From Rhodoferax sediminis (lineage in GTDB: Bacteria > Pseudomonadota > Gammaproteobacteria > Burkholderiales > Burkholderiaceae_C): a stretch of DNA of 64,000 bases. The notes under the pieces were generated by a model. That model did no database searches and was not told the origin of the DNA. It worked only from the letters and a program-made list of their open reading frames with translations. The stretch lies in the NCBI RefSeq assembly GCF_006970865.1, contig NZ_CP035503.1:1129001-1193000 (forward strand). Direction: 5' to 3'. This document shows, in pieces, positions 1-64,000 of this stretch. How positions within the stretch are numbered: the stretch's first letter is position 1; each line of letters starts with the position of its first letter. Both the position numbers and the translations under genes were made by a program.

Positions 1-128
1 GACAGCAGGCTCGCGAGATCTTGCAGCTGGATGTGTTCTACGAAACCGCCGATGAGACGCTGGCCAAGAACGGCTTCGCGCCCAACCGCAAGGGTGGCAA
101 TCAGGGCTTCCTGCGCAAGCCGGACTAA
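1..128 (+). CDS. BKACE family (DUF849) protein, C-terminal fragment cut by window edge
   Basis: The open frame enters from the left edge (first whole codon at 3) and stops with TAA at 126-128. Its 41 residues match the C-termini of the two complete DUF849 proteins in this window (4671-5729 and 15302-16360): all share QAREI, a VFY-ET motif, NGFAPNR and a final GFLRK. DUF849 enzymes (beta-keto acid cleavage enzymes) condense a beta-keto acid with acetyl-CoA, giving acetoacetate and a shortened acyl-CoA. The metal-binding part lies outside the window. The MDR oxidoreductase gene follows after 39 bases and is probably co-transcribed. Confidence 0.85.
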   Translation, partial: QQAREILQLDVFYETADETLAKNGFAPNRKGGNQGFLRKPD

Positions 129-167
129 CGCCACCGCGTTGATACAACCACAACAGGAGACAAAAAA

Positions 168-1148
168 ATGGCAAGGGTCGTTAAATTCTACGAAACGGGC
201 GCTCCCGATGTACTGCGGTTTGAGGATGCAGACGTTGGTGAACCGGGGCCCGGAGAGGTTCGCTTGCGCCACGTGGCGGTGGGCCTGAATTTTGCGGACA
301 CCTACTTCCGCAGTGGCATCTACCCGGTGCCGCTGCCCAGCGGCATCGGCAACGAGGCGGCCGGCGTGGTCGAGGCCGTCGGTGCCGGCGTGAGCGATTT
401 CGTGGTCGGTGACCGTGTGACCTACACGGGCTTTACCAACACGCTGGGCGCCTACAGCACGCAGCGGCTGATTTCTGCCGCACCGCTGATCAAACTGCCC
501 GAAGGCATCAGCTGCGAGACCGCGGCTGCAATGACCATGCGCGGTTTGTCTGCTTCCTACCTGTGCCGCAGGATCTACCCGTTCCAGGGCGATGAAACCA
601 TATTGCTACATGCCGCCGCCGGTGGTGTGGGCCTGATCGTGTCCCAGTGGGCCAAACTTCTGGGCCTCCATGTGATTGGAACCGTCTCTACCGAGGCCAA
701 GGCCGAAGTGGCACGCGCCCACGGTTGTGAGCACATCATCAACTACAGCCATGAAGACGTTGCCAAGCGCGTGCGCGAGATCACCAACGGCGCGGGCGTC
801 TCTGTGGTTTTTGACAGCGTGGGCAAAGACACATTCATGGCTTCGCTGGACTCGCTCAAGCGCCGCGGCCTGCTGGTGTGCGTGGGTACCGCCTCCGGAA
901 AAATCCCCCCGTTCGACCCTGCGATCCTGGCCCGCAAAGGCTCCGCATACATCACCCGTCCAGGTTTGGCCGACTACATCGCGGATCCGGCCGAAAAGGC
1001 GGAACTGGTCGGGGAGCTCTTCGGCCATGTGGCGGCAGGGCGTATCCACATCGAGATCAATCAACGGTATGCCCTGGAGGATGCGGTGCAGGCGCACCGG
1101 GATCTTGAAGGCCGGAAGACAACCGGATCATCCATATTCGTTATTTGA
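168..1148 (+). CDS. Zinc-independent MDR quinone oxidoreductase (Qor-like), locus 0 copy
   Basis: A 326-residue medium-chain dehydrogenase/reductase of the NADPH:quinone reductase type, which reduces quinones or enones with NADPH in the cytoplasm. An N-terminal GroES-like domain is followed by a Rossmann domain with the AAAGGVG dinucleotide motif near residue 148. The structural-zinc cysteines of alcohol dehydrogenases are absent. AGGAGACA lies just before the ATG. It sits between a BKACE gene and a Bug receptor gene, which suggests a shared catabolic operon. A closely similar 3' remnant occurs at 14317-14376, and a more diverged full copy at 6664-7644. The physiological substrate cannot be read from sequence. 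Confidence 0.88.
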   Translation: MARVVKFYETGAPDVLRFEDADVGEPGPGEVRLRHVAVGLNFADTYFRSGIYPVPLPSGIGNEAAGVVEAVGAGVSDFVVGDRVTYTGFTNTLGAYSTQRLISAAPLIKLPEGISCETAAAMTMRGLSASYLCRRIYPFQGDETILLHAAAGGVGLIVSQWAKLLGLHVIGTVSTEAKAEVARAHGCEHIINYSHEDVAKRVREITNGAGVSVVFDSVGKDTFMASLDSLKRRGLLVCVGTASGKIPPFDPAILARKGSAYITRPGLADYIADPAEKAELVGELFGHVAAGRIHIEINQRYALEDAVQAHRDLEGRKTTGSSIFVI

Positions 1149-1175
1149 GGATTCCGCTTTCAAAGGTGAACTTTC

Positions 1176-2168
1176 ATGGCATTCAATTCAATGAAACTGC
1201 GAGTCTTCGCGATAGCTGCGCTTTCCTGGCTAACGGCGGTATCGCCTGCGCTGGCGCAGCAATGGCCGGATAAACCCATTCGGTTGATCGTCCCCGCACC
1301 TCCTGGCGGCATTTCCGATGCGGCAGCACGCTTGCTCGCTGAGCAGCTACGGGCCAGTCTTGGTCAGCCCGTGGTGGTGGACAACAAGCCAGGTGGTTCG
1401 GCTGTCATCGCCGAACGGGCACTGATGAGCGCGCCTGCGGATGGCTACACTTTGATGGTGGGGCCATCAAGTGTTCTGACCGATATACCACTCACCGTCA
1501 AGACACCTTACGATCCGCTCAAGACGTTCACCTATGTGGCAGAAATCACCAGCATGTTTCATGTGCTGGTGGCCAATGCAAACTTTCCGCCCAACAATGT
1601 CAAGGAATTACTGGACTACACCAAGAGCCATCCCCGCTCGGTCAGCATAGCGAATTCCAGCGTCGGCAACCGCTCGGATCTTCTCGGCGAGATGCTTAGG
1701 GCAAAGAGCGGTAATGACATCCTGGTCGTTCCATACAAGGGTTCAGCGCCTGCCCTGGTCGACCTGATGGGGAACCAGGTGCAACTGACCTTTGATGTCG
1801 TCAGCAATGTCGCCCCACTTGTCAAGAGTGGCAAGCTGAAGGCGCTTGCAATAGCGTCGTCGACACGCTCCCAGTACCTTCCCAAGGTTCCCGGTTTCGG
1901 CGAATTGGGGCTGCCTGATTTTGTCCTTCCTCACGCGAGCGTTGGCGTCTTTATGCTGAGCAGCACGCCCAAACCGCTTGCCGATCGAATCCAGAGCGAA
2001 ATGGCGAAGGTTGTACATGCCCCCAAATTCCGCGAAGCGCTGGCCGCGCAGGGCTTCGATCTACCGCAAGATGCCTCGATGGATCAGCTTCGGCAGATAC
2101 TGGCCGCGACCATGGCCAACAATCGAGCAATCATAAAGAAGCTGCAACTCGAGATCAGTCCTGACTAA
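1176..2168 (+). CDS. Bug-family tripartite tricarboxylate transporter substrate-binding protein
   Basis: 330 residues with a signal peptide ending in ALA-QQW near residue 28, followed by the KPIRLIVP start typical of Bug/TctC periplasmic receptors. These bind organic acids and normally pass them to TctA/TctB permeases, but no tctAB is present here. The AGGTGA-like Shine-Dalgarno favours ATG 1176; a second in-frame ATG at 1191 would give a shorter n-region. It follows the MDR gene by 27 bases, so the two are probably co-transcribed and the ligand may be the substrate or an intermediate of this pathway. Length fits the family (about 320-330). Confidence 0.88.
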   Translation: MAFNSMKLRVFAIAALSWLTAVSPALAQQWPDKPIRLIVPAPPGGISDAAARLLAEQLRASLGQPVVVDNKPGGSAVIAERALMSAPADGYTLMVGPSSVLTDIPLTVKTPYDPLKTFTYVAEITSMFHVLVANANFPPNNVKELLDYTKSHPRSVSIANSSVGNRSDLLGEMLRAKSGNDILVVPYKGSAPALVDLMGNQVQLTFDVVSNVAPLVKSGKLKALAIASSTRSQYLPKVPGFGELGLPDFVLPHASVGVFMLSSTPKPLADRIQSEMAKVVHAPKFREALAAQGFDLPQDASMDQLRQILAATMANNRAIIKKLQLEISPD

Positions 2169-2299
2169 GCCTCTGCCTCGAATTACGGCAATGGCCCTGT
2201 GGGCCGTTGCCAGTTGCGTGGGCGGCGGGTGTTTGTCATGCACGTTGAGCACGCGCAACGCAAGGTCGCTGGCAAAGTGAGGCTGCACTGTAACTTCCC

Positions 2300-2395
2300 C
2301 GGGATTTTTCCCAACGCCTGCACTTGCTCTGGCACCAGCTCCACGGCCGTGTCCTGGTCGTCCGGCAGGTACTTGTACTCGCGCAAATGCGTTTG
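2300..2395 (-). pseudogene. Possible hsdR 3' remnant in a 324-base gap
   Basis: The gap 2169-2492 holds no complete gene. On the minus strand, reading down from about 2395, a short open stretch encodes LREYKYLPDDQDTAVELV followed by a PEQ-QAL segment. This resembles the extreme C-terminus (DUF3387 end) of type I restriction HsdR subunits, where a tyrosine-rich PPD-Q segment precedes a helical EQA-L tail. There is no start, no upstream domain and no hsdM or hsdS nearby, so I read it as a fragment left by deletion. Identification rests on motif memory only. Confidence 0.35.
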
Positions 2396-2492
2396 CCGTC
2401 AGGCGTTGTTTACCGATCAGGCATTCAGAGCAGGGCAGATCAAGTCAAGGTAAACGTCAACGTCAACATGGAACGCGCACGGCAATTCGCTC

Positions 2493-3835
2493 TCAGACTG
2501 CGGTGCTGGCGCTCAGGTTTCCGGTCAAGGGTGGCGCCACGTCCAGCTTCGCATCGGAGATCTGCGCCACATCCGCGTCATAACTGCGCATTGCGATGAC
2601 ATAAACCACCGCGGCCAGTGTGCTGAACAGCGGAGTGACTGCCAGTGCCTGCTGCAAACCCCATTGGTCGGACAGGACACCCGCCAGGAACGGGCCCACG
2701 GCCAGGCCAAACAGGTTCTGAAACAGGGTAAGGACGGCCGCACCGGTAGAGCGCACACCTGGGTGAACGACATCAATGACGATACCGGCACCCACACCCG
2801 GGGTGCAAGTCAGAAAGAAGCCACCCAGAACGATCAGCTTGAACTGTGCATCCCCCGTGTAGGTACCGCCAAACGCCACCATGAAGATCACCGAGGTGAG
2901 CACGCACAGCACGGACAGCAAGGGTAGCTTGTTGCGCGGCTTGCGAAGTGCCAGGCGGTCCACCACAAACCCCCAGAACACGCAACCAAAGGCGCCGGCC
3001 AAGATCACCACTGCCGTTTGCTTGCCTGCAGCCTCCGGAGTCATGCTGTGGAAACGGTTCAGGTAGCTGGGCAGCCACGCCCAGACGGCCGACAACGTAA
3101 TCAATTGCAACGCCCCTCCGACACAGACCCACAAGAGCGTGCGCGTGCGCGCCATCGTGCCAAAGATATGCTTGAGAGTTCCCCCAGAGACTGGGCTACC
3201 TGGCCCTGTTTTGGCGTCAGTGCCGCGGTCTTGTAGTCGCGCACGAACAGATAAAGCACGGCCAGTACAAGTCCCGGCACACCGACCACGCCGAAGGCGG
3301 CCTTCCAGCCCCAGTGGGCCGCGATCACGCCCCCCAGCACCACGCCCAGTACCGAGCCCAGCGATCCTGCAGCGAGGAAGGCGCCGAGCACGGCACTGCG
3401 CAAACGCTTGGGATACAGTGTCGCGATAAGGGCTGCCCCTGCGGAGCCGTAGCCGGCTTCACCCGCCCCCACCACCGCACGCGCCACAAACAGTTGGCCG
3501 AAATTGGCCGTGAACATGCAGGAAATAGAGGCCGCGCTCCATATGCCGGCCATCACAACGATGCTCTTCACACGGCTCACGCGGTCTGCCAGCAGTGATA
3601 GTGGTAGTGTGCCCACCGCCACCACGATGGAAATGATGGAAACCAGGGAACCGAGCTGTTTGTCACTCAGGTTCCATTCGCTCTTGATATGGGGAAACAG
3701 CGAGACGATCACCTGCCGGTCGATGTAATCGAACAGCATGAGCCCGAAGGTCATGGCAAAGGCAAACCAGGCTTGCCGCTTGCTTATCAGGTAGTCGTTG
3801 TTGCCGGCCTCGGGGCCGTCGGGTATCACGTTCAT
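2493..3835 (-). pseudogene. MFS transporter, frameshifted (locus A copy)
   Basis: Two overlapping minus-strand frames (3835 to 3101 and 3155 to 2493) together match the intact 458-residue MFS protein at 12916-14292 end to end. The first ends out of frame after an AQSLGEL segment; the second resumes at ARTRTLLW. At the join this copy has five G residues (3181-3185 on the complement) where the intact paralogue has six (13599-13604), so a one-base deletion explains the break. The N-terminus has the FDYIDRQV and R-KSIVVM signatures of the anion/organic-acid cation symporter branch. It is last in a minus-strand operon after the CMD gene. A sequencing error is the main alternative. Confidence 0.8.
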
Positions 3836-4058
3836 GCTTGTCTCCTAATTTTTTTGAATTGATTCAACCTTCAGTCATCAAGTCTGTGAACACGGACTTG
3901 ATTGCTGAACAGGCTGGCTCGCCGGTGCGCAGCTTGAGTCTCTTTTCAGGGTGACGGAAGCTGCTTGCAGGCCTGAAGGTCGTTTTATGAAGGGCTGCCG
4001 CAGGATGCCAGGTATGGCAAGTTTCTTACGGTAGATGAGGTAGATGTATGCCCGGGAC

Positions 4059-4499
4059 CTACGCAAGCGCGGCAGTCTTCCCGGTTGCGTCGAGCTTGGC
4101 GATCTCCTCGATGAGCATCGGCGCTGCCATGCTGTTCGCGTGAAGGCCAAGCACACTCACCCCTTGGAGTACGGCAGTGATCTCCTCCTTCGTAGCGCCC
4201 ATTTCCAGCGCTCGACGTATGTGGCGCCGGATGCCTGGCGCGTACATGTGAGTGCACGAGGCATCCACTGCAATGGCGATGAACTCCCACACCTTGGGTT
4301 CGATCAGAGCTTTGGCCATCGGGTGCATGGCCATCGCCATGAATTTCTCAGTCCAGATCGGGTCAAGTTCGGTGAAACCATCCCAGTCGGCATTCCAGTT
4401 CTCGGAGATACGAAGCTCATCGCAAATCGGCGTGTCGGATTTGAGCGGAATAGCCGTCTCGCTGAAACTCATTTCGGGGCCATCGGGCGCCACGTTCAT
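4059..4499 (-). CDS. Carboxymuconolactone decarboxylase (CMD/AhpD-like) family protein
   Basis: 146 residues with the CMD helical core (EKFMAMAMHP, then WEFIAIAVDASCTHMYAPGI, then MGATKEEITAVLQ). AhpD-type peroxidases need a CxxC pair; here only Cys82 is present (Cys-Thr-His-Met), so a disulfide-based peroxidase role is unlikely and a decarboxylase-like or unknown role remains. The first nine residues and the ribosome-binding region match the start of the neighbouring MFS genes, and a second Met at residue 10 may be the ancestral start. The gene lies between a BKACE gene and the broken MFS gene on one strand. Confidence 0.75.
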   Translation of the reverse strand: MNVAPDGPEMSFSETAIPLKSDTPICDELRISENWNADWDGFTELDPIWTEKFMAMAMHPMAKALIEPKVWEFIAIAVDASCTHMYAPGIRRHIRRALEMGATKEEITAVLQGVSVLGLHANSMAAPMLIEEIAKLDATGKTAALA

Positions 4500-4577
4500 G
4501 TTTGTCTCCTAATGTTTATGAAATACCGGCCACGGTCCTGACGCATATCGCCCACGGCCGAGGCGGGGGAACGTACT

Positions 4578-4657
4578 CGGTGGCCAACCGTTGTATCAAG
4601 GCCTCGGCCATGGGCCACTCACCAAAACCGGATGCCGGGTTGAGGTGGCATGGCCTG
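4578..4657 (-). pseudogene. 3' remnant of an RBBP9-like hydrolase gene
   Basis: Read on the minus strand, this stretch encodes HLNPASGFGEWPMAEALIQR and a few more residues, matching the C-terminus of the intact hydrolase at 12312-12881 with about four mismatches in 74 bases. The stop codon is lost: the intact copy has GAG TAA, here GAG TAC. Nothing upstream survives, because the BKACE stop codon lies only 14 bases away. The downstream leader also matches the intact locus, so the fragment marks an old junction between hydrolase and transporter genes. Confidence 0.8.
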
Positions 4658-4670
4658 CTGCATCGCGTGT

Positions 4671-5729
4671 TCAGGCCGCCTTGCGCAGGAAGCCCTGCTG
4701 GCCGCCGTTGCGGTTCGGCGCAAAGCCGTTGGCCAGCAGGCTTTCTTCCGTTGTGTCGTAGAACACGCCAATCTTGGAGATTTCGCGCGCCTGTTTCGCC
4801 GTGGCGATGGGGCGGCTGAGCTCGCGCGAGATGCGCACCAGCTGGTCGATCTGCTTGGCTGTGCCGATCTTGGCCGTGCGCGACTGGTTCCAGAGGTTGT
4901 CCTCCGTGCCGGTGCGCACGTGCAGGCCCAAGGCGATGCCCATCGTGTTCACTGGCAGCACGTTGAGTACCGAGGCTTCCACCGTCAGCACCGCGCCGTC
5001 AGGCACGGCGCGCACGATGTTGGCCATGTTGTAGAGGTTGGCCGCGTCCATGCCGCCACCGATGGCCACCCAGTTCATCACCAGCGGGCCCTTGTAGACG
5101 CCGCGGCGCATCAGGCGCTCCACCGACTCGAAGCTGTTGATGTTGTAGCACTGGAAGGCGCTCTGGATGCCGGCCTTGGTCAGGCGGCGGACGTGCTCCT
5201 CGACCCAACCCGGCTGCGCCGGCACCGTCATTTCCTTGTAGGCATTGAAGACCGCCGGGTCTTCCATCGAAGTACCCTTGATGTCCCGCATGTCGAACTG
5301 TTCAAGGACATTCATTTGTGACGTGTTGACCGTCACCGTGACCTGGTCGGGCTTGGGGTCGAGCTCGGCCAGCATGTGGCGCGTGTCGTCGGAAAGCCAT
5401 TTGGCCGCCGCACCATCGGTCTCGGGCGCGAAGCTGATTGAGCCGCCCACCTGGATGATCATCTCGGGCACCGCGTTGCGCACGCCGGCAATCAGTTCGT
5501 TGAACTTGGACAGGCGCTTGCTGCCCCTGCCATCGAGTTCGCGCACATGCAGGTGCAGCACGGTGGCACCGGCGTTGTAGCAGTCCACCGCCCGTTGGAT
5601 CTGGTCCTCCATCGTCACGGCGATCTCGCCGGGAAAGTCAGAAGGCATCCACGAGGGAGCGTAGGGCGCAGCCGTGATGATCAGGGGTTGCTGGTTTTCA
5701 GGGAAAAGGTGACCGTCGAGAAAGTTCAT
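4671..5729 (-). CDS. Beta-keto acid cleavage enzyme (BKACE, DUF849), locus A copy
   Basis: 352 residues, a TIM-barrel zinc enzyme of the BKACE family, which cleaves a beta-keto acid using acetyl-CoA to release acetoacetate and a new acyl-CoA. The HLHVRE motif supplies the two metal-binding histidines (His59, His61), and the later GLHVR-G-ED segment supplies the conserved glutamate region (about 270-277). The start is supported by GGAGACATG just upstream. It is third in a minus-strand run: MDR oxidoreductase, TauD dioxygenase, BKACE, CMD, broken MFS. Strongly similar to 15302-16360; the family is certain, the substrate is not. Confidence 0.9.
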   Translation of the reverse strand: MNFLDGHLFPENQQPLIITAAPYAPSWMPSDFPGEIAVTMEDQIQRAVDCYNAGATVLHLHVRELDGRGSKRLSKFNELIAGVRNAVPEMIIQVGGSISFAPETDGAAAKWLSDDTRHMLAELDPKPDQVTVTVNTSQMNVLEQFDMRDIKGTSMEDPAVFNAYKEMTVPAQPGWVEEHVRRLTKAGIQSAFQCYNINSFESVERLMRRGVYKGPLVMNWVAIGGGMDAANLYNMANIVRAVPDGAVLTVEASVLNVLPVNTMGIALGLHVRTGTEDNLWNQSRTAKIGTAKQIDQLVRISRELSRPIATAKQAREISKIGVFYDTTEESLLANGFAPNRNGGQQGFLRKAA

Positions 5730-5794
5730 GTCATGTCTCCAAAGACAAGTTGAGGGTAAGGAAAAAAATCAACGGGGCTTGATGAACCCGGCGC

Positions 5795-6643
5795 TCAGTA
5801 CGGCTTGTCGCCAATAATTCCGGCTCGCTCCATTTTTCGGTAGCACGGCGGGTAGTCCATCACTGCGTAATGCTGGGTGGAGCGGTTGTCCCAGATCGCG
5901 ACGCTGTTGGGTTTCCAGCGGAAGCGCACCTGGTATTCGGGGATCATGGCCTGGCTGAGCAGATACTGAAGCAGGGCCGCACCGCCCTGCGTGTGGTCCT
6001 GGCCATAGCGCACGCGCTCAGGCGTGTGGTAGTTGGTGAAGTGGGTGGTGAAACCATTGACAAACAAAACCTTCTCACCGGTTTCGGGGTGGGTACGGAC
6101 CACGGGGTGCTCGGCATCGGGGTACGCGGCCTTGAGCGCCAGGCGCTTTTTGATCGGCATGACCGCGCCAAAGGTGGACTCAATGCTGTGGCGCGCGCGC
6201 AGGCCCTCAATCTGCTGCTTGACGGTCTCTGGCAGCTTCTCATAGGCCAAAACCATATTGGCCCACATGGTGTCGCCGCCCACGGGCGGGCATTCCACGC
6301 AGCGCAGCACGCAACCCAGCGGTGTGATTTCACGCCAGGTGGCATCGCTGTGCCACGAGTTCTCGTACCGGTCGTTCGGCTGGTCGGGCGATTTGTAGAT
6401 GCGCACCAGGCCAGGGTTATCGGGGTCGCTGCCAAGAACTGGATGATCTTCAAGCTCGCCAAAGCGGCGGGCAAACGCCACGTGCTCGGCACGCGAAATG
6501 TCTTGATCACGCAGGAACAGCACGCGGTGCTTCAGCAGTGCGGCGCGGATCTCGGCGAACAAGGCATCGTCTTTGGCCGCGTTGGCGAGGTTGACGCCGA
6601 TGAGTTCGGCGCCAATCGCACAGGTCAGGGGCTCAATGTGCAT
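5795..6643 (-). CDS. TauD/TfdA-family 2-oxoglutarate-dependent dioxygenase, locus A copy
   Basis: 282 residues of the non-haem iron dioxygenase family. These couple 2-oxoglutarate decarboxylation to hydroxylation of a substrate such as a sulfonate, aryl ether or betaine. The iron triad is visible as His98-Ser-Asp100 and the later His in STQHYAVMDY, followed by arginines in RKMERA that bind 2-oxoglutarate. I start at 6643, where AGGAGACAA precedes the ATG. The open frame continues upstream to 6934 only because it runs through the MDR gene in another frame. The end is 66 bases before the BKACE gene. About 70 percent alike by eye to 14392-15234. Confidence 0.88.
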   Translation of the reverse strand: MHIEPLTCAIGAELIGVNLANAAKDDALFAEIRAALLKHRVLFLRDQDISRAEHVAFARRFGELEDHPVLGSDPDNPGLVRIYKSPDQPNDRYENSWHSDATWREITPLGCVLRCVECPPVGGDTMWANMVLAYEKLPETVKQQIEGLRARHSIESTFGAVMPIKKRLALKAAYPDAEHPVVRTHPETGEKVLFVNGFTTHFTNYHTPERVRYGQDHTQGGAALLQYLLSQAMIPEYQVRFRWKPNSVAIWDNRSTQHYAVMDYPPCYRKMERAGIIGDKPY

Positions 6644-6663
6644 GATTTGTCTCCTGTTGGGTC

Positions 6664-7644
6664 TCAGATCACAAAAATCGAAGAGCCCGTGGTCTTGCGG
6701 GACTCCAGGTCGCGGTGGGCCTGCACGGCATCCTGCAGCGCGTAGCGCTGGTTGATCTCGATGCGGATGCGCCCTGCCGCCACATGGCCGAATACCTCGT
6801 CGGCCAGGGCTGCTTTCTCGGCCGGGTCGGCGATGTAGTCGGCCAGGGCCGGGCGGGTCAGGTACAGCGAGCCCTTGCGGGCCAGGATTTGCGGATCGAA
6901 CGGCGGGATGGTGCCTGAGGCGGTGCCCACGCACACCATGAGGCCGCGGCGCTTGAGGGAGTCCAGCGACGCCTCGAACGTGCTGCGGCCCACGCTGTCG
7001 AAGACGACATTCACGCCTACCCCCTCTGTGAGCTCCCGCACCCGCTTGGCCACGTCTTCACGGCTGTAGTTGATGGTGTAGTCGCAGCCGTGGGCGCGCG
7101 CCACCTCGGCCTTCTTGTCGGTGGAGACGGTACCGATCACCGTCAAACCCAACAGCTTGGCCCACTGCGAGACGATCAGGCCCACGCCACCGGCGGCGGC
7201 GTGCAGCAGCACGGTATCGCCCGCCTTGAAAGGATGGATGCGGCGCATCAGATAGGCCGAAGTCAGGCCGCGCATGGTCATGGCAGCGGCGGTCTCGAAG
7301 GCGATCGCCTCGGGCAGCTTGATCAGCGGCTCGGCCGGAATCAGGCGCTCCGTGCTGTAGGCCCCCAGGGTGTTGATGAAGCCCGTGTAGGTGACGCGGT
7401 CGCCGGCCACGACGTTCGTCACGCCCGGGCCCACGGCTTGCACGACACCCGAGGCTTCGACCCCCATTCCATTGGGCAGCGGAATCGGGTAGGTGCCATT
7501 GCGGAAATAGGTATCGGCGTAATTCAGACCTACGGCGACGTGGCGGAGGCGGACCTGACCCGGCCCCGGCTCGCCCACCTCGATATCCTCGTAGCGCAGG
7601 ACCTCGGGGGCGCCCGCTTCATAAAAGCGTACGGCTTTGGCCAT
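6664..7644 (-). CDS. Zinc-independent MDR quinone oxidoreductase (Qor-like), locus A copy
   Basis: 326 residues, the same length as and clearly paralogous to 168-1148, with LLHAAAGGVGLIVSQWAK as the NADPH-binding loop and no zinc ligands. It is the first gene of the minus-strand catabolic run and is divergent from the AraC-type regulator at 7778, so the 133-base gap between them is the likely control region. AAGGAGACG supplies a good ribosome-binding site. The C-terminal codons differ from locus 0 at many silent positions, so this copy is older than the near-identical remnant at 14317. Confidence 0.88.
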   Translation of the reverse strand: MAKAVRFYEAGAPEVLRYEDIEVGEPGPGQVRLRHVAVGLNYADTYFRNGTYPIPLPNGMGVEASGVVQAVGPGVTNVVAGDRVTYTGFINTLGAYSTERLIPAEPLIKLPEAIAFETAAAMTMRGLTSAYLMRRIHPFKAGDTVLLHAAAGGVGLIVSQWAKLLGLTVIGTVSTDKKAEVARAHGCDYTINYSREDVAKRVRELTEGVGVNVVFDSVGRSTFEASLDSLKRRGLMVCVGTASGTIPPFDPQILARKGSLYLTRPALADYIADPAEKAALADEVFGHVAAGRIRIEINQRYALQDAVQAHRDLESRKTTGSSIFVI

Positions 7645-7705
7645 GTTGCGTCTCCTTTTTTTGTGTTAACGGAATGGAGTGAACTGTAGAGATTGCGCAG
7701 CCCGC

Positions 7706-7736
7706 GCGCTTCGCAACTTGCGCCATGCACTTCGCA
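7706..7736. promoter_or_regulatory. 21-bp-spaced direct repeat, candidate AraC-type operator
   Basis: CTTCGCA occurs at 7709-7715 and again at 7730-7736, exactly 21 bp apart, and the match extends leftward to GCxCTTCGCA. AraC-family proteins bind such direct repeats two helical turns apart. The site lies in the gap between the divergent MDR gene (7644) and the regulator gene (7778), where an activator of the catabolic run should bind. No binding data are available. Confidence 0.45.
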
Positions 7737-7777
7737 TTTCATGCCAGAATGCCGATCGTCTCGACACCTTTAAGCTC

Positions 7778-8782
7778 ATGACCACACTGGTTCGCGCTGC
7801 GGCGCTCACCAATTTTTTCGAGGTGGCCCGCGATCTGGGGTACAACCCGCAAGACGCTCTGCGCCGGGCGGGCCTCAACCGTGCACTACTGGAAAATCCG
7901 GAACAGCGCATCCCGGTCGAAGCAGCGGTGGCGCTACTCGAGGACGTAGCCCGGTCCTCGGGGTGCCTGACCTTTGGCCTGCGCATGGCGGAGTCGCGCC
8001 AGCTATCGAACTTCGGCGTCGTGAGCTTGCTGATCAGCCACCAGGCCACGCTGCGCGATGTGTTGACCACCACCATGCAGTACCGCCACTTGCTCAACGA
8101 ATCGTTGGCGATGCAGGTCGAAGATGCCGGCAGGATGGTCATTGTGCGCGAGGAAATCGTATCTGAGGCCCCGGCCCGGCAGTCGATCGAACTCGCTATC
8201 GGCGTGCTGTTCCGCATGTGTGCGGCACTGCTGGGGCCACGCTGGCGGCCCTACAGTGTCAACTTCAGCCATGACGCGCCACCGGAGTTGAGCCTGCACC
8301 GGCGCCTGTTCACCTGTCGGCTCGAATTTGGCAGCGAATTCAATGGCATCGTGCTCGCGGCCGCCGATCTGGATGCCCCCAACCCCTCGGCCGACCCGGC
8401 CATGGCGCGCTATGCGCAGCGCTTCGTCGAGTCCCTGCCACGCGTTAACGAGCCGTCCGTCGTGCTGGAAGTACGCAAGGCGATTTACCTCATGTTGCCG
8501 TCGGGCCGCGCCACCATCGACTATGTTGCTCAAGGCTTGGGACTGAGCGTGCGCACGCTGCAGCGCCAGCTCGACGAGGCGGGCGCGAGCTTCACCGAGC
8601 TGCTCGACGAGGTGCGGTGCGAACTGGCGCAGCGCTACATGGACAACCCCCAGTACAACCTGGCACGCGTCTCCGAACTGCTGGGCTACAGTACCCCCAG
8701 TTCCTTCACGCGCTGGTTCGCGGCCCAATTCGGCGCCGCCCCTGCGGCCTGGCGCGCGCGGCGCAAGCGCCCGGCGCCTTGA
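7778..8782 (+). CDS. AraC-family transcriptional regulator with Arabinose_bd-like N-domain (R1)
   Basis: 334 residues. The N-terminal half (VRAAALTNFFEVARDLGYNP onward) is the ligand-sensing domain of OruR/ArgR-like AraC proteins. The C-terminal quarter carries two helix-turn-helix units (IDYVAQGLGLSVRTLQRQL and ARVSELLGYSTPSSFTRWF). The open frame extends to GTG 7679, but homologous N-termini in this window begin at the equivalent of MTTLVRAA, so I chose ATG 7778. No strong Shine-Dalgarno is seen there. It is divergent from the MDR-TauD-BKACE run and is its likely activator, sensing a pathway compound. Confidence 0.82.
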   Translation: MTTLVRAAALTNFFEVARDLGYNPQDALRRAGLNRALLENPEQRIPVEAAVALLEDVARSSGCLTFGLRMAESRQLSNFGVVSLLISHQATLRDVLTTTMQYRHLLNESLAMQVEDAGRMVIVREEIVSEAPARQSIELAIGVLFRMCAALLGPRWRPYSVNFSHDAPPELSLHRRLFTCRLEFGSEFNGIVLAAADLDAPNPSADPAMARYAQRFVESLPRVNEPSVVLEVRKAIYLMLPSGRATIDYVAQGLGLSVRTLQRQLDEAGASFTELLDEVRCELAQRYMDNPQYNLARVSELLGYSTPSSFTRWFAAQFGAAPAAWRARRKRPAP

Positions 8783-8791
8783 GCGCCAGCC

Positions 8792-9799
8792 TCAGGGTGG
8801 CGGCAGCTGCGGTAAACGACGCGACTGTGTGACGCTGCGGCCGAAGGCAGACCGGAACCAATGACTAAAGGCACTGGGCGCCGAAAAGCCCAGCAGGGCG
8901 GCCACCGCGCTCAGGGGCAGGTCGCTGTCGCGCAGATGGCGCAGCACCAACTCCGAGCGCACCTCGTCGAGCAGTTCGGAAAAGGTTGTCCCCTCCGCGG
9001 CCAGGTGGCGGTGAATGGTGCGGCGGTCTACTTTCAGCTGCAGGGCAACCTGCTGCGCCGTGCAGCGCCCGTTCGGCAGCAGTGCCGCGATCAGTTGCCG
9101 CACCGTGTCACGCGCGCCCAGGCTGTGGCGCGACAAGGCGCGATCCAGGTGGTCGCGGGCGAACCGCGAGACGCTGGTATCGGCCTGCGCGTGCCGAGCC
9201 TGGAGGTCCGCCGCCGCGCACACCAAGCCATTGAACTCCTGGTTGAAGTCCACTCGCGCGCCGAAAAATGCACGGTGCCCCGCCAAGTCACACGGCGCAC
9301 GGTGAACAAAACACACGCGCAAGGGCCGCCACTGGGGCCCGACCAGCTCGCGCACGATGCGAAACATCACCCCCACGGCCAGCTCCATGGGCTGACGCAT
9401 GGACAGCGACTGCGAGCCCAGCATCTCCTCCCGTATCGTCACCGTACCGGCCGCATCCTCGATCCGCACGATCAAGGACGCGTTGAGCAAGCGCAGATAG
9501 CGACACAGTGTGTCCAGAGCCTGCCGGGGTGTGGGCTCTGCCTTAAGCACCAGGCTGATAGGGCCGAGGTTGGACAAGGTGCGCCGCGCCGCCAGGCGCA
9601 GGGCAAAGTCCTCCACGCCGGTCGCGTGCGCGCTGTTTTCCAGCAACTCCCGCACCGACTCCGTCGACACCAGGGTTTCGGGGTCATCCAGGCAGCGTGG
9701 CGACAGGCCAACCTGCCTCATCATGCTGTGAAAATCCAGGCTCAGCGACTGAGCCAAATCGATATAGTCGCTGAGGCTGGCACTGCGAAGAGGACTCAT
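8792..9799 (-). CDS. AraC-family transcriptional regulator (R2)
   Basis: 335 residues with the same layout as R1: a start of the LRSASLSDYIDLAQSLSLD type, a long sensor domain, then the DNA-binding region with VALQLKVDRRTIHRHL and AVAALLGFSAPSAFSHWF. The open frame runs on to 9853, but ATG 9799 aligns with the starts of R1 and R3. It converges with R1 (10-base gap) and is divergent from the porin gene, which suggests control of porin expression. Paired repeats at 9805-9848, next to its own start, suggest autoregulation or joint control. Confidence 0.82.
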   Translation of the reverse strand: MSPLRSASLSDYIDLAQSLSLDFHSMMRQVGLSPRCLDDPETLVSTESVRELLENSAHATGVEDFALRLAARRTLSNLGPISLVLKAEPTPRQALDTLCRYLRLLNASLIVRIEDAAGTVTIREEMLGSQSLSMRQPMELAVGVMFRIVRELVGPQWRPLRVCFVHRAPCDLAGHRAFFGARVDFNQEFNGLVCAAADLQARHAQADTSVSRFARDHLDRALSRHSLGARDTVRQLIAALLPNGRCTAQQVALQLKVDRRTIHRHLAAEGTTFSELLDEVRSELVLRHLRDSDLPLSAVAALLGFSAPSAFSHWFRSAFGRSVTQSRRLPQLPPP

Positions 9800-9804
9800 T
9801 AGGG

Positions 9805-9848
9805 TTGTCACCAGCTTGTCCCAATTTAGACAATCAATGTCCCAAATT
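9805..9848. promoter_or_regulatory. Phased TGTC repeats, candidate operator of R2
   Basis: TGTCCCAATT (9817-9826) and TGTCCCAAATT (9838-9848) form a direct repeat spaced exactly 21 bp. A further TTGTC at 9805 lies 11 bp before the first, and a GACAA at 9829-9833 lies between them in inverse orientation. Regular 10-11 bp phasing is expected of an AraC-family site. It abuts the R2 start and lies in the shared 152-base region with the porin gene. Confidence 0.5.
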
Positions 9849-9896
9849 ATCAAGCAAATACGTCTATCTGTTTCTACTATCTGCGCCGCGACCTAA

Positions 9897-9926
9897 TTGC
9901 GACACTGCATACTTTTGTTCAATAAT
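9897..9926 (+). promoter_or_regulatory. Candidate sigma-70 promoter of the porin gene
   Basis: TTGCGA at 9897-9902 and AATAAT at 9921-9926 are separated by 18 bases. They match the -35 and -10 consensus at four and five of six positions. The -10 lies 25 bases before the porin ATG, leaving a short leader. Assigned by eye only. Confidence 0.35.
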
Positions 9927-9951
9927 TTTCTGAAACCCTTAGAGACTCACA

Positions 9952-11067
9952 ATGAAAAAATCCCTAGTTGCTCTGGCTGCCCTCGCTCTTGTCGGTGCGG
10001 CCTCTGCCCAATCCTCAGTGATGCTGTACGGTGTTCTGGACGCAGACATCGCCCACTTCAGTCAAGGCGGTCTCAGCAAAACGATGTTGACCAGCAGCGG
10101 CAACTCTGGAAGCCTGCTCGGTTTCCGTGGCACGGAAGACCTGGGCGGCGGCTTGTCGGCCAATTTCTGGCTGGAAAGTACCTTACTCAGCGACACTGGC
10201 AGCGGTCTTGGTGGAGGGTTGACCTTCAATCGTCGCTCGACTGTCAGCTTGGCCAGTGATTTTGGTGAAATTCGCCTGGGTCGTGACTACACCCCGTCGT
10301 TCGTCAACCACTACGTGTTCGATCCGTTCCTCCTGAGCGGGCCTGGTGCCGGGAGCAACATTACCCTGGGCGGTGGCGCCAATGGTGTGGCTGGCGGCAA
10401 TGCAGCTACCGCGGTCCGTGCCAACAACTCCATCCAGTATCTGTGGGGCTTTAACCCCAATGCCATTGCCGCCATTGGCAGCGGTGTGTACGCGCAACTG
10501 ATGTACGCTTTCCCCGAGAACGTCAGTGGTACGCCAGCTCTCGGCCAATACACCGGCGGACGCCTTGGCTATGCCAATGGCCCGGTGAACGCGGCGATTT
10601 CCTATGCGCAGTCCAAAGGTACGCCCTATGCTGCCGATGTTGGGCGAGGTTACAGCACCTACAAGGAATTCAACCTGGCAGGGTCGTACAGATTCGGCTT
10701 GGGTCAGCTAATGGCCCACGTGGGCACGAACAACTCCGACGCCGCTGGCACCAAATACACTCATTGGGGGCTGGGTGCCACCATCAACGCCGGTCCCGGC
10801 TACATCCCGATCGCCTTCAACTCCATCAAGCAAAACAACGCAACCAGCGATGGTGCCGACCAGATTGCAGTGGGCTACGTGTACGCCCTGTCCAAGCGTA
10901 CCGTCCTGTACGGGACGCTTGCTCACATCCATAACAAGAACAATGGCACCTACACCTTCTCGGGCTCTAACGGTGGCAACAACCCCGGCTTGCAGACAGC
11001 GTTTGGTGGCGGCATGTCGTTCGGTAACGGCACCGGCTACGCCGTTGGTCTGCGGACCAGTTTCTAG
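9952..11067 (+). CDS. Gram-negative trimeric porin (Omp32/OmpC type)
   Basis: 371 residues with a classical signal peptide (MKKSLVALAALALVGAASAQ), then SSVMLYGVLDADI, the usual first strand of beta-proteobacterial general porins. Features of the family are the FRGTEDLGGGLSANFWLE segment, the GEIRLGRDYTPSF segment and a terminal phenylalanine (GLRTSF) needed for outer-membrane insertion. It forms a diffusion channel for small solutes. It stands between R2 (divergent) and R3 (convergent), so it probably serves uptake of the catabolic substrate. Confidence 0.93.
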   Translation: MKKSLVALAALALVGAASAQSSVMLYGVLDADIAHFSQGGLSKTMLTSSGNSGSLLGFRGTEDLGGGLSANFWLESTLLSDTGSGLGGGLTFNRRSTVSLASDFGEIRLGRDYTPSFVNHYVFDPFLLSGPGAGSNITLGGGANGVAGGNAATAVRANNSIQYLWGFNPNAIAAIGSGVYAQLMYAFPENVSGTPALGQYTGGRLGYANGPVNAAISYAQSKGTPYAADVGRGYSTYKEFNLAGSYRFGLGQLMAHVGTNNSDAAGTKYTHWGLGATINAGPGYIPIAFNSIKQNNATSDGADQIAVGYVYALSKRTVLYGTLAHIHNKNNGTYTFSGSNGGNNPGLQTAFGGGMSFGNGTGYAVGLRTSF

Positions 11068-11146
11068 CCGGACGCTGGAGCCGCACCAGACAATCGGTGC
11101 GAGCTGGATCGGTCGCCCGCGGCGACACACCTGGCGTCGTCAAGCG

Positions 11147-12187
11147 TTACTTTTTCGCTCGCGGGGGTGCTGGCCGGCGGCGCGCGGCGCCGCGTGCGGC
11201 CCGGCTCTCCTTGGCGCTGCAACCGAATTGCGCGTGGTACCAGCGTGAGAGGCCGCTCGGCGCGGAAAAGCCGAGCAGGGTCGCCACCTCGGTCAACGGA
11301 CGATCGCTCTCGACGACATGACGCACGGCGAGTTCCTTGCGGATGTCGTTCACCATCGACGAAAAGCTTTCCCCTTGTTCCGCCAGCCGGCGCTGGACCG
11401 TGCGGCACACCACGCCCAGATGCTCGGCCATCTGTTCGATGCTGCAGCGCCCACTGGGCAGCAGCAGCAAGATCGCGCGCCGCACGTCCTCGAGCATTGT
11501 CGCCCCTTGCAGCTTGGCCGACGCGTCCAGCAACTGCTGCGCGTAGCGCGCCATCGCCGGATCGGCCGACGGGTTGGGCGCATCGAGATCGGCTTTCGCG
11601 CAGATGATGCAGTTGCAGTCGTAGTCGAACTCCACGCAGCGGCCGAACAGCCGCAGATGCGCACTGACGTCGCGCGGCGCCGGATGCTCGAAGCACACGC
11701 GCCGCGGCTGCCAGTTGGCTCCGAGGAACTGGCGCATCAACCGCAGCATCACCCCAAGCGCCAGCTCGATCCTTTGGCGCGTGGGCTGCTGCGCGTTGCC
11801 AGCCATTAAGTCCTCGCGGATAACAACCAGTCCGGCGGCCTCCTCGATCATCAGCGACAGCGAACCATTGAGCAGCACCTGATAGCGCATCAGCACATCA
11901 AGCGAGTCGCGCAACGTCGCCTGGTCGCGGATCAGCATTCCCACCGCTCCAAGGTTGGACAGCAGGCGCGACTCGGCCATGCACAGTCCGAAACTCTCGT
12001 TGCCGGATGTGGTTGCCGATGCCTGGAGCAGTTGCCCGACACGCTCGACCGGAATCATGAGGTCCGGTTCGCGCAATACGCTCGGACTTAACCCCGCGTC
12101 AAAGAGCATCCGCATCGGGTCCAGTCCGGCGGCACGAGCGACCTCGCTGTAGTTGGTGAGGCTTGCGGCGCGGACAAGTGACGACAT
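11147..12187 (-). CDS. AraC-family transcriptional regulator (R3)
   Basis: 346 residues. The N-terminal SSLVRAASLTNYSEVARAAGLDP closely follows R1 and marks the sensor domain; the C-terminus has AEHLGVVCRTVQRRL and ATLLGFSAPSGLSRWYH, the paired AraC helix-turn-helix motifs. I start at ATG 12187 by alignment with R1; the open frame reaches 12313. The C-terminal tail is unusually rich in Ala and Arg. It is divergent from the hydrolase gene at 12312, so it likely controls the hydrolase-MFS-TauD-BKACE-CoA-transferase series. Confidence 0.82.
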   Translation of the reverse strand: MSSLVRAASLTNYSEVARAAGLDPMRMLFDAGLSPSVLREPDLMIPVERVGQLLQASATTSGNESFGLCMAESRLLSNLGAVGMLIRDQATLRDSLDVLMRYQVLLNGSLSLMIEEAAGLVVIREDLMAGNAQQPTRQRIELALGVMLRLMRQFLGANWQPRRVCFEHPAPRDVSAHLRLFGRCVEFDYDCNCIICAKADLDAPNPSADPAMARYAQQLLDASAKLQGATMLEDVRRAILLLLPSGRCSIEQMAEHLGVVCRTVQRRLAEQGESFSSMVNDIRKELAVRHVVESDRPLTEVATLLGFSAPSGLSRWYHAQFGCSAKESRAARGAARRRPAPPRAKK

Positions 12188-12244
12188 CGGGAAACCGAGT
12201 AGAAGATTGGCACCAAATGATAAATACCTGTCATGCATTGTCAA

Positions 12245-12259
12245 GCGGACAAAGTCCGC
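12245..12259. promoter_or_regulatory. Perfect GCGGAC/GTCCGC inverted repeat in a divergent promoter region
   Basis: GCGGAC, three A residues, then GTCCGC form a perfect palindrome in the 124-base gap between R3 (start 12187) and the hydrolase gene (start 12312). Two TGTCA words lie just before it (12229 and 12239, 10 bp apart). It could be an operator; no poly-T follows, so a terminator is unlikely. Confidence 0.35.
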
Positions 12260-12311
12260 CGAACCCACACTCAGAGCATCGACTGGCGATTCGACAATAC
12301 ATGAGATCAAC

Positions 12312-12881
12312 ATGAAATCAACGGCCCCAACCGTCCTTATCGTTCCCGGCCTGCGCGATCATGTAAGCGAGCATTGGCAGACCCTGCTGGCGGCGCGCTT
12401 GGCCCAAGTGCGTACGGTCCCGCCCATGGGCCGTGAGGATCTCAACTGCGCCGACCGCGTCAAGGCCATCGAGCGCGAAATTGCTGCCATCAAGGGGCTC
12501 GTCGTGATTGTTGCGCACAGCGGGGGCTGCGTCATGGTGGCGCATTGGGCCAGGACCACGCGCCATGCGGATGCGGTGCGTGGCGCCCTGCTGGCCACAC
12601 CCCCCGATTTCGACAGCCCCATGCCGGCCGGCTACCCGAGCCTGGACGCCTTGCAGGCGGGCGGCTGGCTGCCCGTGCCGCGCGAGCGCCTGCCGTTTCG
12701 CAGCCTGGTGGCGATGAGCCGCAACGACCCACTCGGAGCGTATGAGCGCGTGGGCGAGCTGGCCCAGGCCTGGGGTAGCGAGACGGTGGACCTTGGCAAC
12801 GTCGGGCACCTCAACCCCGCATCCGGTTTTGGCGAGTGGCCCATGGCCGAGGTCTTGATACAACGGTTGACCACCGAGTAA
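12312..12881 (+). CDS. RBBP9/YdeN-family serine hydrolase
   Basis: 189 residues of the small alpha/beta-hydrolase group related to RBBP9. The nucleophile is in VIVAHSGG (Ser70), the acid in MSRNDPLG (Asp139) and the histidine in VGHLNPASGFGEW (His166), the hallmark end of this family. The long open frame starts at 12153 but overlaps the R3 promoter region; ATG 12312 fits the family length. It is the first gene of the plus-strand locus B, 34 bases before the MFS gene. A 3' remnant of a sister copy lies at 4578-4657. The substrate is unknown. Confidence 0.82.
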   Translation: MKSTAPTVLIVPGLRDHVSEHWQTLLAARLAQVRTVPPMGREDLNCADRVKAIEREIAAIKGLVVIVAHSGGCVMVAHWARTTRHADAVRGALLATPPDFDSPMPAGYPSLDALQAGGWLPVPRERLPFRSLVAMSRNDPLGAYERVGELAQAWGSETVDLGNVGHLNPASGFGEWPMAEVLIQRLTTE

Positions 12882-12915
12882 TTTATCGGTATTTAATAAA
12901 TATTAGGAGACAAGC

Positions 12916-14292
12916 ATGAATGTGATACCCGACAGTCCCAGGGCCGGCAACGACGACGACTACCTTATAAGCAAGCGGCAAGCCTGGTTTGCCTTTGCCA
13001 TGACCTTCGGGCTCATGCTGTTCGATTACATCGACCGGCAGGTGATCGTCTCGCTGTTTCCCCACATCAAGAGCGAATGGCATCTGAGCGACAAACAGCT
13101 GGGTTCCCTGGTGTCCATCATTTCCATCGTGGTGGGGGTGGGCGGAATCCCGGTGGCGCTGCTGGCAGACCGCATCAGTCGTGTGAAGAGCATCGTTGTC
13201 ATGTCCACCATATGGAGCCTGGCCACCATCTCGTGCATGTTCACGGCCAATTTCGGCCAGTTGTTTGCGGCGCGTGCCGTGGTGGGGGCCGGTGAAACCG
13301 GTTATGGCTCGGTGGGGGCTGCGCTGATCGCGACACTGTTTCCCAAACGCTTGCGCAGTACCGTGCTCGGTGCCTTCTTCGCTGCCGCATCGCTGGGCGC
13401 GGTACTGGGCGTGGTGCTGGGGGGCGTGATCGCGGCCCAGTGGGGCTGGAAGGCCGCCTTCGGCGTGGTCGGTGTGCCCGGACTTGTGCTGGCCCTGCTC
13501 TATCTGTTCGTGCGCGACTACAAGACCGTGGCTCTGACGCCAAAAGTGAGCCAAGTGAGCCTGGTGAGCCTGGTGAGCCAAGCGAGCCACCAGTCTCTGG
13601 GGGGAACTCTCAAGCATATCTTTGGCACGCTGGCGCGCACGCCCACGCTGTTGTGGGCCTGCCTCGCAGGGGCGATGCAACTGGTGACGATGTCGGCCGT
13701 CACGTCGTGGCTGCCCAGTTTCCTGAACCGCTTCCACAGCATGACCCCGGCGGCTGCAGGCAAGCAAACGGCGTTGGTGATATTGGTCAGCGCTGTTGGA
13801 GTCATCCTCTGGGGCATCGTGGTGGACCGCTTGGCACGTCGCACACCGCGCTACAAGCTACCCTTGCTGTCCGTGCTATGCGTGGTCACCTCAGTGATCT
13901 TCATGGAGGCGTTTGGTGGCAGCTACACGGGGGATGCACAGTTCAAGCTGATTGTTTTTGGTGGCTTCTTCATGACTTCCATCATGGGTGTGATCACCGG
14001 CATTGCCATGGACGTCATTCACCCGGGCATGCGCTCTACCGGCGCGGCCGTACTTGCCGTGATTCTGAATCTGTGTGGCCTGGCCGTGGGGCCGTTCCTG
14101 ACGGGTGTCTTGTCCGATCAATGGGGTTTGCAGCAGGCACTGACCGTCGTTCCATTGTTCAGCATATTGGCTGCCGCGCTTTTCATCATCGCAATGCGCA
14201 CTTATGACGCGGACGTGGCCCGGATCTCCGATGTGAAGCTGGATGTGGCGCCAGCCCTCACCGGCCACCTAAGCACCGACGCCGCAGCTTGA
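12916..14292 (+). CDS. MFS transporter, intact locus B copy
   Basis: 458 residues with about twelve hydrophobic segments. FDYIDRQVIVSLFPHIKSEW after the first helix and the LADRISRVKS loop between helices 2 and 3 mark the major facilitator superfamily, probably an organic-acid symporter of the inner membrane. The central cytoplasmic loop contains a five-unit 9-base tandem repeat (13546-13590) absent from the frameshifted paralogue at 2493-3835. The ribosome-binding site is TTAGGAGACAA. It lies between the hydrolase gene and the MDR remnant and is probably in one operon with TauD and BKACE. Confidence 0.88.
   Translation: MNVIPDSPRAGNDDDYLISKRQAWFAFAMTFGLMLFDYIDRQVIVSLFPHIKSEWHLSDKQLGSLVSIISIVVGVGGIPVALLADRISRVKSIVVMSTIWSLATISCMFTANFGQLFAARAVVGAGETGYGSVGAALIATLFPKRLRSTVLGAFFAAASLGAVLGVVLGGVIAAQWGWKAAFGVVGVPGLVLALLYLFVRDYKTVALTPKVSQVSLVSLVSQASHQSLGGTLKHIFGTLARTPTLLWACLAGAMQLVTMSAVTSWLPSFLNRFHSMTPAAAGKQTALVILVSAVGVILWGIVVDRLARRTPRYKLPLLSVLCVVTSVIFMEAFGGSYTGDAQFKLIVFGGFFMTSIMGVITGIAMDVIHPGMRSTGAAVLAVILNLCGLAVGPFLTGVLSDQWGLQQALTVVPLFSILAAALFIIAMRTYDADVARISDVKLDVAPALTGHLSTDAAA
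13546..13590 (+). repeat. Five 9-base tandem repeats inside the MFS gene
   Basis: Units GTGAGCCAA, GTGAGCCTG, GTGAGCCTG, GTGAGCCAA and GCGAGCCAC encode SQVSLVSLVSQASHQ in the loop between the two six-helix halves. The unit length is a multiple of three, so expansion keeps the frame. The paralogue at 2493-3835 has only a short QGQVAQ at this place. Confidence 0.85.
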
Positions 14293-14316
14293 TAGTGCTA
14301 TGCCTTACACGACGGC

Positions 14317-14376
14317 GTGCGAGCACACGGTGATCTTGAAGGCCGGAAAACAACCGGATCATCCATATTCGTTATT
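14317..14376 (+). pseudogene. 3' remnant of an MDR quinone oxidoreductase gene
   Basis: This stretch encodes DLEGRKTTGSSIFVI, the exact end of the MDR protein at 168-1148, with near-identical DNA (compare 1097-1145 with 14331-14376). The stop codon TGA has become TAC and the frame runs on into TauD. The rest of the gene is missing. The match is much closer to the locus 0 copy than to the locus A copy, so the fragment came from a locus 0-like sequence. Confidence 0.85.
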
Positions 14377-14391
14377 TACAAGGAGACCACC

Positions 14392-15234
14392 ATGCGAGTC
14401 GAACAACTGACCTGCTGCATCGGCGCCGAGATTTCGGGCGTCAACCTCGGTGATGCCGCGCGCGACGCGGACCTGTTCGCCGAAATCAAGGCGCTGCTGC
14501 TCAAGCACCGCGTGCTGTTCCTGCGCGACCAGGACATCAGCCGCGCCGAGCACGTGGCCTTTGCGCGCCGCTTTGGCGACCTGGAAGACCACCCCGTTGC
14601 CGGCAGCGACCCCGACCACCCGGGCCTGGTGCAGATCTACCGCAGCGACAAGCGCGAGAACTACGAGAACAACTACCACACCGATGGCATGTGGCGTTCC
14701 ACTCCGACCATGGGCTGCGTGCTGCGCAGCATCGAGGTGCCGCCCGTCGGCGGCGACACCATCTGGGTCAACATGGTGGAGGCCTACAAGAATCTGCCCG
14801 AAGACGTGAAGAAGCGCATCAACGGCCTGCGTGCCAAGAGCAGCATTGAGCACAGTTTTGGAGCCGTCATGCCGGAAGAAAACCGCCTGGCGCTTGGGAG
14901 AGACAATCCCATGGTGGAGCATCCGGTGGTGCGCACTCATCCTGAGACCGGCGAGAAGGTGCTGTACGTCAGCAGCTTCACGACGCACTTCTCCAACTAC
15001 CACACGCCCGAGAACGTGCGCTTCGGCCTCGACAAGACGCCCGGCGCCAGCCAACTGCTGAACTACCTGCTCAGCCAGGCCAGCATTCCCGAGTACCAGG
15101 TGCGCTTCCGCTGGAAGCCCAATAGCGTCGCGATCTGGGACAACCGCTCCACCCAGCATTACGCAGTGATGGACTACTGGCCCGCCCCGCGCAAGATGGA
15201 ACGCGCCGCGATCATCGGCGACAAGCCGTACTGA
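14392..15234 (+). CDS. TauD/TfdA-family 2-oxoglutarate-dependent dioxygenase, locus B copy
   Basis: 280 residues. Iron ligands are His96-Thr-Asp98 in NYHTDGMW and His256 in STQHYAVMDY; the RKMERA arginines near 267-271 would bind 2-oxoglutarate. It hydroxylates an unknown substrate with O2 and 2-oxoglutarate in the cytoplasm. AAGGAGACC before ATG 14392 fixes the start; the upstream open frame is the MDR remnant. It differs from the locus A copy mainly near residues 84-110, in the active-site lid region, so the two may differ in substrate. BKACE follows after 67 bases. Confidence 0.9.
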   Translation: MRVEQLTCCIGAEISGVNLGDAARDADLFAEIKALLLKHRVLFLRDQDISRAEHVAFARRFGDLEDHPVAGSDPDHPGLVQIYRSDKRENYENNYHTDGMWRSTPTMGCVLRSIEVPPVGGDTIWVNMVEAYKNLPEDVKKRINGLRAKSSIEHSFGAVMPEENRLALGRDNPMVEHPVVRTHPETGEKVLYVSSFTTHFSNYHTPENVRFGLDKTPGASQLLNYLLSQASIPEYQVRFRWKPNSVAIWDNRSTQHYAVMDYWPAPRKMERAAIIGDKPY

Positions 15235-15301
15235 GCGCCGGGCTCACCAAGCCCCTCCCTTGTTTCTTCCCTGATTCCCCATCTGTTGCTGGAGACATGC
15301 A

Positions 15302-16360
15302 ATGAATTTTCTTGACGGCCACCTATATCCTGAGAACCAGCAGCCCTTGATCATCACGGCCGCCCCCTATGCGCCGGGGTGGCTGCCCTCCGACTTTCCC
15401 GAAGACATCCCGGTCACCATGGAAGCGCAGATCCAGAAGGCGGTGGATTGCTACGACGCCGGCGCCACCGTGCTGCACCTGCATGTGCGCGAACTCGACG
15501 GCAAGGGCTCCAAGCGCCTGTCCAAGTTCAACGAGCTGATCGCCGGCGTACGCAAGGCCGTACCCGAGATGGTGATCCAGGTCGGCGGCTCCATCAGCTT
15601 TGCCCCGGAGAACGAAGGCGAAGCCGCCAAGTGGCTGAGCGACGACACCCGTCACATGCTGGCCGAGCTCGATCCCAAGCCCGATCAGGTCACGGTGACG
15701 GTGAACACCTCGCAGATGAACGTCACCGAGCAGGCGGAACTGGCGGATTTCAAGGGCACCTCGCGCGAGAACCCCGCCATCTTCAACGCCTACAAGGAAA
15801 TGACGGTGCCCGCGCAGCCCGGCTGGGTGGAAGAGCACATCCGCCGCCTCACCAAGGCCGGCATCCAGAGCGCCTTCCAGTGCTACAACATCAACAGCTT
15901 CGAGTCGGTGGAGCGCCTGATGCGCCGGGGCATCTACAAGGGCCCGCTGGTGATGAACTGGGTGGCGATTGGTGGCGGCATGGACAAGCCCAGCGTCTAC
16001 AGCCTGGCCAACTTCGTGCGCGACGCGCCCGATGGCGCGGTGCTGACGGTGGAAAGCCACGTGCGCAACGTGCTGCCGGTGAACATGATGGGTATCGCGA
16101 TGGGCTTGCATGTGCGCTGCGGCACCGAAGACGGCCTGTGGAACCAATCGCGCACCGCCAAGGCGAGCACCGTCTCGCAGATCGAGCAACTGGTGCGCAT
16201 CTCGCGCGAGTTCGGTCGCCCGATCGCCACCGCCCGCCAAGCGCGCGAGATCAGCAAGATTGGCGTGTTCTACGACACGGTGGAAGAAAGCCTGCAGGCC
16301 AACGGCTTTGCTCCCAACCGCAACGGCGGGAATCAGGGTTTCCTGCGCAAGGCCGCCTGA
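15302..16360 (+). CDS. Beta-keto acid cleavage enzyme (BKACE, DUF849), locus B copy
   Basis: 352 residues, colinear with 4671-5729. LHLHVREL supplies the zinc-binding histidines (His59, His61), and GLHVR-G-ED near residue 270 supplies the glutamate region. Expected chemistry is a beta-keto acid plus acetyl-CoA giving acetoacetate and a new acyl-CoA. TGGAGACATGCA precedes the ATG. Downstream, only 5 bases separate it from a class III CoA-transferase frame, which would fit transfer of CoA between product and substrate. That neighbour is interrupted, so the locus B pathway may be partly lost. Confidence 0.9.
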   Translation: MNFLDGHLYPENQQPLIITAAPYAPGWLPSDFPEDIPVTMEAQIQKAVDCYDAGATVLHLHVRELDGKGSKRLSKFNELIAGVRKAVPEMVIQVGGSISFAPENEGEAAKWLSDDTRHMLAELDPKPDQVTVTVNTSQMNVTEQAELADFKGTSRENPAIFNAYKEMTVPAQPGWVEEHIRRLTKAGIQSAFQCYNINSFESVERLMRRGIYKGPLVMNWVAIGGGMDKPSVYSLANFVRDAPDGAVLTVESHVRNVLPVNMMGIAMGLHVRCGTEDGLWNQSRTAKASTVSQIEQLVRISREFGRPIATARQAREISKIGVFYDTVEESLQANGFAPNRNGGNQGFLRKAA

Positions 16361-16365
16361 ATTTC

Positions 16366-17568
16366 ATGAACAACCCAGCGCTTCCTCTCTCCGGCATCCG
16401 TGTGCTGGACCTTTCCCGTGTGCTGGCCGGCCCCTGGTGCGGCATGGTCCTGGGGGACTTTGGTGCCGAGGTGATCAAGGTCGAGCACCCGAAGCGGGGC
16501 GACGACACACGCGACTGGGGCTTGCGCGTCGGCTCGACGCAGACCGCCTACTTCAACAGCGTCAACCGCAACAAGCGTTCGGTGACACTGGACCTGCAGA
16601 CCACCGAAGGCCAGCGGCTGGCGCTGGAGCTGGCCCGGCAATGCGACGTCGTGATCCAGAACTTCAAGTTCGGCGGTGTCGAGAAAATGGGTCTGGGCTT
16701 TGAGTAGGTCAAGGCGGTGCGGCCCGACGTGGTGTACTGCTCGATCTCGGGCTACGACCGCAGTGGCCCCGAGGCGGCGCGACCGGGCTACGACCTGCTG
16801 GTGCAGGGCGAGGCCGGCTTGATGGCCCTGAATGGCGAGGCCAACCAGCCGCCGCTGAAGTTCGGCGTGGCGGTGGTGGACCTGTTCACCGGCATGTACT
16901 CGGCCCAGGCGGTGCTGGCGGCGCTATTCGAGCGCCAGCGCACCGGGGAGGGTCGCCACATCGAGATGGCGCTGTACGACTGCGGCATCATGGTCACCGC
17001 CTACTATGGCCTCGAGGCGCTGCTGATGGAAAAAGATCCGCTGCGCTACGGCAACTCCCATCCTTCCATCGTGCCCTACGGCGTGTTCGACGCGGCCGAT
17101 GGCCCGCTCGTCATCACCGTGGGCAACAACGGCCAGTTCGAGCGTTTCTGCCGCGAGGTGATCGAGCGCCCCGACCTGGCCGACGACGAACGCTTCACCA
17201 CCAACGTGAAACGTACCGCCAACCGCGAGGCGCTGTTGCCGCAGATCCTGCGCGAGTTGCGGAGCCGCCCGCGTGCCTTGCTGTTGCAGCGCCTGGGGGG
17301 CGCCGGCATCCCCTGCGGCGAGGTGCTGGGCCTGCACGAGGCACTGACCTCCGAGCGCACGACGCGTGGCGGCCTGCTGACTCAGCAGCCGCACCCCGAA
17401 GCCGGCAGCGTACACGTGCCAGCGCCACCGTACCGCCTGGATGGCGAGCGCCTGCCGGTGCGCCGCGCGCCGCCGCTGCTGGGCGAGGGCACGCAGGACG
17501 TGCTGTCCGAGCTGCTCGGCCTGAGCGAGACCGAGCTGCAGCGCCCCAAGGCCGCAGGTGTCGTCTGA
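16366..17568 (+). pseudogene. Class III (CaiB/BaiF) CoA-transferase interrupted by an amber codon
   Basis: A 401-codon frame with the full-length CaiB/BaiF fold: IRVLDLSRVLAGPWCGMVLGD at the start, FNSVNRNKRSVTLDL for CoA binding, and the catalytic aspartate in RPGYDLLVQ (Asp143). Codon 114 is TAG (16705-16707), between GFE and VKAVRPDVVYCS. A single CAG-to-TAG change would explain it. No other lesion is seen. The upstream piece alone lacks the active site; the downstream piece could start at GTG 16717 but would lack the N-terminal domain. A sequencing error or amber suppression are alternatives. Confidence 0.8.
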
Positions 17569-17631
17569 CCCGCAGGACATCGTGATGTACGGCACGCCGG
17601 AGCAAGATGGCGCGGGCCGGCGGCCAGACGC

Positions 17632-18594
17632 CTAGCGCACCAGCCTGGCGCACAGGCCAAGGCGCGCTTCGGCGTCCAGGCTGATGCGCGCCACCAGGGT
17701 TGCCGCGTCCTCCACGCTGTGGATCAGGTCCACGGCCTCGCCGGCCCAGACCACGGTGGTGTCGAGATTGCCGTCGCCCATTGCCTCGTGGTAGGCCGTG
17801 CGCTCAATGGGAAGGGCTTCGATCAGTTCTTCTTCGCGGCCGCCCCAGCGCGTCACGAATTCATTGTGCAACGCGCGCCCGTAGTAGCCCTGAGGCCAGC
17901 CGTAGCCGCGCACGATGTCGAAGACGCGGGTGCGCAGCGTCTCGTGGCCGCGCGCCGCCACGATGCGCTGCTTGGCGCGCTGGCGCCCCAGCGCCTCGGT
18001 GCTGGCGTAAAAGCGGGTCCCGATGAGCGCACCGTGGGCCCCCAGCGCCAGCGCCGCCGCCAGGCCGCGGCCATCGGCGATGCCGCCGGCCGCGAGCACC
18101 GGTGTCGGCGTCACGGCATCGACCACGGCGGGCACCAGCGGCAGCGTGGCGCGGCCGCCGCCGTGGCCGCCGGCCTCAGTGCCCTGGGCCACGATGATGT
18201 CGGCGCCGGCCTCCTGCGCCAGCCGGGCCTCGTCCAGGTCCTGCACCTGGCAGATCAGCCGGCAGCCGGCTGCCTTGATGATGGCGCCGTAAGGCCGCGG
18301 GTCGCCAAAGGACAGCATTACGGCGTCGGGCTGATAGCGCAGCACCAGTTCGATCACGCCCAGGTCGACCGCCCAGGTGATCAGGCCGACGCCCCAGGGT
18401 TGCTGGGTGGCTTCCTTGGCGCGGAACATTTCCTTGCGCAGCCAGGCCGGATCGCCATAGCCGCCGCCCACCAGGCCCAGGCCGCCGGCGTTGGACACGG
18501 CGGCGGCGAGGTGCCCGCCCGAGACGCCGGCCATCGGCGCAAGAACAATCGGGTGACGCAGGGCGAACAGGTTGGTCAGTCCGGTCTCAATCAT
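17632..18594 (-). CDS. Nitronate monooxygenase (2-nitropropane dioxygenase family)
   Basis: 320 residues, an FMN-dependent TIM barrel that oxidises alkyl nitronates or related carbanions. HPIVLAPMAGVSGG at the N-terminus, AQGTEAGGHGGG with the probable catalytic histidine, and AAGGIADGRGLAAAL for phosphate binding are typical. It is divergent from a MarR-type regulator (110-base gap with a palindrome), so repression by that protein is likely. It converges with the CoA-transferase frame. Family members are often over-annotated; some are enoyl reductases, so the exact reaction is open. Confidence 0.85.
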   Translation of the reverse strand: MIETGLTNLFALRHPIVLAPMAGVSGGHLAAAVSNAGGLGLVGGGYGDPAWLRKEMFRAKEATQQPWGVGLITWAVDLGVIELVLRYQPDAVMLSFGDPRPYGAIIKAAGCRLICQVQDLDEARLAQEAGADIIVAQGTEAGGHGGGRATLPLVPAVVDAVTPTPVLAAGGIADGRGLAAALALGAHGALIGTRFYASTEALGRQRAKQRIVAARGHETLRTRVFDIVRGYGWPQGYYGRALHNEFVTRWGGREEELIEALPIERTAYHEAMGDGNLDTTVVWAGEAVDLIHSVEDAATLVARISLDAEARLGLCARLVR

Positions 18595-18679
18595 GGTGTT
18601 GCAGGTCCAGGGTCGCTTGCGCCTGCGGGTGGATGCGGCGCAAAAGAGGGAGCAAAGTGGGCGCGAGCGGCTGTCTTTA

Positions 18680-18694
18680 TATCATGACGTGATA
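18680..18694. promoter_or_regulatory. TATCA-N5-TGATA palindrome, candidate MarR operator
   Basis: TATCATGACGTGATA is a perfect inverted repeat with 5-base arms and a 5-base centre. It lies 10 bases before the MarR ATG and 86 bases before the divergent nitronate monooxygenase start. Size and position fit an autorepressing MarR dimer site covering the leader of its own gene. Confidence 0.5.
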
Positions 18695-18704
18695 CAGTTT
18701 GTCC

Positions 18705-19160
18705 ATGAAAACCCAACCGGTGAAACTGCCCGTGCGCGCCATGCCCAAAGCCGAATTCGAAAAAATGGCGCAGCTGCGCTACCGGCTGCGCCGCTTCCTG
18801 CGTTTCAGCGAGGAGGCAACGCGCAAGTCGGGCGTGACGCCGCTGCAGTACCAGTTGATGCTGCAGATCAAGGGCTTTCCGGGCCGGGACTGGGCCACCG
18901 TGGTGGAGCTGGCCGAGCGCCTGCAGGCCAAACACAACGGCGTCGTCGCACTCGTGTCGCGCTGCGAGGCGGCCGGGCTGGTCAGCCGCAGCGCCAGCCA
19001 GAGCGACCTGCGCCGGGTCGAGGTGCGCCTGACGCCTCAGGGCGAGTTGTGCCTGGCGCGGCTGGCGCAACTGCACCGCAGCGAGCTGGCCTCGCTGCAG
19101 GCGCATCTGGGCCCGCCCGATCCGGCCAGGCCGCTACCGGCCGGCGGCCCCATGGCTTGA
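18705..19160 (+). CDS. MarR-family transcriptional regulator
   Basis: 151 residues with a winged helix-turn-helix: YRLRRFLRFSEEATRKSGVTPLQY for the dimer and first helices, ATVVELAERLQAKHNGVVALVSR for recognition, and SDLRRVEVRLTPQG for the wing. I start at ATG 18705 rather than TTG 18699. Divergent from the nitronate monooxygenase gene and followed about 100 bases later by an MDR oxidoreductase on the same strand; both are likely targets. The effector is unknown. The C-terminus is proline- and glycine-rich and probably disordered. Confidence 0.85.
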   Translation: MKTQPVKLPVRAMPKAEFEKMAQLRYRLRRFLRFSEEATRKSGVTPLQYQLMLQIKGFPGRDWATVVELAERLQAKHNGVVALVSRCEAAGLVSRSASQSDLRRVEVRLTPQGELCLARLAQLHRSELASLQAHLGPPDPARPLPAGGPMA

Positions 19161-19260
19161 GCCGGCGCGCCTGGTGCAGGCTCAGCGCCGCCACACGCCG
19201 CGCGGTTTCGTGGCACGATGCGGCGCAAATCCCCTTCACCTCACCTTCAGGAGACCCGAC

Positions 19261-20256
19261 ATGACATCCATTACCAGCAAAGCGGTTCGCATCGACCAGC
19301 AGGGCGGCCCGGAACAGCTCAAGCTCGTCGAAGTAACCGTGGGCGATCCGCGCCCTGGCGAGATCCGCATCCGGCACCGCGCCATCGGTCTGAACTTCAT
19401 CGACGTGTACCAGCGCGACGGCCTGTACCCGATGCCGGTGCCGCTGCAGCTCGGCATGGAAGCCGCGGGCGTGGTCGAGGCCGTGGGCGAGGGCGTGACC
19501 CACCTGCAGGTGGGCGACCGCGCCGCCTACGCCAGCCAGCCGCCCGGCAGCTACTGCGAAGTGCGCGTGATGCCCGCCAAGTGCGTGTGCAAGCTGCCCG
19601 ATGCGATCTCGTTCGAGACCGGCGCGGCCATGATGCTCAAGGGCCTGACCGCGCAGTACCTGCTGAAAAAGACCCTGCCCCAAGGCGGGCTGCAGGCCGG
19701 CGACTTCGTGCTGTTCCATGCCGCGGCCGGTGGTGTCGGGCTGATTGCCTGCCAGTGGGCCAGGGCGTTGGGCCTGCAGCTGATCGGCACCGCCGGCTCG
19801 GACGCCAAATGTGCGCTGGCGCTGCAAAACGGCGCCGCGTTCGCCATCAACTACAGCACGCAGGACTTCGCCGCGCGCGTGAAGGAGATTACGGGCGGGC
19901 AGGGCGTCAAGGTGGTGTACGACTCGGTCGGCAAGGACACCTTTGAAAAATCGCTCGACTGCCTGCGCCCGTTCGGCCTGCTGGCCAGCTTCGGCAATGC
20001 CTCGGGCCCGGTGCCGCCGTTTGCGCCCGGCATCCTGGCCGCCAAGGGCTCGCTCTACATCACGCGCCAGACCCTGTTCCACCACATTGCCACGCGCGAG
20101 AGCACGCAGGCCATGGCCGACGACCTGTTCGCCATGGTGAGCAGCGGCCAGGTCAAGATCCACATTGGCCAGCGCTTTGCGCTGGCCGAGGTGCGGCAGG
20201 CGCACATCGCGCTGGAAGCGCGCAAGACCACCGGCTGCACCATCCTGACGCTGTGA
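19261..20256 (+). CDS. Zinc-independent MDR quinone oxidoreductase (third paralogue)
   Basis: 331 residues with FHAAAGGVGLIACQWARALG for NADPH binding and the usual C-terminal ALEARKTTGCTILTL, which parallels the island copies (DLE-RKTTGSSIFVI). It is clearly more diverged from those two than they are from each other, and sits in a chromosomal setting. Start at ATG 19261, preceded by TCAGGAGACCC; the frame open from 19174 is extension. The stop codon overlaps the next gene by 4 bases, so the two are translationally coupled. Confidence 0.88.
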   Translation: MTSITSKAVRIDQQGGPEQLKLVEVTVGDPRPGEIRIRHRAIGLNFIDVYQRDGLYPMPVPLQLGMEAAGVVEAVGEGVTHLQVGDRAAYASQPPGSYCEVRVMPAKCVCKLPDAISFETGAAMMLKGLTAQYLLKKTLPQGGLQAGDFVLFHAAAGGVGLIACQWARALGLQLIGTAGSDAKCALALQNGAAFAINYSTQDFAARVKEITGGQGVKVVYDSVGKDTFEKSLDCLRPFGLLASFGNASGPVPPFAPGILAAKGSLYITRQTLFHHIATRESTQAMADDLFAMVSSGQVKIHIGQRFALAEVRQAHIALEARKTTGCTILTL

Positions 20257-21071
20257 CGAAGTTGTTGCCGGATCCGGCCTGGCTGGCCGGGCTGCGCAGC
20301 GCTGCCAGCCAGCCGCCCTTGCGAGCGCGCGTGCCGTTGTGGGCGGGGGAGGTTGTCATCGGTTCGGTGGAGCCTGGATTTTTGAGCCAAATAGCATTCA
20401 AGCCCATACAGAATATGCACAGTGCGCTACAAAAAGTGGAGCATGACGGCGCCCCGGGCTGGCGCCTGACGGGAGACGTCACGGCCGGCCTCGATACCCT
20501 GGCGCGCGCCCTGCGGGACGCCGGCCTGGCCCACGTCTGGCGCAACGAGCAGCTGGCCGTGAACGGCAAGGCGGGCGAGCGCCTGGGCACGATCGAGCGC
20601 GCGGTGGTGCGTGCGCTGGGCATCACCACGCACGCGGTGCACCTGGTCGGGGCAAGCTTTGACGGCCGCGTCTGGGTGCAGCAGCGCGCACTCGACAAGC
20701 CGAACGACCCCGGCCTGTGGGATACCTTGGTGGGCGGCATGGTCGCGGCCCGCGATACGCGGCAGCAGGCCCTGGTGCGCGAGACCTGGGAGGAGGCGGG
20801 CCTGGCGCTCGATGCGCTGCAGGACGTCACCTACGGCGGCCGGGTCGGCATCCGCCGGCCGTCCGGCGCGCACGAAGAGCCCGGCTACACCGTCGAGGGG
20901 ATCGATTGGTACCGCTGCACCGTGCCCGAGGCCCTGGTGCCCGTCAACCAGGATGGCGAGGTGGCGCGCTTTGCCTTGCTGGATCAGCGCGAGTTGCTCT
21001 GCAAAATGCAGCAAGGCGAATTCACGCTGGAGGCGGCGCTGATTCTGGCAGCGTGGTTCGAATCCTTGTGA
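20253..21071 (+). CDS. DUF4743 / Nudix hydrolase
   Basis: 272 residues starting with GTG that overlaps the MDR stop. An N-terminal DUF4743-like domain precedes a Nudix domain whose box reads GGMVAARD, seven residues, then RETWEEAGL. The first glutamate of the consensus is Asp here, a conservative change; the metal-binding REXXEE is intact. Relatives act on thiamine-diphosphate derivatives or other diphosphates. Residues about 44-61 are encoded by a copy of the dispersed repeat (20382-20436), read in frame between the two domains. Confidence 0.82.
   Translation: MTKLLPDPAWLAGLRSAASQPPLRARVPLWAGEVVIGSVEPGFLSQIAFKPIQNMHSALQKVEHDGAPGWRLTGDVTAGLDTLARALRDAGLAHVWRNEQLAVNGKAGERLGTIERAVVRALGITTHAVHLVGASFDGRVWVQQRALDKPNDPGLWDTLVGGMVAARDTRQQALVRETWEEAGLALDALQDVTYGGRVGIRRPSGAHEEPGYTVEGIDWYRCTVPEALVPVNQDGEVARFALLDQRELLCKMQQGEFTLEAALILAAWFESL
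20382..20436. repeat. Dispersed repeat copy, in frame within the Nudix gene
   Basis: On the complement this reads TTTTTGTAGCGCACTGTGC, then TATGGGCTTGAATGCTATTTG, matching the order of blocks in the copies at 24508, 43787 and 54667. It is translated as part of the protein between the N-terminal domain and the Nudix core. Confidence 0.6.
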
Positions 21072-21166
21072 ATCGCCGGGGCGGGCGGCGTGGCGATAAT
21101 CCATGGCTGCCTTGAATCAAGCGGGGTTCCCATGGAGCCTGTATCCACCACCAACAGAGTCCTGCC

Positions 21167-22174
21167 ATGTTCCGGCCCCGCTTTTTGCCCGACAACTTCA
21201 CGCTGGCCCTGGTCGCCACGGTCGCGCTGGCCAGCGTGTGGCCGGCGCGCGGTGCGCTGGGCGCCGATTTTGAAACCCTGACCGCCGTGGCCATCGGCCT
21301 GCTGTTTTTCCTGCACGGTGCCAAGCTCTCGCGCGAGGCCATCATCGCCGGCGCCACGCACTGGCGGCTGCACCTGCTGGTACTGGCCAGCACCTTTGTG
21401 CTGTTTCCAGTGCTCGGGCTGGCGCTCAAGCCGCTGCTGGCGCCGCTGGTCACGCCGCAACTGTACCTGGGCGTGCTGTTCCTGTGCATGCTGCCGGCCA
21501 CGGTGCAGTCGGCCATCGCGTTCACCTCGATCGCGCGCGGCAACGTGGCGGCCGCCGTGTGCAGTGCCTCGGCCTCCACCCTGATCGGCATTTTCATCAC
21601 GCCGGTGCTGGTGAGCCTGTTCGTGGTGCCGCACCGGGCAGGGGCAGCCAGCGCCTGGAGTTCGATTGGCCACATCATGCTGCAGCTGATGGCGCCCTTT
21701 GTCGCCGGGCAGTTGCTGCGCGGCTGGATCCATCCCTGGCTGGCACGCCACGGCGGCGCGCTCAAATTCGTCGACCAGGGCTCGATCCTGCTGGTGGTCT
21801 ATACCGCATTCAGCGCTGCCGTCGTGCAGGGCTTGTGGAAGCAGGTGTCCTTCTCAAGCCTGGCCGGCCTGCTGGGGGTGTGTGCCGTGCTGCTGGCACT
21901 GATGCTGGGGCTGACCGGCTGGAGCGCGCGCCGGCTCGGCTTTACGAAGGAAGACGAAATCACCATCGTGTTTTGCGGCTCCAAGAAAAGCCTGGCCAGC
22001 GGCATTCCGATGGCCAAGGTGCTGTTTGCCTCGGGCGCCGTGGGTGCCGTCGTGCTGCCGCTGATGCTGTTTCACCAGATCCAGTTGATGGTCTGCGCGG
22101 TGCTGGCCCGGCGCTACGCCCGGCGTGCGCACGCGGCGTCCGCGCAGGACGCGGTGGTCACACCCTTGCGCTGA
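21167..22174 (+). CDS. SBF-like bile acid:sodium symporter family transporter (YfeH-like)
   Basis: 335 residues with about nine to ten hydrophobic helices. LLFFLHGAKLSREAIIAGATHWRLH and CMLPATVQSAIAFTSIARGN are signatures of the SBF-like (PF13593) branch, and FCGSKKSLASGIPMAKVLF of the C-terminal crossover. These inner-membrane carriers are related to bile-acid symporters and resistance transporters, but bacterial substrates are mostly unknown. Ninety-five bases separate it from the Nudix gene. Convergent with the Na/Pi symporter gene, 36 bases apart. Confidence 0.85.
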   Translation: MFRPRFLPDNFTLALVATVALASVWPARGALGADFETLTAVAIGLLFFLHGAKLSREAIIAGATHWRLHLLVLASTFVLFPVLGLALKPLLAPLVTPQLYLGVLFLCMLPATVQSAIAFTSIARGNVAAAVCSASASTLIGIFITPVLVSLFVVPHRAGAASAWSSIGHIMLQLMAPFVAGQLLRGWIHPWLARHGGALKFVDQGSILLVVYTAFSAAVVQGLWKQVSFSSLAGLLGVCAVLLALMLGLTGWSARRLGFTKEDEITIVFCGSKKSLASGIPMAKVLFASGAVGAVVLPLMLFHQIQLMVCAVLARRYARRAHAASAQDAVVTPLR

Positions 22175-22210
22175 GGAGGCGGCGCAGGAGTTTGCGGGCT
22201 CGCGCCTGCT

Positions 22211-23881
22211 TCAGCTGCGGCGGTTGTCTTGGCCCAGCGCGGCGGTCTTGAGCCGGTTCGGCGCCAGTGCGCCGGCCGAATCGAGAATCGGGTAGGCGAT
22301 CGAGCAGATGTGCGAGTTGATGCGCTTCAAGTCGCTGATCAGGTCGATGTGCAGTGAACTGGTCTCGATGCTCAGCACGCTGTTCTCGCTCAGGCGGTCC
22401 AGATGCGCCGTGGCGTAGCGCCGCTCCAGGTCGCGAAAGCGCATTTTTTCCTCGATCAGCCTTTGCGCATCGTGCACATTGCCGTTCAGGAACACGCTCA
22501 TGCCCAGGCGCAGGTTGTCCACCAGGCGCGCGTGCAGCTCGGTGATCTCGGCCATGCCGGCCTCCGAGAAGCTGCGCCCCGGTTTGATCTTCTTGTCTTC
22601 CACATCGATGAGCACACGCTCGACGATGTCGCCGACCTGCTCCATGTTGATGGTGAAGCTGATGATGTCGGTCCAGCGCCGGCTCTCTTCTTCATCGAGC
22701 GCCTCGCGCGGGATCTTCGTCATGTAGTACTTGATGGCCGTGTACAGCTCATCCACCGTGTCGTCCATCTTGCGCAGCTCCTGGGCGAGGCGCAAGTCAT
22801 TGGTCTTGATCACGGTGAGCATGCCATTCATCATGGTCTCCACCACATCGGCCTGGTGCAGGGCCTCGCGCGCGGCGCAGGAGATGGCCAGCGAGGGCAT
22901 GGGCAGCGCCGACGGATCCAGGTGGCGCGGGCGCATCTGCGAGGCGGACGTGTCCGGCTTCTTCGGCAGCAGCCTGGCGACCAGGCGCGCCACCGGCTGC
23001 GTCAGGCCGATGAAGGCCACGCTCATGATGACGTTGAAGCCCAGGTGGAACAGCACCACACCGTGCGTGGGGCCGGGCAGAAGCGGCTGCACGTGGCGCA
23101 GCCACAGGCCGACGCAGGGCGCCATCAGCGCCACGCCCAGCATCTTGAACACCAGGTTGCCGACGCTGACCTGGCGCACCTCGACGGCAGACTTGGCGGT
23201 GGTCAGCACGGCGGCCAGGCCGCTGCCCAGGTTGGCGCCCAGCACCAGGCCCAGCGCCGCGTCCAGCGAGATCATGGAGGAGGCGGCCAGAGCCGCGATC
23301 AGCAGCACCACGGCCAGGCTCGAATAGGCCATGACGGCCAGCAGCATGCCCAGGATGATTTCGGTCAGCAGGTCGCTGCCGACCGAACCCAGCAGGGCGC
23401 GCACGGCGGGCGTGGCCAGCAGCGGCGCGGCGGACACCATGATCAGCTGCAGCGCCAGCAGGATCAGCCCCAGCCCGATCACGACCCGCCCGATGCGCCC
23501 GGCCAGCGTGTCCTGGCGCGTGAGGAACAGCACCACGCCGGTGAAAATGAACAGCGGCGAGAGCCAGGACAGATCGAACGAGAACAGCACGACCATCAGC
23601 GCGGTGCCGATGTCCGCCCCGCGCATCACGGCCAGCGCGGCCGGCAGCGTGATCAGGCCCTGACCGACGAAGGACGAGGTCATCAGCGAAGTCGCGGTGC
23701 TGGACTGCAGCAACGCCGTCACGCCGATGCCCGAGAGCGCCGCCGTGAAGCGGTTGCCCATGCTGTGCGCGAGCACCTGCCGCAAATTGCTGCCGAACGC
23801 GCGCAGCACCCCCGTGCGCACCAGCTGGGTGCCCCACACCAGCAGCGCGACGTCGGCGAACAGGTTGAGCAGGTCCTTCAT
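22211..23881 (-). CDS. Na/Pi cotransporter family protein with PhoU-like C-domain
   Basis: 556 residues. The first about 300 contain two repeated transmembrane blocks, with ALLQSSTATSLMTSSFVG as the QSS motif of NptA/YjbB carriers and GANLGSGLAAVLTT in the second half. The rest is a soluble, helical PhoU-like domain (residues about 340-540). Such proteins move phosphate across the inner membrane; the PhoU part probably modulates it. It follows lspA by 6 bases on the same strand and may be co-transcribed with ribF-ileS-lspA. Confidence 0.88.
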   Translation of the reverse strand: MKDLLNLFADVALLVWGTQLVRTGVLRAFGSNLRQVLAHSMGNRFTAALSGIGVTALLQSSTATSLMTSSFVGQGLITLPAALAVMRGADIGTALMVVLFSFDLSWLSPLFIFTGVVLFLTRQDTLAGRIGRVVIGLGLILLALQLIMVSAAPLLATPAVRALLGSVGSDLLTEIILGMLLAVMAYSSLAVVLLIAALAASSMISLDAALGLVLGANLGSGLAAVLTTAKSAVEVRQVSVGNLVFKMLGVALMAPCVGLWLRHVQPLLPGPTHGVVLFHLGFNVIMSVAFIGLTQPVARLVARLLPKKPDTSASQMRPRHLDPSALPMPSLAISCAAREALHQADVVETMMNGMLTVIKTNDLRLAQELRKMDDTVDELYTAIKYYMTKIPREALDEEESRRWTDIISFTINMEQVGDIVERVLIDVEDKKIKPGRSFSEAGMAEITELHARLVDNLRLGMSVFLNGNVHDAQRLIEEKMRFRDLERRYATAHLDRLSENSVLSIETSSLHIDLISDLKRINSHICSIAYPILDSAGALAPNRLKTAALGQDNRRS

Positions 23882-23887
23882 GCGGCG

Positions 23888-24388
23888 CTAGCGGCCGCGT
23901 CGCACCCGGCGCAGCTCGTCGAGAATGAGGCAGGCCGCGCCCAGCGTGATGGCGCTGTCGGCCAGGTTGAAGGCCGGAAAGTGCGCACCGTGCCAGTGAA
24001 AATCGAGGAAATCGATCACATAGCTGTGCAGCAGCCGGTCCACCACATTGCCCACGGCACCGCCCAGAATGCAGGCCAGCGCGAACGAGAACAGCTTCTG
24101 GCCCGAATGCGAGCGCAGCAGCCACACGATCAGCAGCGCCGCGACCACGCCGATGGCGGTGAAGAACCAGCGCTGCCAGCCCGAGGCCGCCGCCAGGAAC
24201 GAGAACGCCGCGCCGGCGTTATGCACCCGCACCACGTTGAAGAAGCTGGTGACCACGGTGCTAGCGCCGAGCTGGTAGTAGCCCAGGATCAGCACCTTGG
24301 TGAACTGGTCCAGGATCAGCACGGCGAGGGCCAGGCCCAGCCAGGGCAGCAGGCTGCCGGAGGATTTGACGAAGCTGCTCTTGGCCAT
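23888..24388 (-). CDS. lspA: Lipoprotein signal peptidase II
   Basis: 166 residues with four transmembrane helices. It removes signal peptides from lipoprotein precursors in the inner membrane. The aspartyl protease dyad is visible in GNVVDRLL (Asp117) and YVIDFLDFH (Asp126), and [11 protein letters not shown] is the conserved Asn-containing loop. Its ATG overlaps the ileS stop by one base (TAATG), the standard ribF-ileS-lspA order. Slightly C-terminal RRVRRGR makes a basic cytoplasmic tail. No oddities. Confidence 0.97.
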
Positions 24389-27240
24389 TACGCAAACTCC
24401 CGCACTTCACCCGCGCCGAACAGGTTGCTGGTGCAGCGAGTGCACAGCGTCGGGTGCGCCGGGTCGTGGCCGACGTCAAAGCGGTAGTGCCAGCAGCGCT
24501 CGCATTTGGTATCAATACTGGCTGTAGCCTTTATCTGAAGCTCATCAGACGCTACCAAATCAATAGCGGATGTGATGAACACGAACTTCAGGTCGTCCCC
24601 GAGACTGGCGAGCAGGGCATGGTCTTCGGCGCCCACTGCCAGGAACACATTGGCCTGCAATGACGAGCCGACCTGGCCGTCCGCGCGCAGGGCTTCGATG
24701 TCCTTGTTCACGGCGTCGCGAAGTTCGCGGATGCGCGACCATTTGGCCAGCAGATCGGCATCGGGTGCGGCCAGTTCGCTGTAGGTTTCCATGAAGATGG
24801 ACTCGCTCTGGCCTGCGAACTTCCACGCCTCCTCGGCGGTGAAGGAGAGGAACGGCGCCATCCAGCGCAGCATGGCCTGGGTGATGTGCCACAGCGCGGT
24901 TTGCGCACTGCGCCGCGCCAGCGACTTCGGGGCCGTGGTGTAGAGCCGGTCTTTCAGGATGTCGAGGTAGAACGAGCCCAGGTCTTCGCTGCAATAGATC
25001 TGCAGCTTGGACACGACCGGGTGGAATTCATACACCTTGTAGTGCGCCAGGATGTCGGCCTGCAGCTGCGCGGCGCGGGCCAGCGCGTAGCGGTCGATCT
25101 CCAGCATCTGGTTCAGGGGCACCGCGTCGGTCGCGATGGCGAAGTCGCTGGTGTTGGCCAGCAGGAACTTCAGCGTGTTGCGCACGCGCCGGTAGGTGTC
25201 CACGACCCGCGCGAGGATTTTGTCGTCGCCGGCGATATCGCCCGAGTAGTCGCTGGCGGCCACCCACAGGCGGATGATTTCGGCGCCCAGCTTCTTCGAC
25301 ACGTTCTGCGGGTCGATGCCGTTGCCCAGCGACTTGCTCATCTTGCGGCCCTGGCTGTCCACCGTGAAGCCGTGCGTCAAGAGACCACGGTAGGGCGCGC
25401 GGTCCTCCATTGCGCAGGCGATCAGGAGCGACGAATGGAACCAGCCGCGGTGCTGGTCGTGGCCTTCGAGGTAGAGGTCGGCCTCGGGGCCGCTCTCGTG
25501 GTGATTGTCCGGGTGCGTGCCGCGCAGCACATGAAAGAAGGTCGATCCCGAGTCGAACCAGACCTCGAGGATGTCGGCGCTCTTGGTGTAGTGCGGGGCA
25601 TCTTGCGCACCCAGGATCTCTTCGGCCGTCACGCGGCTCCAGGCCTCGATGCCGCCATGCTCGACGATGTCGGCGGCCTGGTCGAGGATCTCCATGGTGC
25701 GCGGGTGCAGCTCGCCCGAATCCTTGTGCAGGAAGAACGGGATCGGCACGCCCCAGCTGCGCTGGCGCGAGATGCACCAGTCGGGCCGGCCCGCGATCAT
25801 GTCGCGCAGGCGCGCCTTGCCGTTTTCCGGATAGAAGCGCGTCTGCTCGATGGCGTCGAGCGCGAGCTGGCGCAAGGGCTTGGGCGCCTTGTCCTTGGTG
25901 AACACACCAACGCCTTCGTCCATGCGGATGAACCACTGGGCCGCGGCGCGGTAGATCACCGGCGTCTTGTGGCGCCAGCAGTGCGGGTAGCTGTGGCTGA
26001 TGGTCGCGGTGGCGAGCAGGCGGCCGGCGTTCTGCAGCGCCTCGATGATGACCGGCACCGCCTTCCAGATGTTCTGCCCGCCGAACAGCGGAAAGTCGGG
26101 TGCGTACGAGCCGTTGCCCTGCACCGGATTCAGGATGTCGTCGTAGGCCAGCCCGTGCGCGACGCAGGAGTTGAAGTCGTCCAGGCCGTAGGCCGGCGAG
26201 GAGTGCACCAGGCCCGTGCCGTCGTCCGCCGTGGCGTAATCGGCCAGGTAGACGGGCGACAGGCGCCGGTAGCCCGCATCGGCGTCATACAGCGGGTGCT
26301 CGAATTCGAGACCGCCGAGCCGCTTGCCCTGGGTCGTGGCCAGCACGGTGCCGGCCAGATGGTAGCGCTGCAGGCACTGCTCGACCAGCGAGGCGGCCAG
26401 GATCAGCAGGCCGCGCGCGGTATCCACCAGCGCGTAGTCGAGCTCGGGGTTCAGGTTGATCGCCTGGTTCGCGGGAATCGTCCACGCGGTGGTGGTCCAG
26501 ATGACGGCAAAGGCATCCTTCTCCAGCGCGGGAAGGCCGAACGCCGCCGCGAGCTTCGCGGGTTCGTGCGCCCTGAACGCCACATCGATGGTCTGGCTCT
26601 TCTTGTCGGCATACTCGATCTCGAACTCGGCCAGCGAGGAGCCGCAGTCGAAGCACCAGTACACGGGCTTGAGTCCGCGGTACACGAAGCCGCGCTCGAT
26701 CACGCGCTTGAAGGCGCGCAGCTCACCGGCCTCGTTGGCGAAGTCCATCGTCTTGTACGGATGGTCCCATTCGCCCAGCACGCCCAGGCGCTGGAAGTCG
26801 GCCATCTGCTGCGCGATCTGCTCGGTGGCGTAGGCTCGGCTCTTGGCCTGCATCTCGTCGCGGCTCAGGTTGCGGCCGTATTTCTTCTCGATCGCGTTCT
26901 CGATCGGCAGGCCGTGGCAGTCCCAGCCCGGCACGTAGAGCGCATCGAAGCCTTCGAGCTGGCGCGCCTTGGTGACCATGTCCTTGAGGATCTTGTTGAC
27001 CGCGTGGCCCATGTGGATCTGGCCATTGGCGTAGGGCGGGCCGTCGTGCAGGATGAATTTCGGTGCGCCGTGGCGCGCGTCGCGCAGGCGCTGGTACAGA
27101 CCCTGCTCGTTCCATTCCCGGGCCCAGCCCGGCTCGCGCTTGGGCAGGTCGCCGCGCATCGGGAATGGGGTGTCGGGCAGATTCAAGGTGCTGCGGTAAT
27201 CGGTTTTGGCAACGGGATCAGCGGGAGTGTTATCGGTCAT
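24388..27240 (-). CDS. ileS: Isoleucyl-tRNA synthetase
   Basis: About 950 residues, a class I synthetase charging tRNA-Ile. [16 protein letters not shown] carries HIGH-type residues, [11 protein letters not shown] is the KMSKS loop, [14 protein letters not shown] belongs to the editing domain, and C-terminal CERCWHYR plus CTRC bind zinc. I prefer ATG 27240 (MTDNTP) because AAGG lies 7 bases before it; ATG 27246 is also possible. Just before the zinc motif, residues near 893-913 ([20 protein letters not shown]) are encoded by a dispersed-repeat copy (24508-24568) in frame. Confidence 0.97.
24508..24568. repeat. Dispersed repeat copy, in frame within ileS
   Basis: On the ileS strand it reads GCTATTGATTTGGTAGCG, then GATAAAGGCTACAGCCAG and TATTGATACC, the same order of blocks as the other long copies. 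It falls between the anticodon-binding region and the zinc finger, where insertions are tolerated. Confidence 0.65.
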
Positions 27241-27351
27241 GGCCATGCCTTAATGAGCTTGTCGTTCCGGCGCACGGGCCGGAATCCGGAAAAGGGGTTG
27301 CGCGAGGGGGCTTGCGGGGCTTGCGAAATGGCCTTCGCAAGGGCGGCCGGG

Positions 27352-28362
27352 TCAAATTCGGTCGCGCGTGGTCTGGCGATGGGTTTGCCCGTGCATCGAC
27401 GCGAAAAACGCACGCGCATCCAGGCAGTCCCGGGCGATGCCTGCCTTCAGGGCGTCCAGACCTTCGTACTTCAGTTCGTCATGCAGTTTGTGCAGCAGCT
27501 CCACCCGGATGATTTTACCGTACCCACCCACAGGCCCCAGGGCGGCGGGCCAGTCCAGGCAATGCGTCTCCAGCAGCACGCGTCCGCCGTTCACATCGTG
27601 TGGGTCCAGCGACGGGCGAATCCCCAGGTTCGCGACGCCGGGCAGGGGCAGGTTTGAGAGACCATGCACCTGCACCGCGAAGATCCCGCTGGCGGCCGGC
27701 TTCCAGTGGGCGAAGCGCAGGTTCAGGGTCGGGAAACCCAGGTCGCGCCCGAGCTTGCGTCCGTGCACCACATGGCCGCTGATGCTGTAGGGGCGCCCGA
27801 GCAGGGCCGCCGCGTCGTCCATGAGGCCCTGGCCCAGCGCCTCGCGCACTGCGGAGCTGGACACGCGCAGGCCGTGCACCTCGTAGCTGTTCATGCGCGC
27901 CACGTCGAACCCGGCCGCGGCGCCGGCGGCATCCAGCATGGCGTAGTCCCCCGCGCGCTTGGCGCCGAAGCGGAAATCGTCGCCCACCAGCACGTATTGG
28001 GCGCCCAGGCCGCGCACCAGCACGTCATCGATAAAGGCCTGCGGCGGCAGGGAGGCAAGCCGCGCGTCGAACGGCATCACCACGGTCTGGTCGACGCCGC
28101 AGCGCGCCAGCTCGGTCAGCTTGTCGCGCAACGTGCCGATGCGCGCCGGCGCCAGCTCGGGTTTGTGCGCCAGGGCGGCAAAGTAGTCGCGCGGATGCGG
28201 CTCGAAAGTCATCACGCAGCTGGGCACGCCGCGGTGCCGCGCCTCGTTGCTCAAGAGCGCCAGCATGGCCTGGTGGCCGCGGTGCATGCCATCGAAGTTG
28301 CCGATCGTCAGTGCGCAGGCGGTGGAGATGCCGGGGTAGTTGAAACCACGAAAAATCAGCAT
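27352..28362 (-). CDS. ribF: Bifunctional riboflavin kinase / FAD synthetase
   Basis: 336 residues. It phosphorylates riboflavin to FMN and adenylates FMN to FAD. The N-terminal nucleotidyl-transferase domain has TIGNFDGMHRGHQAML with the HxGH motif; ARLASLPPQAFIDDVLV and VGDDFRFGAKRAG follow. The C-terminal kinase domain has VVHGRKLGRDLGFPTLN. It lies 111 bases before ileS on the same strand, the usual start of the ribF-ileS-lspA group. A repeat copy (28369-28412) sits directly before its ATG, in the gap to the divergent HNH gene. Confidence 0.96.
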   Translation of the reverse strand: MLIFRGFNYPGISTACALTIGNFDGMHRGHQAMLALLSNEARHRGVPSCVMTFEPHPRDYFAALAHKPELAPARIGTLRDKLTELARCGVDQTVVMPFDARLASLPPQAFIDDVLVRGLGAQYVLVGDDFRFGAKRAGDYAMLDAAGAAAGFDVARMNSYEVHGLRVSSSAVREALGQGLMDDAAALLGRPYSISGHVVHGRKLGRDLGFPTLNLRFAHWKPAASGIFAVQVHGLSNLPLPGVANLGIRPSLDPHDVNGGRVLLETHCLDWPAALGPVGGYGKIIRVELLHKLHDELKYEGLDALKAGIARDCLDARAFFASMHGQTHRQTTRDRI

Positions 28363-28368
28363 GGCATG

Positions 28369-28412
28369 TTATCTTTTTGATAGCAGATCGCGCCCGTCGA
28401 ACATGGGCCTGA
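28369..28412. repeat. Dispersed repeat copy upstream of ribF
   Basis: TTATCTTTTTGATAGCAG followed by a CGCGC block and ATGGGCCTGA reproduces the first half of the long repeat copies. It begins 6 bases upstream of the ribF start codon and so must be in its leader or promoter. Confidence 0.5.
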
Positions 28413-28534
28413 CGCTAAATTGTCATGAAAAGAGTATATTGTGACTCAGCCGGGTCGCCGCCGTCGTGCCGCGATCGACTTGAAAGTGCATCGCTGCGTG
28501 CCAGTAGTTTTTAAACTGTTGTTGGAGGCGTGTT

Positions 28535-29092
28535 TTGAAGGTCTTGAAGCTGTCAGCCCAGGGGTTGCCCCAATCGTGGATTTCACTGGAACAGGCAGTG
28601 ATTCACTATGCCGCCCGGGAAGTGCGCTGGGAGGTGGGGGGCGAGGTGGCCGTGTTCCGCGGTGGCCACAATGCGGTCTCGGGTGAGCAGTCGATCATCA
28701 CGGTCAACAGCATCATCGGCACCCGCGGTGTGCCCAACATCAACCCGTTTCACCTCAAGCCCGGCCTGACCAACAGCAAACTGTTTGCGCGCGACCGCAA
28801 CATCTGCGCCTACTGCGGCAACCAGTTTCATGAGGAAGAGCTGACGCGCGAACACATCATTCCGTTCGCGCAAAATGGCATCGACAAGTGGATGAACGTG
28901 GTGACCGCCTGCCGCGCGTGCAACCACCGCAAGAGCAGCCGCACACCCGAGCAGGCCCACATGCCGCTGCTCTACACCCCGTATGTGCCCAGCCTGTGGG
29001 AGGACTTCATCCTGCGCAACCGCCGGATTCTGGCGGACCAGATGGAGTTCCTGATGGCGCATCTGCCCAAGACCTCGCGCCTGTACAGCTGA
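28535..29092 (+). CDS. HNH endonuclease
   Basis: 185 residues starting with TTG 28535, preceded by GGAGG. The C-terminal half holds the HNH fold: ARDRNICAYCGNQF, then ELTREHIIPFAQNG, then NVVTACRACNHRKSSRTPEQA, with two Cys pairs for zinc and the catalytic His in REHIIP. The N-terminal half (SWISLEQAVIHYA) is a conserved region of unknown role seen in stand-alone Burkholderiales relatives. Probably a housekeeping nuclease rather than part of a restriction system, since no partner gene lies nearby. Confidence 0.85.
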   Translation: MKVLKLSAQGLPQSWISLEQAVIHYAAREVRWEVGGEVAVFRGGHNAVSGEQSIITVNSIIGTRGVPNINPFHLKPGLTNSKLFARDRNICAYCGNQFHEEELTREHIIPFAQNGIDKWMNVVTACRACNHRKSSRTPEQAHMPLLYTPYVPSLWEDFILRNRRILADQMEFLMAHLPKTSRLYS

Positions 29093-29134
29093 CGCGCCGG
29101 GCGCGTCTCGCGCCCTGTGTCTGCTGCGCCGACT

Positions 29135-30520
29135 TCAGTTCGTCAGTTCCAGCACGACCGCATTGTTCCCGGCCGCGGGCCAGGTGCGTCCGGTGATCCG
29201 CTCGCCGTTGAATTCGGCCGTGATGGCACGCATGCCGGCCTGGGCAGTCTTGAGGGTCGAGCTCGAAACACCGGCGACGCCGGCGGGCGGGACGCCAGGT
29301 GGGGGCGTCTGGCCGTCGAAGCTGATTTTGTCGCGCACGGCATCGAAATAGCCGCGCGGGCGCGTCAGCGTGACGACCGAGCCGGCGCCCGGGTCACCAG
29401 CCTTCAGACGCTCCGGGTGCATGTCCACGATGCGGCTCGAGCGCGGGAACGGGCTGCGGTAAATGTGCGTGGTGGCGTAGCCCGGCGCGCTGATGACGAA
29501 CTCGTACGGCACACCGGCTCGTGCCTTGAACGGGCCCCACAACCCGTCGGCGGCAATGGTTTTGCTGAACGCGGCGGCGCCGATGCGCTCGCCCGTGGCG
29601 GGGTCGGTCGCGTAGATGGCGAGTTGCGCGCCGGCCAGCGGCAGGTTGTTGCTGAAGTCGCCGGAGGCGGGGTCGCTGGATTGCACGCCCAGGCCGGTGA
29701 CCTTGCCACTCAGCACGGGTGCGGCCTCGGGCACGATGGCCAGCGTGCGAGGCGCGTGGCCGGTGATGAAGGTGTACATGGCGCCGAAGGCCGCGGGCGA
29801 AAACGCGGTTTCGCGATGGTCGACACGCGGGATCACCACGTTGGTCGCGCCCTTGAGCGCCGGGCCCTCGAACGTGACATTGGTGGGCTTGCCCTTGGCG
29901 CCGATCCACAGACCGTCGGGCTGGGCGTACTTGTCGTTGCTGTCCGAGCGGATCGTCAGCCACTTCACGCCGGGCGTGACTTCATCGCCGTTCGGACCCT
30001 TGGGCGCATTGAGCCCGGTGAGGAATGGCCCGGTGCCCGAGAATTCATTGCCTTCGTTGAAGCCCTTGATGGCCCAGACGCCGTGGTTGGGCGTGCCGCC
30101 CAGGATGGCCTGGCTCACGGTCTTGTCGCCGCCGCCGTTCTGGATGTAGTTGCGAATCGCGTTGCCGCCGCGCGAGTTGCCCACCAGCACCACCTGGCGG
30201 GCCCCGGTCGCCTGGCGCACCTTGTCCACTGCGGCGCTCAGGTATGCCATGTTTTCGATGGTTGACGAGCGTCCGGCCTGTGGCTTGCTGTCGTCGTCGC
30301 GCGCCAGCGGGTAGGGCACATCGATGGCATGCAGGCGATCGGCCGGCCAGCCGTTCGACTCGAAGCGCCAGATCGTGGTCTGCCAGAGCGCGGCGCTGTC
30401 GCCATTGCCGTGCACGAAGACGATGGGCGGGGCTTCCCGCAAGCGGGGCCCGGTGGCGCAAGCGGCCAGCACCAGCGTGCTGGTCATCAAAGCGAGGAAC
30501 AGGCGGCGGGTGGTCATCAT
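29135..30520 (-). CDS. Lipoprotein alpha/beta hydrolase (esterase/lipase-like)
   Basis: 461 residues. The N-terminus MMTTRRLFLALMTSTLVLAA is followed by CATG, giving an LAAC lipobox; the twin arginine may also allow Tat export. The hydrolase core shows IVFVHGNGDSAALWQ for the oxyanion hole, VVLVGNSRGGNAIRN for the nucleophile serine and VIPRVDHRE for the histidine. After about residue 280, repeated beta-rich segments (GATLAIYATDPATGE type) look like an accessory binding domain. GGAGAGCGCC before ATG 30520 sets the start. Likely an outer-membrane or periplasmic esterase. Confidence 0.8.
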   Translation of the reverse strand: MMTTRRLFLALMTSTLVLAACATGPRLREAPPIVFVHGNGDSAALWQTTIWRFESNGWPADRLHAIDVPYPLARDDDSKPQAGRSSTIENMAYLSAAVDKVRQATGARQVVLVGNSRGGNAIRNYIQNGGGDKTVSQAILGGTPNHGVWAIKGFNEGNEFSGTGPFLTGLNAPKGPNGDEVTPGVKWLTIRSDSNDKYAQPDGLWIGAKGKPTNVTFEGPALKGATNVVIPRVDHRETAFSPAAFGAMYTFITGHAPRTLAIVPEAAPVLSGKVTGLGVQSSDPASGDFSNNLPLAGAQLAIYATDPATGERIGAAAFSKTIAADGLWGPFKARAGVPYEFVISAPGYATTHIYRSPFPRSSRIVDMHPERLKAGDPGAGSVVTLTRPRGYFDAVRDKISFDGQTPPPGVPPAGVAGVSSSTLKTAQAGMRAITAEFNGERITGRTWPAAGNNAVVLELTN

Positions 30521-30537
30521 GGCGCTCTCCAGTTTAA

Positions 30538-30570
30538 ATAAAAAAGCCCGCAAGCCCAGGACCTGCGGGC
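30538..30570 (-). terminator. Rho-independent terminator after the acyl-CoA dehydrogenase pair
   Basis: On the minus strand GCCCGCA and TGCGGGC form a 7-bp stem around an 11-base loop, followed by TTTTTT. It ends transcription from the dehydrogenase genes before the esterase gene. Confidence 0.8.
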
Positions 30571-30595
30571 ATTGTTTGCTATCAATGCCGAAGCA

Positions 30596-31711
30596 TCAGG
30601 CGAACACGCCGGCCTTGTCCTGCATGCGCTGCGAGACCTCGCCCAGGTGGTGCAGGGTATCGCCAAAGGTCATCTCCATCTGCGTGAGCCGCTTGAAGTA
30701 GTGGCTCACGATGTACTCGTCGGTCACGCCGATGCCGCCGTGCAGCTGCACCGCCTGCTGGCCGACAAAGCGCATCGACACGCCCAGCTGGTACTTGGCA
30801 CGCGCCAGCGCCCGGCGCCGTTCCTCGGTCGGCGCGTTGAGCTTGAGTGCCGCGTAGTAGCTCATGGAGCGCGCCAGCTCCAGCTGCATTTTCATGTCGG
30901 CAATGCGATGGCGCAGCGCCTGGAAGCTGCCGATGAACACGCCGAACTGCTTGCGCGTGTTCAGGTACTCGGCCGTGATTGCCATCGTCTTGTCCATCAC
31001 GCCCACGCCTTCGGCGCAGGTGGCGGCAATGCCGATGTCCACCGCGTGCTCCAGTGCGCTCAAGCCGTCGAGCGTGATCAGACTGGCCGGGGCCTCCTTG
31101 AGCGTGACTTCGGCGGCGCGGCCGCCGTCCTGCGTGCCGTAGCCGCGGGTGCTGACACCGGCGGCGCTGCGCTCCACCAGGAACAGGGCCAGCTTGCCAG
31201 CCACGGTGGCGGGCACGATAAAGGCGTCGGCCTGGTCGCCAACGGGAACTATGCTTTTGGTAGCGCTCAACGTCCAGCCGGCACCGGCTTGCGTCGCTTG
31301 GGCTGCGCAGGCATCGAGCTGGTAGCGAGCCGCGCGCTCCTGATGGGCCAGCACGACGAGGGCTTCGCCGCTGGCAATCCTCGGCAGCCACGCGGCCTTG
31401 ACGGCCTCGGGCGCGTAGCCCGAGAGCACGCCGCCCGCGATCAGCGTCTGCACCAGCGGCTCCAGCACGATGCCGCGCCCGAGCTCCTCCATCACCACCA
31501 TGCCCTCGACCGGGCCCATGCCCAGGCCGTCATGGGCTTCGGGGATGTACAGGCCGGCCAGGCCGAGCTGCGCGAGTTCGGTATAGGCCTCGCGCAAGAA
31601 GCCGCCGGCCTTGACGATGTCGCGGCGGCGCTCGAAGCTGTAACCCTTGTCCACCCATTTGCGCACCGCGTCGCGCAGATGTTCCTGGTCGTCCGTGAAA
31701 TCAAAATCCAT
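30596..31711 (-). CDS. Acyl-CoA dehydrogenase, small-subunit type (pimeloyl-CoA dehydrogenase-like)
   Basis: 371 residues, an FAD-dependent acyl-CoA dehydrogenase that introduces an alpha-beta double bond. FDFTDDQEHLRDAVRKWVDKG at the N-terminus, then GMVVMEELGRG, and a C-terminal half with NTRKQFGVFIGSFQALRHRIADM and QLHGGIGVTDEY, which binds FAD. The active-site base region is less conserved than in the partner, which fits a heterodimer of the PimC/PimD type. Second gene of the pair, 94 bases after the larger subunit, and closed by a terminator. Confidence 0.88.
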   Translation of the reverse strand: MDFDFTDDQEHLRDAVRKWVDKGYSFERRRDIVKAGGFLREAYTELAQLGLAGLYIPEAHDGLGMGPVEGMVVMEELGRGIVLEPLVQTLIAGGVLSGYAPEAVKAAWLPRIASGEALVVLAHQERAARYQLDACAAQATQAGAGWTLSATKSIVPVGDQADAFIVPATVAGKLALFLVERSAAGVSTRGYGTQDGGRAAEVTLKEAPASLITLDGLSALEHAVDIGIAATCAEGVGVMDKTMAITAEYLNTRKQFGVFIGSFQALRHRIADMKMQLELARSMSYYAALKLNAPTEERRRALARAKYQLGVSMRFVGQQAVQLHGGIGVTDEYIVSHYFKRLTQMEMTFGDTLHHLGEVSQRMQDKAGVFA

Positions 31712-31741
31712 TTGTCACTCCTAGTGAAGCTCTTGCTGGAG

Positions 31742-31790
31742 CCCCCTCCTGGAGGGGGCGCGGGGGAGCAGTGTTGTCGGGCAAAGCCCG
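31742..31790. other. Two hairpins between the paired dehydrogenase genes
   Basis: CCCCCTCC, one T, GGAGGGGG (31742-31758) and CGGGC, AAA, GCCCG (31778-31790) can both fold. Neither is followed by a T tract on the minus strand, so they are better explained as mRNA stability or processing elements between two subunit genes than as terminators. Confidence 0.5.
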
Positions 31791-31805
31791 GACTGTTCTA
31801 CGGCT

Positions 31806-33005
31806 TTAGCCGAGAACAGTCTGGGCGACGATGTTTCGTTGCACTTCGTTGCTGCCGCCGTAAATGGTGGTCTTGCGCAGGTTGAAGTAGGTCGAGGCCA
31901 GCGGTGCGCAGTGGGCGGCGCCCCCGGGCCAGAGGCCCCCCAGGGCTTGGTCGCCCTGCCAGCCGGCTTCCATCGCCTCATGAATGAGGGGCAGGCTGTA
32001 GGGGCCGGCGGCCAGCATCATCAGTTCGCTGTAGCGCTGCTGGATTTCGCTGCCGCGGATCTTGAGCAGGCCGGCCACGTCGAGCGAATTCTTGCCCGAC
32101 TTTTCGGCCGACAGCACGCGCAGCACCATCATCTCCAGCGCCACCACATCGACTTCGAGCTTGGCGATCTCGTCGCGGAAACGGGTGTCGTCATACACGC
32201 CCTCCGCCTTGGCGATGCGCTTGAGGCGCTCGAGTTCGCGCTTGGCCCGGTTCACGTCGGCGATGTTGGTGCGCTCGTGGCTCAGCAGGTGCTTGGCGTA
32301 GGTCCAGCCCTTGTTCTCCTCGCCGATCAGGTTCTCGGCCGGCACTTCGACATTGTCGAACCAGACCTCGTTGACCTCGGCCTCGCCGTCGAGCAGCACG
32401 ATGGGGCGCACCGTGACGCCGGGCGACTTCATGTCGATCAAGAGGAATGAGATGCCGGTTTGCGGCTTGCCCTCGGTGCTGGTGCGCACCAGGCAGAAAA
32501 TCCATTCGCCGTACTGGCCCAGCGTGGTCCAGGTCTTCTGGCCGTTGACGATGTATTTGTCACCCTGGCGCTCGGCCCGGGTCTTGACGGACGCGAGGTC
32601 GGAGCCCGAGCCCGGCTCGCTGTAGCCCTGGCTCCACCAGACCTCGCCGCTGGCGATGCCGGGCAGGAAGCGCTTTTGCTGCTCGGCGTTGCCGAAGGCC
32701 ATGATCACGGGCGCCACCATCACCGGGCCGAACGGCACCACGCGCGGCGCACCGGCCAGCGCGCATTCTTCCTCGAACAAATGCTTTTGCACCGCGTTCC
32801 AGCCCGGGCCGCCAAACTGCGTGGGCCAGCCCCAGCCGAGCCAGCCTTTTTTGCCCAGGATCTTGGCCCAGCGCTGCATGTCGTCGCGCGACAGGCGCAG
32901 GGCGTTGTGAACTTTTTGCGAGATGTCGGGGGGCAGGTTCGCGTGCACCCAGTTGCGGACGTCTTCGCGAAACTTCTGTTCTTCGGGGGTAAAGGCCAAA
33001 TCCAT
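31806..33005 (-). CDS. Acyl-CoA dehydrogenase, large-subunit type (pimeloyl-CoA dehydrogenase-like)
   Basis: 399 residues. MDLAFTPEEQKFREDVRNWV begins the family; GYSEPGSGSDLASVKTRAE and KTWTTLGQYGEWIFCLVR bind FAD and substrate; the C-terminal TTIYGGSNEVQRNIVAQ is the signature end, with a glutamate. I chose ATG 33005 over the upstream extension to 33200. It forms an operon with the smaller subunit and probably acts in oxidation of dicarboxyl-CoA or branched acyl-CoA. Divergent from purN with 197 bases between. Confidence 0.9.
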   Translation of the reverse strand: MDLAFTPEEQKFREDVRNWVHANLPPDISQKVHNALRLSRDDMQRWAKILGKKGWLGWGWPTQFGGPGWNAVQKHLFEEECALAGAPRVVPFGPVMVAPVIMAFGNAEQQKRFLPGIASGEVWWSQGYSEPGSGSDLASVKTRAERQGDKYIVNGQKTWTTLGQYGEWIFCLVRTSTEGKPQTGISFLLIDMKSPGVTVRPIVLLDGEAEVNEVWFDNVEVPAENLIGEENKGWTYAKHLLSHERTNIADVNRAKRELERLKRIAKAEGVYDDTRFRDEIAKLEVDVVALEMMVLRVLSAEKSGKNSLDVAGLLKIRGSEIQQRYSELMMLAAGPYSLPLIHEAMEAGWQGDQALGGLWPGGAAHCAPLASTYFNLRKTTIYGGSNEVQRNIVAQTVLG

Positions 33006-33202
33006 TCGATAAATCTCCAGTGAATGCCGGGCAGAATTGCCGTTTTTAGCACGACCGTTCGATTGCTTCTGTCCAAGTGGCGACAAGCCCGGCTGCAGGC
33101 ATAGTTTTGCACGCTTTGCGGGTGTGGCGCCAGCACGTTTTCCTGTCGGCCCCCGACGGGATGGCCAAGCGCGTCCGGGCGAGCCTGATAATTCCGCCAA
33201 CT

Positions 33203-33784
33203 ATGAAAAACATTGTGATTTTGATCTCGGGCGAGGGCTCCAACATGGCCGCCATCGTGCGGGCGGCCCAGCGTGACGGTTGGCGCGAAAAATTGGATGC
33301 CCGCGTGGCCGCCGTCATCAGCAACAAGGCCGCGGCCAGGGGCCTGGTCTTTGCGCGCGAGCAGGGCCTTGCGGCCGAGGTGGTCGAGCACACGGCGCAC
33401 CCGTCGCGCGAGGCGTTCGACGCCGCGCTGGCCGCGGCCATCGAGCGCCATCAGCCGGCGCTGGTGGTGCTGGCCGGTTTCATGCGCATCCTGACGCCGG
33501 ATTTCGTCAGTCGCTACGAGGGGCGGCTGCTCAACATCCATCCCTCGCTGTTGCCGGCCTTTCCGGGCCTGCACACGCACCAGCGCGCGATCGGGGCCGG
33601 CTGCCAGGTGGCCGGCGCCACCGTGCATCAGGTGACGGCGGAACTGGACCACGGCCCGATCCTGGCGCAGGCCGTGGTGCCGCTCTTGCCGCACGACACG
33701 CCCGACACGCTGGCCGCGCGGGTGCGCACCCAGGAGCACCTGCTCTACCCGCGCGCGATCGCGCAGTTGCTTCCAAATTTATAG
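33203..33784 (+). CDS. purN: Phosphoribosylglycinamide formyltransferase
   Basis: 193 residues. It transfers a formyl group from 10-formyl-tetrahydrofolate to GAR in purine synthesis. ILISGEGSNMAAI binds phosphate, NIHPSLLPAFPGLHTH carries the catalytic Asn and His, and ELDHGPILAQ the catalytic Asp. The frame is open from 33077 but ATG 33203 matches the family start. Its last codons and TAG stop (CCA AAT TTA TAG) coincide with the first bases of a dispersed-repeat copy (33775-33824), so the native C-terminus may have been trimmed or replaced there. Confidence 0.96.
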   Translation: MKNIVILISGEGSNMAAIVRAAQRDGWREKLDARVAAVISNKAAARGLVFAREQGLAAEVVEHTAHPSREAFDAALAAAIERHQPALVVLAGFMRILTPDFVSRYEGRLLNIHPSLLPAFPGLHTHQRAIGAGCQVAGATVHQVTAELDHGPILAQAVVPLLPHDTPDTLAARVRTQEHLLYPRAIAQLLPNL

Positions 33785-33824
33785 CTTATCGCGCATATCC
33801 AGCAAGGGCCACAGGCGCTTTTCA
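33775..33824. repeat. Dispersed repeat copy at the purN / DUF1653 junction
   Basis: TTTATAGCTTATCGCGC, then TATCCAGCAAGGGCCACAGG and CGCTTTTCATTC follow the block order of the other long copies. It carries the purN stop codon at one end and the TGA stop of the convergent DUF1653 gene at the other (33822-33824 on the complement). Confidence 0.65.
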
Positions 33825-34061
33825 TTCATAAACGCGGGTGAACCGGGCTTGTGCCACGCCGTCGATCACGACGTCTTCATTGAACATCGCCGCAGGCCGC
33901 ACCCACAGGCCGTGCTCGCCGTAGAGCGCGCGGTACAGCGTCAGGGGTTCCAGTGTTTCACTGTGGCGCGCGGTACCGACGACCTCGTACAAATTCCCTT
34001 TGTAGTGGCGGTAGCGCCCGGGCGGTGTGGTGATCAGCGGCGGCAGGGATTCTTCGGACAT
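33822..34061 (-). CDS. DUF1653 domain protein
   Basis: 79 residues, essentially one DUF1653 domain: PPGRYRHYKGNLYEVVGTARHSE, then LTLYRALYGEHGLWVRPAAMF and a terminal RFTRVYE. Function is unknown; the fold resembles small beta barrels. It is convergent with purN and divergent from the RsmB-like gene, whose ATG is 48 bases away. The stop codon lies at the end of a dispersed repeat. The size is normal for the family. Confidence 0.88.
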   Translation of the reverse strand: MSEESLPPLITTPPGRYRHYKGNLYEVVGTARHSETLEPLTLYRALYGEHGLWVRPAAMFNEDVVIDGVAQARFTRVYE

Positions 34062-34108
34062 GATGGGCAGCGGATGGAAAAAAGACGTGCATGGGACAAT
34101 CGCAAGCT

Positions 34109-35380
34109 ATGCATCCTAAAGCCCTGCTTGACGCCTGCTCTGAACTCGTCAGACTGACCCTCAAGTTCGATCACCCGGCCGACTCCATCGTGTCGCGCTT
34201 TTTCCGCGACCACAAGGAGTTTGGCCCGCGCGAGCGCGCCACGCTGGCCGAGACGGTCTATACCGTGCTGCGCAAGAAGCTGCTGTTCGACCACTTCGCG
34301 CCCTCGGGCAGCGGTCCCAAGGAGCGCCGGCTGGCGATTCTGGGTTTCTACGGCCCGCGCGATTTTCTCAAGAGCGCCTTGAGCGACCAGGAGAAAAACT
34401 GGCTCGACCAGTGCGACCAGATCAATGTGGCTGACTTGATGGAGCGGCACCGTCACAACCTGCCCGAGTGGCTGGTGCAGCCGCTGCGCGAGCAGCTGGG
34501 GGACGAGTTCTGGCCGCTGGTCGACAGCCTGAACAAAAGCGCGGGGCTCGATTTGCGCGTCAACGCCTTGAGCGACAAGCGCCCCGAAGTGCAAAAGGAG
34601 CTGGCCAAGGCTGGCATCAAGTCGGTCGCCACGCCGTACTCGCCCTGGGGCCTGCGGCTGGACAGCAAGCCCGCGCTGACCAAGGTGGAGGCCTTTGCGC
34701 GCGGCGCGATCGAGGTGCAGGACGAAGGCTCGCAGTTGCTGGCGCTGTTGCTGGACGCCAAGCGCGGCGAAATGGTGGTGGATTTTTGCGCCGGCGCGGG
34801 CGGCAAGACGCTGGCCATTGGCGCGTGCATGCGTAACACCGGGCGGCTGTATGCGTTCGACACCTCGGCGCACCGGCTCGATGCGCTCAAACCGCGGCTG
34901 GCGCGCAGCGGGCTGTCCAACGTGCACCCGGCGGCCATCGCGCACGAGCGCGACGAGCGCATCAAGCGCCTGGCCGGCAAGATCGACCGCGTGCTGGTCG
35001 ATGCGCCGTGCTCAGGCCTGGGCACGCTGCGCCGCAATCCGGACCTCAAATGGCGACAATCGCCCCAGTCGGTGGCCGAACTCGTGGTCAAGCAGACGGC
35101 GATCCTGCAAAGTGCCGCCCGGCTGCTCAAGCCTGGCGGACGGCTGGTGTACGCCACCTGCAGCGTGCTGCCGCAGGAAAACGAGGCGATTGCCCAGGCG
35201 TTTACCGCCGCAAATAGTGAGTTCACCCCACTCGACGTGGGGGAACTCCTGTCCAATCTAAAGATCGAAAACGCCATGAGTCTATGCAGTGGTCCTGTCA
35301 AAGGTACCGAATACCTGCGGCTGTGGCCGCATCGGCATGGAACAGACGGCTTCTTTGCCGCCGTTTGGGTGAAAAATTAA
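34109..35380 (+). CDS. RsmB-like rRNA (cytosine-C5) methyltransferase
   Basis: 423 residues from ATG 34109 (an upstream in-frame ATG at 34091 is also possible). An N-terminal NusB/RsmB-like helical part precedes a SAM-dependent fold: VVDFCAGAGGKTLAIGA binds SAM, DRVLVDAPCSGLGTLRRNPDL and VYATCSVLPQENE carry the two cysteines of m5C methyltransferases. It modifies a cytosine in 16S rRNA (position 967 type in E. coli). In Burkholderiales this branch is often separate from classical sun, so I leave the symbol empty. Confidence 0.9.
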   Translation: MHPKALLDACSELVRLTLKFDHPADSIVSRFFRDHKEFGPRERATLAETVYTVLRKKLLFDHFAPSGSGPKERRLAILGFYGPRDFLKSALSDQEKNWLDQCDQINVADLMERHRHNLPEWLVQPLREQLGDEFWPLVDSLNKSAGLDLRVNALSDKRPEVQKELAKAGIKSVATPYSPWGLRLDSKPALTKVEAFARGAIEVQDEGSQLLALLLDAKRGEMVVDFCAGAGGKTLAIGACMRNTGRLYAFDTSAHRLDALKPRLARSGLSNVHPAAIAHERDERIKRLAGKIDRVLVDAPCSGLGTLRRNPDLKWRQSPQSVAELVVKQTAILQSAARLLKPGGRLVYATCSVLPQENEAIAQAFTAANSEFTPLDVGELLSNLKIENAMSLCSGPVKGTEYLRLWPHRHGTDGFFAAVWVKN

Positions 35381-35473
35381 CCCCCAAAGCCCCGATATTT
35401 GCAAGAGTGCTGGGTCTCAATATCTATTTTTCTTGCGCCATCATAAAATGAAGAGCTTTTACCCAGGCGAGTG

Positions 35474-36724
35474 ATGCCTGCAAAAAGCTTACTGAAAAGG
35501 CTTGTTGAAATGTTATTACCTGACTGGGCCGTGCTGAACGCGGGCATCGATTGGCTCGCCAACGGATTGTGGAACCTGTCCTGGTGGGAAATCGTGCTGT
35601 ACACGCTCGTGACCACCCACATCACGATCGCCAGCGTGACGATCTACCTGCACCGCCACCAGGCGCACCGCGCCCTCGATCTGCACGCGATTCCAGCGCA
35701 TTTTTTCCGTTTCTGGCTCTGGCTGGCGACTGGGCAGGTCACCAAGGAGTGGGTCTCGATCCACCGCAAGCACCACGCCAAATGCGAAACCATCGACGAT
35801 CCGCACAGCCCGCAGGCGCACGGCATCAAGAAGGTGTTCTGGCAGGGTGCCGAGTTGTACCGCGCCGAGTCCAAAAACCAGGAAACCCTGAGCAAGTACA
35901 GCCAGGGCTGCCCGAACGACTGGCTCGAGCGCAACGTGTACACGCGCTACAGCTGGCAGGGCGTGGGCCTGATGATGATCATCGACCTGGCGCTGTTTGG
36001 CGCCGCCGGCCTGACCGTGTGGGCGGTGCAGATGGTCTGGATCCCGTTCTGGGCCGCCGGCGTGGTCAATGGCGTGGGGCACTTCTGGGGCTATCGCAAT
36101 TTCGAGGCGCCGGATGCCAGCACCAATGTGTCGCCCTGGGGCATCATCATTGGTGGTGAAGAACTGCACAACAACCACCACACCTATCCGACGTCGGCCA
36201 AGTTCTCGGTCAAACCCTACGAATTCGACATCGGCTGGGGCTATATCAGGTTGCTGGAAAAGGCCGGCCTGGCCCATGTCAAGAAGACCGTTCCCAGGCT
36301 GCAGCTCGGCGCCATCCAGCCGGTGGCCAACGAGAAGACGCTCGAAGCGCTGATCGCCCACCGCTACGAGGTGATGGCGGGCTACGCGCGCGACCTGCGC
36401 CGTGCCTGCAAGGCCGAAATTGCGGCGCTCAAGGCCAGGCAGGGCGATGTATCGGAGCTGGAGTCCGCCCGGCGCTGGCTGCACCGAGACGCCGACAAGG
36501 TGCCCGCTGGCGCCGTGCCGCAACTGGCCCAGGCCCGCGCCGCGCACCCGGTGCTGGACAAGATGGTGACCATGCGCGAAGAGCTGCGCCAGCTGTGGCT
36601 GAATACCTCGCAGTCGCGCGAGCAACTGGCCGCTGATCTGGCGGCCTGGTGTCACCGCGCCGAGGAAAGCGGCATCGCTGCCTTGAGAGAGTTTTCCATC
36701 AAGCTGCGCGCCGTGCGTGCCTGA
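35474..36724 (+). CDS. Acyl-CoA / fatty acid delta-9-type desaturase
   Basis: About 416 residues. Three histidine clusters bind the di-iron centre: HRHQAHR, HRKHHAKC and ELHNNHHTYPTS. Hydrophobic segments near 35-60 and 155-205 anchor it in the inner membrane. It makes cis-unsaturated fatty acids using O2 and adjusts membrane fluidity. The C-terminal 120 residues are a charged, coiled-coil-like extension (REELRQLWLN). The start is uncertain between ATG 35474 (with AGGCGAG before it) and ATG 35510. It is closed by a terminator at 36755-36782. Confidence 0.9.
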   Translation: MPAKSLLKRLVEMLLPDWAVLNAGIDWLANGLWNLSWWEIVLYTLVTTHITIASVTIYLHRHQAHRALDLHAIPAHFFRFWLWLATGQVTKEWVSIHRKHHAKCETIDDPHSPQAHGIKKVFWQGAELYRAESKNQETLSKYSQGCPNDWLERNVYTRYSWQGVGLMMIIDLALFGAAGLTVWAVQMVWIPFWAAGVVNGVGHFWGYRNFEAPDASTNVSPWGIIIGGEELHNNHHTYPTSAKFSVKPYEFDIGWGYIRLLEKAGLAHVKKTVPRLQLGAIQPVANEKTLEALIAHRYEVMAGYARDLRRACKAEIAALKARQGDVSELESARRWLHRDADKVPAGAVPQLAQARAAHPVLDKMVTMREELRQLWLNTSQSREQLAADLAAWCHRAEESGIAALREFSIKLRAVRA

Positions 36725-36754
36725 TGCTTCGGGGTCAACGCCCCCGGTTGCCTC

Positions 36755-36782
36755 AAAAAGCCTGCAGCCGCGGGCTTTTTTT
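36755..36782 (+). terminator. Rho-independent terminator after the desaturase gene
   Basis: AAAAAGCCTGC and GCGGGCTTTTTTT pair as a strong stem around AGCC, with a T tract. It can also act weakly for the convergent DMT transporter gene on the other strand. Confidence 0.8.
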
Positions 36783-36844
36783 GTGCACCGCGCGCGCCAG
36801 GGTGAGATGCCGCGCGGCGCACACGCCGCTGCACTTGAGTCGCG

Positions 36845-37690
36845 TCACCGGCTTGTGTGCTTGTCGAAAATCACCAGGGCGATTCCCCCAAGAATGACGA
36901 CGGACGCAACGAGCAGGCGTGGCGTCATGGATTCGCCGAGCAGCACGATGGCGCCCACGGCGGCGATGACGGGCACACTGAGCTGGACGCTGGCCGCGCT
37001 GGTTGCCTTGAGCCCACGCAATGCGGTATACCAAATGGCGTAGCCTACACCGGACGCAAAGGCGCCTGACGCGATGGCATAGCCGATTCCCCAACTGTCC
37101 AGCGAGGTCCGCGCCAGCATCGCCGCGCTCAAGCCCACCGCAAAAACCCCGCAGCGCAGGAAATTCCCCGCGGTCACGCGGATCGGGTCCCGGGTGCCCC
37201 TGCCGCGCAAGGAGTAGATACCCCAAGCCACGCCGGCGGCCAGCATGAGCGTGGCCTCACGGAGCGGCGGGGCCGACAGCCCGGGCAGCAGAAGTCCCAC
37301 CAGTCCGCCAAATGCGAGCACCAGACCCGTGATCTGCTGCGCCGACAGGTGTTCACCGATCCACAGTCCACAGCCGATCATCGTGACCTGCACGGCGCCA
37401 AACAGCAACAGTGCGCCTGTTGCGGCCGGCAGACCGACATAGGCAAACGAGAAACAGGCTGCATAGCAAAAAAGTGCAAACGCCGAGGGCCAATTCCCCG
37501 ATGTGCTTGGTGCGCCGCCGCGGATTCGCACGATCAGCCACAGCGCCAGGGCGCCGGAGAGGATGCGAATGGATGTGAAGCTGGCCGGGTCAATGCCGGT
37601 GTTCTTCAGGGCCAGCCGACACAGCAGGGAGTTGCCTGCGAAAGCCGTCATGGCCACGCATGTCAGGGTCAATACCCGCGCATGTGACAT
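36845..37690 (-). CDS. EamA/DMT-family transporter
   Basis: 281 residues with about ten hydrophobic helices in two EamA repeats. NSLLCRLALKNTGIDPASFTS is typical of the first helix, and GYAIWYTALRGLKATSAASVQL with PVIAAVGAIVLLGE of the second repeat. Such proteins export amino acids or metabolites, but the substrate is not evident. I prefer ATG 37690; a TTG at 37708 would add six residues. It shares its upstream side with the rpmG terminator. Confidence 0.85.
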   Translation of the reverse strand: MSHARVLTLTCVAMTAFAGNSLLCRLALKNTGIDPASFTSIRILSGALALWLIVRIRGGAPSTSGNWPSAFALFCYAACFSFAYVGLPAATGALLLFGAVQVTMIGCGLWIGEHLSAQQITGLVLAFGGLVGLLLPGLSAPPLREATLMLAAGVAWGIYSLRGRGTRDPIRVTAGNFLRCGVFAVGLSAAMLARTSLDSWGIGYAIASGAFASGVGYAIWYTALRGLKATSAASVQLSVPVIAAVGAIVLLGESMTPRLLVASVVILGGIALVIFDKHTSR

Positions 37691-37787
37691 TGGAAAACGG
37701 CCCGACAAGTTGAACTTGGGGGTAGTCTAGGGCTGATCCGGCGCGCGCGGCAAGCCGACAGCGCCCGCGAGCCACTGCAGCAAAAAG

Positions 37788-37811
37788 AAAAGCCCGCAAC
37801 AGCGGGCTTTT
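37788..37811 (-). terminator. Rho-independent terminator after rpmG
   Basis: AAAAGCCCGC and GCGGGCTTTT form a perfect 10-bp stem around a 4-base loop, followed by a T-rich tract on the minus strand. Twenty bases after the rpmG stop. Confidence 0.88.
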
Positions 37812-37831
37812 CATGGGAGAGGCAAGCCGAA

Positions 37832-38002
37832 CTACTTCAGCTTGATCTCCTTGTATTCCACATGCTTGCGAGCCTTGGGATCAAACTTCATGATCGCCAT
37901 TTTCTCGGGCATGGTTTTCTTGTTCTTGCTGGTGGTGTAGAAGTGACCGGTACCGGCCGTGGATTCCAGCTTGATTTTTTCGCGTCCGCCTTTGCTTGCC
38001 AT
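37832..38002 (-). CDS. rpmG: 50S ribosomal protein L33
   Basis: 56 residues, the normal L33 length: [20 protein letters not shown] at the start and a C-terminal [11 protein letters not shown]. This is the form without zinc cysteines. It is a small structural protein near the E site of the 50S subunit. It is translated 23 bases after rpmB, the standard pair, and is followed by a strong terminator. Confidence 0.97.
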
Positions 38003-38025
38003 GATGGTGCTCCAGTAATGTGGAT

Positions 38026-38259
38026 TTAAGCCTGGCCGCGTGCGCGCAGATCTGCGAGCACGGAGTCGATGCCGTTTTTGTCGATCAAACGCAGGCCGGC
38101 GTTCGAGATGCGCAGGCGGATCCAGCGGTTCTCGGTCTCGACCCAGAAACGGCGGTATTGCAGGTTCGGCAGGAACCGGCGCTTGGTTTTGTTGTTGGCG
38201 TGGGAAACATTGTTCCCGACCATCGGGCCTTTGCCCGTGACTTCACATACGCGTGCCAT
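38026..38259 (-). CDS. rpmB: 50S ribosomal protein L28
   Basis: 77 residues, the usual length. [20 protein letters not shown] and [17 protein letters not shown] are diagnostic; no zinc-binding CxxC pair is present. The start at 38259 is favoured over an upstream extension to 38292 by the invariant MARVC beginning. First gene of the rpmB-rpmG operon, with a likely promoter about 130 bases upstream. Confidence 0.97.
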
Positions 38260-38389
38260 GAGGACACTCCGATATTTTTCAACGGCCGTCATCAGGCGAT
38301 GAAGGCCTCACCTCGCCAATTGAATAGGGTGGCGGTAACCCGTTTTGCTGAAGTTCAGCCCGTAGAGGGTGAATTCTGCAAAGCCTTGA

Positions 38390-38395
38390 ATTATA
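38390..38395 (-). promoter_or_regulatory. Likely -10 element for rpmB-rpmG
   Basis: TATAAT, preceded by GT, reads toward rpmB on the minus strand within the 158-base gap after trxB. No clear -35 hexamer is present at the expected distance, so this is tentative. Confidence 0.35.
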
Positions 38396-38417
38396 ACGGT
38401 TTCCCCAACAGCCCCGG

Positions 38418-39416
<999 letters not shown>

Positions 39417-39501
39417 TTACAAGGTATCAACCCTAAACCCACGTGCGTCATTGTAAAAACCAAAAGCCCCGGCAAGGGGTGGACTGCGGAGATTAGTCGA
39501 A

Positions 39502-40176
39502 ATGTCGATGTTGTCGAACCTGGAATTATTGCGCCGTGTGCCACTGTTTTCCATGCTGACCTCGGTGCAGGCCGAGGCCGTGGCGGCGGCGATTGTCAAG
39601 CACCGATTCAAACGCGGCGAGACCATCGTGGAGCAGGGCAAGAAGGCCAACGCCCTGTTCATCATCCTGACCGGACGCGCCCGCGTCGTGACCTCCGACA
39701 GCCGCGGCCGCGAGGTGATTCTGGCCAGCATGCAGCCGGGCGACTACATCGGCGAGATGAGCCTGATCGACGACGAGCCGCATTCCGCCACGGTTCGCGT
39801 CGAGGTGCAGACCGACGTGCTGATGCTCGGGCACGCCGAGTTTGCCCGCTGCCTGCCGGAAAACTCCTCCATGGCCTACGCGGTCATGCGCGGCCTGGTG
39901 CAGCGGCTGCGCCACGCCGACCGCAAGATTGAATCGCTGGCCCTGATGGATGTGTACGGCCGCGTGGCGCGTGCCCTGCTGGAGTTTGCCAAGCCCGAAC
40001 CGGATGGCACGCTCGTGATCCGCGACAAGGTCTCGCGCCAGGATATCGCCAAAATGGTGGGCGCCTCGCGCGAGATGGTCAGCCGGGTCATGAAGGATCT
40101 TGAGGAACGCGGCCTCACCGAAATACAGGAGAACGGCTCCATGGTGATCAGGGAGCGGATCGAACCGCTGGACTGA
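39502..40176 (+). CDS. Crp/Fnr-family transcriptional regulator
   Basis: 224 residues. A cyclic-nucleotide-binding-like beta barrel ([20 protein letters not shown] through [17 protein letters not shown]) is followed by a Crp helix-turn-helix ([21 protein letters not shown]). The arginine of the cAMP pocket (R-S-A in E. coli CRP) is His here, and FNR-type iron-sulfur cysteines are absent at the N-terminus, so the ligand is uncertain. It lies 46 bases before ftsK on the same strand and is divergent from trxB. Confidence 0.9.
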
Positions 40177-40222
40177 TTTTCCCGCTCTGGTTTCGGGTAA
40201 GCTGGCGCCCTACGCTTCGCCT

Positions 40223-42574
40223 ATGACTTACTCGCTCAATACCCTGAATTCGTCTTCGTCCGTCAAAACACCGGAACGCTCCGGCGCCACCCGCTTCGTT
40301 CATGAGGTCGGCCTGATTCTGGGGTTGCTGGCCATTGTTTTCTGGCTACTGGCGCTACTTAGCTACTCGCCGCAGGACGCCGCCTGGTCCACTTCGGGCT
40401 ATGGCGGTCCGGTGCGCAACCTGGGCGGCCGCCTGGGGGCCTGGATTGCCGACGCCAGCTATTTCCTGCTGGGTTTTTCTGCCTGGTGGTGCTTTGCGGC
40501 CGCTGTGCGTGCCTGGCTTGCCGCGCTGGCGCGCGGGCTGCGCGGGGATGACCGGGCTGCCCTGGTGGCGTCCGCGCCCCATGATGCCTCGCGGTTGGGC
40601 CGTTTTGCCGCCAGTCGCGCGGCGTTCTGGTGCGCCCTGGCGCTGCTGCTGTGCGCGAGCACGGCGCTGGAGTGGTCGCGCATGTACCGTTTCGAGTCCA
40701 GCCTGCCAGGCTCTGCCGGTGGTGTGCTCGGCTATCTGGTCGGACCCGCCAGCGTCAAATGGCTGGGCTTCACCGGCTCGGGATTGGTGGGCATTGTGCT
40801 GGGGGTGATTGGCGCCGCGCTGGTGTTCCGCTTTTCATGGGCGCACGTGGCCGAGCGCGTCGGTGCGAAGCTTTATTCGCTGGTCGAGTCGCGCCGCGAA
40901 AAACGCGAAATCGCCGAGGATCTGGCGCTGGGCAAGCAGGCCGCGCGCGAACGCGAGGAAGTGCTGCTGGAAGAGCGGACCGAGATTGAAGAGCACCATC
41001 CCAACCCGGTCCTGATCGAGCCGGTGCTGGTCGCGGTCCCCAAGAGCGAGCGCGTGGCCAAGGAACGCCAGAAGCCGCTGTTCACCGAACTGCCCGACAG
41101 CAAGCTGCCGCAGGTGGATCTGCTCGACGGGGCGCTCACGCGCCAGGAAACCGTGGCGCCCGAGACGCTGGAGATGACCAGCCGCCTGATCGAGAAAAAA
41201 CTCAAGGACTTTGGCGTGGAAGTGCGCGTGGTGCTGGCCTCGCCGGGGCCGGTGATCACGCGCTATGAGATCGAGCCGGCCACCGGCGTGAAGGGCTCGC
41301 AGGTGGTGAATCTGGCGCGCGATCTGGCGCGCTCGCTGAGCCTGATCTCGATCCGCGTGATCGAGACCATTCCGGGCAAGAACTACATGGCGCTGGAGCT
41401 GCCCAACGCCAAGCGGCAGTCCATCAAGCTGTCCGAAATTCTGGGCTCGCAAATCTACAACGAAGCCAGGTCGCTGCTGACCATGGGACTGGGCAAGGAC
41501 ATCGTGGGCAACCCGGTGGTAGCCGACCTGGCCAAGATGCCGCACGTGCTGGTGGCCGGCACCACGGGCTCGGGCAAATCGGTCGGCATCAACGCCATGA
41601 TCCTGTCGCTGCTGTACAAGGCCGAGGCGCGCGATGTGCGGCTCTTGATGATTGACCCCAAGATGCTGGAGATGTCGGTCTACGAGGGCATTCCGCACCT
41701 GCTGGCGCCCGTGGTGACCGACATGCGCCAGGCTGCCCATGGCCTGACCTGGTGCGTGGCCGAGATGGAGCGCCGCTACAAGCTGCTGAGCAAGATGGGG
41801 GTGCGCAACCTGGCGGGCTACAACGCCAAGATTGACGAGGCCAAGGCGCGCGAGGAATTCATCTACAACCCGTTCAGCCTGACGCCCGATTCTCCCGAGC
41901 CACTCGACCGCTTGCCGCACATCGTGGTGGTGATCGACGAACTGGCCGACCTGATGATGGTGGTGGGCAAGAAGATCGAGGAGCTGATCGCGCGCCTGGC
42001 GCAAAAGGCGCGTGCCGCCGGCATCCACCTGATCCTGGCCACCCAGCGTCCCAGCGTGGACGTAATCACGGGCCTGATCAAGGCCAATATCCCGACGCGC
42101 ATTGCGTTCCAGGTGTCCAGCAAGATCGACTCGCGCACCATCCTGGACCAGATGGGCGCCGAAGCCCTGCTCGGCATGGGCGACATGCTCTACATGCCGA
42201 GCGGCACGGGCTTCCCGATCCGTGTGCATGGTGCCTTTGTGAGCGACGAGGAGGTGCACCGCGTGGTGAGCTACCTGAAGTCGCAGGGCCCGGCCAACTA
42301 CATCGAAGGCGTGCTCGAAGGCGGCACGGTCGATGGCGAAGAGGGCGTTGATGGCGCGATGGACGGCGCCGGCGAGAAGGACCCGATGTACGACCAGGCG
42401 GTCGAGGTCGTGCTGAAAAACCGCAAGGCCAGCATTTCGCTGGTGCAGCGCCATTTGAAGATCGGCTACAACCGCGCTGCGCGCCTGGTCGAAGACATGG
42501 AAAAGGCCGGCCTGGTGAGCGCCATGAGCGGCAGCGGCCAGCGCGAGATTCTCGTGCCGGCGCGAGCGGAGTAA
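40223..42574 (+). CDS. ftsK: DNA translocase FtsK
   Basis: 783 residues. The N-terminus has about four transmembrane helices (residues 25-200), followed by a short linker, then a RecA-like motor with Walker [16 protein letters not shown] (near residue 447), Walker [15 protein letters not shown] and a gamma domain at the end with [20 protein letters not shown] and [20 protein letters not shown]. It pumps DNA to the septum and assists XerCD at dif. The linker is much shorter than in E. coli, as in many beta-proteobacteria. lolA follows after 5 bases. Confidence 0.97.
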
Positions 42575-42579
42575 CCACG

Positions 42580-43245
42580 ATGCAGATGCAAGTTCATCCC
42601 CTGAGAAAACTGTTTGCTATTTTTTTGATAGCAGGATGTGCACAACTGGCAAGGGCTGGCGGCATGGAAAGCCTTGAGTCGTTCGTCAAGACGGTGAAGA
42701 GCGGGCGCGCCGAGTTCAGCCAGGTCGTGACCGCGCCGGCCCGGCCCGGCCAGAGTGCGCGCAGCAAGACGTCGACCGGTACCTTCGAGTTTTTGCGGCC
42801 CAACCGGTTCAAGTTTCTCTACCAGAAGCCGTTCGAGCAAAGCATCGTGGCGGACGGCCAGACGCTCTGGCTGTACGACGTGGACCTGAACCAGGTGACG
42901 GCGCGCAAGCAGGCGCAGCTGCTGGCCTCCACGCCGGCTGCGCTGATTGCGGCGGCGCCCGATCTGCACGCGCTGCAGGCCGACTTCAACCTGCGGGACG
43001 CGCCGGACAAGGACGGGCTGCAGTGGGTGGTCGCGAGCCCGAAGGCCAAGGATGGCCAGTTGCAAAGCGTGCGCGTCGGCTTCAAGCCGGGCGACGGCGG
43101 CAGCCAGCTCGCCGTGCTGGAGATTCTGGACAGCTTTGGCCAGCGCTCGGTGCTGACCTTCAGCCAGTTCGAGGTCAACGCCGCCCTGCCGGCCGACGCC
43201 TTTGTGTTCAAGCCGCCCGCGGGGGCGGACGTGATCCGCCAGTGA
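42580..43245 (+). CDS. lolA: Outer-membrane lipoprotein carrier protein LolA
   Basis: 221 residues. Periplasmic chaperone that carries lipoproteins from LolCDE to LolB. FVKTVKSGRAEFSQVV and TGTFEFLRPNRFKFLYQKPFEQ mark the family. The signal peptide runs KLFAIFLIAGCAQLARA with an AxA-type cleavage site (ARA-GG), but it also contains a lipobox-like LIAGC at Cys20. The hydrophobic core is encoded by the dispersed repeat (42616-42632). Follows ftsK by 5 bases and precedes rarA, a conserved ftsK-lolA-rarA order. Confidence 0.93.
   Translation: MQMQVHPLRKLFAIFLIAGCAQLARAGGMESLESFVKTVKSGRAEFSQVVTAPARPGQSARSKTSTGTFEFLRPNRFKFLYQKPFEQSIVADGQTLWLYDVDLNQVTARKQAQLLASTPAALIAAAPDLHALQADFNLRDAPDKDGLQWVVASPKAKDGQLQSVRVGFKPGDGGSQLAVLEILDSFGQRSVLTFSQFEVNAALPADAFVFKPPAGADVIRQ
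42616..42632. repeat. Dispersed repeat core, encodes the LolA signal-peptide centre
   Basis: GCTATTTTTTTGATAGC has 5-base inverted arms and is the clearest core of the family. In frame it gives AIFLIAG. Confidence 0.65.
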
Positions 43246-43270
43246 CGGCGCGCGCAAGGATGAATGGTCC

Positions 43271-44584
43271 ATGAGTCCGAACGTGCCGCTGGCCGAGCGC
43301 CTGCGCCCGCACCTGCTTGCCGAGGTGGTGGGCCAGCAGCACCTGCTGGGCGAGGGCATGGCGCTGCGCATCGCGTTCGAGTCGGGCCAGCCGCACAGCT
43401 GCATTCTGTGGGGCCCGCCCGGCACCGGCAAGACCACCATTGCGCGGCTGATGGCCGACGCCTTCGATGCCCAGTTCATCACTATCAGCGCGGTGCTGGG
43501 CGGCGTGAAGGACATCCGCGAGGCGGTGGAGCAGGCCCAGGTGGCGCAGGGCAACCTGTTGGGCAGCAGCTTCGGGACGGGCAGCGGCGGCGGGCGGCAC
43601 ACCATCGTGTTTGTCGACGAGGTGCACCGCTTTAATAAAAGCCAGCAGGATGCGTTCCTGCCGCATGTGGAGAGCGGCCTGTTCACCTTCATTGGCGCGA
43701 CCACCGAGAACCCCTCGTTCGAGGTCAACTCCGCGTTGCTGTCGCGCGCCACGGTGTACGTGCTGCAGCCCTTGTCGGAAGCGGACTTAAAGCAAATAGT
43801 GGCCAAGGCCCAGGCGATATGCGCGGTACCAGCTATTGAAACCATAGCAATCGAGCGCCTGGTGGCGTACGCCGATGGTGACGCGCGGCGGCTGCTCAAT
43901 ACGCTGGAGACGCTGGCGGTGGCGGCCGAGCGCGAGCAGCGCAGCGAGATCACCGATGCCTGGCTGCTCAAGGTTTTGGGCGAGCGCATGCGCCGCTACG
44001 ACAAGGGCGGCGAGCAGTTCTACGACACCATCAGCGCGCTGCACAAATCGGTGCGCGGCTCCGACCCGGACGCCGCGCTGTACTGGCTGGTGCGCATGCT
44101 CGACGGCGGGGCCGACCCGCGCTACATGGCGCGCCGCCTGATCCGCATGGCCAGCGAAGACATCGGCCTGGCCGATCCGCGCGCGCTGCGCCTGGCGCTC
44201 GATGCGGCTGAAGTGTATGAGCGGCTCGGCACCCCCGAGGGCGAACTGGCGCTGGCCGAATGTGTGGTTTATCTGGCGGTGGCGCCCAAATCGAACGCGG
44301 TCTACAAGGCCTTCAACGAGGCGAAAAGTTTTGTGAAGAAGGACGGCACGCGCGCGGTGCCGCTGCATTTGCGCAACGCACCGACCCAGCTCATGAAGAC
44401 GCTGGACTACGGCAAGAACTACCGCTACGCGCACGACGAGGCCGGTGGCTTTGCGGCGGGCGAGCGTTACTGGCCGGACGACATGACGGCGCCGGGCTTC
44501 TACCGCCCGGTGGAGCGCGGGTTGGAGATCCGGATCGCGGAGCGCTTGCGCGAGCTCAAACGCCTCAATAATCAGAAAAACTAA
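43271..44584 (+). CDS. rarA: Replication-associated recombination protein A (MgsA)
   Basis: 437 residues, an AAA+ ATPase acting at stalled forks. LAERLRPHLLAEVVGQQHLLG at the start, Walker A WGPPGTGKTTIARL, Walker B IVFVDEVHRFNKSQQD, sensor ATTENPSFEVN, and C-terminal DDMTAPGFYRPVERGLE typify the family. Starts with ATG 43271, 25 bases after lolA. Near residues 173-193 (LKQIVAKAQAICAVPAIETI) the coding sequence coincides with a dispersed-repeat copy. Confidence 0.95.
   Translation: MSPNVPLAERLRPHLLAEVVGQQHLLGEGMALRIAFESGQPHSCILWGPPGTGKTTIARLMADAFDAQFITISAVLGGVKDIREAVEQAQVAQGNLLGSSFGTGSGGGRHTIVFVDEVHRFNKSQQDAFLPHVESGLFTFIGATTENPSFEVNSALLSRATVYVLQPLSEADLKQIVAKAQAICAVPAIETIAIERLVAYADGDARRLLNTLETLAVAAEREQRSEITDAWLLKVLGERMRRYDKGGEQFYDTISALHKSVRGSDPDAALYWLVRMLDGGADPRYMARRLIRMASEDIGLADPRALRLALDAAEVYERLGTPEGELALAECVVYLAVAPKSNAVYKAFNEAKSFVKKDGTRAVPLHLRNAPTQLMKTLDYGKNYRYAHDEAGGFAAGERYWPDDMTAPGFYRPVERGLEIRIAERLRELKRLNNQKN
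43787..43850. repeat. Dispersed repeat copy, in frame within rarA
   Basis: The complement reads TTGCTATGGTTTCAATAGC, a GTACCGCGC block, then CCTGGGCCTTGGCC and ATTTGCTTTAA, matching the block order and spacing of the copies at 54667 and 24508. Confidence 0.65.
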
Positions 44585-44682
44585 TAAGCTTTAAAAGCCC
44601 TGATGGTCGGACTTGACCAAGGGTAAACCCGTGCAAATCAGCGCCATGCGTGAAAGGCCCTTCGCTACAATCTCGCACCACA

Positions 44683-44715
44683 AACCCGCCACCGGCTGCA
44701 CACTGGCGGGTTTTT
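44683..44715 (+). terminator. Rho-independent terminator after rarA
   Basis: AACCCGCCA and TGGCGGGTT form a 9-bp stem followed by TTTTT. It lies about 100 bases after rarA and 109 before livH. A TACAAT word at 44665-44670 sits just before it, so a short RNA or attenuation cannot be excluded. Confidence 0.7.
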
Positions 44716-44823
44716 GCTAGGTGAAAGAAAGGACTCACAAGGTCACACTGCAAACCGGTCAGCTTTTCTGGCCCAAGCAGATGTCAGCTAGCACATCAGC
44801 CGATTACAAAACGGAGAATTTTT

Positions 44824-45753
44824 ATGGATATCCTGCTTCAGCAGATCATCAACGGTCTGGTGCTGGGCAGCATGTATGCCTTGATCGCCCTGGGCTACAC
44901 CATGGTGTATGGCATCATCAACCTGATCAATTTTGCGCACGGCGAAGTGCTGATGGTCGGGGCCATGACCAGCTGGACCATCATCGGCTACATGCGCGAC
45001 GCGATGCCCGGCACGCCAGGCTGGCTGGTCTTGCTGATCTCGCTGATCATCGCGTGCGTGGTGGCCGCCGCGCTCAACTTCGTGATCGAAAAAGTGGCTT
45101 ACCGGCCGCTGCGCAACGCCCCCAAACTGGCTCCCCTGATTACCGCCGTCGGCATGTCGCTGCTGCTGCAGACGCTGGCCATGATCATCTGGAAGCCCAA
45201 CTACAAACCGTATCCGACGCTGCTGCCGAGCGCACCTTTGAGTATCGGCGGCGCGGTGATCACGCCGACGCAGATCCTGATTCTGGGCTTCACCGCGGTC
45301 TCGCTGGCCGTGCTGATGTGGGTGGTGAACTACACGCGGCTCGGCCGGGCCATGCGCGCCACCTCCGAGAACCCGGGGGTGGCGGCACTGATGGGGGTCA
45401 AGCCCGACCAGGTGATTTCGGCCACCTTCGTCATCGGCGCGGTGCTGGCCGCCATTGCCGGTGTGATGTACGCCTCCAACTACGGCACGGTGCAGCACAC
45501 CATGGGTTTCCTGCCCGGCCTCAAGGCCTTTACCGCTGCCGTGTTTGGCGGCATCGGCAACCTGGCCGGCGCCGTGGTCGGCGGCATTCTGCTCGGACTG
45601 ATCGAGTCCATCGGCGCGGGTTATATCGGGCAAGTGACGGGCGGCTTTCTCGGCAGCAACTACAGCGACATCTTCGCCTTTATCGTGCTGATCGGCATGC
45701 TCACGCTGCGGCCATCGGGCCTGCTGGGTGAACGTGTGGCGGACCGGTCCTGA
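44824..45753 (+). CDS. livH: Branched-chain amino acid ABC transporter permease LivH
   Basis: 309 residues with about eight transmembrane helices. IINGLVLGSMYALIALGYTM and YGIINLINFAHGEVLM are the LivH N-terminal signature, and FGGIGNLAGAVVGGILLG is the EAA-like loop that contacts the ATPases. ACGGAGA precedes the ATG. First gene of livHMGF. The operon has no livK receptor gene in this window, so the ligand (leucine-type amino acid, urea, amide or aromatic acid) is open. Confidence 0.92.
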   Translation: MDILLQQIINGLVLGSMYALIALGYTMVYGIINLINFAHGEVLMVGAMTSWTIIGYMRDAMPGTPGWLVLLISLIIACVVAAALNFVIEKVAYRPLRNAPKLAPLITAVGMSLLLQTLAMIIWKPNYKPYPTLLPSAPLSIGGAVITPTQILILGFTAVSLAVLMWVVNYTRLGRAMRATSENPGVAALMGVKPDQVISATFVIGAVLAAIAGVMYASNYGTVQHTMGFLPGLKAFTAAVFGGIGNLAGAVVGGILLGLIESIGAGYIGQVTGGFLGSNYSDIFAFIVLIGMLTLRPSGLLGERVADRS

Positions 45754-45774
45754 GCGCGGCCAAGGAGACTCGAC

Positions 45775-46857
45775 ATGAAACAGAAAAACCAACTGATTGT
45801 TTTCTTCCTGGCAGGCATCGCACTGCTGATCCTGCCGCTGGTGCTGCAAAGCGCGGGCAATGCCTGGATCCGCATCCTCGACAGCTCGCTCCTGTACGTG
45901 ATGCTGGCCCTGGGCCTGAACATCGTGGTGGGCTTTGCCGGCCTGCTGGACCTGGGCTACGTGGCTTTCTTCGCCATTGGTGCCTACATGTACGCCCTGC
46001 TGGCCTCGCCGCAACTGACGGACAACTTTCCGGCTATCGCCGCCATGTTTCCCCAGGGCCTTCATTCACCGCTGTGGCTGGTGCTTCCGGCCGGCGCCCT
46101 GCTGGCGGGCGCGTTCGGCGTGATCCTGGGCGTGCCGGTACTCAAGCTGCGCGGCGACTACCTGGCCATCGTGACACTCGGTTTCGGTGAAATCATCCGG
46201 GTGTTCATGAACAACCTGGATCAGCCCATCAATCTCACCAATGGTCCGAAGGGGGTCAACCAGATCGACCCCATCACCCTCTTTGGGCTGAACCTGGGCC
46301 GGCCGGTCACGGTGTTTGGATTCGAGGTCGCCTCGGTCAGCCTGTATTACTACCTGTTCCTGGCGCTGGTCATCATCAGTGTGGTGGTCTGCCACCGCCT
46401 TCAGTTGTCACGCATCGGCCGCGCCTGGATGGCCATTCGGGAAGACGAAATTGCGGCCAAGGCCATGGGCATCAACACCCGCAACATGAAATTGCTGGCG
46501 TTCGGCATGGGCGCCACCTTTGGCGGCGTGGCAGGTACCATGTTTGCGGCTTTCCAGGGCTTTGTGTCACCCGAGTCATTCAGCCTGATGGAGTCGGTGA
46601 TGATCGTCGCCATGGTGGTGCTGGGCGGTACGGGGCACTTGCCCGGCGTGATCCTTGGCGCCGTGCTGCTGTCGGCGCTGCCCGAGGTGCTGCGTTTCGT
46701 TGCCGGTCCGCTGCAGGGCATGACCGGCGGCCGGCTCGACTCCGCCATCCTGCGCCAGCTGCTGATTGCACTGGCCATGATCATCATCATGCTGCTGCGT
46801 CCGCGCGGCCTATGGCCCTCGCCCGAGCGTGGCAAGTCACTGCTAACCAAGAAATAA
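45775..46857 (+). CDS. livM: Branched-chain amino acid ABC transporter permease LivM
   Basis: 360 residues, about nine to ten helices. YVMLALGLNIVVGFAGLLDLGYVAFFAIGAY in pieces is the LivM hallmark, LKLRGDYLAIVTLGFGEIIR the conserved loop, and RAWMAIREDEIAAKAMGINT the coupling segment to the ATPases. It follows livH by 21 bases, with AAGGAGAC as ribosome-binding site. It pairs with LivH to form the membrane channel. Confidence 0.92.
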   Translation: MKQKNQLIVFFLAGIALLILPLVLQSAGNAWIRILDSSLLYVMLALGLNIVVGFAGLLDLGYVAFFAIGAYMYALLASPQLTDNFPAIAAMFPQGLHSPLWLVLPAGALLAGAFGVILGVPVLKLRGDYLAIVTLGFGEIIRVFMNNLDQPINLTNGPKGVNQIDPITLFGLNLGRPVTVFGFEVASVSLYYYLFLALVIISVVVCHRLQLSRIGRAWMAIREDEIAAKAMGINTRNMKLLAFGMGATFGGVAGTMFAAFQGFVSPESFSLMESVMIVAMVVLGGTGHLPGVILGAVLLSALPEVLRFVAGPLQGMTGGRLDSAILRQLLIALAMIIIMLLRPRGLWPSPERGKSLLTKK

Positions 46858-46867
46858 GGAGGGCGAC

Positions 46868-47644
46868 ATGGCAGATACAGACACAGTCCTCAACGTCTCC
46901 GGCGTTTCCAAGCGGTTCGGTGGTTTGCAAGCGCTCAGCGACGTGGGCATCCGCATCGAGCGCGGCCAGGTCTACGGCCTGATCGGGCCCAATGGCGCCG
47001 GCAAGACCACGTTCTTCAACGTGCTCACGGGCTTGTACACCCCTGACAGCGGCACCTTCGAGCTGGCCGGAAAACCCTATAAGCCGCATGCCGTGCACGA
47101 AGTCGCCAAGGCCGGCATTGCGCGTACCTTCCAGAATATTCGTCTGTTCTCCGACATGACGGCGATCGAGAACGTGATGGTGGGACGCCATGTGCGGACC
47201 CATTCGGGTGTATTCGGCGCGATTTTTCGCGGCCCCGGCTTCAAGGCCGAGGAAGCCGCCATTGCCAAGCGCGGGCATGAGCTGCTCGACTACGTGGGCA
47301 TTGGCAAGTTCGCCGACTACAAGGCGCGCACGCTGAGCTACGGCGACCAGCGCCGCCTGGAGATTGCGCGCGCGCTGGCCACCGACCCGCAGCTGATTGC
47401 GCTGGACGAGCCCGCGGCCGGCATGAACGCAACTGAAAAGGTGCTGCTGCGCGAGCTGATCAATCGCATCCGCAATGACAACCGCACCATCTTGCTGATC
47501 GAGCACGACGTGAAACTCGTCATGGGACTGTGCGACCGCGTCACCGTGCTGGACTACGGCAAGCAGATTGCCGAAGGGACACCCGCTACCGTGCAGAAGA
47601 ACGAAAAAGTGATCGAGGCCTACCTGGGGACAGGGGGACACTGA
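46868..47644 (+). CDS. livG: Branched-chain amino acid ABC transporter ATPase LivG
   Basis: 258 residues. Walker A is GPNGAGKTTFFNVLTG, the signature motif is LSYGDQRRLEIARAL and Walker B is LIALDEPAAGMNATE. The C-terminal extension VQKNEKVIEAYLGTGG is typical of LivG. AAGGAGGGC before the ATG gives strong translation. Energises uptake in the LivHMGF complex. Confidence 0.93.
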   Translation: MADTDTVLNVSGVSKRFGGLQALSDVGIRIERGQVYGLIGPNGAGKTTFFNVLTGLYTPDSGTFELAGKPYKPHAVHEVAKAGIARTFQNIRLFSDMTAIENVMVGRHVRTHSGVFGAIFRGPGFKAEEAAIAKRGHELLDYVGIGKFADYKARTLSYGDQRRLEIARALATDPQLIALDEPAAGMNATEKVLLRELINRIRNDNRTILLIEHDVKLVMGLCDRVTVLDYGKQIAEGTPATVQKNEKVIEAYLGTGGH

Positions 47645-47645
47645 T

Positions 47646-48374
47646 ATGGCCAACACCAACGCAAATACATTACTCAAAGTGAGCGGCCTGAAGGTCGCCT
47701 ACGGGGGCATCCAGGCCGTCAAGGGGGTGGACTTCGAGGTGCACGAGGGCGAGCTGGTCTCGCTGATCGGCTCCAACGGGGCCGGCAAGACCACCACCAT
47801 GAAGGCCATTACCGGCAGCCTTTCCATTGCCGACGGCGACATTGAATACATGGGCAGGAGCATCAAGGGCCAGGGGCCCTGGGATCTGGTGAAGCAGGGC
47901 CTGGCCATGGTGCCCGAGGGCCGCGGCGTGTTTGCCCGCATGAGCATTACCGAGAACCTGCAGATGGGCGCCTACGTGCGCAACGACAAGGCTGACATAG
48001 CGGCCGATATCGACAAGATGTTCACCATCTTCCCGCGCCTGAAGGAGCGCAAGGACCAACTGGCCGGCACCATGTCGGGCGGCGAGCAGCAAATGCTGGC
48101 CATGGGCCGTGCGTTGATGAGCCGGCCCAAGGTGCTGTTGATGGATGAGCCGTCCATGGGCCTGAGCCCCATCATGGTGGACAAGATCTTCGAGGTAATT
48201 CGCGACGTGTACGCACAGGGCGTGACCGTCCTGCTGGTCGAGCAGAACGCCAGCCGGGCGCTGAGCATTGCGAATCGCGGCTATGTCATGGAGTCGGGCA
48301 TCATCACCATGAGCGGCGATGCCAAACAGATGTTGAGCGACCCGAAGGTGCGCGCGGCCTATCTGGGCGAGTAA
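47646..48374 (+). CDS. livF: Branched-chain amino acid ABC transporter ATPase LivF
   Basis: 242 residues. Walker A GSNGAGKTTTMKAITG, signature MSGGEQQMLAMGRALM, Walker B VLLMDEPSMGLSPIMV, and the end LSDPKVRAAYLGE, all standard for LivF. One base separates it from the livG stop, so the two are coupled. Convergent with a Bug receptor gene 10 bases further on. Confidence 0.93.
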   Translation: MANTNANTLLKVSGLKVAYGGIQAVKGVDFEVHEGELVSLIGSNGAGKTTTMKAITGSLSIADGDIEYMGRSIKGQGPWDLVKQGLAMVPEGRGVFARMSITENLQMGAYVRNDKADIAADIDKMFTIFPRLKERKDQLAGTMSGGEQQMLAMGRALMSRPKVLLMDEPSMGLSPIMVDKIFEVIRDVYAQGVTVLLVEQNASRALSIANRGYVMESGIITMSGDAKQMLSDPKVRAAYLGE

Positions 48375-48384
48375 GGGCGGCGCC

Positions 48385-49377
48385 TCAGTCGACGGTGGCG
48401 CCCGAGGCCTTCACCACTTTCTCGTACTTCGCGAGCTCGCTCTTCATGAAGGCGCCGAACGCCTCGGGCGTGCTCGGGACCGGTTCCGCCAGCAGGCTGG
48501 CAAAGCGTGTTCTGGTTTCCGGCGCATTCAGCGCTGCCACGAACGCATGATTCAGCCTGGCAATCACCTCTTTCGGTGTGCCTGCCGGCGCCACCAGGCC
48601 CCACCAGGTATCGATCGAAAAGCCCTTGAGCGTATCGGCCACGGGCGGTACGTCCGGCAACGCGGGTGAGCGCGCGAGCGTGGTCACCGCGATGGCCTTG
48701 AGCTTGCCGGAGCGGATGTTGGGCGCGGCAGTCGCGAGGTTGTCGAAGTTGAAGTCGACCTGGCCGCTCAGCAATGCCAGCTGCGCGGGGTTGCCGCCGT
48801 TGTAGGGAATGTGAACGGCAAAAACCCCGGCTTGCGCCTTGAACATCTCGCCCGCCAGGTGGCCCGCACTGCCATTGCCGCCGCTGCCGTAGTTGAGCGT
48901 GCCGGGATGGGCTCTGGCATACGCAATCAGGTCGCGTACGCTGTTGATCTTGAAGCGCCGGGCTGTCTCGGCGTTCATCACCAGCACGTTGGGTACACGC
49001 AGGATTTGCGTGATGGGCGCGAAATCGGTCGCCGCGTTGTAGGACATCTTGCGGTACAGCCAAGGGTTGACGGCGTTGGTGGCGGTGGCTGCGATGCCGA
49101 TCGTCAGGCCGTCGGGGGCGGCCTTGGCGATCATGTCGGCGCCGATGTTGCCGCCCGCCCCCGGCTTGTTGTCGATGATGACCGGCCCGAGCGTATCCTT
49201 CACGGCCTCGGCCAAAATGCGGGCCGTCAGGTCGATCGGACCGCCTGCGCCGTAAGGCACGATGAGCCGGATCGGGTGCGCCTGGGCTTGCGCGAGGGTC
49301 GGGGAGAGGGTCAGCAAAGGGATGGCGGAAAGTGCCAGCGCCTGGGCCAGGGCAGGGAAGAGGTGTCGACGTTTCAT
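48385..49377 (-). CDS. Bug-family tripartite tricarboxylate transporter substrate-binding protein
   Basis: 330 residues after choosing ATG 49377 (the open frame runs to 49527). The signal peptide ends at LAQAQA. HPIRLIVPYGAGGPIDLTAR and VIIDNKPGAGGNIGADMIAK are the Bug motifs that form the ligand pocket. It is a periplasmic receptor for an unknown organic acid, with no TctAB permease genes nearby. Convergent with livF and divergent from the His-rich protein gene. Confidence 0.9.
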   Translation of the reverse strand: MKRRHLFPALAQALALSAIPLLTLSPTLAQAQAHPIRLIVPYGAGGPIDLTARILAEAVKDTLGPVIIDNKPGAGGNIGADMIAKAAPDGLTIGIAATATNAVNPWLYRKMSYNAATDFAPITQILRVPNVLVMNAETARRFKINSVRDLIAYARAHPGTLNYGSGGNGSAGHLAGEMFKAQAGVFAVHIPYNGGNPAQLALLSGQVDFNFDNLATAAPNIRSGKLKAIAVTTLARSPALPDVPPVADTLKGFSIDTWWGLVAPAGTPKEVIARLNHAFVAALNAPETRTRFASLLAEPVPSTPEAFGAFMKSELAKYEKVVKASGATVD

Positions 49378-49515
49378 GGCCCTATTGTGCAAAACAATGG
49401 CTGGCGCGCCACCGTGACAATCCCTTACATCACTTTGCGCGAACGCTGTCCGTCTCCATGTCGTCCTTTGCGTTATGGGTGTGGAATGTTTTCCATGATT
49501 TTGAAGGAATCCAAT

Positions 49516-49887
49516 ATGAAAATTCACCCATTACTGATTGCAGCCGCCCTCACCACCGGTGGCCTCGCGTTTGCCCAGACTCCCCCTGCGACTCCTGCCG
49601 TCACCCCGGCGCCCGCCCCTGCGGCCGCCGCGCCCGCTACCCAGCACAAGGCGGCAGCGCACAAGATGCGGATGCACGGGCACGCCCACAAGGCTGCCGC
49701 TGCTGCGGCGCCGACCGGGGCCGAGCCGACGACGACGCGCGAGGAGCGCATGGCGGCCGCGGAGGCAGACTACAAAGCCAGCCTTGAAAAAGGGGATCAG
49801 GCCGCGCCAGTCCACAAGATGCATCGCCACCATGGCGGCCACCCCATGCACAAGCATCAGCCGGCAAAGGCGGCCCCGGCTTCCTGA
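49516..49887 (+). CDS. Small exported Ala/Pro/His-rich protein
   Basis: 123 residues, not recognised as a named family. The signal peptide MKIHPLLIAAALTTGGLAFA is followed by a Pro/Ala-rich stretch (TPPATPAVTPAPAPAAAAP), a His/Lys/Met cluster (HKMRMHGHAHKA) and a C-terminal HKMHRHHGGHPMHKH. The His and Met clusters suggest metal binding or storage in the periplasm, an inference from composition only. AAGGA precedes ATG 49516. Composition bias makes it low-complexity and probably disordered. Confidence 0.7.
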   Translation: MKIHPLLIAAALTTGGLAFAQTPPATPAVTPAPAPAAAAPATQHKAAAHKMRMHGHAHKAAAAAAPTGAEPTTTREERMAAAEADYKASLEKGDQAAPVHKMHRHHGGHPMHKHQPAKAAPAS

Positions 49888-49895
49888 GCGCAGCT

Positions 49896-50936
49896 TCAGG
49901 TGACGATGCCGGCCTGGGCCTTGTCGGCCTCGGTGGTGAATGCGTCGGCGTAGAACTCATCCGCCGACAAGCCCGCCAGGCGGGTGTAGTCGGCGCGCGC
50001 GGAGTCCACCACGATGGGCGCGCCGCAGGCGTACACCTGGTAGCCTGAGAGGTCCGGAAAATCCTCCAGCACGGCCTTGTGCACGAAGCCCGTGCGCCCG
50101 CTCCATCCATCCTCGGGCAGGGCGTCGGAGATCACCGGTACATAGCTCAGGTTGGGCATCTCGGCCACACGCGCCCTGACCCAGTCGTCCAGATACAAGT
50201 CTTCGGGGCGACGCCCGCCCCAGTAGAGCGTGGCGGGGCGGTCCATGCCCTTGAACTGTATGTGCTCGATCACTGCCTTGATCGGCGCAAAGCCCGTGCC
50301 CGAGGCCAGCAGGATCATCGGTTTGGTCGAGTCCTCGCGCAGAAAGAAGCTGCCGTACGGGCCTTCCACGCGCAGTATCTCCTTGTCTTTCATCGTATGG
50401 AACACATGGTCGGTGAACTTGCCACCCGGCATGTGGCGAATGTGCAGTTCCACGCCAGGCCCGTTGTGCGGCGCGTTGCCCATCGAGTAGCTGCGCCGCG
50501 CGCCATCGCGCAGGATGAATTCGATGTATTGGCCCGCATGGTACTTGAACGTGTCGTTGGCCGGCAGCTGCAGCTTGACCAGCATGACGTCGTGCGATTT
50601 TTTCTCCAGCCCGATCACGCGCGTGGGCATCTTGCGGACCGGAAAGGCGCTCTCATCCGTCACCTGGCGCGACTCCAGCACGACGTCGCTGTGCGGCACG
50701 CCGCAGCAGGTCAGGATGAAGCCGCTGGCTTCCTCCTCGGGGGACAGCGCCTTGCTCTGGTGCGGACCGTGCACCACCGTGCCTTCAATCTTCCTGCACT
50801 TGCACGAACCGCAGGCACCGTCCTTGCAACCGTATGGCAGCCCCACGCCGGCGCGGATGCCTGCCGCCAGAATCGCTTCGCCGGGGTTGGCGACAAAGCT
50901 GCGGCCACTGGGCAGCACAGAGATATTGAAGGTCAT
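49896..50936 (-). CDS. 2Fe-2S/FAD oxidoreductase annotated as CDP-6-deoxy-delta-3,4-glucoseen reductase type
   Basis: 346 residues in three parts: an N-terminal 2Fe-2S ferredoxin domain (GCKDGACGSCKCRKIEG plus ILTCCGVP), an FAD-binding domain (RSYSMGNAP), and an NAD(P)-binding domain (ILLASGTGFAPIKAVIEH). It passes electrons from NAD(P)H through FAD to the cluster. Burkholderiales copies are usually named after the AscD sugar reductase, but no deoxysugar genes are nearby, so it may serve another oxygenase or reductase. Confidence 0.85.
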   Translation of the reverse strand: MTFNISVLPSGRSFVANPGEAILAAGIRAGVGLPYGCKDGACGSCKCRKIEGTVVHGPHQSKALSPEEEASGFILTCCGVPHSDVVLESRQVTDESAFPVRKMPTRVIGLEKKSHDVMLVKLQLPANDTFKYHAGQYIEFILRDGARRSYSMGNAPHNGPGVELHIRHMPGGKFTDHVFHTMKDKEILRVEGPYGSFFLREDSTKPMILLASGTGFAPIKAVIEHIQFKGMDRPATLYWGGRRPEDLYLDDWVRARVAEMPNLSYVPVISDALPEDGWSGRTGFVHKAVLEDFPDLSGYQVYACGAPIVVDSARADYTRLAGLSADEFYADAFTTEADKAQAGIVT

Positions 50937-51012
50937 CTTTTCGGTATCCTCGGGGGAATCTTCTTTTCACCAACTCCCGATTTTGCCCTCAAACCAATCC
51001 CCTCTTGGCGCC

Positions 51013-51930
51013 TTGCCCGCGCGCTTTCGCCGCGAACGGGTGTTGATGGTGGGCTGTGGCGACGTCGGAATGCGTGTGGCGCGCGGCATGGCGGGCCGCA
51101 TGCGCCTGCTCGCGTTGACCTCGTCGCCGCAGCGCGTGAGCGAATTGCGCGCGCGCGGCATCACCCCTTTGCACGGCAACCTGGACGTGCCAGCCAGCCT
51201 GCGCCGGCTTGCCGGCATTGCCACGCGCGTGGTCTATCTGGCGCCCCCGCCGGCCGAGGGCTGGGGCGATCCGCGAACGCGCGCGCTGACCCAGGTGCTG
51301 CGCCTGCGCTCCGCACCGGCTTCTTTTGTCTATGGCTCGACCAGCGGCGTGTATGGCGACTGCCAGGGCGCCCTGGTGGCCGAGACACGGGCTGCGAGCC
51401 CACGCACGCCCCGGGCCAGCAAACGGGTATCGGCCGAGCAGGCCGTGCGGTTTCTGGGCCGCAGCACGATGCAGGCCGGCGGGGTACGCACCAGTATCCT
51501 GCGCATTCCGGGAATCTATGCTCCGGACCGCGAAGGCGGCACGCCGCTTGCGCGCCTGCTCAGGCGCACTCCCGTGCTGGTGGACCGGGACGATGTCTAT
51601 ACCAACCACATCCACGCCGACGATCTGGCGCGGGCCTGCCTGCTGGCGCTGTGGCGCGGCAAGCCGCAGCGGGTCTACAACGTGAACGATGACACCCGGC
51701 TCAAGATGGGCGCTTATTTCGACCTGGCGGCCACGCTGTACGGCTTGCCCAAGCCCCCGCGCGTGCCGCGCGACACCGCACAGGACCAACTGCCACTGGT
51801 GCTGCTCAGCTTCATGAATGAGTCGCGCCTGATGGACAACACGCGCATGAAGCGCGAACTGCGGCTGATCCTGCGCTATCCGACCGTCGATACCGGACTG
51901 CTGCCAGAAACAGAGTCCCGCAAGGTTTAA
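51013..51930 (+). CDS. NAD(P)-binding SDR/epimerase-like protein (YeeZ type)
   Basis: About 305 residues, an extended-SDR-like protein. VLMVGCGDVGMRVARGMAG is the Rossmann glycine motif; SFVYGSTSGVYGD replaces the usual active-site region, and TNHIHADDLARACLLAL is a conserved C-terminal motif. The start is uncertain: TTG 51013 is chosen, with ATG 51046 or an upstream TTG 50983 as alternatives. Its TAA stop overlaps the stop of the convergent HtrA-like gene by 4 bases. No substrate is known for this group. Confidence 0.72.
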   Translation: MPARFRRERVLMVGCGDVGMRVARGMAGRMRLLALTSSPQRVSELRARGITPLHGNLDVPASLRRLAGIATRVVYLAPPPAEGWGDPRTRALTQVLRLRSAPASFVYGSTSGVYGDCQGALVAETRAASPRTPRASKRVSAEQAVRFLGRSTMQAGGVRTSILRIPGIYAPDREGGTPLARLLRRTPVLVDRDDVYTNHIHADDLARACLLALWRGKPQRVYNVNDDTRLKMGAYFDLAATLYGLPKPPRVPRDTAQDQLPLVLLSFMNESRLMDNTRMKRELRLILRYPTVDTGLLPETESRKV

Positions 51931-52964
51931 ATGCCTGCAGGTTTTTGCAGAGTCGTCATGCGGTCCACCGCATGCACGCTGATGGTCTTGACGTCGGCGC
52001 CTTGCAGCACCGTCAGCCGGATTTCGGCATTCGGCTCGGCGTGCTCCCAGAGCTTTTTATAAAACGCATCGAGTGTGACCACCTTGGTGCCATCCACGGC
52101 CAGCACCAGATCGCCCGGCTGCAGCCCTGCCGATTGCGCGGGGCTGTCCGGGTTGACGCGCAGGACCTGCACATGACCGCCCTGGTCGCTGGACGTCAGC
52201 CCCAGCCAGGGACGCCGGCTTGGTTTGCTGCTGCCGGTTCTCTGCAACTCCGCCAATATGGGTTTGAGCAGGTCGACCGGCACAAACATATTGCCGGGCA
52301 GGCCTTGACCCCCGCCCGTGGCATCCAGCACCAGCAGGCTGCCAATGCCCACCAACTCGCCCCTGCGGTTGAACAGTGGTGCGCCGGAATGACCGGCAAT
52401 GGGCGGGCTGGTGAACAGTGCCGCGTCGATGTGGTATTCCCAGTTGCCGGAAAATGCGCGTTTGCTGACCAGCTCCGTAATGGCGACCCCGCCGTCGTCA
52501 CCGCCGGTGGCCACGATCATCGGTTCGCCCAATTCCAGTTCCCTCAAGCTGCCCAGCTTCACCGGCCTGATGCCGCGTAGCGGCAGCAGCGATTTGAGCA
52601 ACCCAAAACCGGTGGCCAGGTCATAGGCCACGGCTCTGGCGGGCAGTGTTTTGTGGTCCTGGGTCACGATCTGGATCTGGTCGGCCTCCAGCATCAGGTA
52701 GCCAATGGTCAGGATCAGTCCGTCCGGCCCGATGACCACGCCAGAGCCGCTGCGCTCCTGGCCCAGCGTGTCGGCCGTGCGTGCGCCGTCTATCGCCGTG
52801 ACCTGCACGCCCACGACGGCCGCATCGGCCCGGTTGAGCGCATCCAGCATGGCCTGTCCCTGCGCAGACTGGGGCGCCGCTGCGGCGGCGGCCTGGCTCA
52901 GCGCCAGCAGCGATGCTGAAAGACTCCGCCAGAACCAGCTGGACCAACAACCGAGGGTGCGCAT
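51927..52964 (-). CDS. HtrA/DegP-like S1C protein with PDZ domain, catalytic triad degraded
   Basis: 345 residues: signal peptide (to about 30), a trypsin-like fold (45-250) and a C-terminal PDZ domain (HVQVLRVNPDSPAQSAGLQPG, then GDLVLAVDGTKV). The nucleophile Ser193 is kept in GHSGAPLF. The catalytic histidine position, normally TNxHVV, reads TIGYLM, and the aspartate position, normally DLAxLK, reads GFGLLK. Two of three triad residues are therefore missing, so it is likely a non-proteolytic chaperone or scaffold in the periplasm. GGGAGT precedes ATG 52964. Confidence 0.82.
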   Translation of the reverse strand: MRTLGCWSSWFWRSLSASLLALSQAAAAAAPQSAQGQAMLDALNRADAAVVGVQVTAIDGARTADTLGQERSGSGVVIGPDGLILTIGYLMLEADQIQIVTQDHKTLPARAVAYDLATGFGLLKSLLPLRGIRPVKLGSLRELELGEPMIVATGGDDGGVAITELVSKRAFSGNWEYHIDAALFTSPPIAGHSGAPLFNRRGELVGIGSLLVLDATGGGQGLPGNMFVPVDLLKPILAELQRTGSSKPSRRPWLGLTSSDQGGHVQVLRVNPDSPAQSAGLQPGDLVLAVDGTKVVTLDAFYKKLWEHAEPNAEIRLTVLQGADVKTISVHAVDRMTTLQKPAGI

Positions 52965-53065
52965 GATGAACTCCCGAACAGCGGTGTACTTGCATTTATA
53001 GTTCGCGCGTTCGAATCTGCTGCACCGGTTTGGCTTGCCCCGCCTGCCAGCACCTGTATTTCCCA

Positions 53066-53099
53066 TAAAAAAGCCCCATATCCGTTGGGATAGGGGCTT
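53066..53099 (-). terminator. Rho-independent terminator after tRNA-Leu
   Basis: On the minus strand AAGCCCCTATCC and GGATATGGGGCTT pair with one bulge around CAAC, followed by TTTTTA. It lies 15 bases after the CCA end of the tRNA. Confidence 0.85.
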
Positions 53100-53114
53100 G
53101 GAGTCTTCCAGCGC

Positions 53115-53199
53115 TGGTGCCCGGGGCCGGAATCGAACCGGCACGCCTTGCGGCGGGGGATTTTGAGTCCCCTGCGTCTACCAATTTCACCACCCGGGC
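53115..53199 (-). tRNA. tRNA-Leu (CAA)
   Basis: 85 bases on the minus strand, including an encoded CCA. The acceptor stem is GCCCGGG with CCCGGGC, the D arm has GGTAGACGC, the anticodon arm GGGGA-CTCAAAA-TCCCC gives anticodon CAA, the long variable arm (CGCCGCAAGGCG) marks a class II tRNA, and the T arm is CCGGTTCGATTCCGG. It decodes UUG. Confidence 0.96.
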
Positions 53200-53238
53200 G
53201 GCAGGAGGGTAATCCGAAATTATGGCACAGTGCTGGCT

Positions 53239-54141
53239 ATGAACTACTTAACCATTGAAGACGCCATTGGCAAAACTCCGCTGGTGGCGCTGCAGCGCAT
53301 CAACGCATCCGGCAACGCCCAGCGCGGCAATGTGGTCCTCGGCAAGCTCGAGGGCAACAACCCGGCCGGCTCGGTCAAGGACCGTCCCGCCCTGTCGATG
53401 ATCAAGCGCGCCGAAGAGCGCGGCGAGATCAAGCCCGGCACCACGCTGATCGAGGCCACCTCGGGCAACACCGGCATTGCGCTGGCGATGGCGGCCGCGA
53501 TCCGGGGCTATCACATGGTGCTGATCATGCCGGAGGACTTGTCCGTCGAGCGCGCCCAGACCATGAAGGCGTTCGGCGCCGAATTAATCCTGACCCCGAA
53601 GAGCGGTGGCATCGAGTACTCGCGTGACCTGGCCGAAAAAATGCAAAAAGAAGGCAAGGGCCACGTGCTCGACCAGTTCGCCAACATGGACAACCCTCGC
53701 ATTCACTATGAGGCGACCGGCCCCGAAATCTGGGCCGACACGCACGGCAAGGTGACGCATTTTGTCAGCGCCATGGGCACCACCGGCACCATTACCGGCG
53801 TGTCGCGCTATTTGAAAGAGAAAAACCCGGGCATCAAGGTGGTGGGTGCGCAACCGTCCGAGGGCTCGCGCATTCCCGGCATCCGCAAGTGGCCGCAGGA
53901 ATATTTGCCGAAGATTTATGACGCGACCTATGTGGACGAACTGGTGTACGTGAGCCAGGACGAGGCCGAGGAGATGGTCCGGCGCATGGCGCGCGAAGAG
54001 GGGATCTTTGCGGGCATTTCGTCAGGCGGGGCGTGCTGGGTGGCGCAGGAGATCGCCAGGCGCGAAGAAAACGCGACCATCGTGTTCATCGTCTGCGACC
54101 GCGGCGACCGCTACCTCTCGACCGGCGTGTTTCCTGCATGA
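53239..54141 (+). CDS. cysM: Cysteine synthase B
   Basis: 300 residues, a PLP enzyme making cysteine from O-acetylserine and sulfide or thiosulfate. EGNNPAGSVKDRPALSMI carries the PLP lysine, EATSGNTGIALAMAAAI the substrate loop, and AMGTTGTITGVSRYL the phosphate-binding loop. RPAL in place of RIAL, and the final FIVCDRGDRYLSTGVFPA, point to CysM rather than CysK. ATG 53239 is chosen over GTG 53230. The stop overlaps the following Nudix gene. Confidence 0.94.
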   Translation: MNYLTIEDAIGKTPLVALQRINASGNAQRGNVVLGKLEGNNPAGSVKDRPALSMIKRAEERGEIKPGTTLIEATSGNTGIALAMAAAIRGYHMVLIMPEDLSVERAQTMKAFGAELILTPKSGGIEYSRDLAEKMQKEGKGHVLDQFANMDNPRIHYEATGPEIWADTHGKVTHFVSAMGTTGTITGVSRYLKEKNPGIKVVGAQPSEGSRIPGIRKWPQEYLPKIYDATYVDELVYVSQDEAEEMVRRMAREEGIFAGISSGGACWVAQEIARREENATIVFIVCDRGDRYLSTGVFPA

Positions 54142-54665
54142 GCCAGGAATTCCGTTTCTGCCCCAACTGCGCGACGCCGCTGGAGTGGATCGCCCAACTG
54201 GAGGACGGCGGCGAGAAGGAGCGGCTGCGCTGTGTGGCCTGCGGCTATACCCACTGGAACAATCCCACACCCGTGCTGGCGGCCGTGATCGAATACCAGG
54301 GGCAGATTTTGCTGGCGCGCAACGCCGCATGGACCGGCAAGATGTACGCCCTGATCACGGGCTTCATGGAGGCCGGCGAAACGCCCGAGGGCGGCATCGC
54401 GCGCGAGATCAAGGAAGAAACCAACCTGGATGCCCGCGCGCTCGATCTGATTGGCGTGTACGACTTTCAGCGCATGAACCAGATCATCATCGCCTACCAT
54501 GCGCTGGCCGAAGGCGAGGTGCGGCTGTCACCCGAACTGGCGGACTACCGGCTGTACACGCCGCAGGCGGTGAAGTGCTGGCCCGCCGGCACCGGCTACG
54601 CGCTGGCCGACTGGCTCAAGTCGCGCGGGCATGAGCCGCAATTCGTGGAATGGTCAAGAACTTGA
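54138..54665 (+). CDS. Nudix hydrolase with zinc ribbon (NudC-like)
   Basis: 175 residues. CPNCATPLEWIAQ and CVACGYTHWNNPTPV form a four-cysteine zinc ribbon, followed by a perfect Nudix box from GFMEAGETPEGG to REIKEETN. The SQPWPFPxS motif of classical NADH pyrophosphatase is absent, so it is only NudC-like. ATGA overlap with cysM indicates translational coupling. A copy of the dispersed repeat begins immediately after its stop. Confidence 0.88.
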   Translation: MSQEFRFCPNCATPLEWIAQLEDGGEKERLRCVACGYTHWNNPTPVLAAVIEYQGQILLARNAAWTGKMYALITGFMEAGETPEGGIAREIKEETNLDARALDLIGVYDFQRMNQIIIAYHALAEGEVRLSPELADYRLYTPQAVKCWPAGTGYALADWLKSRGHEPQFVEWSRT

Positions 54666-54666
54666 T

Positions 54667-54723
54667 GAAAAGTGACTGTAGCCCATGTCCAGCGTTCTCG
54701 TATAGCTATTAATTCAATAGCAA
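54667..54723. repeat. Dispersed repeat copy, intergenic
   Basis: AAAAGTGACTGTAGCCCATG, then TCCAGCGTTCTCG, then TATAGCTATT and CAATAGCAAA: a full-length copy in reverse orientation starting 2 bases after the Nudix stop. Because it is outside genes it is a good reference for the block order. Confidence 0.7.
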
Positions 54724-54766
54724 ACGGTGGCTTGTCCCACCCCCTCGTGGCGGGACCGCGAACCCC

Positions 54767-55759
54767 TCAATCGACCCGGATGCCACGCATTGCGATCACG
54801 CCACCGAGCAGGGCGGTATCGGACTTGATGCGGTTGGCCAGCCCCTCGGGCGAGGTGCCGGCAACCTGCCAGCCCTGAATGAACAGCTTCTGGCGCATCT
54901 CGGGGGTGCGCACAATTTCGCTGATCAGGGCCGAGAGGCGTGCCAAGATGGGCTTGGGCATGTTGGCCGGAGCGGCCGCGGCGGTCCAGATTTCAAGCTG
55001 GTAGCCCTGGATGCCGGCTTCGGCCAGGCTTGGAATCTCGGGGGCCAGCGAACTGCGCCCGGCCGAGGTGACGCCAATCGCCCGGAGCTTGCCCGCGCGT
55101 ATTTGCGTGGTCGCCAGGCCCGGGGGCAGCAGCGCCAGGTTGATCTGGCCGCCGATCATGGCGGCGATGACCTGCGGGTTGCCCGGGTAGGGAACGTGCA
55201 CGGGATCGATGCCGGTCTTGGCCTTGAGCAGCTCCATGCCGATGTGGCCCACCGTGCCAACGCCGGGGCTGCCATAGCTCCATTTGTTGCCGGCATTGCG
55301 CGCCGCCACAAAGAAATCCTGCGCGTTGTGGCCGGGCGCCGATACCGGGACCGTCAGCACCAGCGGGGCGGTGCCGATCAGGCTGATCGGCGCCAGGTCC
55401 TTTTCGGGATCGTACGGGGTGGCCGGGTTCAGCAGCTTGGCAATCGTCATGTTGCCGTTGATCATCACGCCGATGGTGTGGTCATCCGTGGCCTTGGCCA
55501 CCAGGTTGGCAGCGATGTTGCCGCCCGCGCCGGGGCGATTTTCCACGATCACGGGCTGGCCCAGGGCCTTGGACAGGGGCTCCTGCAGGGCGCGCGCCAC
55601 CAGGTCGGGCGAGGAGCCGCCCGGAAAGCCGACCAGGATCCGCAGCGGTTTGGTCGGCCAGGCGGCCGGTGCTTTGGAGGCTTTCTGGGCCAAAGCCCCG
55701 GTGGATACTGCGGTAGCAGCTATCAGAAATATAGCGTTCTTGAGGAGGTGGCGAAGCAT
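54767..55759 (-). CDS. Bug-family tripartite tricarboxylate transporter substrate-binding protein
   Basis: 330 residues from ATG 55759. The signal peptide is MLRHLLKNAIFLIAATAVST with an ALA cleavage motif, its core encoded by a dispersed repeat. KPLRILVGFPGGSSPDLVAR and VIVENRPGAGGNIAANLVAK are Bug motifs. No TctAB genes are near, as for the other two Bug receptors here. Lies between the Nudix gene (convergent) and rpoH (same strand, upstream). Confidence 0.9.
   Translation of the reverse strand: MLRHLLKNAIFLIAATAVSTGALAQKASKAPAAWPTKPLRILVGFPGGSSPDLVARALQEPLSKALGQPVIVENRPGAGGNIAANLVAKATDDHTIGVMINGNMTIAKLLNPATPYDPEKDLAPISLIGTAPLVLTVPVSAPGHNAQDFFVAARNAGNKWSYGSPGVGTVGHIGMELLKAKTGIDPVHVPYPGNPQVIAAMIGGQINLALLPPGLATTQIRAGKLRAIGVTSAGRSSLAPEIPSLAEAGIQGYQLEIWTAAAAPANMPKPILARLSALISEIVRTPEMRQKLFIQGWQVAGTSPEGLANRIKSDTALLGGVIAMRGIRVD
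55710..55735. repeat. Dispersed repeat core, encodes the Bug signal-peptide centre
   Basis: On the minus strand GCTATATTTCTGATAGC is followed by TGCTACCGC, matching the start of the long copies. Translation gives NAIFLIAATA, close to LolA FAIFLIAG. Confidence 0.62.
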
Positions 55760-55807
55760 GCGTGTTTCCGTAAAAAACACGATGTTACCGCCAGCACCGA
55801 TGTCCGC

Positions 55808-56743
55808 TCAGGCGTACTCGACCAGCGCCTTTTTCATCTTCTTCATGGCCGCGACCTCGATCTGGCGAATGCGTTCGGCGCTGACGCCATAGACCGCGGC
55901 CAGGTCGTGCAGCGTCATGCCGCCCGAGCCGTCATCGTTGACCTTGAGCCAGCGCTCCTCGACGATGCGCCGGCTGCGGTTATCGAGCGTGGCCAGCGCG
56001 CTGGCAATGCCGTCGCTGGCCAGTACGTCGCGCTGGTGCGCCTCGATCATCGCGGTCGGTTCGTGATGCGCGTCGGCCAAATAGGCAATCGGGCCATAGC
56101 CGTCGTCGCCATCGTCGGACGCGCCCGGGTCGAGCATCACGTCGCCGCCCGAGAGACGGGTTTCCATCTCCGTCACGTCGGCGCGCTTGACATTGAGTTC
56201 GCGTGCCATCACGTCGATTTCGGACTCGCTCAGGGTTTCGCGGTGCGTGTCGGCGTCCAGCGCATCGGACTTGAAGCCCTGCTTCATCGAACGCAGATTG
56301 AAAAACAGCTTGCGCTGTGCCTTGGTGGTGGCCACCTTGACCATGCGCCAGTTTTTCAGGATGTATTCGTGAATCTCGGCCTTGATCCAGTGCAGCGCAT
56401 AGCTCACCAGGCGCACGCCCTGGTCGGGGTCGAAGCGTTTCACGGCCTTCATCAGGCCGATATTGCCCTCCTGGATCAGGTCGCCGTGCGGCAGGCCATA
56501 GCCCAGGTACTTGCGCGAGACCGAAACCACCAGCCGCAGGTGCGATAGCACCAGCTTTCCGGCGGCTTCCAGGTCATTGTTTTGTTGGAGCTTGCGGGCA
56601 AACTCCTGCTCCTGCTCCAGGGTGAGCATGGGCAGGCGGTTGACCGCCGAAATATAGGCGTCCAGATTTCCCAGCGGGGGCATCAGCGCCCACGGGTTTA
56701 CGACCGCCAGGGCGGTGCTAGAGGCTCCAGTTTGAGTTGACAT
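55808..56743 (-). CDS. rpoH: RNA polymerase heat-shock sigma factor (sigma-32)
   Basis: 311 residues. It directs RNA polymerase to heat-shock promoters. GDLIQEGNIGLMKAVKRFDP is region 2.2, the RpoH box QRKLFFNLR is at 143-151, and LHDLAAVYGVSAERIRQIE is the region 4.2 helix-turn-helix. AAAGGAC precedes the ATG. A perfect CIRCE element lies 30 bases upstream (56774-56800), so HrcA probably represses it. Confidence 0.97.
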   Translation of the reverse strand: MSTQTGASSTALAVVNPWALMPPLGNLDAYISAVNRLPMLTLEQEQEFARKLQQNNDLEAAGKLVLSHLRLVVSVSRKYLGYGLPHGDLIQEGNIGLMKAVKRFDPDQGVRLVSYALHWIKAEIHEYILKNWRMVKVATTKAQRKLFFNLRSMKQGFKSDALDADTHRETLSESEIDVMARELNVKRADVTEMETRLSGGDVMLDPGASDDGDDGYGPIAYLADAHHEPTAMIEAHQRDVLASDGIASALATLDNRSRRIVEERWLKVNDDGSGGMTLHDLAAVYGVSAERIRQIEVAAMKKMKKALVEYA

Positions 56744-56773
56744 ACCAGAAGTCCTTTCGTAAGAATTTAAATA

Positions 56774-56800
56774 TTAGCACTCTATTGGAGAGAGTGCTAA
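56774..56800. promoter_or_regulatory. CIRCE element (HrcA operator) upstream of rpoH
   Basis: TTAGCACTC, nine bases, GAGTGCTAA: an exact match to the CIRCE consensus, 27 bp long, ending 30 bases before the rpoH start. HrcA binding here would repress rpoH until heat shock. A role for the divergent gnd operon (262 bases away) is less likely. Confidence 0.9.
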
Positions 56801-57062
56801 ACGATAAGTTCAATGCCATCGGTAGTTTTCGGCTATCGGCGGCCACCGGGTGCGGCCCGGCCCTGCACATTTGTCATATCCGGATTCGTAGGACATTTAC
56901 TACAGCGGGTGGGGGCGCCGTCCGCTAGCCGCAAGACAAGGCGCATTCCATGCTTGAGTGTGAGTTCGGTCACGCGGCCGGGCTTTGAGGGGCCGCACCT
57001 TGCTCATCCTGCCATCGGGCGCAGATGCCGTCACCGCATCCATGAAAGATAAGGGGCTCACT
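56801..57062 (+). other. Upstream region of the gnd operon, nothing recognised
   Basis: Between the CIRCE element and gnd. The frame of gnd stays open to 56985 but no family match extends there. No convincing hairpin, repeat or paired promoter hexamers could be picked out by eye, though the operon promoter must lie here. Confidence 0.5.
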
Positions 57063-58082
57063 ATGCAACTCGGAATGATCGGATTGGGACGTATGGGCGC
57101 CAACATGGTGTGTCGCCTGGTCAAGGCAGACCACGAGTGTGTGGTCTATGACCGCACCCCGCAGGCCGTCAAGAACCTGCAGGCCCAAGGCGCGATCGGG
57201 ACCTTTTCGGTCGAAGATTTTGTCGCGCGACTGGCCGCGCCGCGTGCGGTGTGGTTGATGGTTCCGGCCGCGGCGGTGGACGATATGCTGGCCACGCTGA
57301 TTCCGCTGCTCCAGCCAGGTGACATCATTATCGATGGGGGCAACTCGTATTACCGCGACGATATCCGGCGCGGGACCGAGGCGAAATCGAAGCAGATCCA
57401 CTACGTGGATGTTGGAACGAGCGGGGGCGTCGCCGGACTCGATCGAGGCTATTGCCTGATGGTCGGGGGTGAAAAGGAGGTCGTCCAGCACCTTGCTCCG
57501 ATCTTTGCCGCGCTCGCTCCAGGCATCGACGCGGCGCCGCCCACGGCCGGCCGGAAAAAACCCGGCAGTACCGCCGAGCAGGGCTACCTGCACTGTGGCC
57601 CGCAAGGCGCCGGCCACTTTGTCAAGATGGTTCACAACGGCATCGAATACGGCATCATGGGTGCCTATGCCGAGGGACTGAATGTTCTGCGCAACGCCAA
57701 TGTGGGCAAGCAGAAGAGCGACTCGGACGCCGAAACGACACCGCTGCGCAACCCGGAGTTTTATCAATACGAACTGGATCTGCCCGAGATCACGGAGCTC
57801 TGGCGCCGAGGCAGCGTGATCGGCTCCTGGCTGCTCGATCTCACCGCGAGCGCGCTGCTGACGGATCCGAAGCTGGAAAGTTATGCGGGCCGCGTGTCGG
57901 ACTCCGGAGAAGGCCGGTGGACGGTTGCGGCGGCAATCGACGAAGCCGTGCCGGTACCCATCCTGAGCGCCGCGCTCTTTGAGCGTTTCAGTTCGCGCGG
58001 GGAGGCCGGTTTTTCCGACAAGGTGTTGTCGGCCATGCGGCACGGATTTGGCGGCCATGTGGAAAAGACCGCCAAGCAGTAA
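57063..58082 (+). CDS. gnd: 6-phosphogluconate dehydrogenase, decarboxylating (short type)
   Basis: 339 residues, the short GntZ/GndA-like type rather than the about 470-residue classical form. It converts 6-phosphogluconate to ribulose 5-phosphate and CO2. MQLGMIGLGRMGANMVCRLV binds the cofactor, VDVGTSGGVAGLDRGYCLMVGG in part the substrate, and HFVKMVHNGIEYG carries the catalytic lysine. The short type often prefers NAD. First gene of the sugar-phosphate operon, 12 bases before zwf. The ORF extension to 56985 is rejected because MQLGMIGLGRMG is the normal start. Confidence 0.92.
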   Translation: MQLGMIGLGRMGANMVCRLVKADHECVVYDRTPQAVKNLQAQGAIGTFSVEDFVARLAAPRAVWLMVPAAAVDDMLATLIPLLQPGDIIIDGGNSYYRDDIRRGTEAKSKQIHYVDVGTSGGVAGLDRGYCLMVGGEKEVVQHLAPIFAALAPGIDAAPPTAGRKKPGSTAEQGYLHCGPQGAGHFVKMVHNGIEYGIMGAYAEGLNVLRNANVGKQKSDSDAETTPLRNPEFYQYELDLPEITELWRRGSVIGSWLLDLTASALLTDPKLESYAGRVSDSGEGRWTVAAAIDEAVPVPILSAALFERFSSRGEAGFSDKVLSAMRHGFGGHVEKTAKQ

Positions 58083-58094
58083 GGGGAGCGAACA

Positions 58095-59483
58095 ATGACG
58101 GCACCTCACTGCGACGCCCTTGTTTTCTTTGGTGCGACGGGTGACCTGGCTTACAAGCAGGTATTCCCGGCGCTACAGGCGATGATCAAGCATGGGCACT
58201 TCGATCTGCCCATCATCGGGGTGGCGAGATCGGGCTGGAATCTTGACCAGTTCCGGGACCGCGCGCGCGACAGCCTGCAAAAGCATGGCGGTCTGGATGC
58301 CGATGCGTTTGCAAAACTCTCGGCCCGGCTCCAGTATGTGAGCGGCGACTACCAGGACGACGCAACGTATGAGCAACTGCGTCGGGCATTGGGTAGCGCG
58401 GCACGGCCGCTGCACTATCTTGCCATTCCGCCGGGCATGTTCGAGTCCGTCATACACGGGCTCGCCAAATCCGGCTGCGTCCGCGATGCCCGGGTCGTCG
58501 TGGAAAAGCCGTTTGGCCGCGATCTTGCTTCGGCGCAGCTACTCAATCGTACGCTGCACAAATCCTTTGCCGAGGACGCCATTTTTCGCATCGATCACTA
58601 CCTCGGCAAGGAGGCGGTCGAGAACCTGCTCTATTTCCGGTTTGCCAATACCATCCTTGAGCCGGTCTGGTGCCGCGATCATGTCGCAAGTGTGCAGATC
58701 ACCATGGCCGAGCAAATGGGGGTGCAGGGACGAGGCGCCTTCTATGAGGAGGTCGGAGCGATACGCGATGTGGTGCAGAACCACATGCTGCAGGTCCTGG
58801 CGCTGCTCGCGATGGAGCCCCCGACGGATGGCGGTCCCGATGCGATACGGGACGAAAAGTTGCGGGTCTTGAGCGCCATGCGTCCGCTTGCCCCAACAGA
58901 GGTCGTCCGGGGTCAATTCCGCGGATATCTCGGCGAGGACGGCGTGTCGCCCAGCTCCCAGGTAGAGACGTTCGCGGCGCTGCGGCTGTATATCGATAAC
59001 GCGCGCTGGGAGGGGGTGCCGTTCTACATTCGTGCCGGCAAACAACTACCCGTCACGTGCACCGAAGTGATGGTCGAGCTCAAGCCGCCGTCCCGCGCGA
59101 TATTCGATGCCGACGATTCCGGCCGGGCGAACTATTTCCGCTTCCGGCTCAGCCCCGATGTTTTGATTTCGATCGGGGCACGAACCAAGGTACCCGGGGA
59201 ATCAATGGTTGGATCGGCCACAGAACTGATCGCACATCACAGTCCCGGCGACGAGATGACACCCTACGAACGTCTGCTTGGTGATGCGCTGCGGGGAGAC
59301 GCCGCGTTGTTCACGCGCGGCGACACGGTCGAGGCAGCCTGGCGCGTGGTGGACCCAGTCCTCGGCAACGCCGTGCCAGTCACCAGCTATGAACCGGATA
59401 CCTGGGGGCCCGCGGCAGCGGAGCTGCTGATGGCTGACGGCGATCAATGGCACAACCCCGCACTGAAGGTGGCGTCTCCATGA
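58095..59483 (+). CDS. zwf: Glucose-6-phosphate 1-dehydrogenase
   Basis: 462 residues. Oxidises glucose 6-phosphate to 6-phosphogluconolactone. [20 protein letters not shown] binds the cofactor (GATGDLA), [19 protein letters not shown] is the substrate signature with the catalytic His, and a C-terminal [19 protein letters not shown] is typical. Its TGA overlaps the HAD gene start (ATGA). No pgl is visible between zwf and gnd in this operon. Confidence 0.96.
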
Positions 59484-60187
59484 AAACGCCAGAGGAAATA
59501 GTTTTTCTGTTTGACTGCGACAACACGCTGCTCGACAACGACCGCGTGCAGTGCGATCTGCGCACACACCTCGAGCGCGAGTTCGGCACCGCGAACCGGG
59601 ATCGCTACTGGGAAATTTTCGAAGCATTGCGCACCGAACTGGGATACGCGGATTACCTGGGCGCATTGCAGCGTTACCGTCTGGACGCAACGAGCGATCC
59701 ACGCCTGTTGCAAATGTCCGCGTTTTTATTGGACTACCCGTTTGCCGCCCGGTTGTATCCAGGCGTGCTTGACGTGATCAAATATCTTGGCCGGCATGGG
59801 CCGACGGTTGTTTTGTCGGACGGCGACGTGGTCTTCCAGCCGCGAAAAATCCAGCGCTCGGGGCTATGGCAGGCAGTCGAAGGGCGCGTGCTGATCTATG
59901 TTCATAAAGAGAGAATGCTCGGCGACGTGGAGCGGCGCTATCCGGCCCGCCGCTACGTCATGGTCGATGACAAGCTGCGCATTCTGGCCGCCATGAAGAA
60001 CGTGATGGGCGAGCGGCTGACAACCGTCTTTCCACGCCAGGGGCACTACGCCCTCGATCCCAACAACATCGCGACTTATCCCGCTGCAGATCTGATGGTC
60101 GAGCACATCGGCGATTTGATCCATTGCGACTTGCCGGCCTCGCTGGATGCCATCCGCGCGGGCCATACAGAAAAGAGGTCACCATGA
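59480..60187 (+). CDS. HAD-superfamily hydrolase of the sugar-phosphate operon
   Basis: 235 residues. [15 protein letters not shown] contains the catalytic DxD of haloacid dehalogenase-like phosphatases, [20 protein letters not shown] motifs II/III, and [18 protein letters not shown] motif IV. A cap-like helical segment occupies about 20-85. The ATGA overlaps at both ends (zwf, tal) imply a fixed stoichiometry, so it probably dephosphorylates a sugar phosphate of this pathway. The substrate is unknown. Confidence 0.85.
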
Positions 60188-61286
60188 ACGCTACCCAACA
60201 ACTTCACGAGCTCGGGCAAAGCCTGTGGCTCGACAACATCACGCGCGGACTGCTGGAAAGCGGTACCTTGCAGCGCTACCTGCACGACTTCTCGGTGACC
60301 GGCCTCACTTCGAATCCGACGATCTTCGATCTCGCCATTCGAGGCACGAACTTCTACGACGAGGCGATTCAGAAAAAGGCCGCTGCAGGAAAATCGGGCG
60401 AGGCTTTGTTTTTTGATTTGGCACTGGAAGACCTGACCCGGGCCGCGGATCTGTTCCGCCCCAGCCACGAGGCCACGGCCGGCGTGGACGGCTGGGTCTC
60501 GCTGGAAGTGTCACCGTTGCTGGCCAACGATGCGGCGGCCACGGTGCGCGAAGCCGCGCAGCTCCATGCACGCGCAGCGCGGCCCAATCTGTTCATCAAG
60601 ATTCCAGGCACACCAGCGGGCATCATTGCCATTGAAGAATCGATTTTTGCTGGCGTACCGATCAACGTCACCTTGCTGTTCTCCCGGGAACAATACCTCG
60701 CGGCCGCCGGCGCCTATATGCGCGGCATCGAACGGCGCATCGCCGCGGGACGCGACCCTAAAGTCGGCTCGGTCGCCTCGATTTTCGTGAGCCGCTGGGA
60801 TGTGGCCGTCAAGGACCAGGTTCCCGAAGCGCTTCGCAATCGTCTGGGTATTGCCATTGCACAGCGCACGTACCGGGCCTATCGTGAGCTCCTGGTCTCG
60901 TCGCGCTGGCGCACGCTGGCAAACGCCGGCGCCCAGCCGCAACGCCTGTTGTGGGCCAGCACCGGCACCAAGGACCCGGCGGCGCCCGATACGCTATATC
61001 TGGAGGCGCTCGCTGCGCCCGACACCATCAACACCATCCCCGAAAAGACGCTGCTGGCTTTTGCCGATCATGGCATCGTGAACGCTGACATGGCGGCGGA
61101 CGGGGGCGATGCGGAAGAAGTGCTCGCGGCGTTCGCGCAGGCCGGCGTGGACGACGCAGCGCTGGCCACCCGGTTGCAGCGCGAGGGGGCCGAATCGTTC
61201 AGCAAGTCCTGGAGCGATTTGATGGCGGTCATTGCAAGCAAGAGCGCAACGCTTGCGAAAGGCCAGCCTGGTGGGGGCGCGCAATC

Positions 61287-61290
<4 letters not shown>
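60184..61290 (+). CDS. tal: Transaldolase
   Basis: 368 residues, the long transaldolase type. It moves a dihydroxyacetone unit between sugar phosphates. [19 protein letters not shown] and [15 protein letters not shown] form the N-terminal part, [13 protein letters not shown] holds the Schiff-base lysine, and [19 protein letters not shown] the later motif. The catalytic lysine and ring of acidic residues are present. ATG overlaps the HAD stop and its own stop overlaps pgi. Confidence 0.93.
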
Positions 61291-62938
<1,648 letters not shown>

Positions 62939-62942
<4 letters not shown>

Positions 62943-63913
62943 GCCTGGGCTACACCGAGTCGCTGTACCTGTTGCCGTTCGACCATCGCGGCTCCTACGT
63001 CACCGGCATGTTTCATTTCAAACCGCCGCTGACGGCGGACGAGCACGACAGGGTGGTCCGCAGCAAGCGGCTCATCTATGAGGGATTCCGGCAGGCGCTC
63101 GCCGGGCCGGTGCCCGTCGGGGCGGCCGGCATCCTGGTGGACGAGGAATTCGGCGCCGACATTCTTCGCGACGCCGCTGCGAGCGGCTACGTTACGGCGA
63201 TCTCGGTGGAGAAGAGTGGCTCGGATGAGTTTCAATTCGAATATGGCGACGCCTTTGCGGCGCACCTTGAAGCCTTCAAACCAACTTTCGCCAAGGTGCT
63301 GGTGCGTTACAACCCGGAAGGTGACGCAGCGTTGAATCAACGCCAGACCGCCCGACTCAAGCAGCTTTCGGAGCACTGCCGCTCGGCCGACCAGCGCTTC
63401 ATGTTCGAGCTGCTGGTACCGGCCACGAAGGCGCAGATGGAGAGCGTTCGGGCGGACAAGAATGCCTACGACGAGCAGCTTCGCCCTGCCTTGATGCGCC
63501 AGACCATCCGCAGCTTGCAGGATGCGGGCGTCGAACCGGATGTCTGGAAGATCGAAGGGCTCGAGCGCATGGAGGACTGCGAGCGGCTCGTTGAAATTGC
63601 GCGGCGCGACGGCCGCGGAGATGTCGGCTGCATCGTGCTGGGACGCGGTGCCGATGAGACAAAAGTGATCCACTGGCTCAAGACAGCCGCGTCCGTGCCC
63701 GGATTCATTGGCTTCGCGGTCGGGCGTACGACTTTCTGGGATGCGGTGGAGGGCTTCGAATCAAAAGCACTCACACGAGAGGACGCGGTGTCCCAGGTCG
63801 CCAAACGCTACGGTGAATGGGTAGAAATCTATGAAAATGCGCGCCATTCCCTTACCAGCCCTTCGCGGGCCGCTACAAAAAATATAGTGACCGGAGGGCC
63901 GCCATGGAGATAA
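62939..63913 (+). CDS. DUF2090 protein, IolC C-terminal-like sugar-phosphate aldolase
   Basis: 324 residues. It corresponds to the C-terminal domain of IolC-type fusion enzymes (2-deoxy-5-keto-gluconate-6-phosphate aldolase), here as a stand-alone protein. [11 protein letters not shown] at the start, [16 protein letters not shown] in the middle and [20 protein letters not shown] with the probable Schiff-base lysine support a class I TIM-barrel aldolase. Coupled to pgi by an ATGA overlap, and overlapping pgm by 10 bases. Substrate unknown; the neighbours point to a hexose phosphate. Residues near the C-terminus (SRAATKNIV) come from a dispersed-repeat copy. Confidence 0.8.
63853..63890. repeat. 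Dispersed repeat fragment at the end of the DUF2090 gene
   Basis: ACCAGCCCTTCGCGGGCCGC followed by TACAAAAAATATAGTGACC resembles the second half of the long copies in reverse orientation. It encodes the last residues of the DUF2090 protein. Confidence 0.4.
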
Positions 63914-64000
63914 GTCCCTTGGCTGGCAAGCCCGCGCCGCCGGCGCTACTGGTGAACGTGCCCAAACTCGTCGCCGCCTATTACACGGGCGTCCCCGATC
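63904..64000 (+). CDS. pgm: Phosphoglucomutase, N-terminal fragment cut by window edge
   Basis: 32 residues visible: after the Met, [20 protein letters not shown] and AAYYTGVPD, the normal start of alpha-D-glucose-specific phosphoglucomutase. It interconverts glucose 1- and 6-phosphate, linking the operon to glycogen or cell-wall sugar metabolism. CCGGAGGGCC gives a strong ribosome-binding site inside the preceding gene, which it overlaps by 10 bases. The catalytic serine lies beyond the edge. Confidence 0.88.

Follow-up and report, generated by a model that had tools for sequence, protein, structure and literature searches.

A multi-paralogue TauD-BKACE gene set in Rhodoferax sediminis recurs in two phyla and may act in organosulfonate breakdown

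Results

The window, a stretch of 64,000 nucleotides from Rhodoferax sediminis (contig NZ_CP035503.1, positions 1,129,001 to 1,193,000), opens with a catabolic island. Locus 0 begins with the 3' end of BKACE0 (1..122, plus strand; PF05853, 209 bits), whose start lies about 930 bp to the left of the window (full gene L004:16070-17122, ending at window position 122). It is followed on the same strand by MDR0 (168..1148; Pfam match), a member of the QOR-type NADPH:quinone reductase family, which is zinc-free, and by a Bug/TctC periplasmic binding protein (1176..2168; PF03401, E = 1.1e-54). Locus A lies on the minus strand and contains, in reading order, the QOR-type MDR_A (6664..7644), the Fe/2-oxoglutarate dioxygenase TauD_A (5795..6643), BKACE_A (4671..5729), a 24-residue hydrolase stub (4576..4647; hydrolase residues 167-190, from repeat alignment), a carboxymuconolactone decarboxylase family protein (CMD, 4059..4499; PF02627, E = 2.3e-7), and the transporter MFS_A (2493..3835; Pfam), split by a frameshift into ORFs 3101-3835 and 2493-3155. 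Locus B, on the plus strand, encodes an RBBP9/YdeN-family serine hydrolase (hydrolase_B, 12312..12881; PF06821, E = 8.4e-41), the intact transporter MFS_B (12916..14292; PF07690, E = 1.2e-47), a 26-residue MDR stub (14299..14376; MDR residues 301-326, from repeat alignment), the dioxygenase TauD_B (14389..15234), BKACE_B (15302..16360), and a class III CoA-transferase (16366..17568) with an in-frame TAG at 16705-16707 and PF02515 matches in both pieces. All of these genes had been named in a preliminary description of the sequence, which also placed three AraC regulators and a porin between the loci. We confirmed this and can add that each regulator is divergent from one transcription unit: AraC1 (7778..8782, plus strand; PF12625 and PF12833; start uncertain, 7679 or 7778) from MDR_A, AraC2 (8792..9799, minus strand; Pfam profile match) from the porin (9952..11067, plus strand; PF13609, E = 7.9e-49), and AraC3 (11147..12187, minus strand; Pfam profile match) from the locus B genes, of which hydrolase_B is the first.

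The preliminary description read the island as three rearranged, decaying copies of one gene set. Repeats between the copies are real (83% identity over 1099 nt, 76% over 985 nt and 89% over 604 nt), but the picture of one set decaying together is not supported. TauD_A and TauD_B are 73% identical, and BKACE_A is 85% identical to BKACE_B and 74% to BKACE0. In trees calculated by a quick method, with SH-aLRT as the only branch support, the two TauD proteins fall in separate clades (29 and 70 of 115 rows for A and B, respectively), as do the three BKACE proteins (33 rows in the BKACE_B clade), and each clade has members from several genera. A recent local triplication was rejected, since the copies belong to separate, old clades. 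Both TauD types occur together at 11 of 80 loci. TauD A/B and BKACE 0/A/B look like kept, specialised paralogues. The broken genes are limited to MFS_A and the CoA-transferase, plus the two short stubs. The locus is syntenic in the congener Polaromonas sp. C04, where MFS_A and the CoA-transferase are each a single open frame and where both stubs are also found, the MDR stub being alignable there. Differences between the TauD copies had been placed mostly near residues 84-110, in the lid. Divergence is indeed highest over residues 80-119, with 22 of the 79 differences (permutation value 0.0057 for any 40-column block), but the other 57 lie elsewhere, so that "mostly" overstates the clustering.

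The gene set is conserved well beyond this genome. MDR, TauD and BKACE recur in three classes of proteobacteria and in Actinomycetota, in most cases accompanied by an RBBP9-type hydrolase, an MFS transporter and an AraC regulator. The neighbor set, which the preliminary description had expected to recur if it formed a shared pathway, thus occurs in two phyla. The order MDR-TauD-BKACE is seen in Rhodococcus, Tsukamurella, Novosphingobium, Azoarcus, Caballeronia, Sphingobium (L109) and another alphaproteobacterium (L122); the Streptomyces order differs (BKACE-MDR-TauD). Sphingobium estronivorans has MDR-TauD-BKACE-hydrolase-CMD-MFS-YeiH, which is the locus A order plus YeiH. At 80 TauD loci, BKACE was present within the fetched stretch in 67 and MDR in 56 (at least 50% identity); BKACE was absent from the fetched stretch in 13, including 5 of the 56 full-length loci. 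All eight BKACE-positive genomes among 250 genomes of the window's order, its own genome included, carry this TauD, as do 14 of 17 in a phylum sample; in 11 of these 17, no more than 150 bp separates TauD from a BKACE. The number of BKACE matches, some of them partial, ranges from 1 to 7 per genome in 24 TauD-bearing genomes. This recurrence and the co-occurrence of TauD with BKACE support a single shared pathway for the set. The island represents a conserved catabolic module in a form with several paralogues. The module comprises AraC, MDR-TauD-BKACE, a hydrolase and an MFS transporter, with CMD and YeiH in some hosts. As the preliminary description had supposed, no described pathway joining these enzymes was found in the text accessible to full-text literature searches.

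Ten of the 80 TauD loci have genes for acetoacetate activation within the fetched stretch. A hydrolase gene lies near BKACE in Rhodococcus, Tsukamurella, Novosphingobium, Azoarcus and Caballeronia. Among the annotated neighbors in these five genera and in Streptomyces, we found no aldehyde dehydrogenase, sulfite oxidase or sulfonate/taurine ABC importer. In one Caballeronia case, the only one in 132 loci, the set runs into methylcitrate-cycle genes; propionyl-CoA as the acyl-CoA product would fit this adjacency.

BKACE 0, A and B pass PF05853 (209, 194 and 199.7 bits; cut-off 24.8), and their motif columns, aligned to 2y7d and 8rio, are invariant in the three copies. They keep the HxH motif and, in the C-terminal motif, the R and ED residues. 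They differ from known BKACEs in belonging to a long subfamily (about 350 residues versus 274 profile positions), and BKACE_A, the copy scanned, reached between 73.8 and 122.4 bits with the four NCBIfam models that it matched (cut-offs 350 to 725). A BKACE tyrosine aligns with Y173 of PdKce, as counted on the 8rio alignment; this tyrosine of PdKce is named in PMC12871164. MDR0 and MDR_A pass the cut-off of 348 for the NADPH:quinone reductase subfamily NF008024, with 357.9 and 362.7 bits.

TauD_A and TauD_B belong to the TauD/TfdA superfamily (PF02668, 222.5 bits for the longer TauD_A ORF and 217.7 bits for TauD_B; cut-off 27). Their closest curated family is taurine dioxygenase (NF007104, an equivalog), whose cut-off of 313 is missed by both (250.5 and 244.6 bits). 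Scores against solved relatives were highest for taurine dioxygenases (182.8 and 180.4 bits), followed by Rv3406 (139.5) and AtsK (129.4). Residue conservation was counted on 110 rows after five distant rows had been dropped from the TauD tree, and was compared to E. coli TauD. Like that enzyme, all 110 rows keep the iron site (2-His-1-carboxylate; H99, D101, H255), the 2-oxoglutarate arginine R266, and the equivalents of H70 and R270. Unlike it, they never have Y73, always have E in place of N95, have R for I105 in 108 of 110, and are linked to BKACE. Y73 and N95 are the amine-side ligands of the E. coli enzyme. These proteins keep the sulfonate-side residues of taurine dioxygenase without the amine-side ones. 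Taurine was rejected as the substrate based on the missed cut-off and the lost amine-side residues, and the "taurine dioxygenase" label on many such records is probably wrong; the listed records are named taurine dioxygenase or TauD/TfdA dioxygenase. TauD_B was modelled with AlphaFold from 20 rows; the mean pLDDT is 59, and residues 88-108 and 172-222 fall below 50.

A further clue, a link to sulfite handling that the preliminary description had missed, came from a YeiH-family gene linked to the set. In the phylum sample, drawn automatically, 7 of the 17 genomes with a BKACE have YeiH no more than 5 kb from the set, where 0.10 would be expected. The other 10, Polaromonas sp. C04 among them, do not; if the window genome is set aside, 6 of 16 remain, and three of these six belong to one genus. 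Within 10 kb it was found in 11 of 24 genomes versus 0.44 expected, a biased count, since YeiH was already known at six of the chosen loci. In the order sample of eight BKACE genomes, YeiH lies within 10 kb in two (G000 and G234); in G111 the distance is about 12 kb. The tblastn search for YeiH missed at least one copy, in Sphingobium, that the Pfam model caught. A tree of 36 rows with hand-picked background rows, made by the same quick method, includes 17 set-linked YeiH rows with a valid translation. Thirteen of them share a 14-row clade (support 93), and four lie outside it (L004, L045, L097 and L109_4147); two Pseudomonas rows translated in a wrong frame (L061 and L064) were excluded from this count, and L110 and L120 are absent from the tree. 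The window genome has a LysR-YeiH pair (2.3 kb) beside BKACE0, with YeiH 249 bp from that gene. This YeiH groups with generic YeiH, and in Polaromonas sp. C04 the pair is missing at BKACE0 and lies on another contig. The YeiH of the window genome is therefore weak evidence, being of a generic type and located elsewhere in the congener.

Discussion

Our preferred reading, to which we give a little short of an even chance, is that TauD desulfonates an organosulfonate, perhaps straight to a beta-keto acid, and that BKACE converts the product to acetoacetate and an acyl-CoA; we infer both the substrate and all of the reactions, whereas the conservation of the set, its adjacency and co-occurrence, the age of the paralogues and the YeiH linkage are observed. 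The TauD step is proposed on the strength of its closest relatives, the residues that it keeps and the sulfite-resistance gene linked to the set: Salmonella yeiH is required for sulfite resistance (PMC12880088). A small anionic organosulfonate would enter via the porin and the MFS transporter, and TauD would hydroxylate the sulfonate-bearing carbon to leave a carbonyl and sulfite. If the substrate were a beta-sulfonated carboxylate, R-CH(SO3-)-CH2-COO-, one TauD step would suffice to give the beta-keto acid for BKACE, which, from family chemistry, would combine it with acetyl-CoA to yield acetoacetate and R-CO-CoA. AtoDA or an acetoacetate-CoA ligase, whose genes neighbor the set in some hosts, would activate the acetoacetate. 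Release or processing of the R acid would fall to the RBBP9-type hydrolase, and MDR might use an unsaturated or quinone-like form as its substrate, a role as tentative as any for CMD and the class III CoA-transferase. The TauD A/B and BKACE 0/A/B paralogues would each serve different substrate homologues or isomers. However, the glutamate at position 95 is not obviously welcoming to a second acid group, which counts against this reading, as do the 10 of 17 genomes in which YeiH is not within 5 kb and the lack of aldehyde dehydrogenase and sulfite oxidase genes among the annotated neighbors at the six host loci.

Taurine dissimilation with TauE/TauZ export is similar in that a sulfonate-carbon pathway comes with an exporter for the sulfur oxyanion that it releases, and differs in using Tpa/TauXY and Xsc where we find a dioxygenase and BKACE; PMC5320631 describes that pathway and reports the proposal of TauZ as a sulfate exporter.

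The strongest alternative, in our view unlikely yet far from negligible, is a CoA-free beta-oxidation of a sulfur-free acid, in which TauD would beta-hydroxylate, a dehydrogenase (perhaps MDR) would make the beta-keto acid, BKACE would cleave it and the hydrolase would free the shortened acid. The TauD superfamily includes hydroxylases of acids, bacterial butyrobetaine/carnitine breakdown has a similar layout, and the hydrolase gene near BKACE in five genera is as expected. A dehydrogenase-fed BKACE pathway has also been described for deoxyribonate in Pseudomonas simiae, where an SDR dehydrogenase, BKACE, a lactonase and MFS carriers share one putative operon and acetoacetate likewise needs activation; there, according to PMC6365646, the SDR makes the keto acid, whereas here the core has TauD and no SDR. 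The MDR is of the quinone-reductase type, which is not known for alcohol oxidation, and a sulfur-free substrate leaves unexplained both the 7 of 17 genomes with YeiH inside 5 kb and the set-linked YeiH clade.

A sulfate ester, cleaved with release of sulfate as by the alkylsulfate dioxygenases AtsK and Rv3406, is improbable. Both enzymes are among the solved relatives of TauD. TauZ is of the YeiH family, and the export of sulfate that has been proposed for it would suit such a substrate (PMC5320631 for the proposal). Nevertheless, taurine dioxygenases score higher than either enzyme, and the yeiH phenotype tested concerns sulfite, not sulfate (PMC12880088).

We give an equally low probability to TauD scavenging sulfur from assorted sulfonates next to BKACE and MDR as chance neighbors from unrelated pathways. 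The names of the TauD records and the 13 loci (5 full-length) without BKACE would agree with this, but the tight adjacency of TauD to BKACE and their co-occurrence in the order sample do not, AraC control and acetoacetate-activating genes fit carbon use, and the six host loci have no annotated sulfonate ABC importer. The combination of CMD, hydrolase and BKACE has also suggested a 3-oxoadipate-like route. That decaying catabolic genes piled up by chance in a single strain, as the two broken genes and two stubs might suggest, is scarcely conceivable and was rejected, given a syntenic congener with both genes open and recurrence in two phyla.

The module is present in two phyla, and a host genome often has several paralogues; full-text literature searches, within the text accessible to them, turned up no paper that describes it. 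Soil bacteria share this gene set widely, and they may use it to strip sulfite from a sulfur compound and to cut the remaining carbon chain to usable pieces. If the sulfonate reading is true, the module represents a concrete, assayable pathway by which organosulfonates yield their carbon and sulfur; a true sulfur-free reading would make it a CoA-independent beta-oxidation. A more specific proposal, doubtful but worth stating, is a new route for breaking C-S bonds, in which the iron/2-oxoglutarate dioxygenase would turn a beta-sulfonated carboxylic acid into a beta-keto acid and sulfite in a single step, BKACE would then release acetoacetate and an acyl-CoA, and the two TauD and three BKACE lineages would split the pool by chain or stereochemistry. 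The sulfonate pool of soil organic matter is poorly known. Beta-sulfonated acids are the products of sulfite addition to unsaturated acids, and for this reason the module could use soil sulfonates; if the beta-sulfo-acid route is true, aerobic soil bacteria could thus consume part of that pool.

Recurrence of the TauD-BKACE gene set

In a sample of 250 genomes of the order, the BKACE subfamily (PF05853, DUF849; threshold E 1e-60) was found in eight genomes and the TauD subfamily in nine, with TauD present in all eight BKACE genomes, the window's own included (Fisher p 3e-14, by a test that ignores the relatedness of the genomes). In the ninth TauD genome, the match is of 50% only. In a sample from the phylum, 17 of 398 genomes carry BKACE. 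TauD is present in 14 of these 17 and lies within 150 bp of BKACE in 11 of the 17; the BKACE identity in the three TauD-less genomes is 49-60%.

The preliminary description had suggested a search for the gene set in other genomes, and the set does recur, both among 80 TauD loci and on annotated plasmids. TauD_B, the TauD of locus B, was used to scan one genome per species; 298 stretches encoding a relative were obtained, of which the best 80 were kept (56 of them at least 20 kb long). Within these 80 fetched stretches, BKACE was found in 67, MDR in 56 and the hydrolase in 41 (each at ≥50% identity), an MFS gene in 45 (≥30%), an AraC gene in 59 (any identity) and a class III CoA-transferase in 18 (≥60%). 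The hosts include Burkholderiaceae, Comamonadaceae, Alcaligenaceae, Pseudomonas, Sphingobium and Streptomyces. In the commonest layout, AraC is divergent from MDR-TauD-BKACE, followed by the hydrolase and MFS genes in variable order and, in some hosts, by a carboxymuconolactone decarboxylase family gene (CMD), YeiH, acyl-CoA ligase or acetoacetate-activating genes. Compact operons are found on annotated plasmids of Rhodococcus gordoniae, Tsukamurella, Novosphingobium ES2-1, Streptomyces (in the order BKACE-MDR-TauD), Azoarcus (with no AraC gene beside the set) and Caballeronia; the plasmid matches of Pseudomonas aeruginosa H15 and Ensifer each have only one of TauD and BKACE. On the R. gordoniae plasmid, a 65% match to AtoA occupies a spot with no annotated gene, flanked by the hydrolase and the acyl-CoA ligase (fetched locus L097:11763 onward). 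The Cupriavidus metallidurans CH34 megaplasmid record has five places matching TauD and four matching BKACE (E 1e-80), so that some of the taurine dioxygenase genes of this strain, of which its genome paper mentions at least six (PMC2864759), probably belong to the TauD subfamily of the window.

Other genes adjoin the set in places. In several genera, the neighbourhood of B-type TauD genes encodes small proteins of 159 and 121 residues, with no Pfam match, singly or together (L014:8956-9790; relatives in L020, L024, L031, L032, L051, L060 and L065). In Pandoraea and Paraburkholderia (L014:15266-18507, L020, L024), the set is adjoined by CsiD, DAO-type FAD oxidoreductase and LysR genes, which we take to be a glutarate-like module. 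For the C-terminal piece of the class III CoA-transferase in the window, the best-scoring family is succinate-glutarate CoA-transferase, with a score below the cut-off.

Every enzyme of the set belongs to a known family. Full-text searches of the open-access literature found no account of the enzyme combination, the operon or a pathway, in agreement with the earlier remark that no described pathway was known; as far as that literature was searched, the set would thus be a previously undescribed combination of known families.

Organization and age of the island

The window is part of a single 4.39 Mb contig, of which it spans bases 1129001-1193000. The genome has three BKACE genes, all within about 17 kb of sequence, and three TauD-family genes, two of them inside the island. 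The genes listed in the preliminary description were correctly identified, except that BKACE0, the BKACE of locus 0, lies almost wholly to the left of the window, and sequence comparison within the window established the copies as real repeats. Three AraC genes are each divergent from one unit: MDR_A-TauD_A-BKACE_A-CMD-MFS_A, a porin, and hydrolase-MFS_B-TauD_B-BKACE_B-CoA-transferase. The first, in locus A, has the order of Sphingobium estronivorans (MDR-TauD-BKACE-hydrolase-CMD-MFS-YeiH, all on one strand), but lacks YeiH and retains only a stub of the hydrolase. Within window:1-22000, G+C is 0.59-0.64 in the first 16 kb and 0.68-0.69 at 16-20 kb, with the step near the island's right edge. 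The right flank (window:18705-29998) encodes MarR, a further MDR protein (51% to MDR_A), NUDIX, an SBF-like transporter, a Na/Pi cotransporter, signal peptidase II, a class I tRNA synthetase and riboflavin kinase; one tRNA-Leu lies at window:53115-53199.

Recent duplication as the origin of the copies is ruled out by the TauD and BKACE trees and by the repeated co-residence of the TauD types. In a TauD tree of 115 rows calculated by a quick method, separate clades contain TauD_A (29 rows, support 98) and TauD_B (70 rows, support 100). A BKACE tree of 97 rows places BKACE0 in a clade of 24 (support 100) and BKACE_B in one of 33 (support 99); BKACE_A groups with a Paraburkholderia eburnea gene (support 94). 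Both TauD types, one copy of each, are present in 11 of the 80 loci fetched with TauD_B; in a further locus (L084), an A-type TauD is accompanied by a basal one. Together, the separate clades and the loci holding both types indicate that A and B are paralogues of long standing, repeatedly found together.

The island is syntenic, at 93-97% identity, in Polaromonas sp. C04, which belongs to the same genus as the window genome in the phylum sample. The hydrolase stub of locus A and the MDR stub of locus B are common to both genomes, but MFS_A and the CoA-transferase are each a single open frame in C04. Thus, the decay proposed earlier is in part old, as the shared stubs indicate, and in part confined to the window genome, where the two new breaks may be sequencing errors.

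Enzyme features and a predicted pathway

The closest solved structure to TauD (5vn6, 447 bits) is from the subfamily itself; taurine dioxygenases come next (183 and 180 bits). In alignment with E. coli TauD, H70, H99, D101, H255, R266 and R270 are kept in all 110 subfamily rows, Y73 occurs in none, E replaces N95 in all 110, and R replaces I105 and W replaces F104 in 108 each. In the E. coli structure, the sulfonate is bound by H70 and R270 and the amine by Y73 and N95. Relative to E. coli TauD, the subfamily therefore appears to retain the sulfonate side and to have altered the amine side. Carboxylate-binding members of the family, however, also have a basic residue at the R270 position. As a caution, the invariant glutamate at 95 would argue against a substrate with a second acid group. 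In a protein search with TauD_B, 7846 of 8000 scored candidates matched at E 1e-60 or better, and "taurine dioxygenase", the name on many of these matches, is probably a misnomer for the subfamily. BKACE retains the catalytic motifs, and one of its tyrosines aligns with the Tyr characteristic of canonical members (PMC12871164). MDR scores above the curated cut-off of NADPH:quinone reductase.

A YeiH-family gene (PF03601) forms part of the set or adjoins it in several loci, including those of Novosphingobium, Rhodococcus, Pseudomonas and Sphingobium. In the phylum sample, YeiH is within 5 kb of TauD or BKACE in 7 of 17 BKACE genomes (6 of 16 without the window genome), where genome size and YeiH copy number predict 0.10; three of the seven are from one genus. 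A tree of 36 YeiH rows includes 17 that are set-linked and validly translated. Thirteen of these, representing alpha-, beta- and gammaproteobacteria, make up all but one row of a 14-row clade (support 93), and the remaining four, the window's own included, lie outside it. YeiH and TauZ are presumably one family. Salmonella yeiH is described as controlled by the sulfite sensor YeiE and required for sulfite resistance (PMC12880088), and TauZ, encoded in taurine loci, is a proposed exporter of sulfite or sulfate (PMC3511301, PMC5320631). The single YeiH of the window genome, 249 bp from BKACE0, is of generic type and is located elsewhere in C04. It forms a LysR-YeiH unit of 2.2-2.3 kb, in the YeiE/YeiH layout, to the left of the window (L004:13707-15893), whose C04 counterpart (L124:7482-9683) is 94.6% identical and on another contig; judged from sequence, the unit is a relocated sulfite-resistance pair.

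The simplest chain using these observations would be oxidative desulfonation of the substrate by TauD followed by cleavage of the product by BKACE. For a carboxylic acid sulfonated at the beta carbon, TauD would directly yield a beta-keto acid, which would explain why the operon has no dehydrogenase between TauD and BKACE. The leading alternative is a CoA-free beta-oxidation on the carnitine pattern, with TauD acting as a beta-hydroxylase. For the desulfonation-cleavage chain, propionyl-CoA as the acyl-CoA would fit the Caballeronia grimmiae plasmid p1 (L103:5537-11998), where genes for a small Rieske protein and the methylcitrate cycle lie downstream of the set in the same orientation. This arrangement, however, occurs in 1 of 132 loci, among which the Prp proteins have no match beyond L103 except a 32% PrpC match (L017) and the Rieske protein has matches in seven others. 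Acetoacetate-CoA ligase is encoded in five Streptomycetaceae loci and AtoDA in five Pseudomonas loci (together 10 of 80), and acetoacetate, the product common to BKACE reactions, would thus be accounted for by neighbouring genes in part of the hosts.
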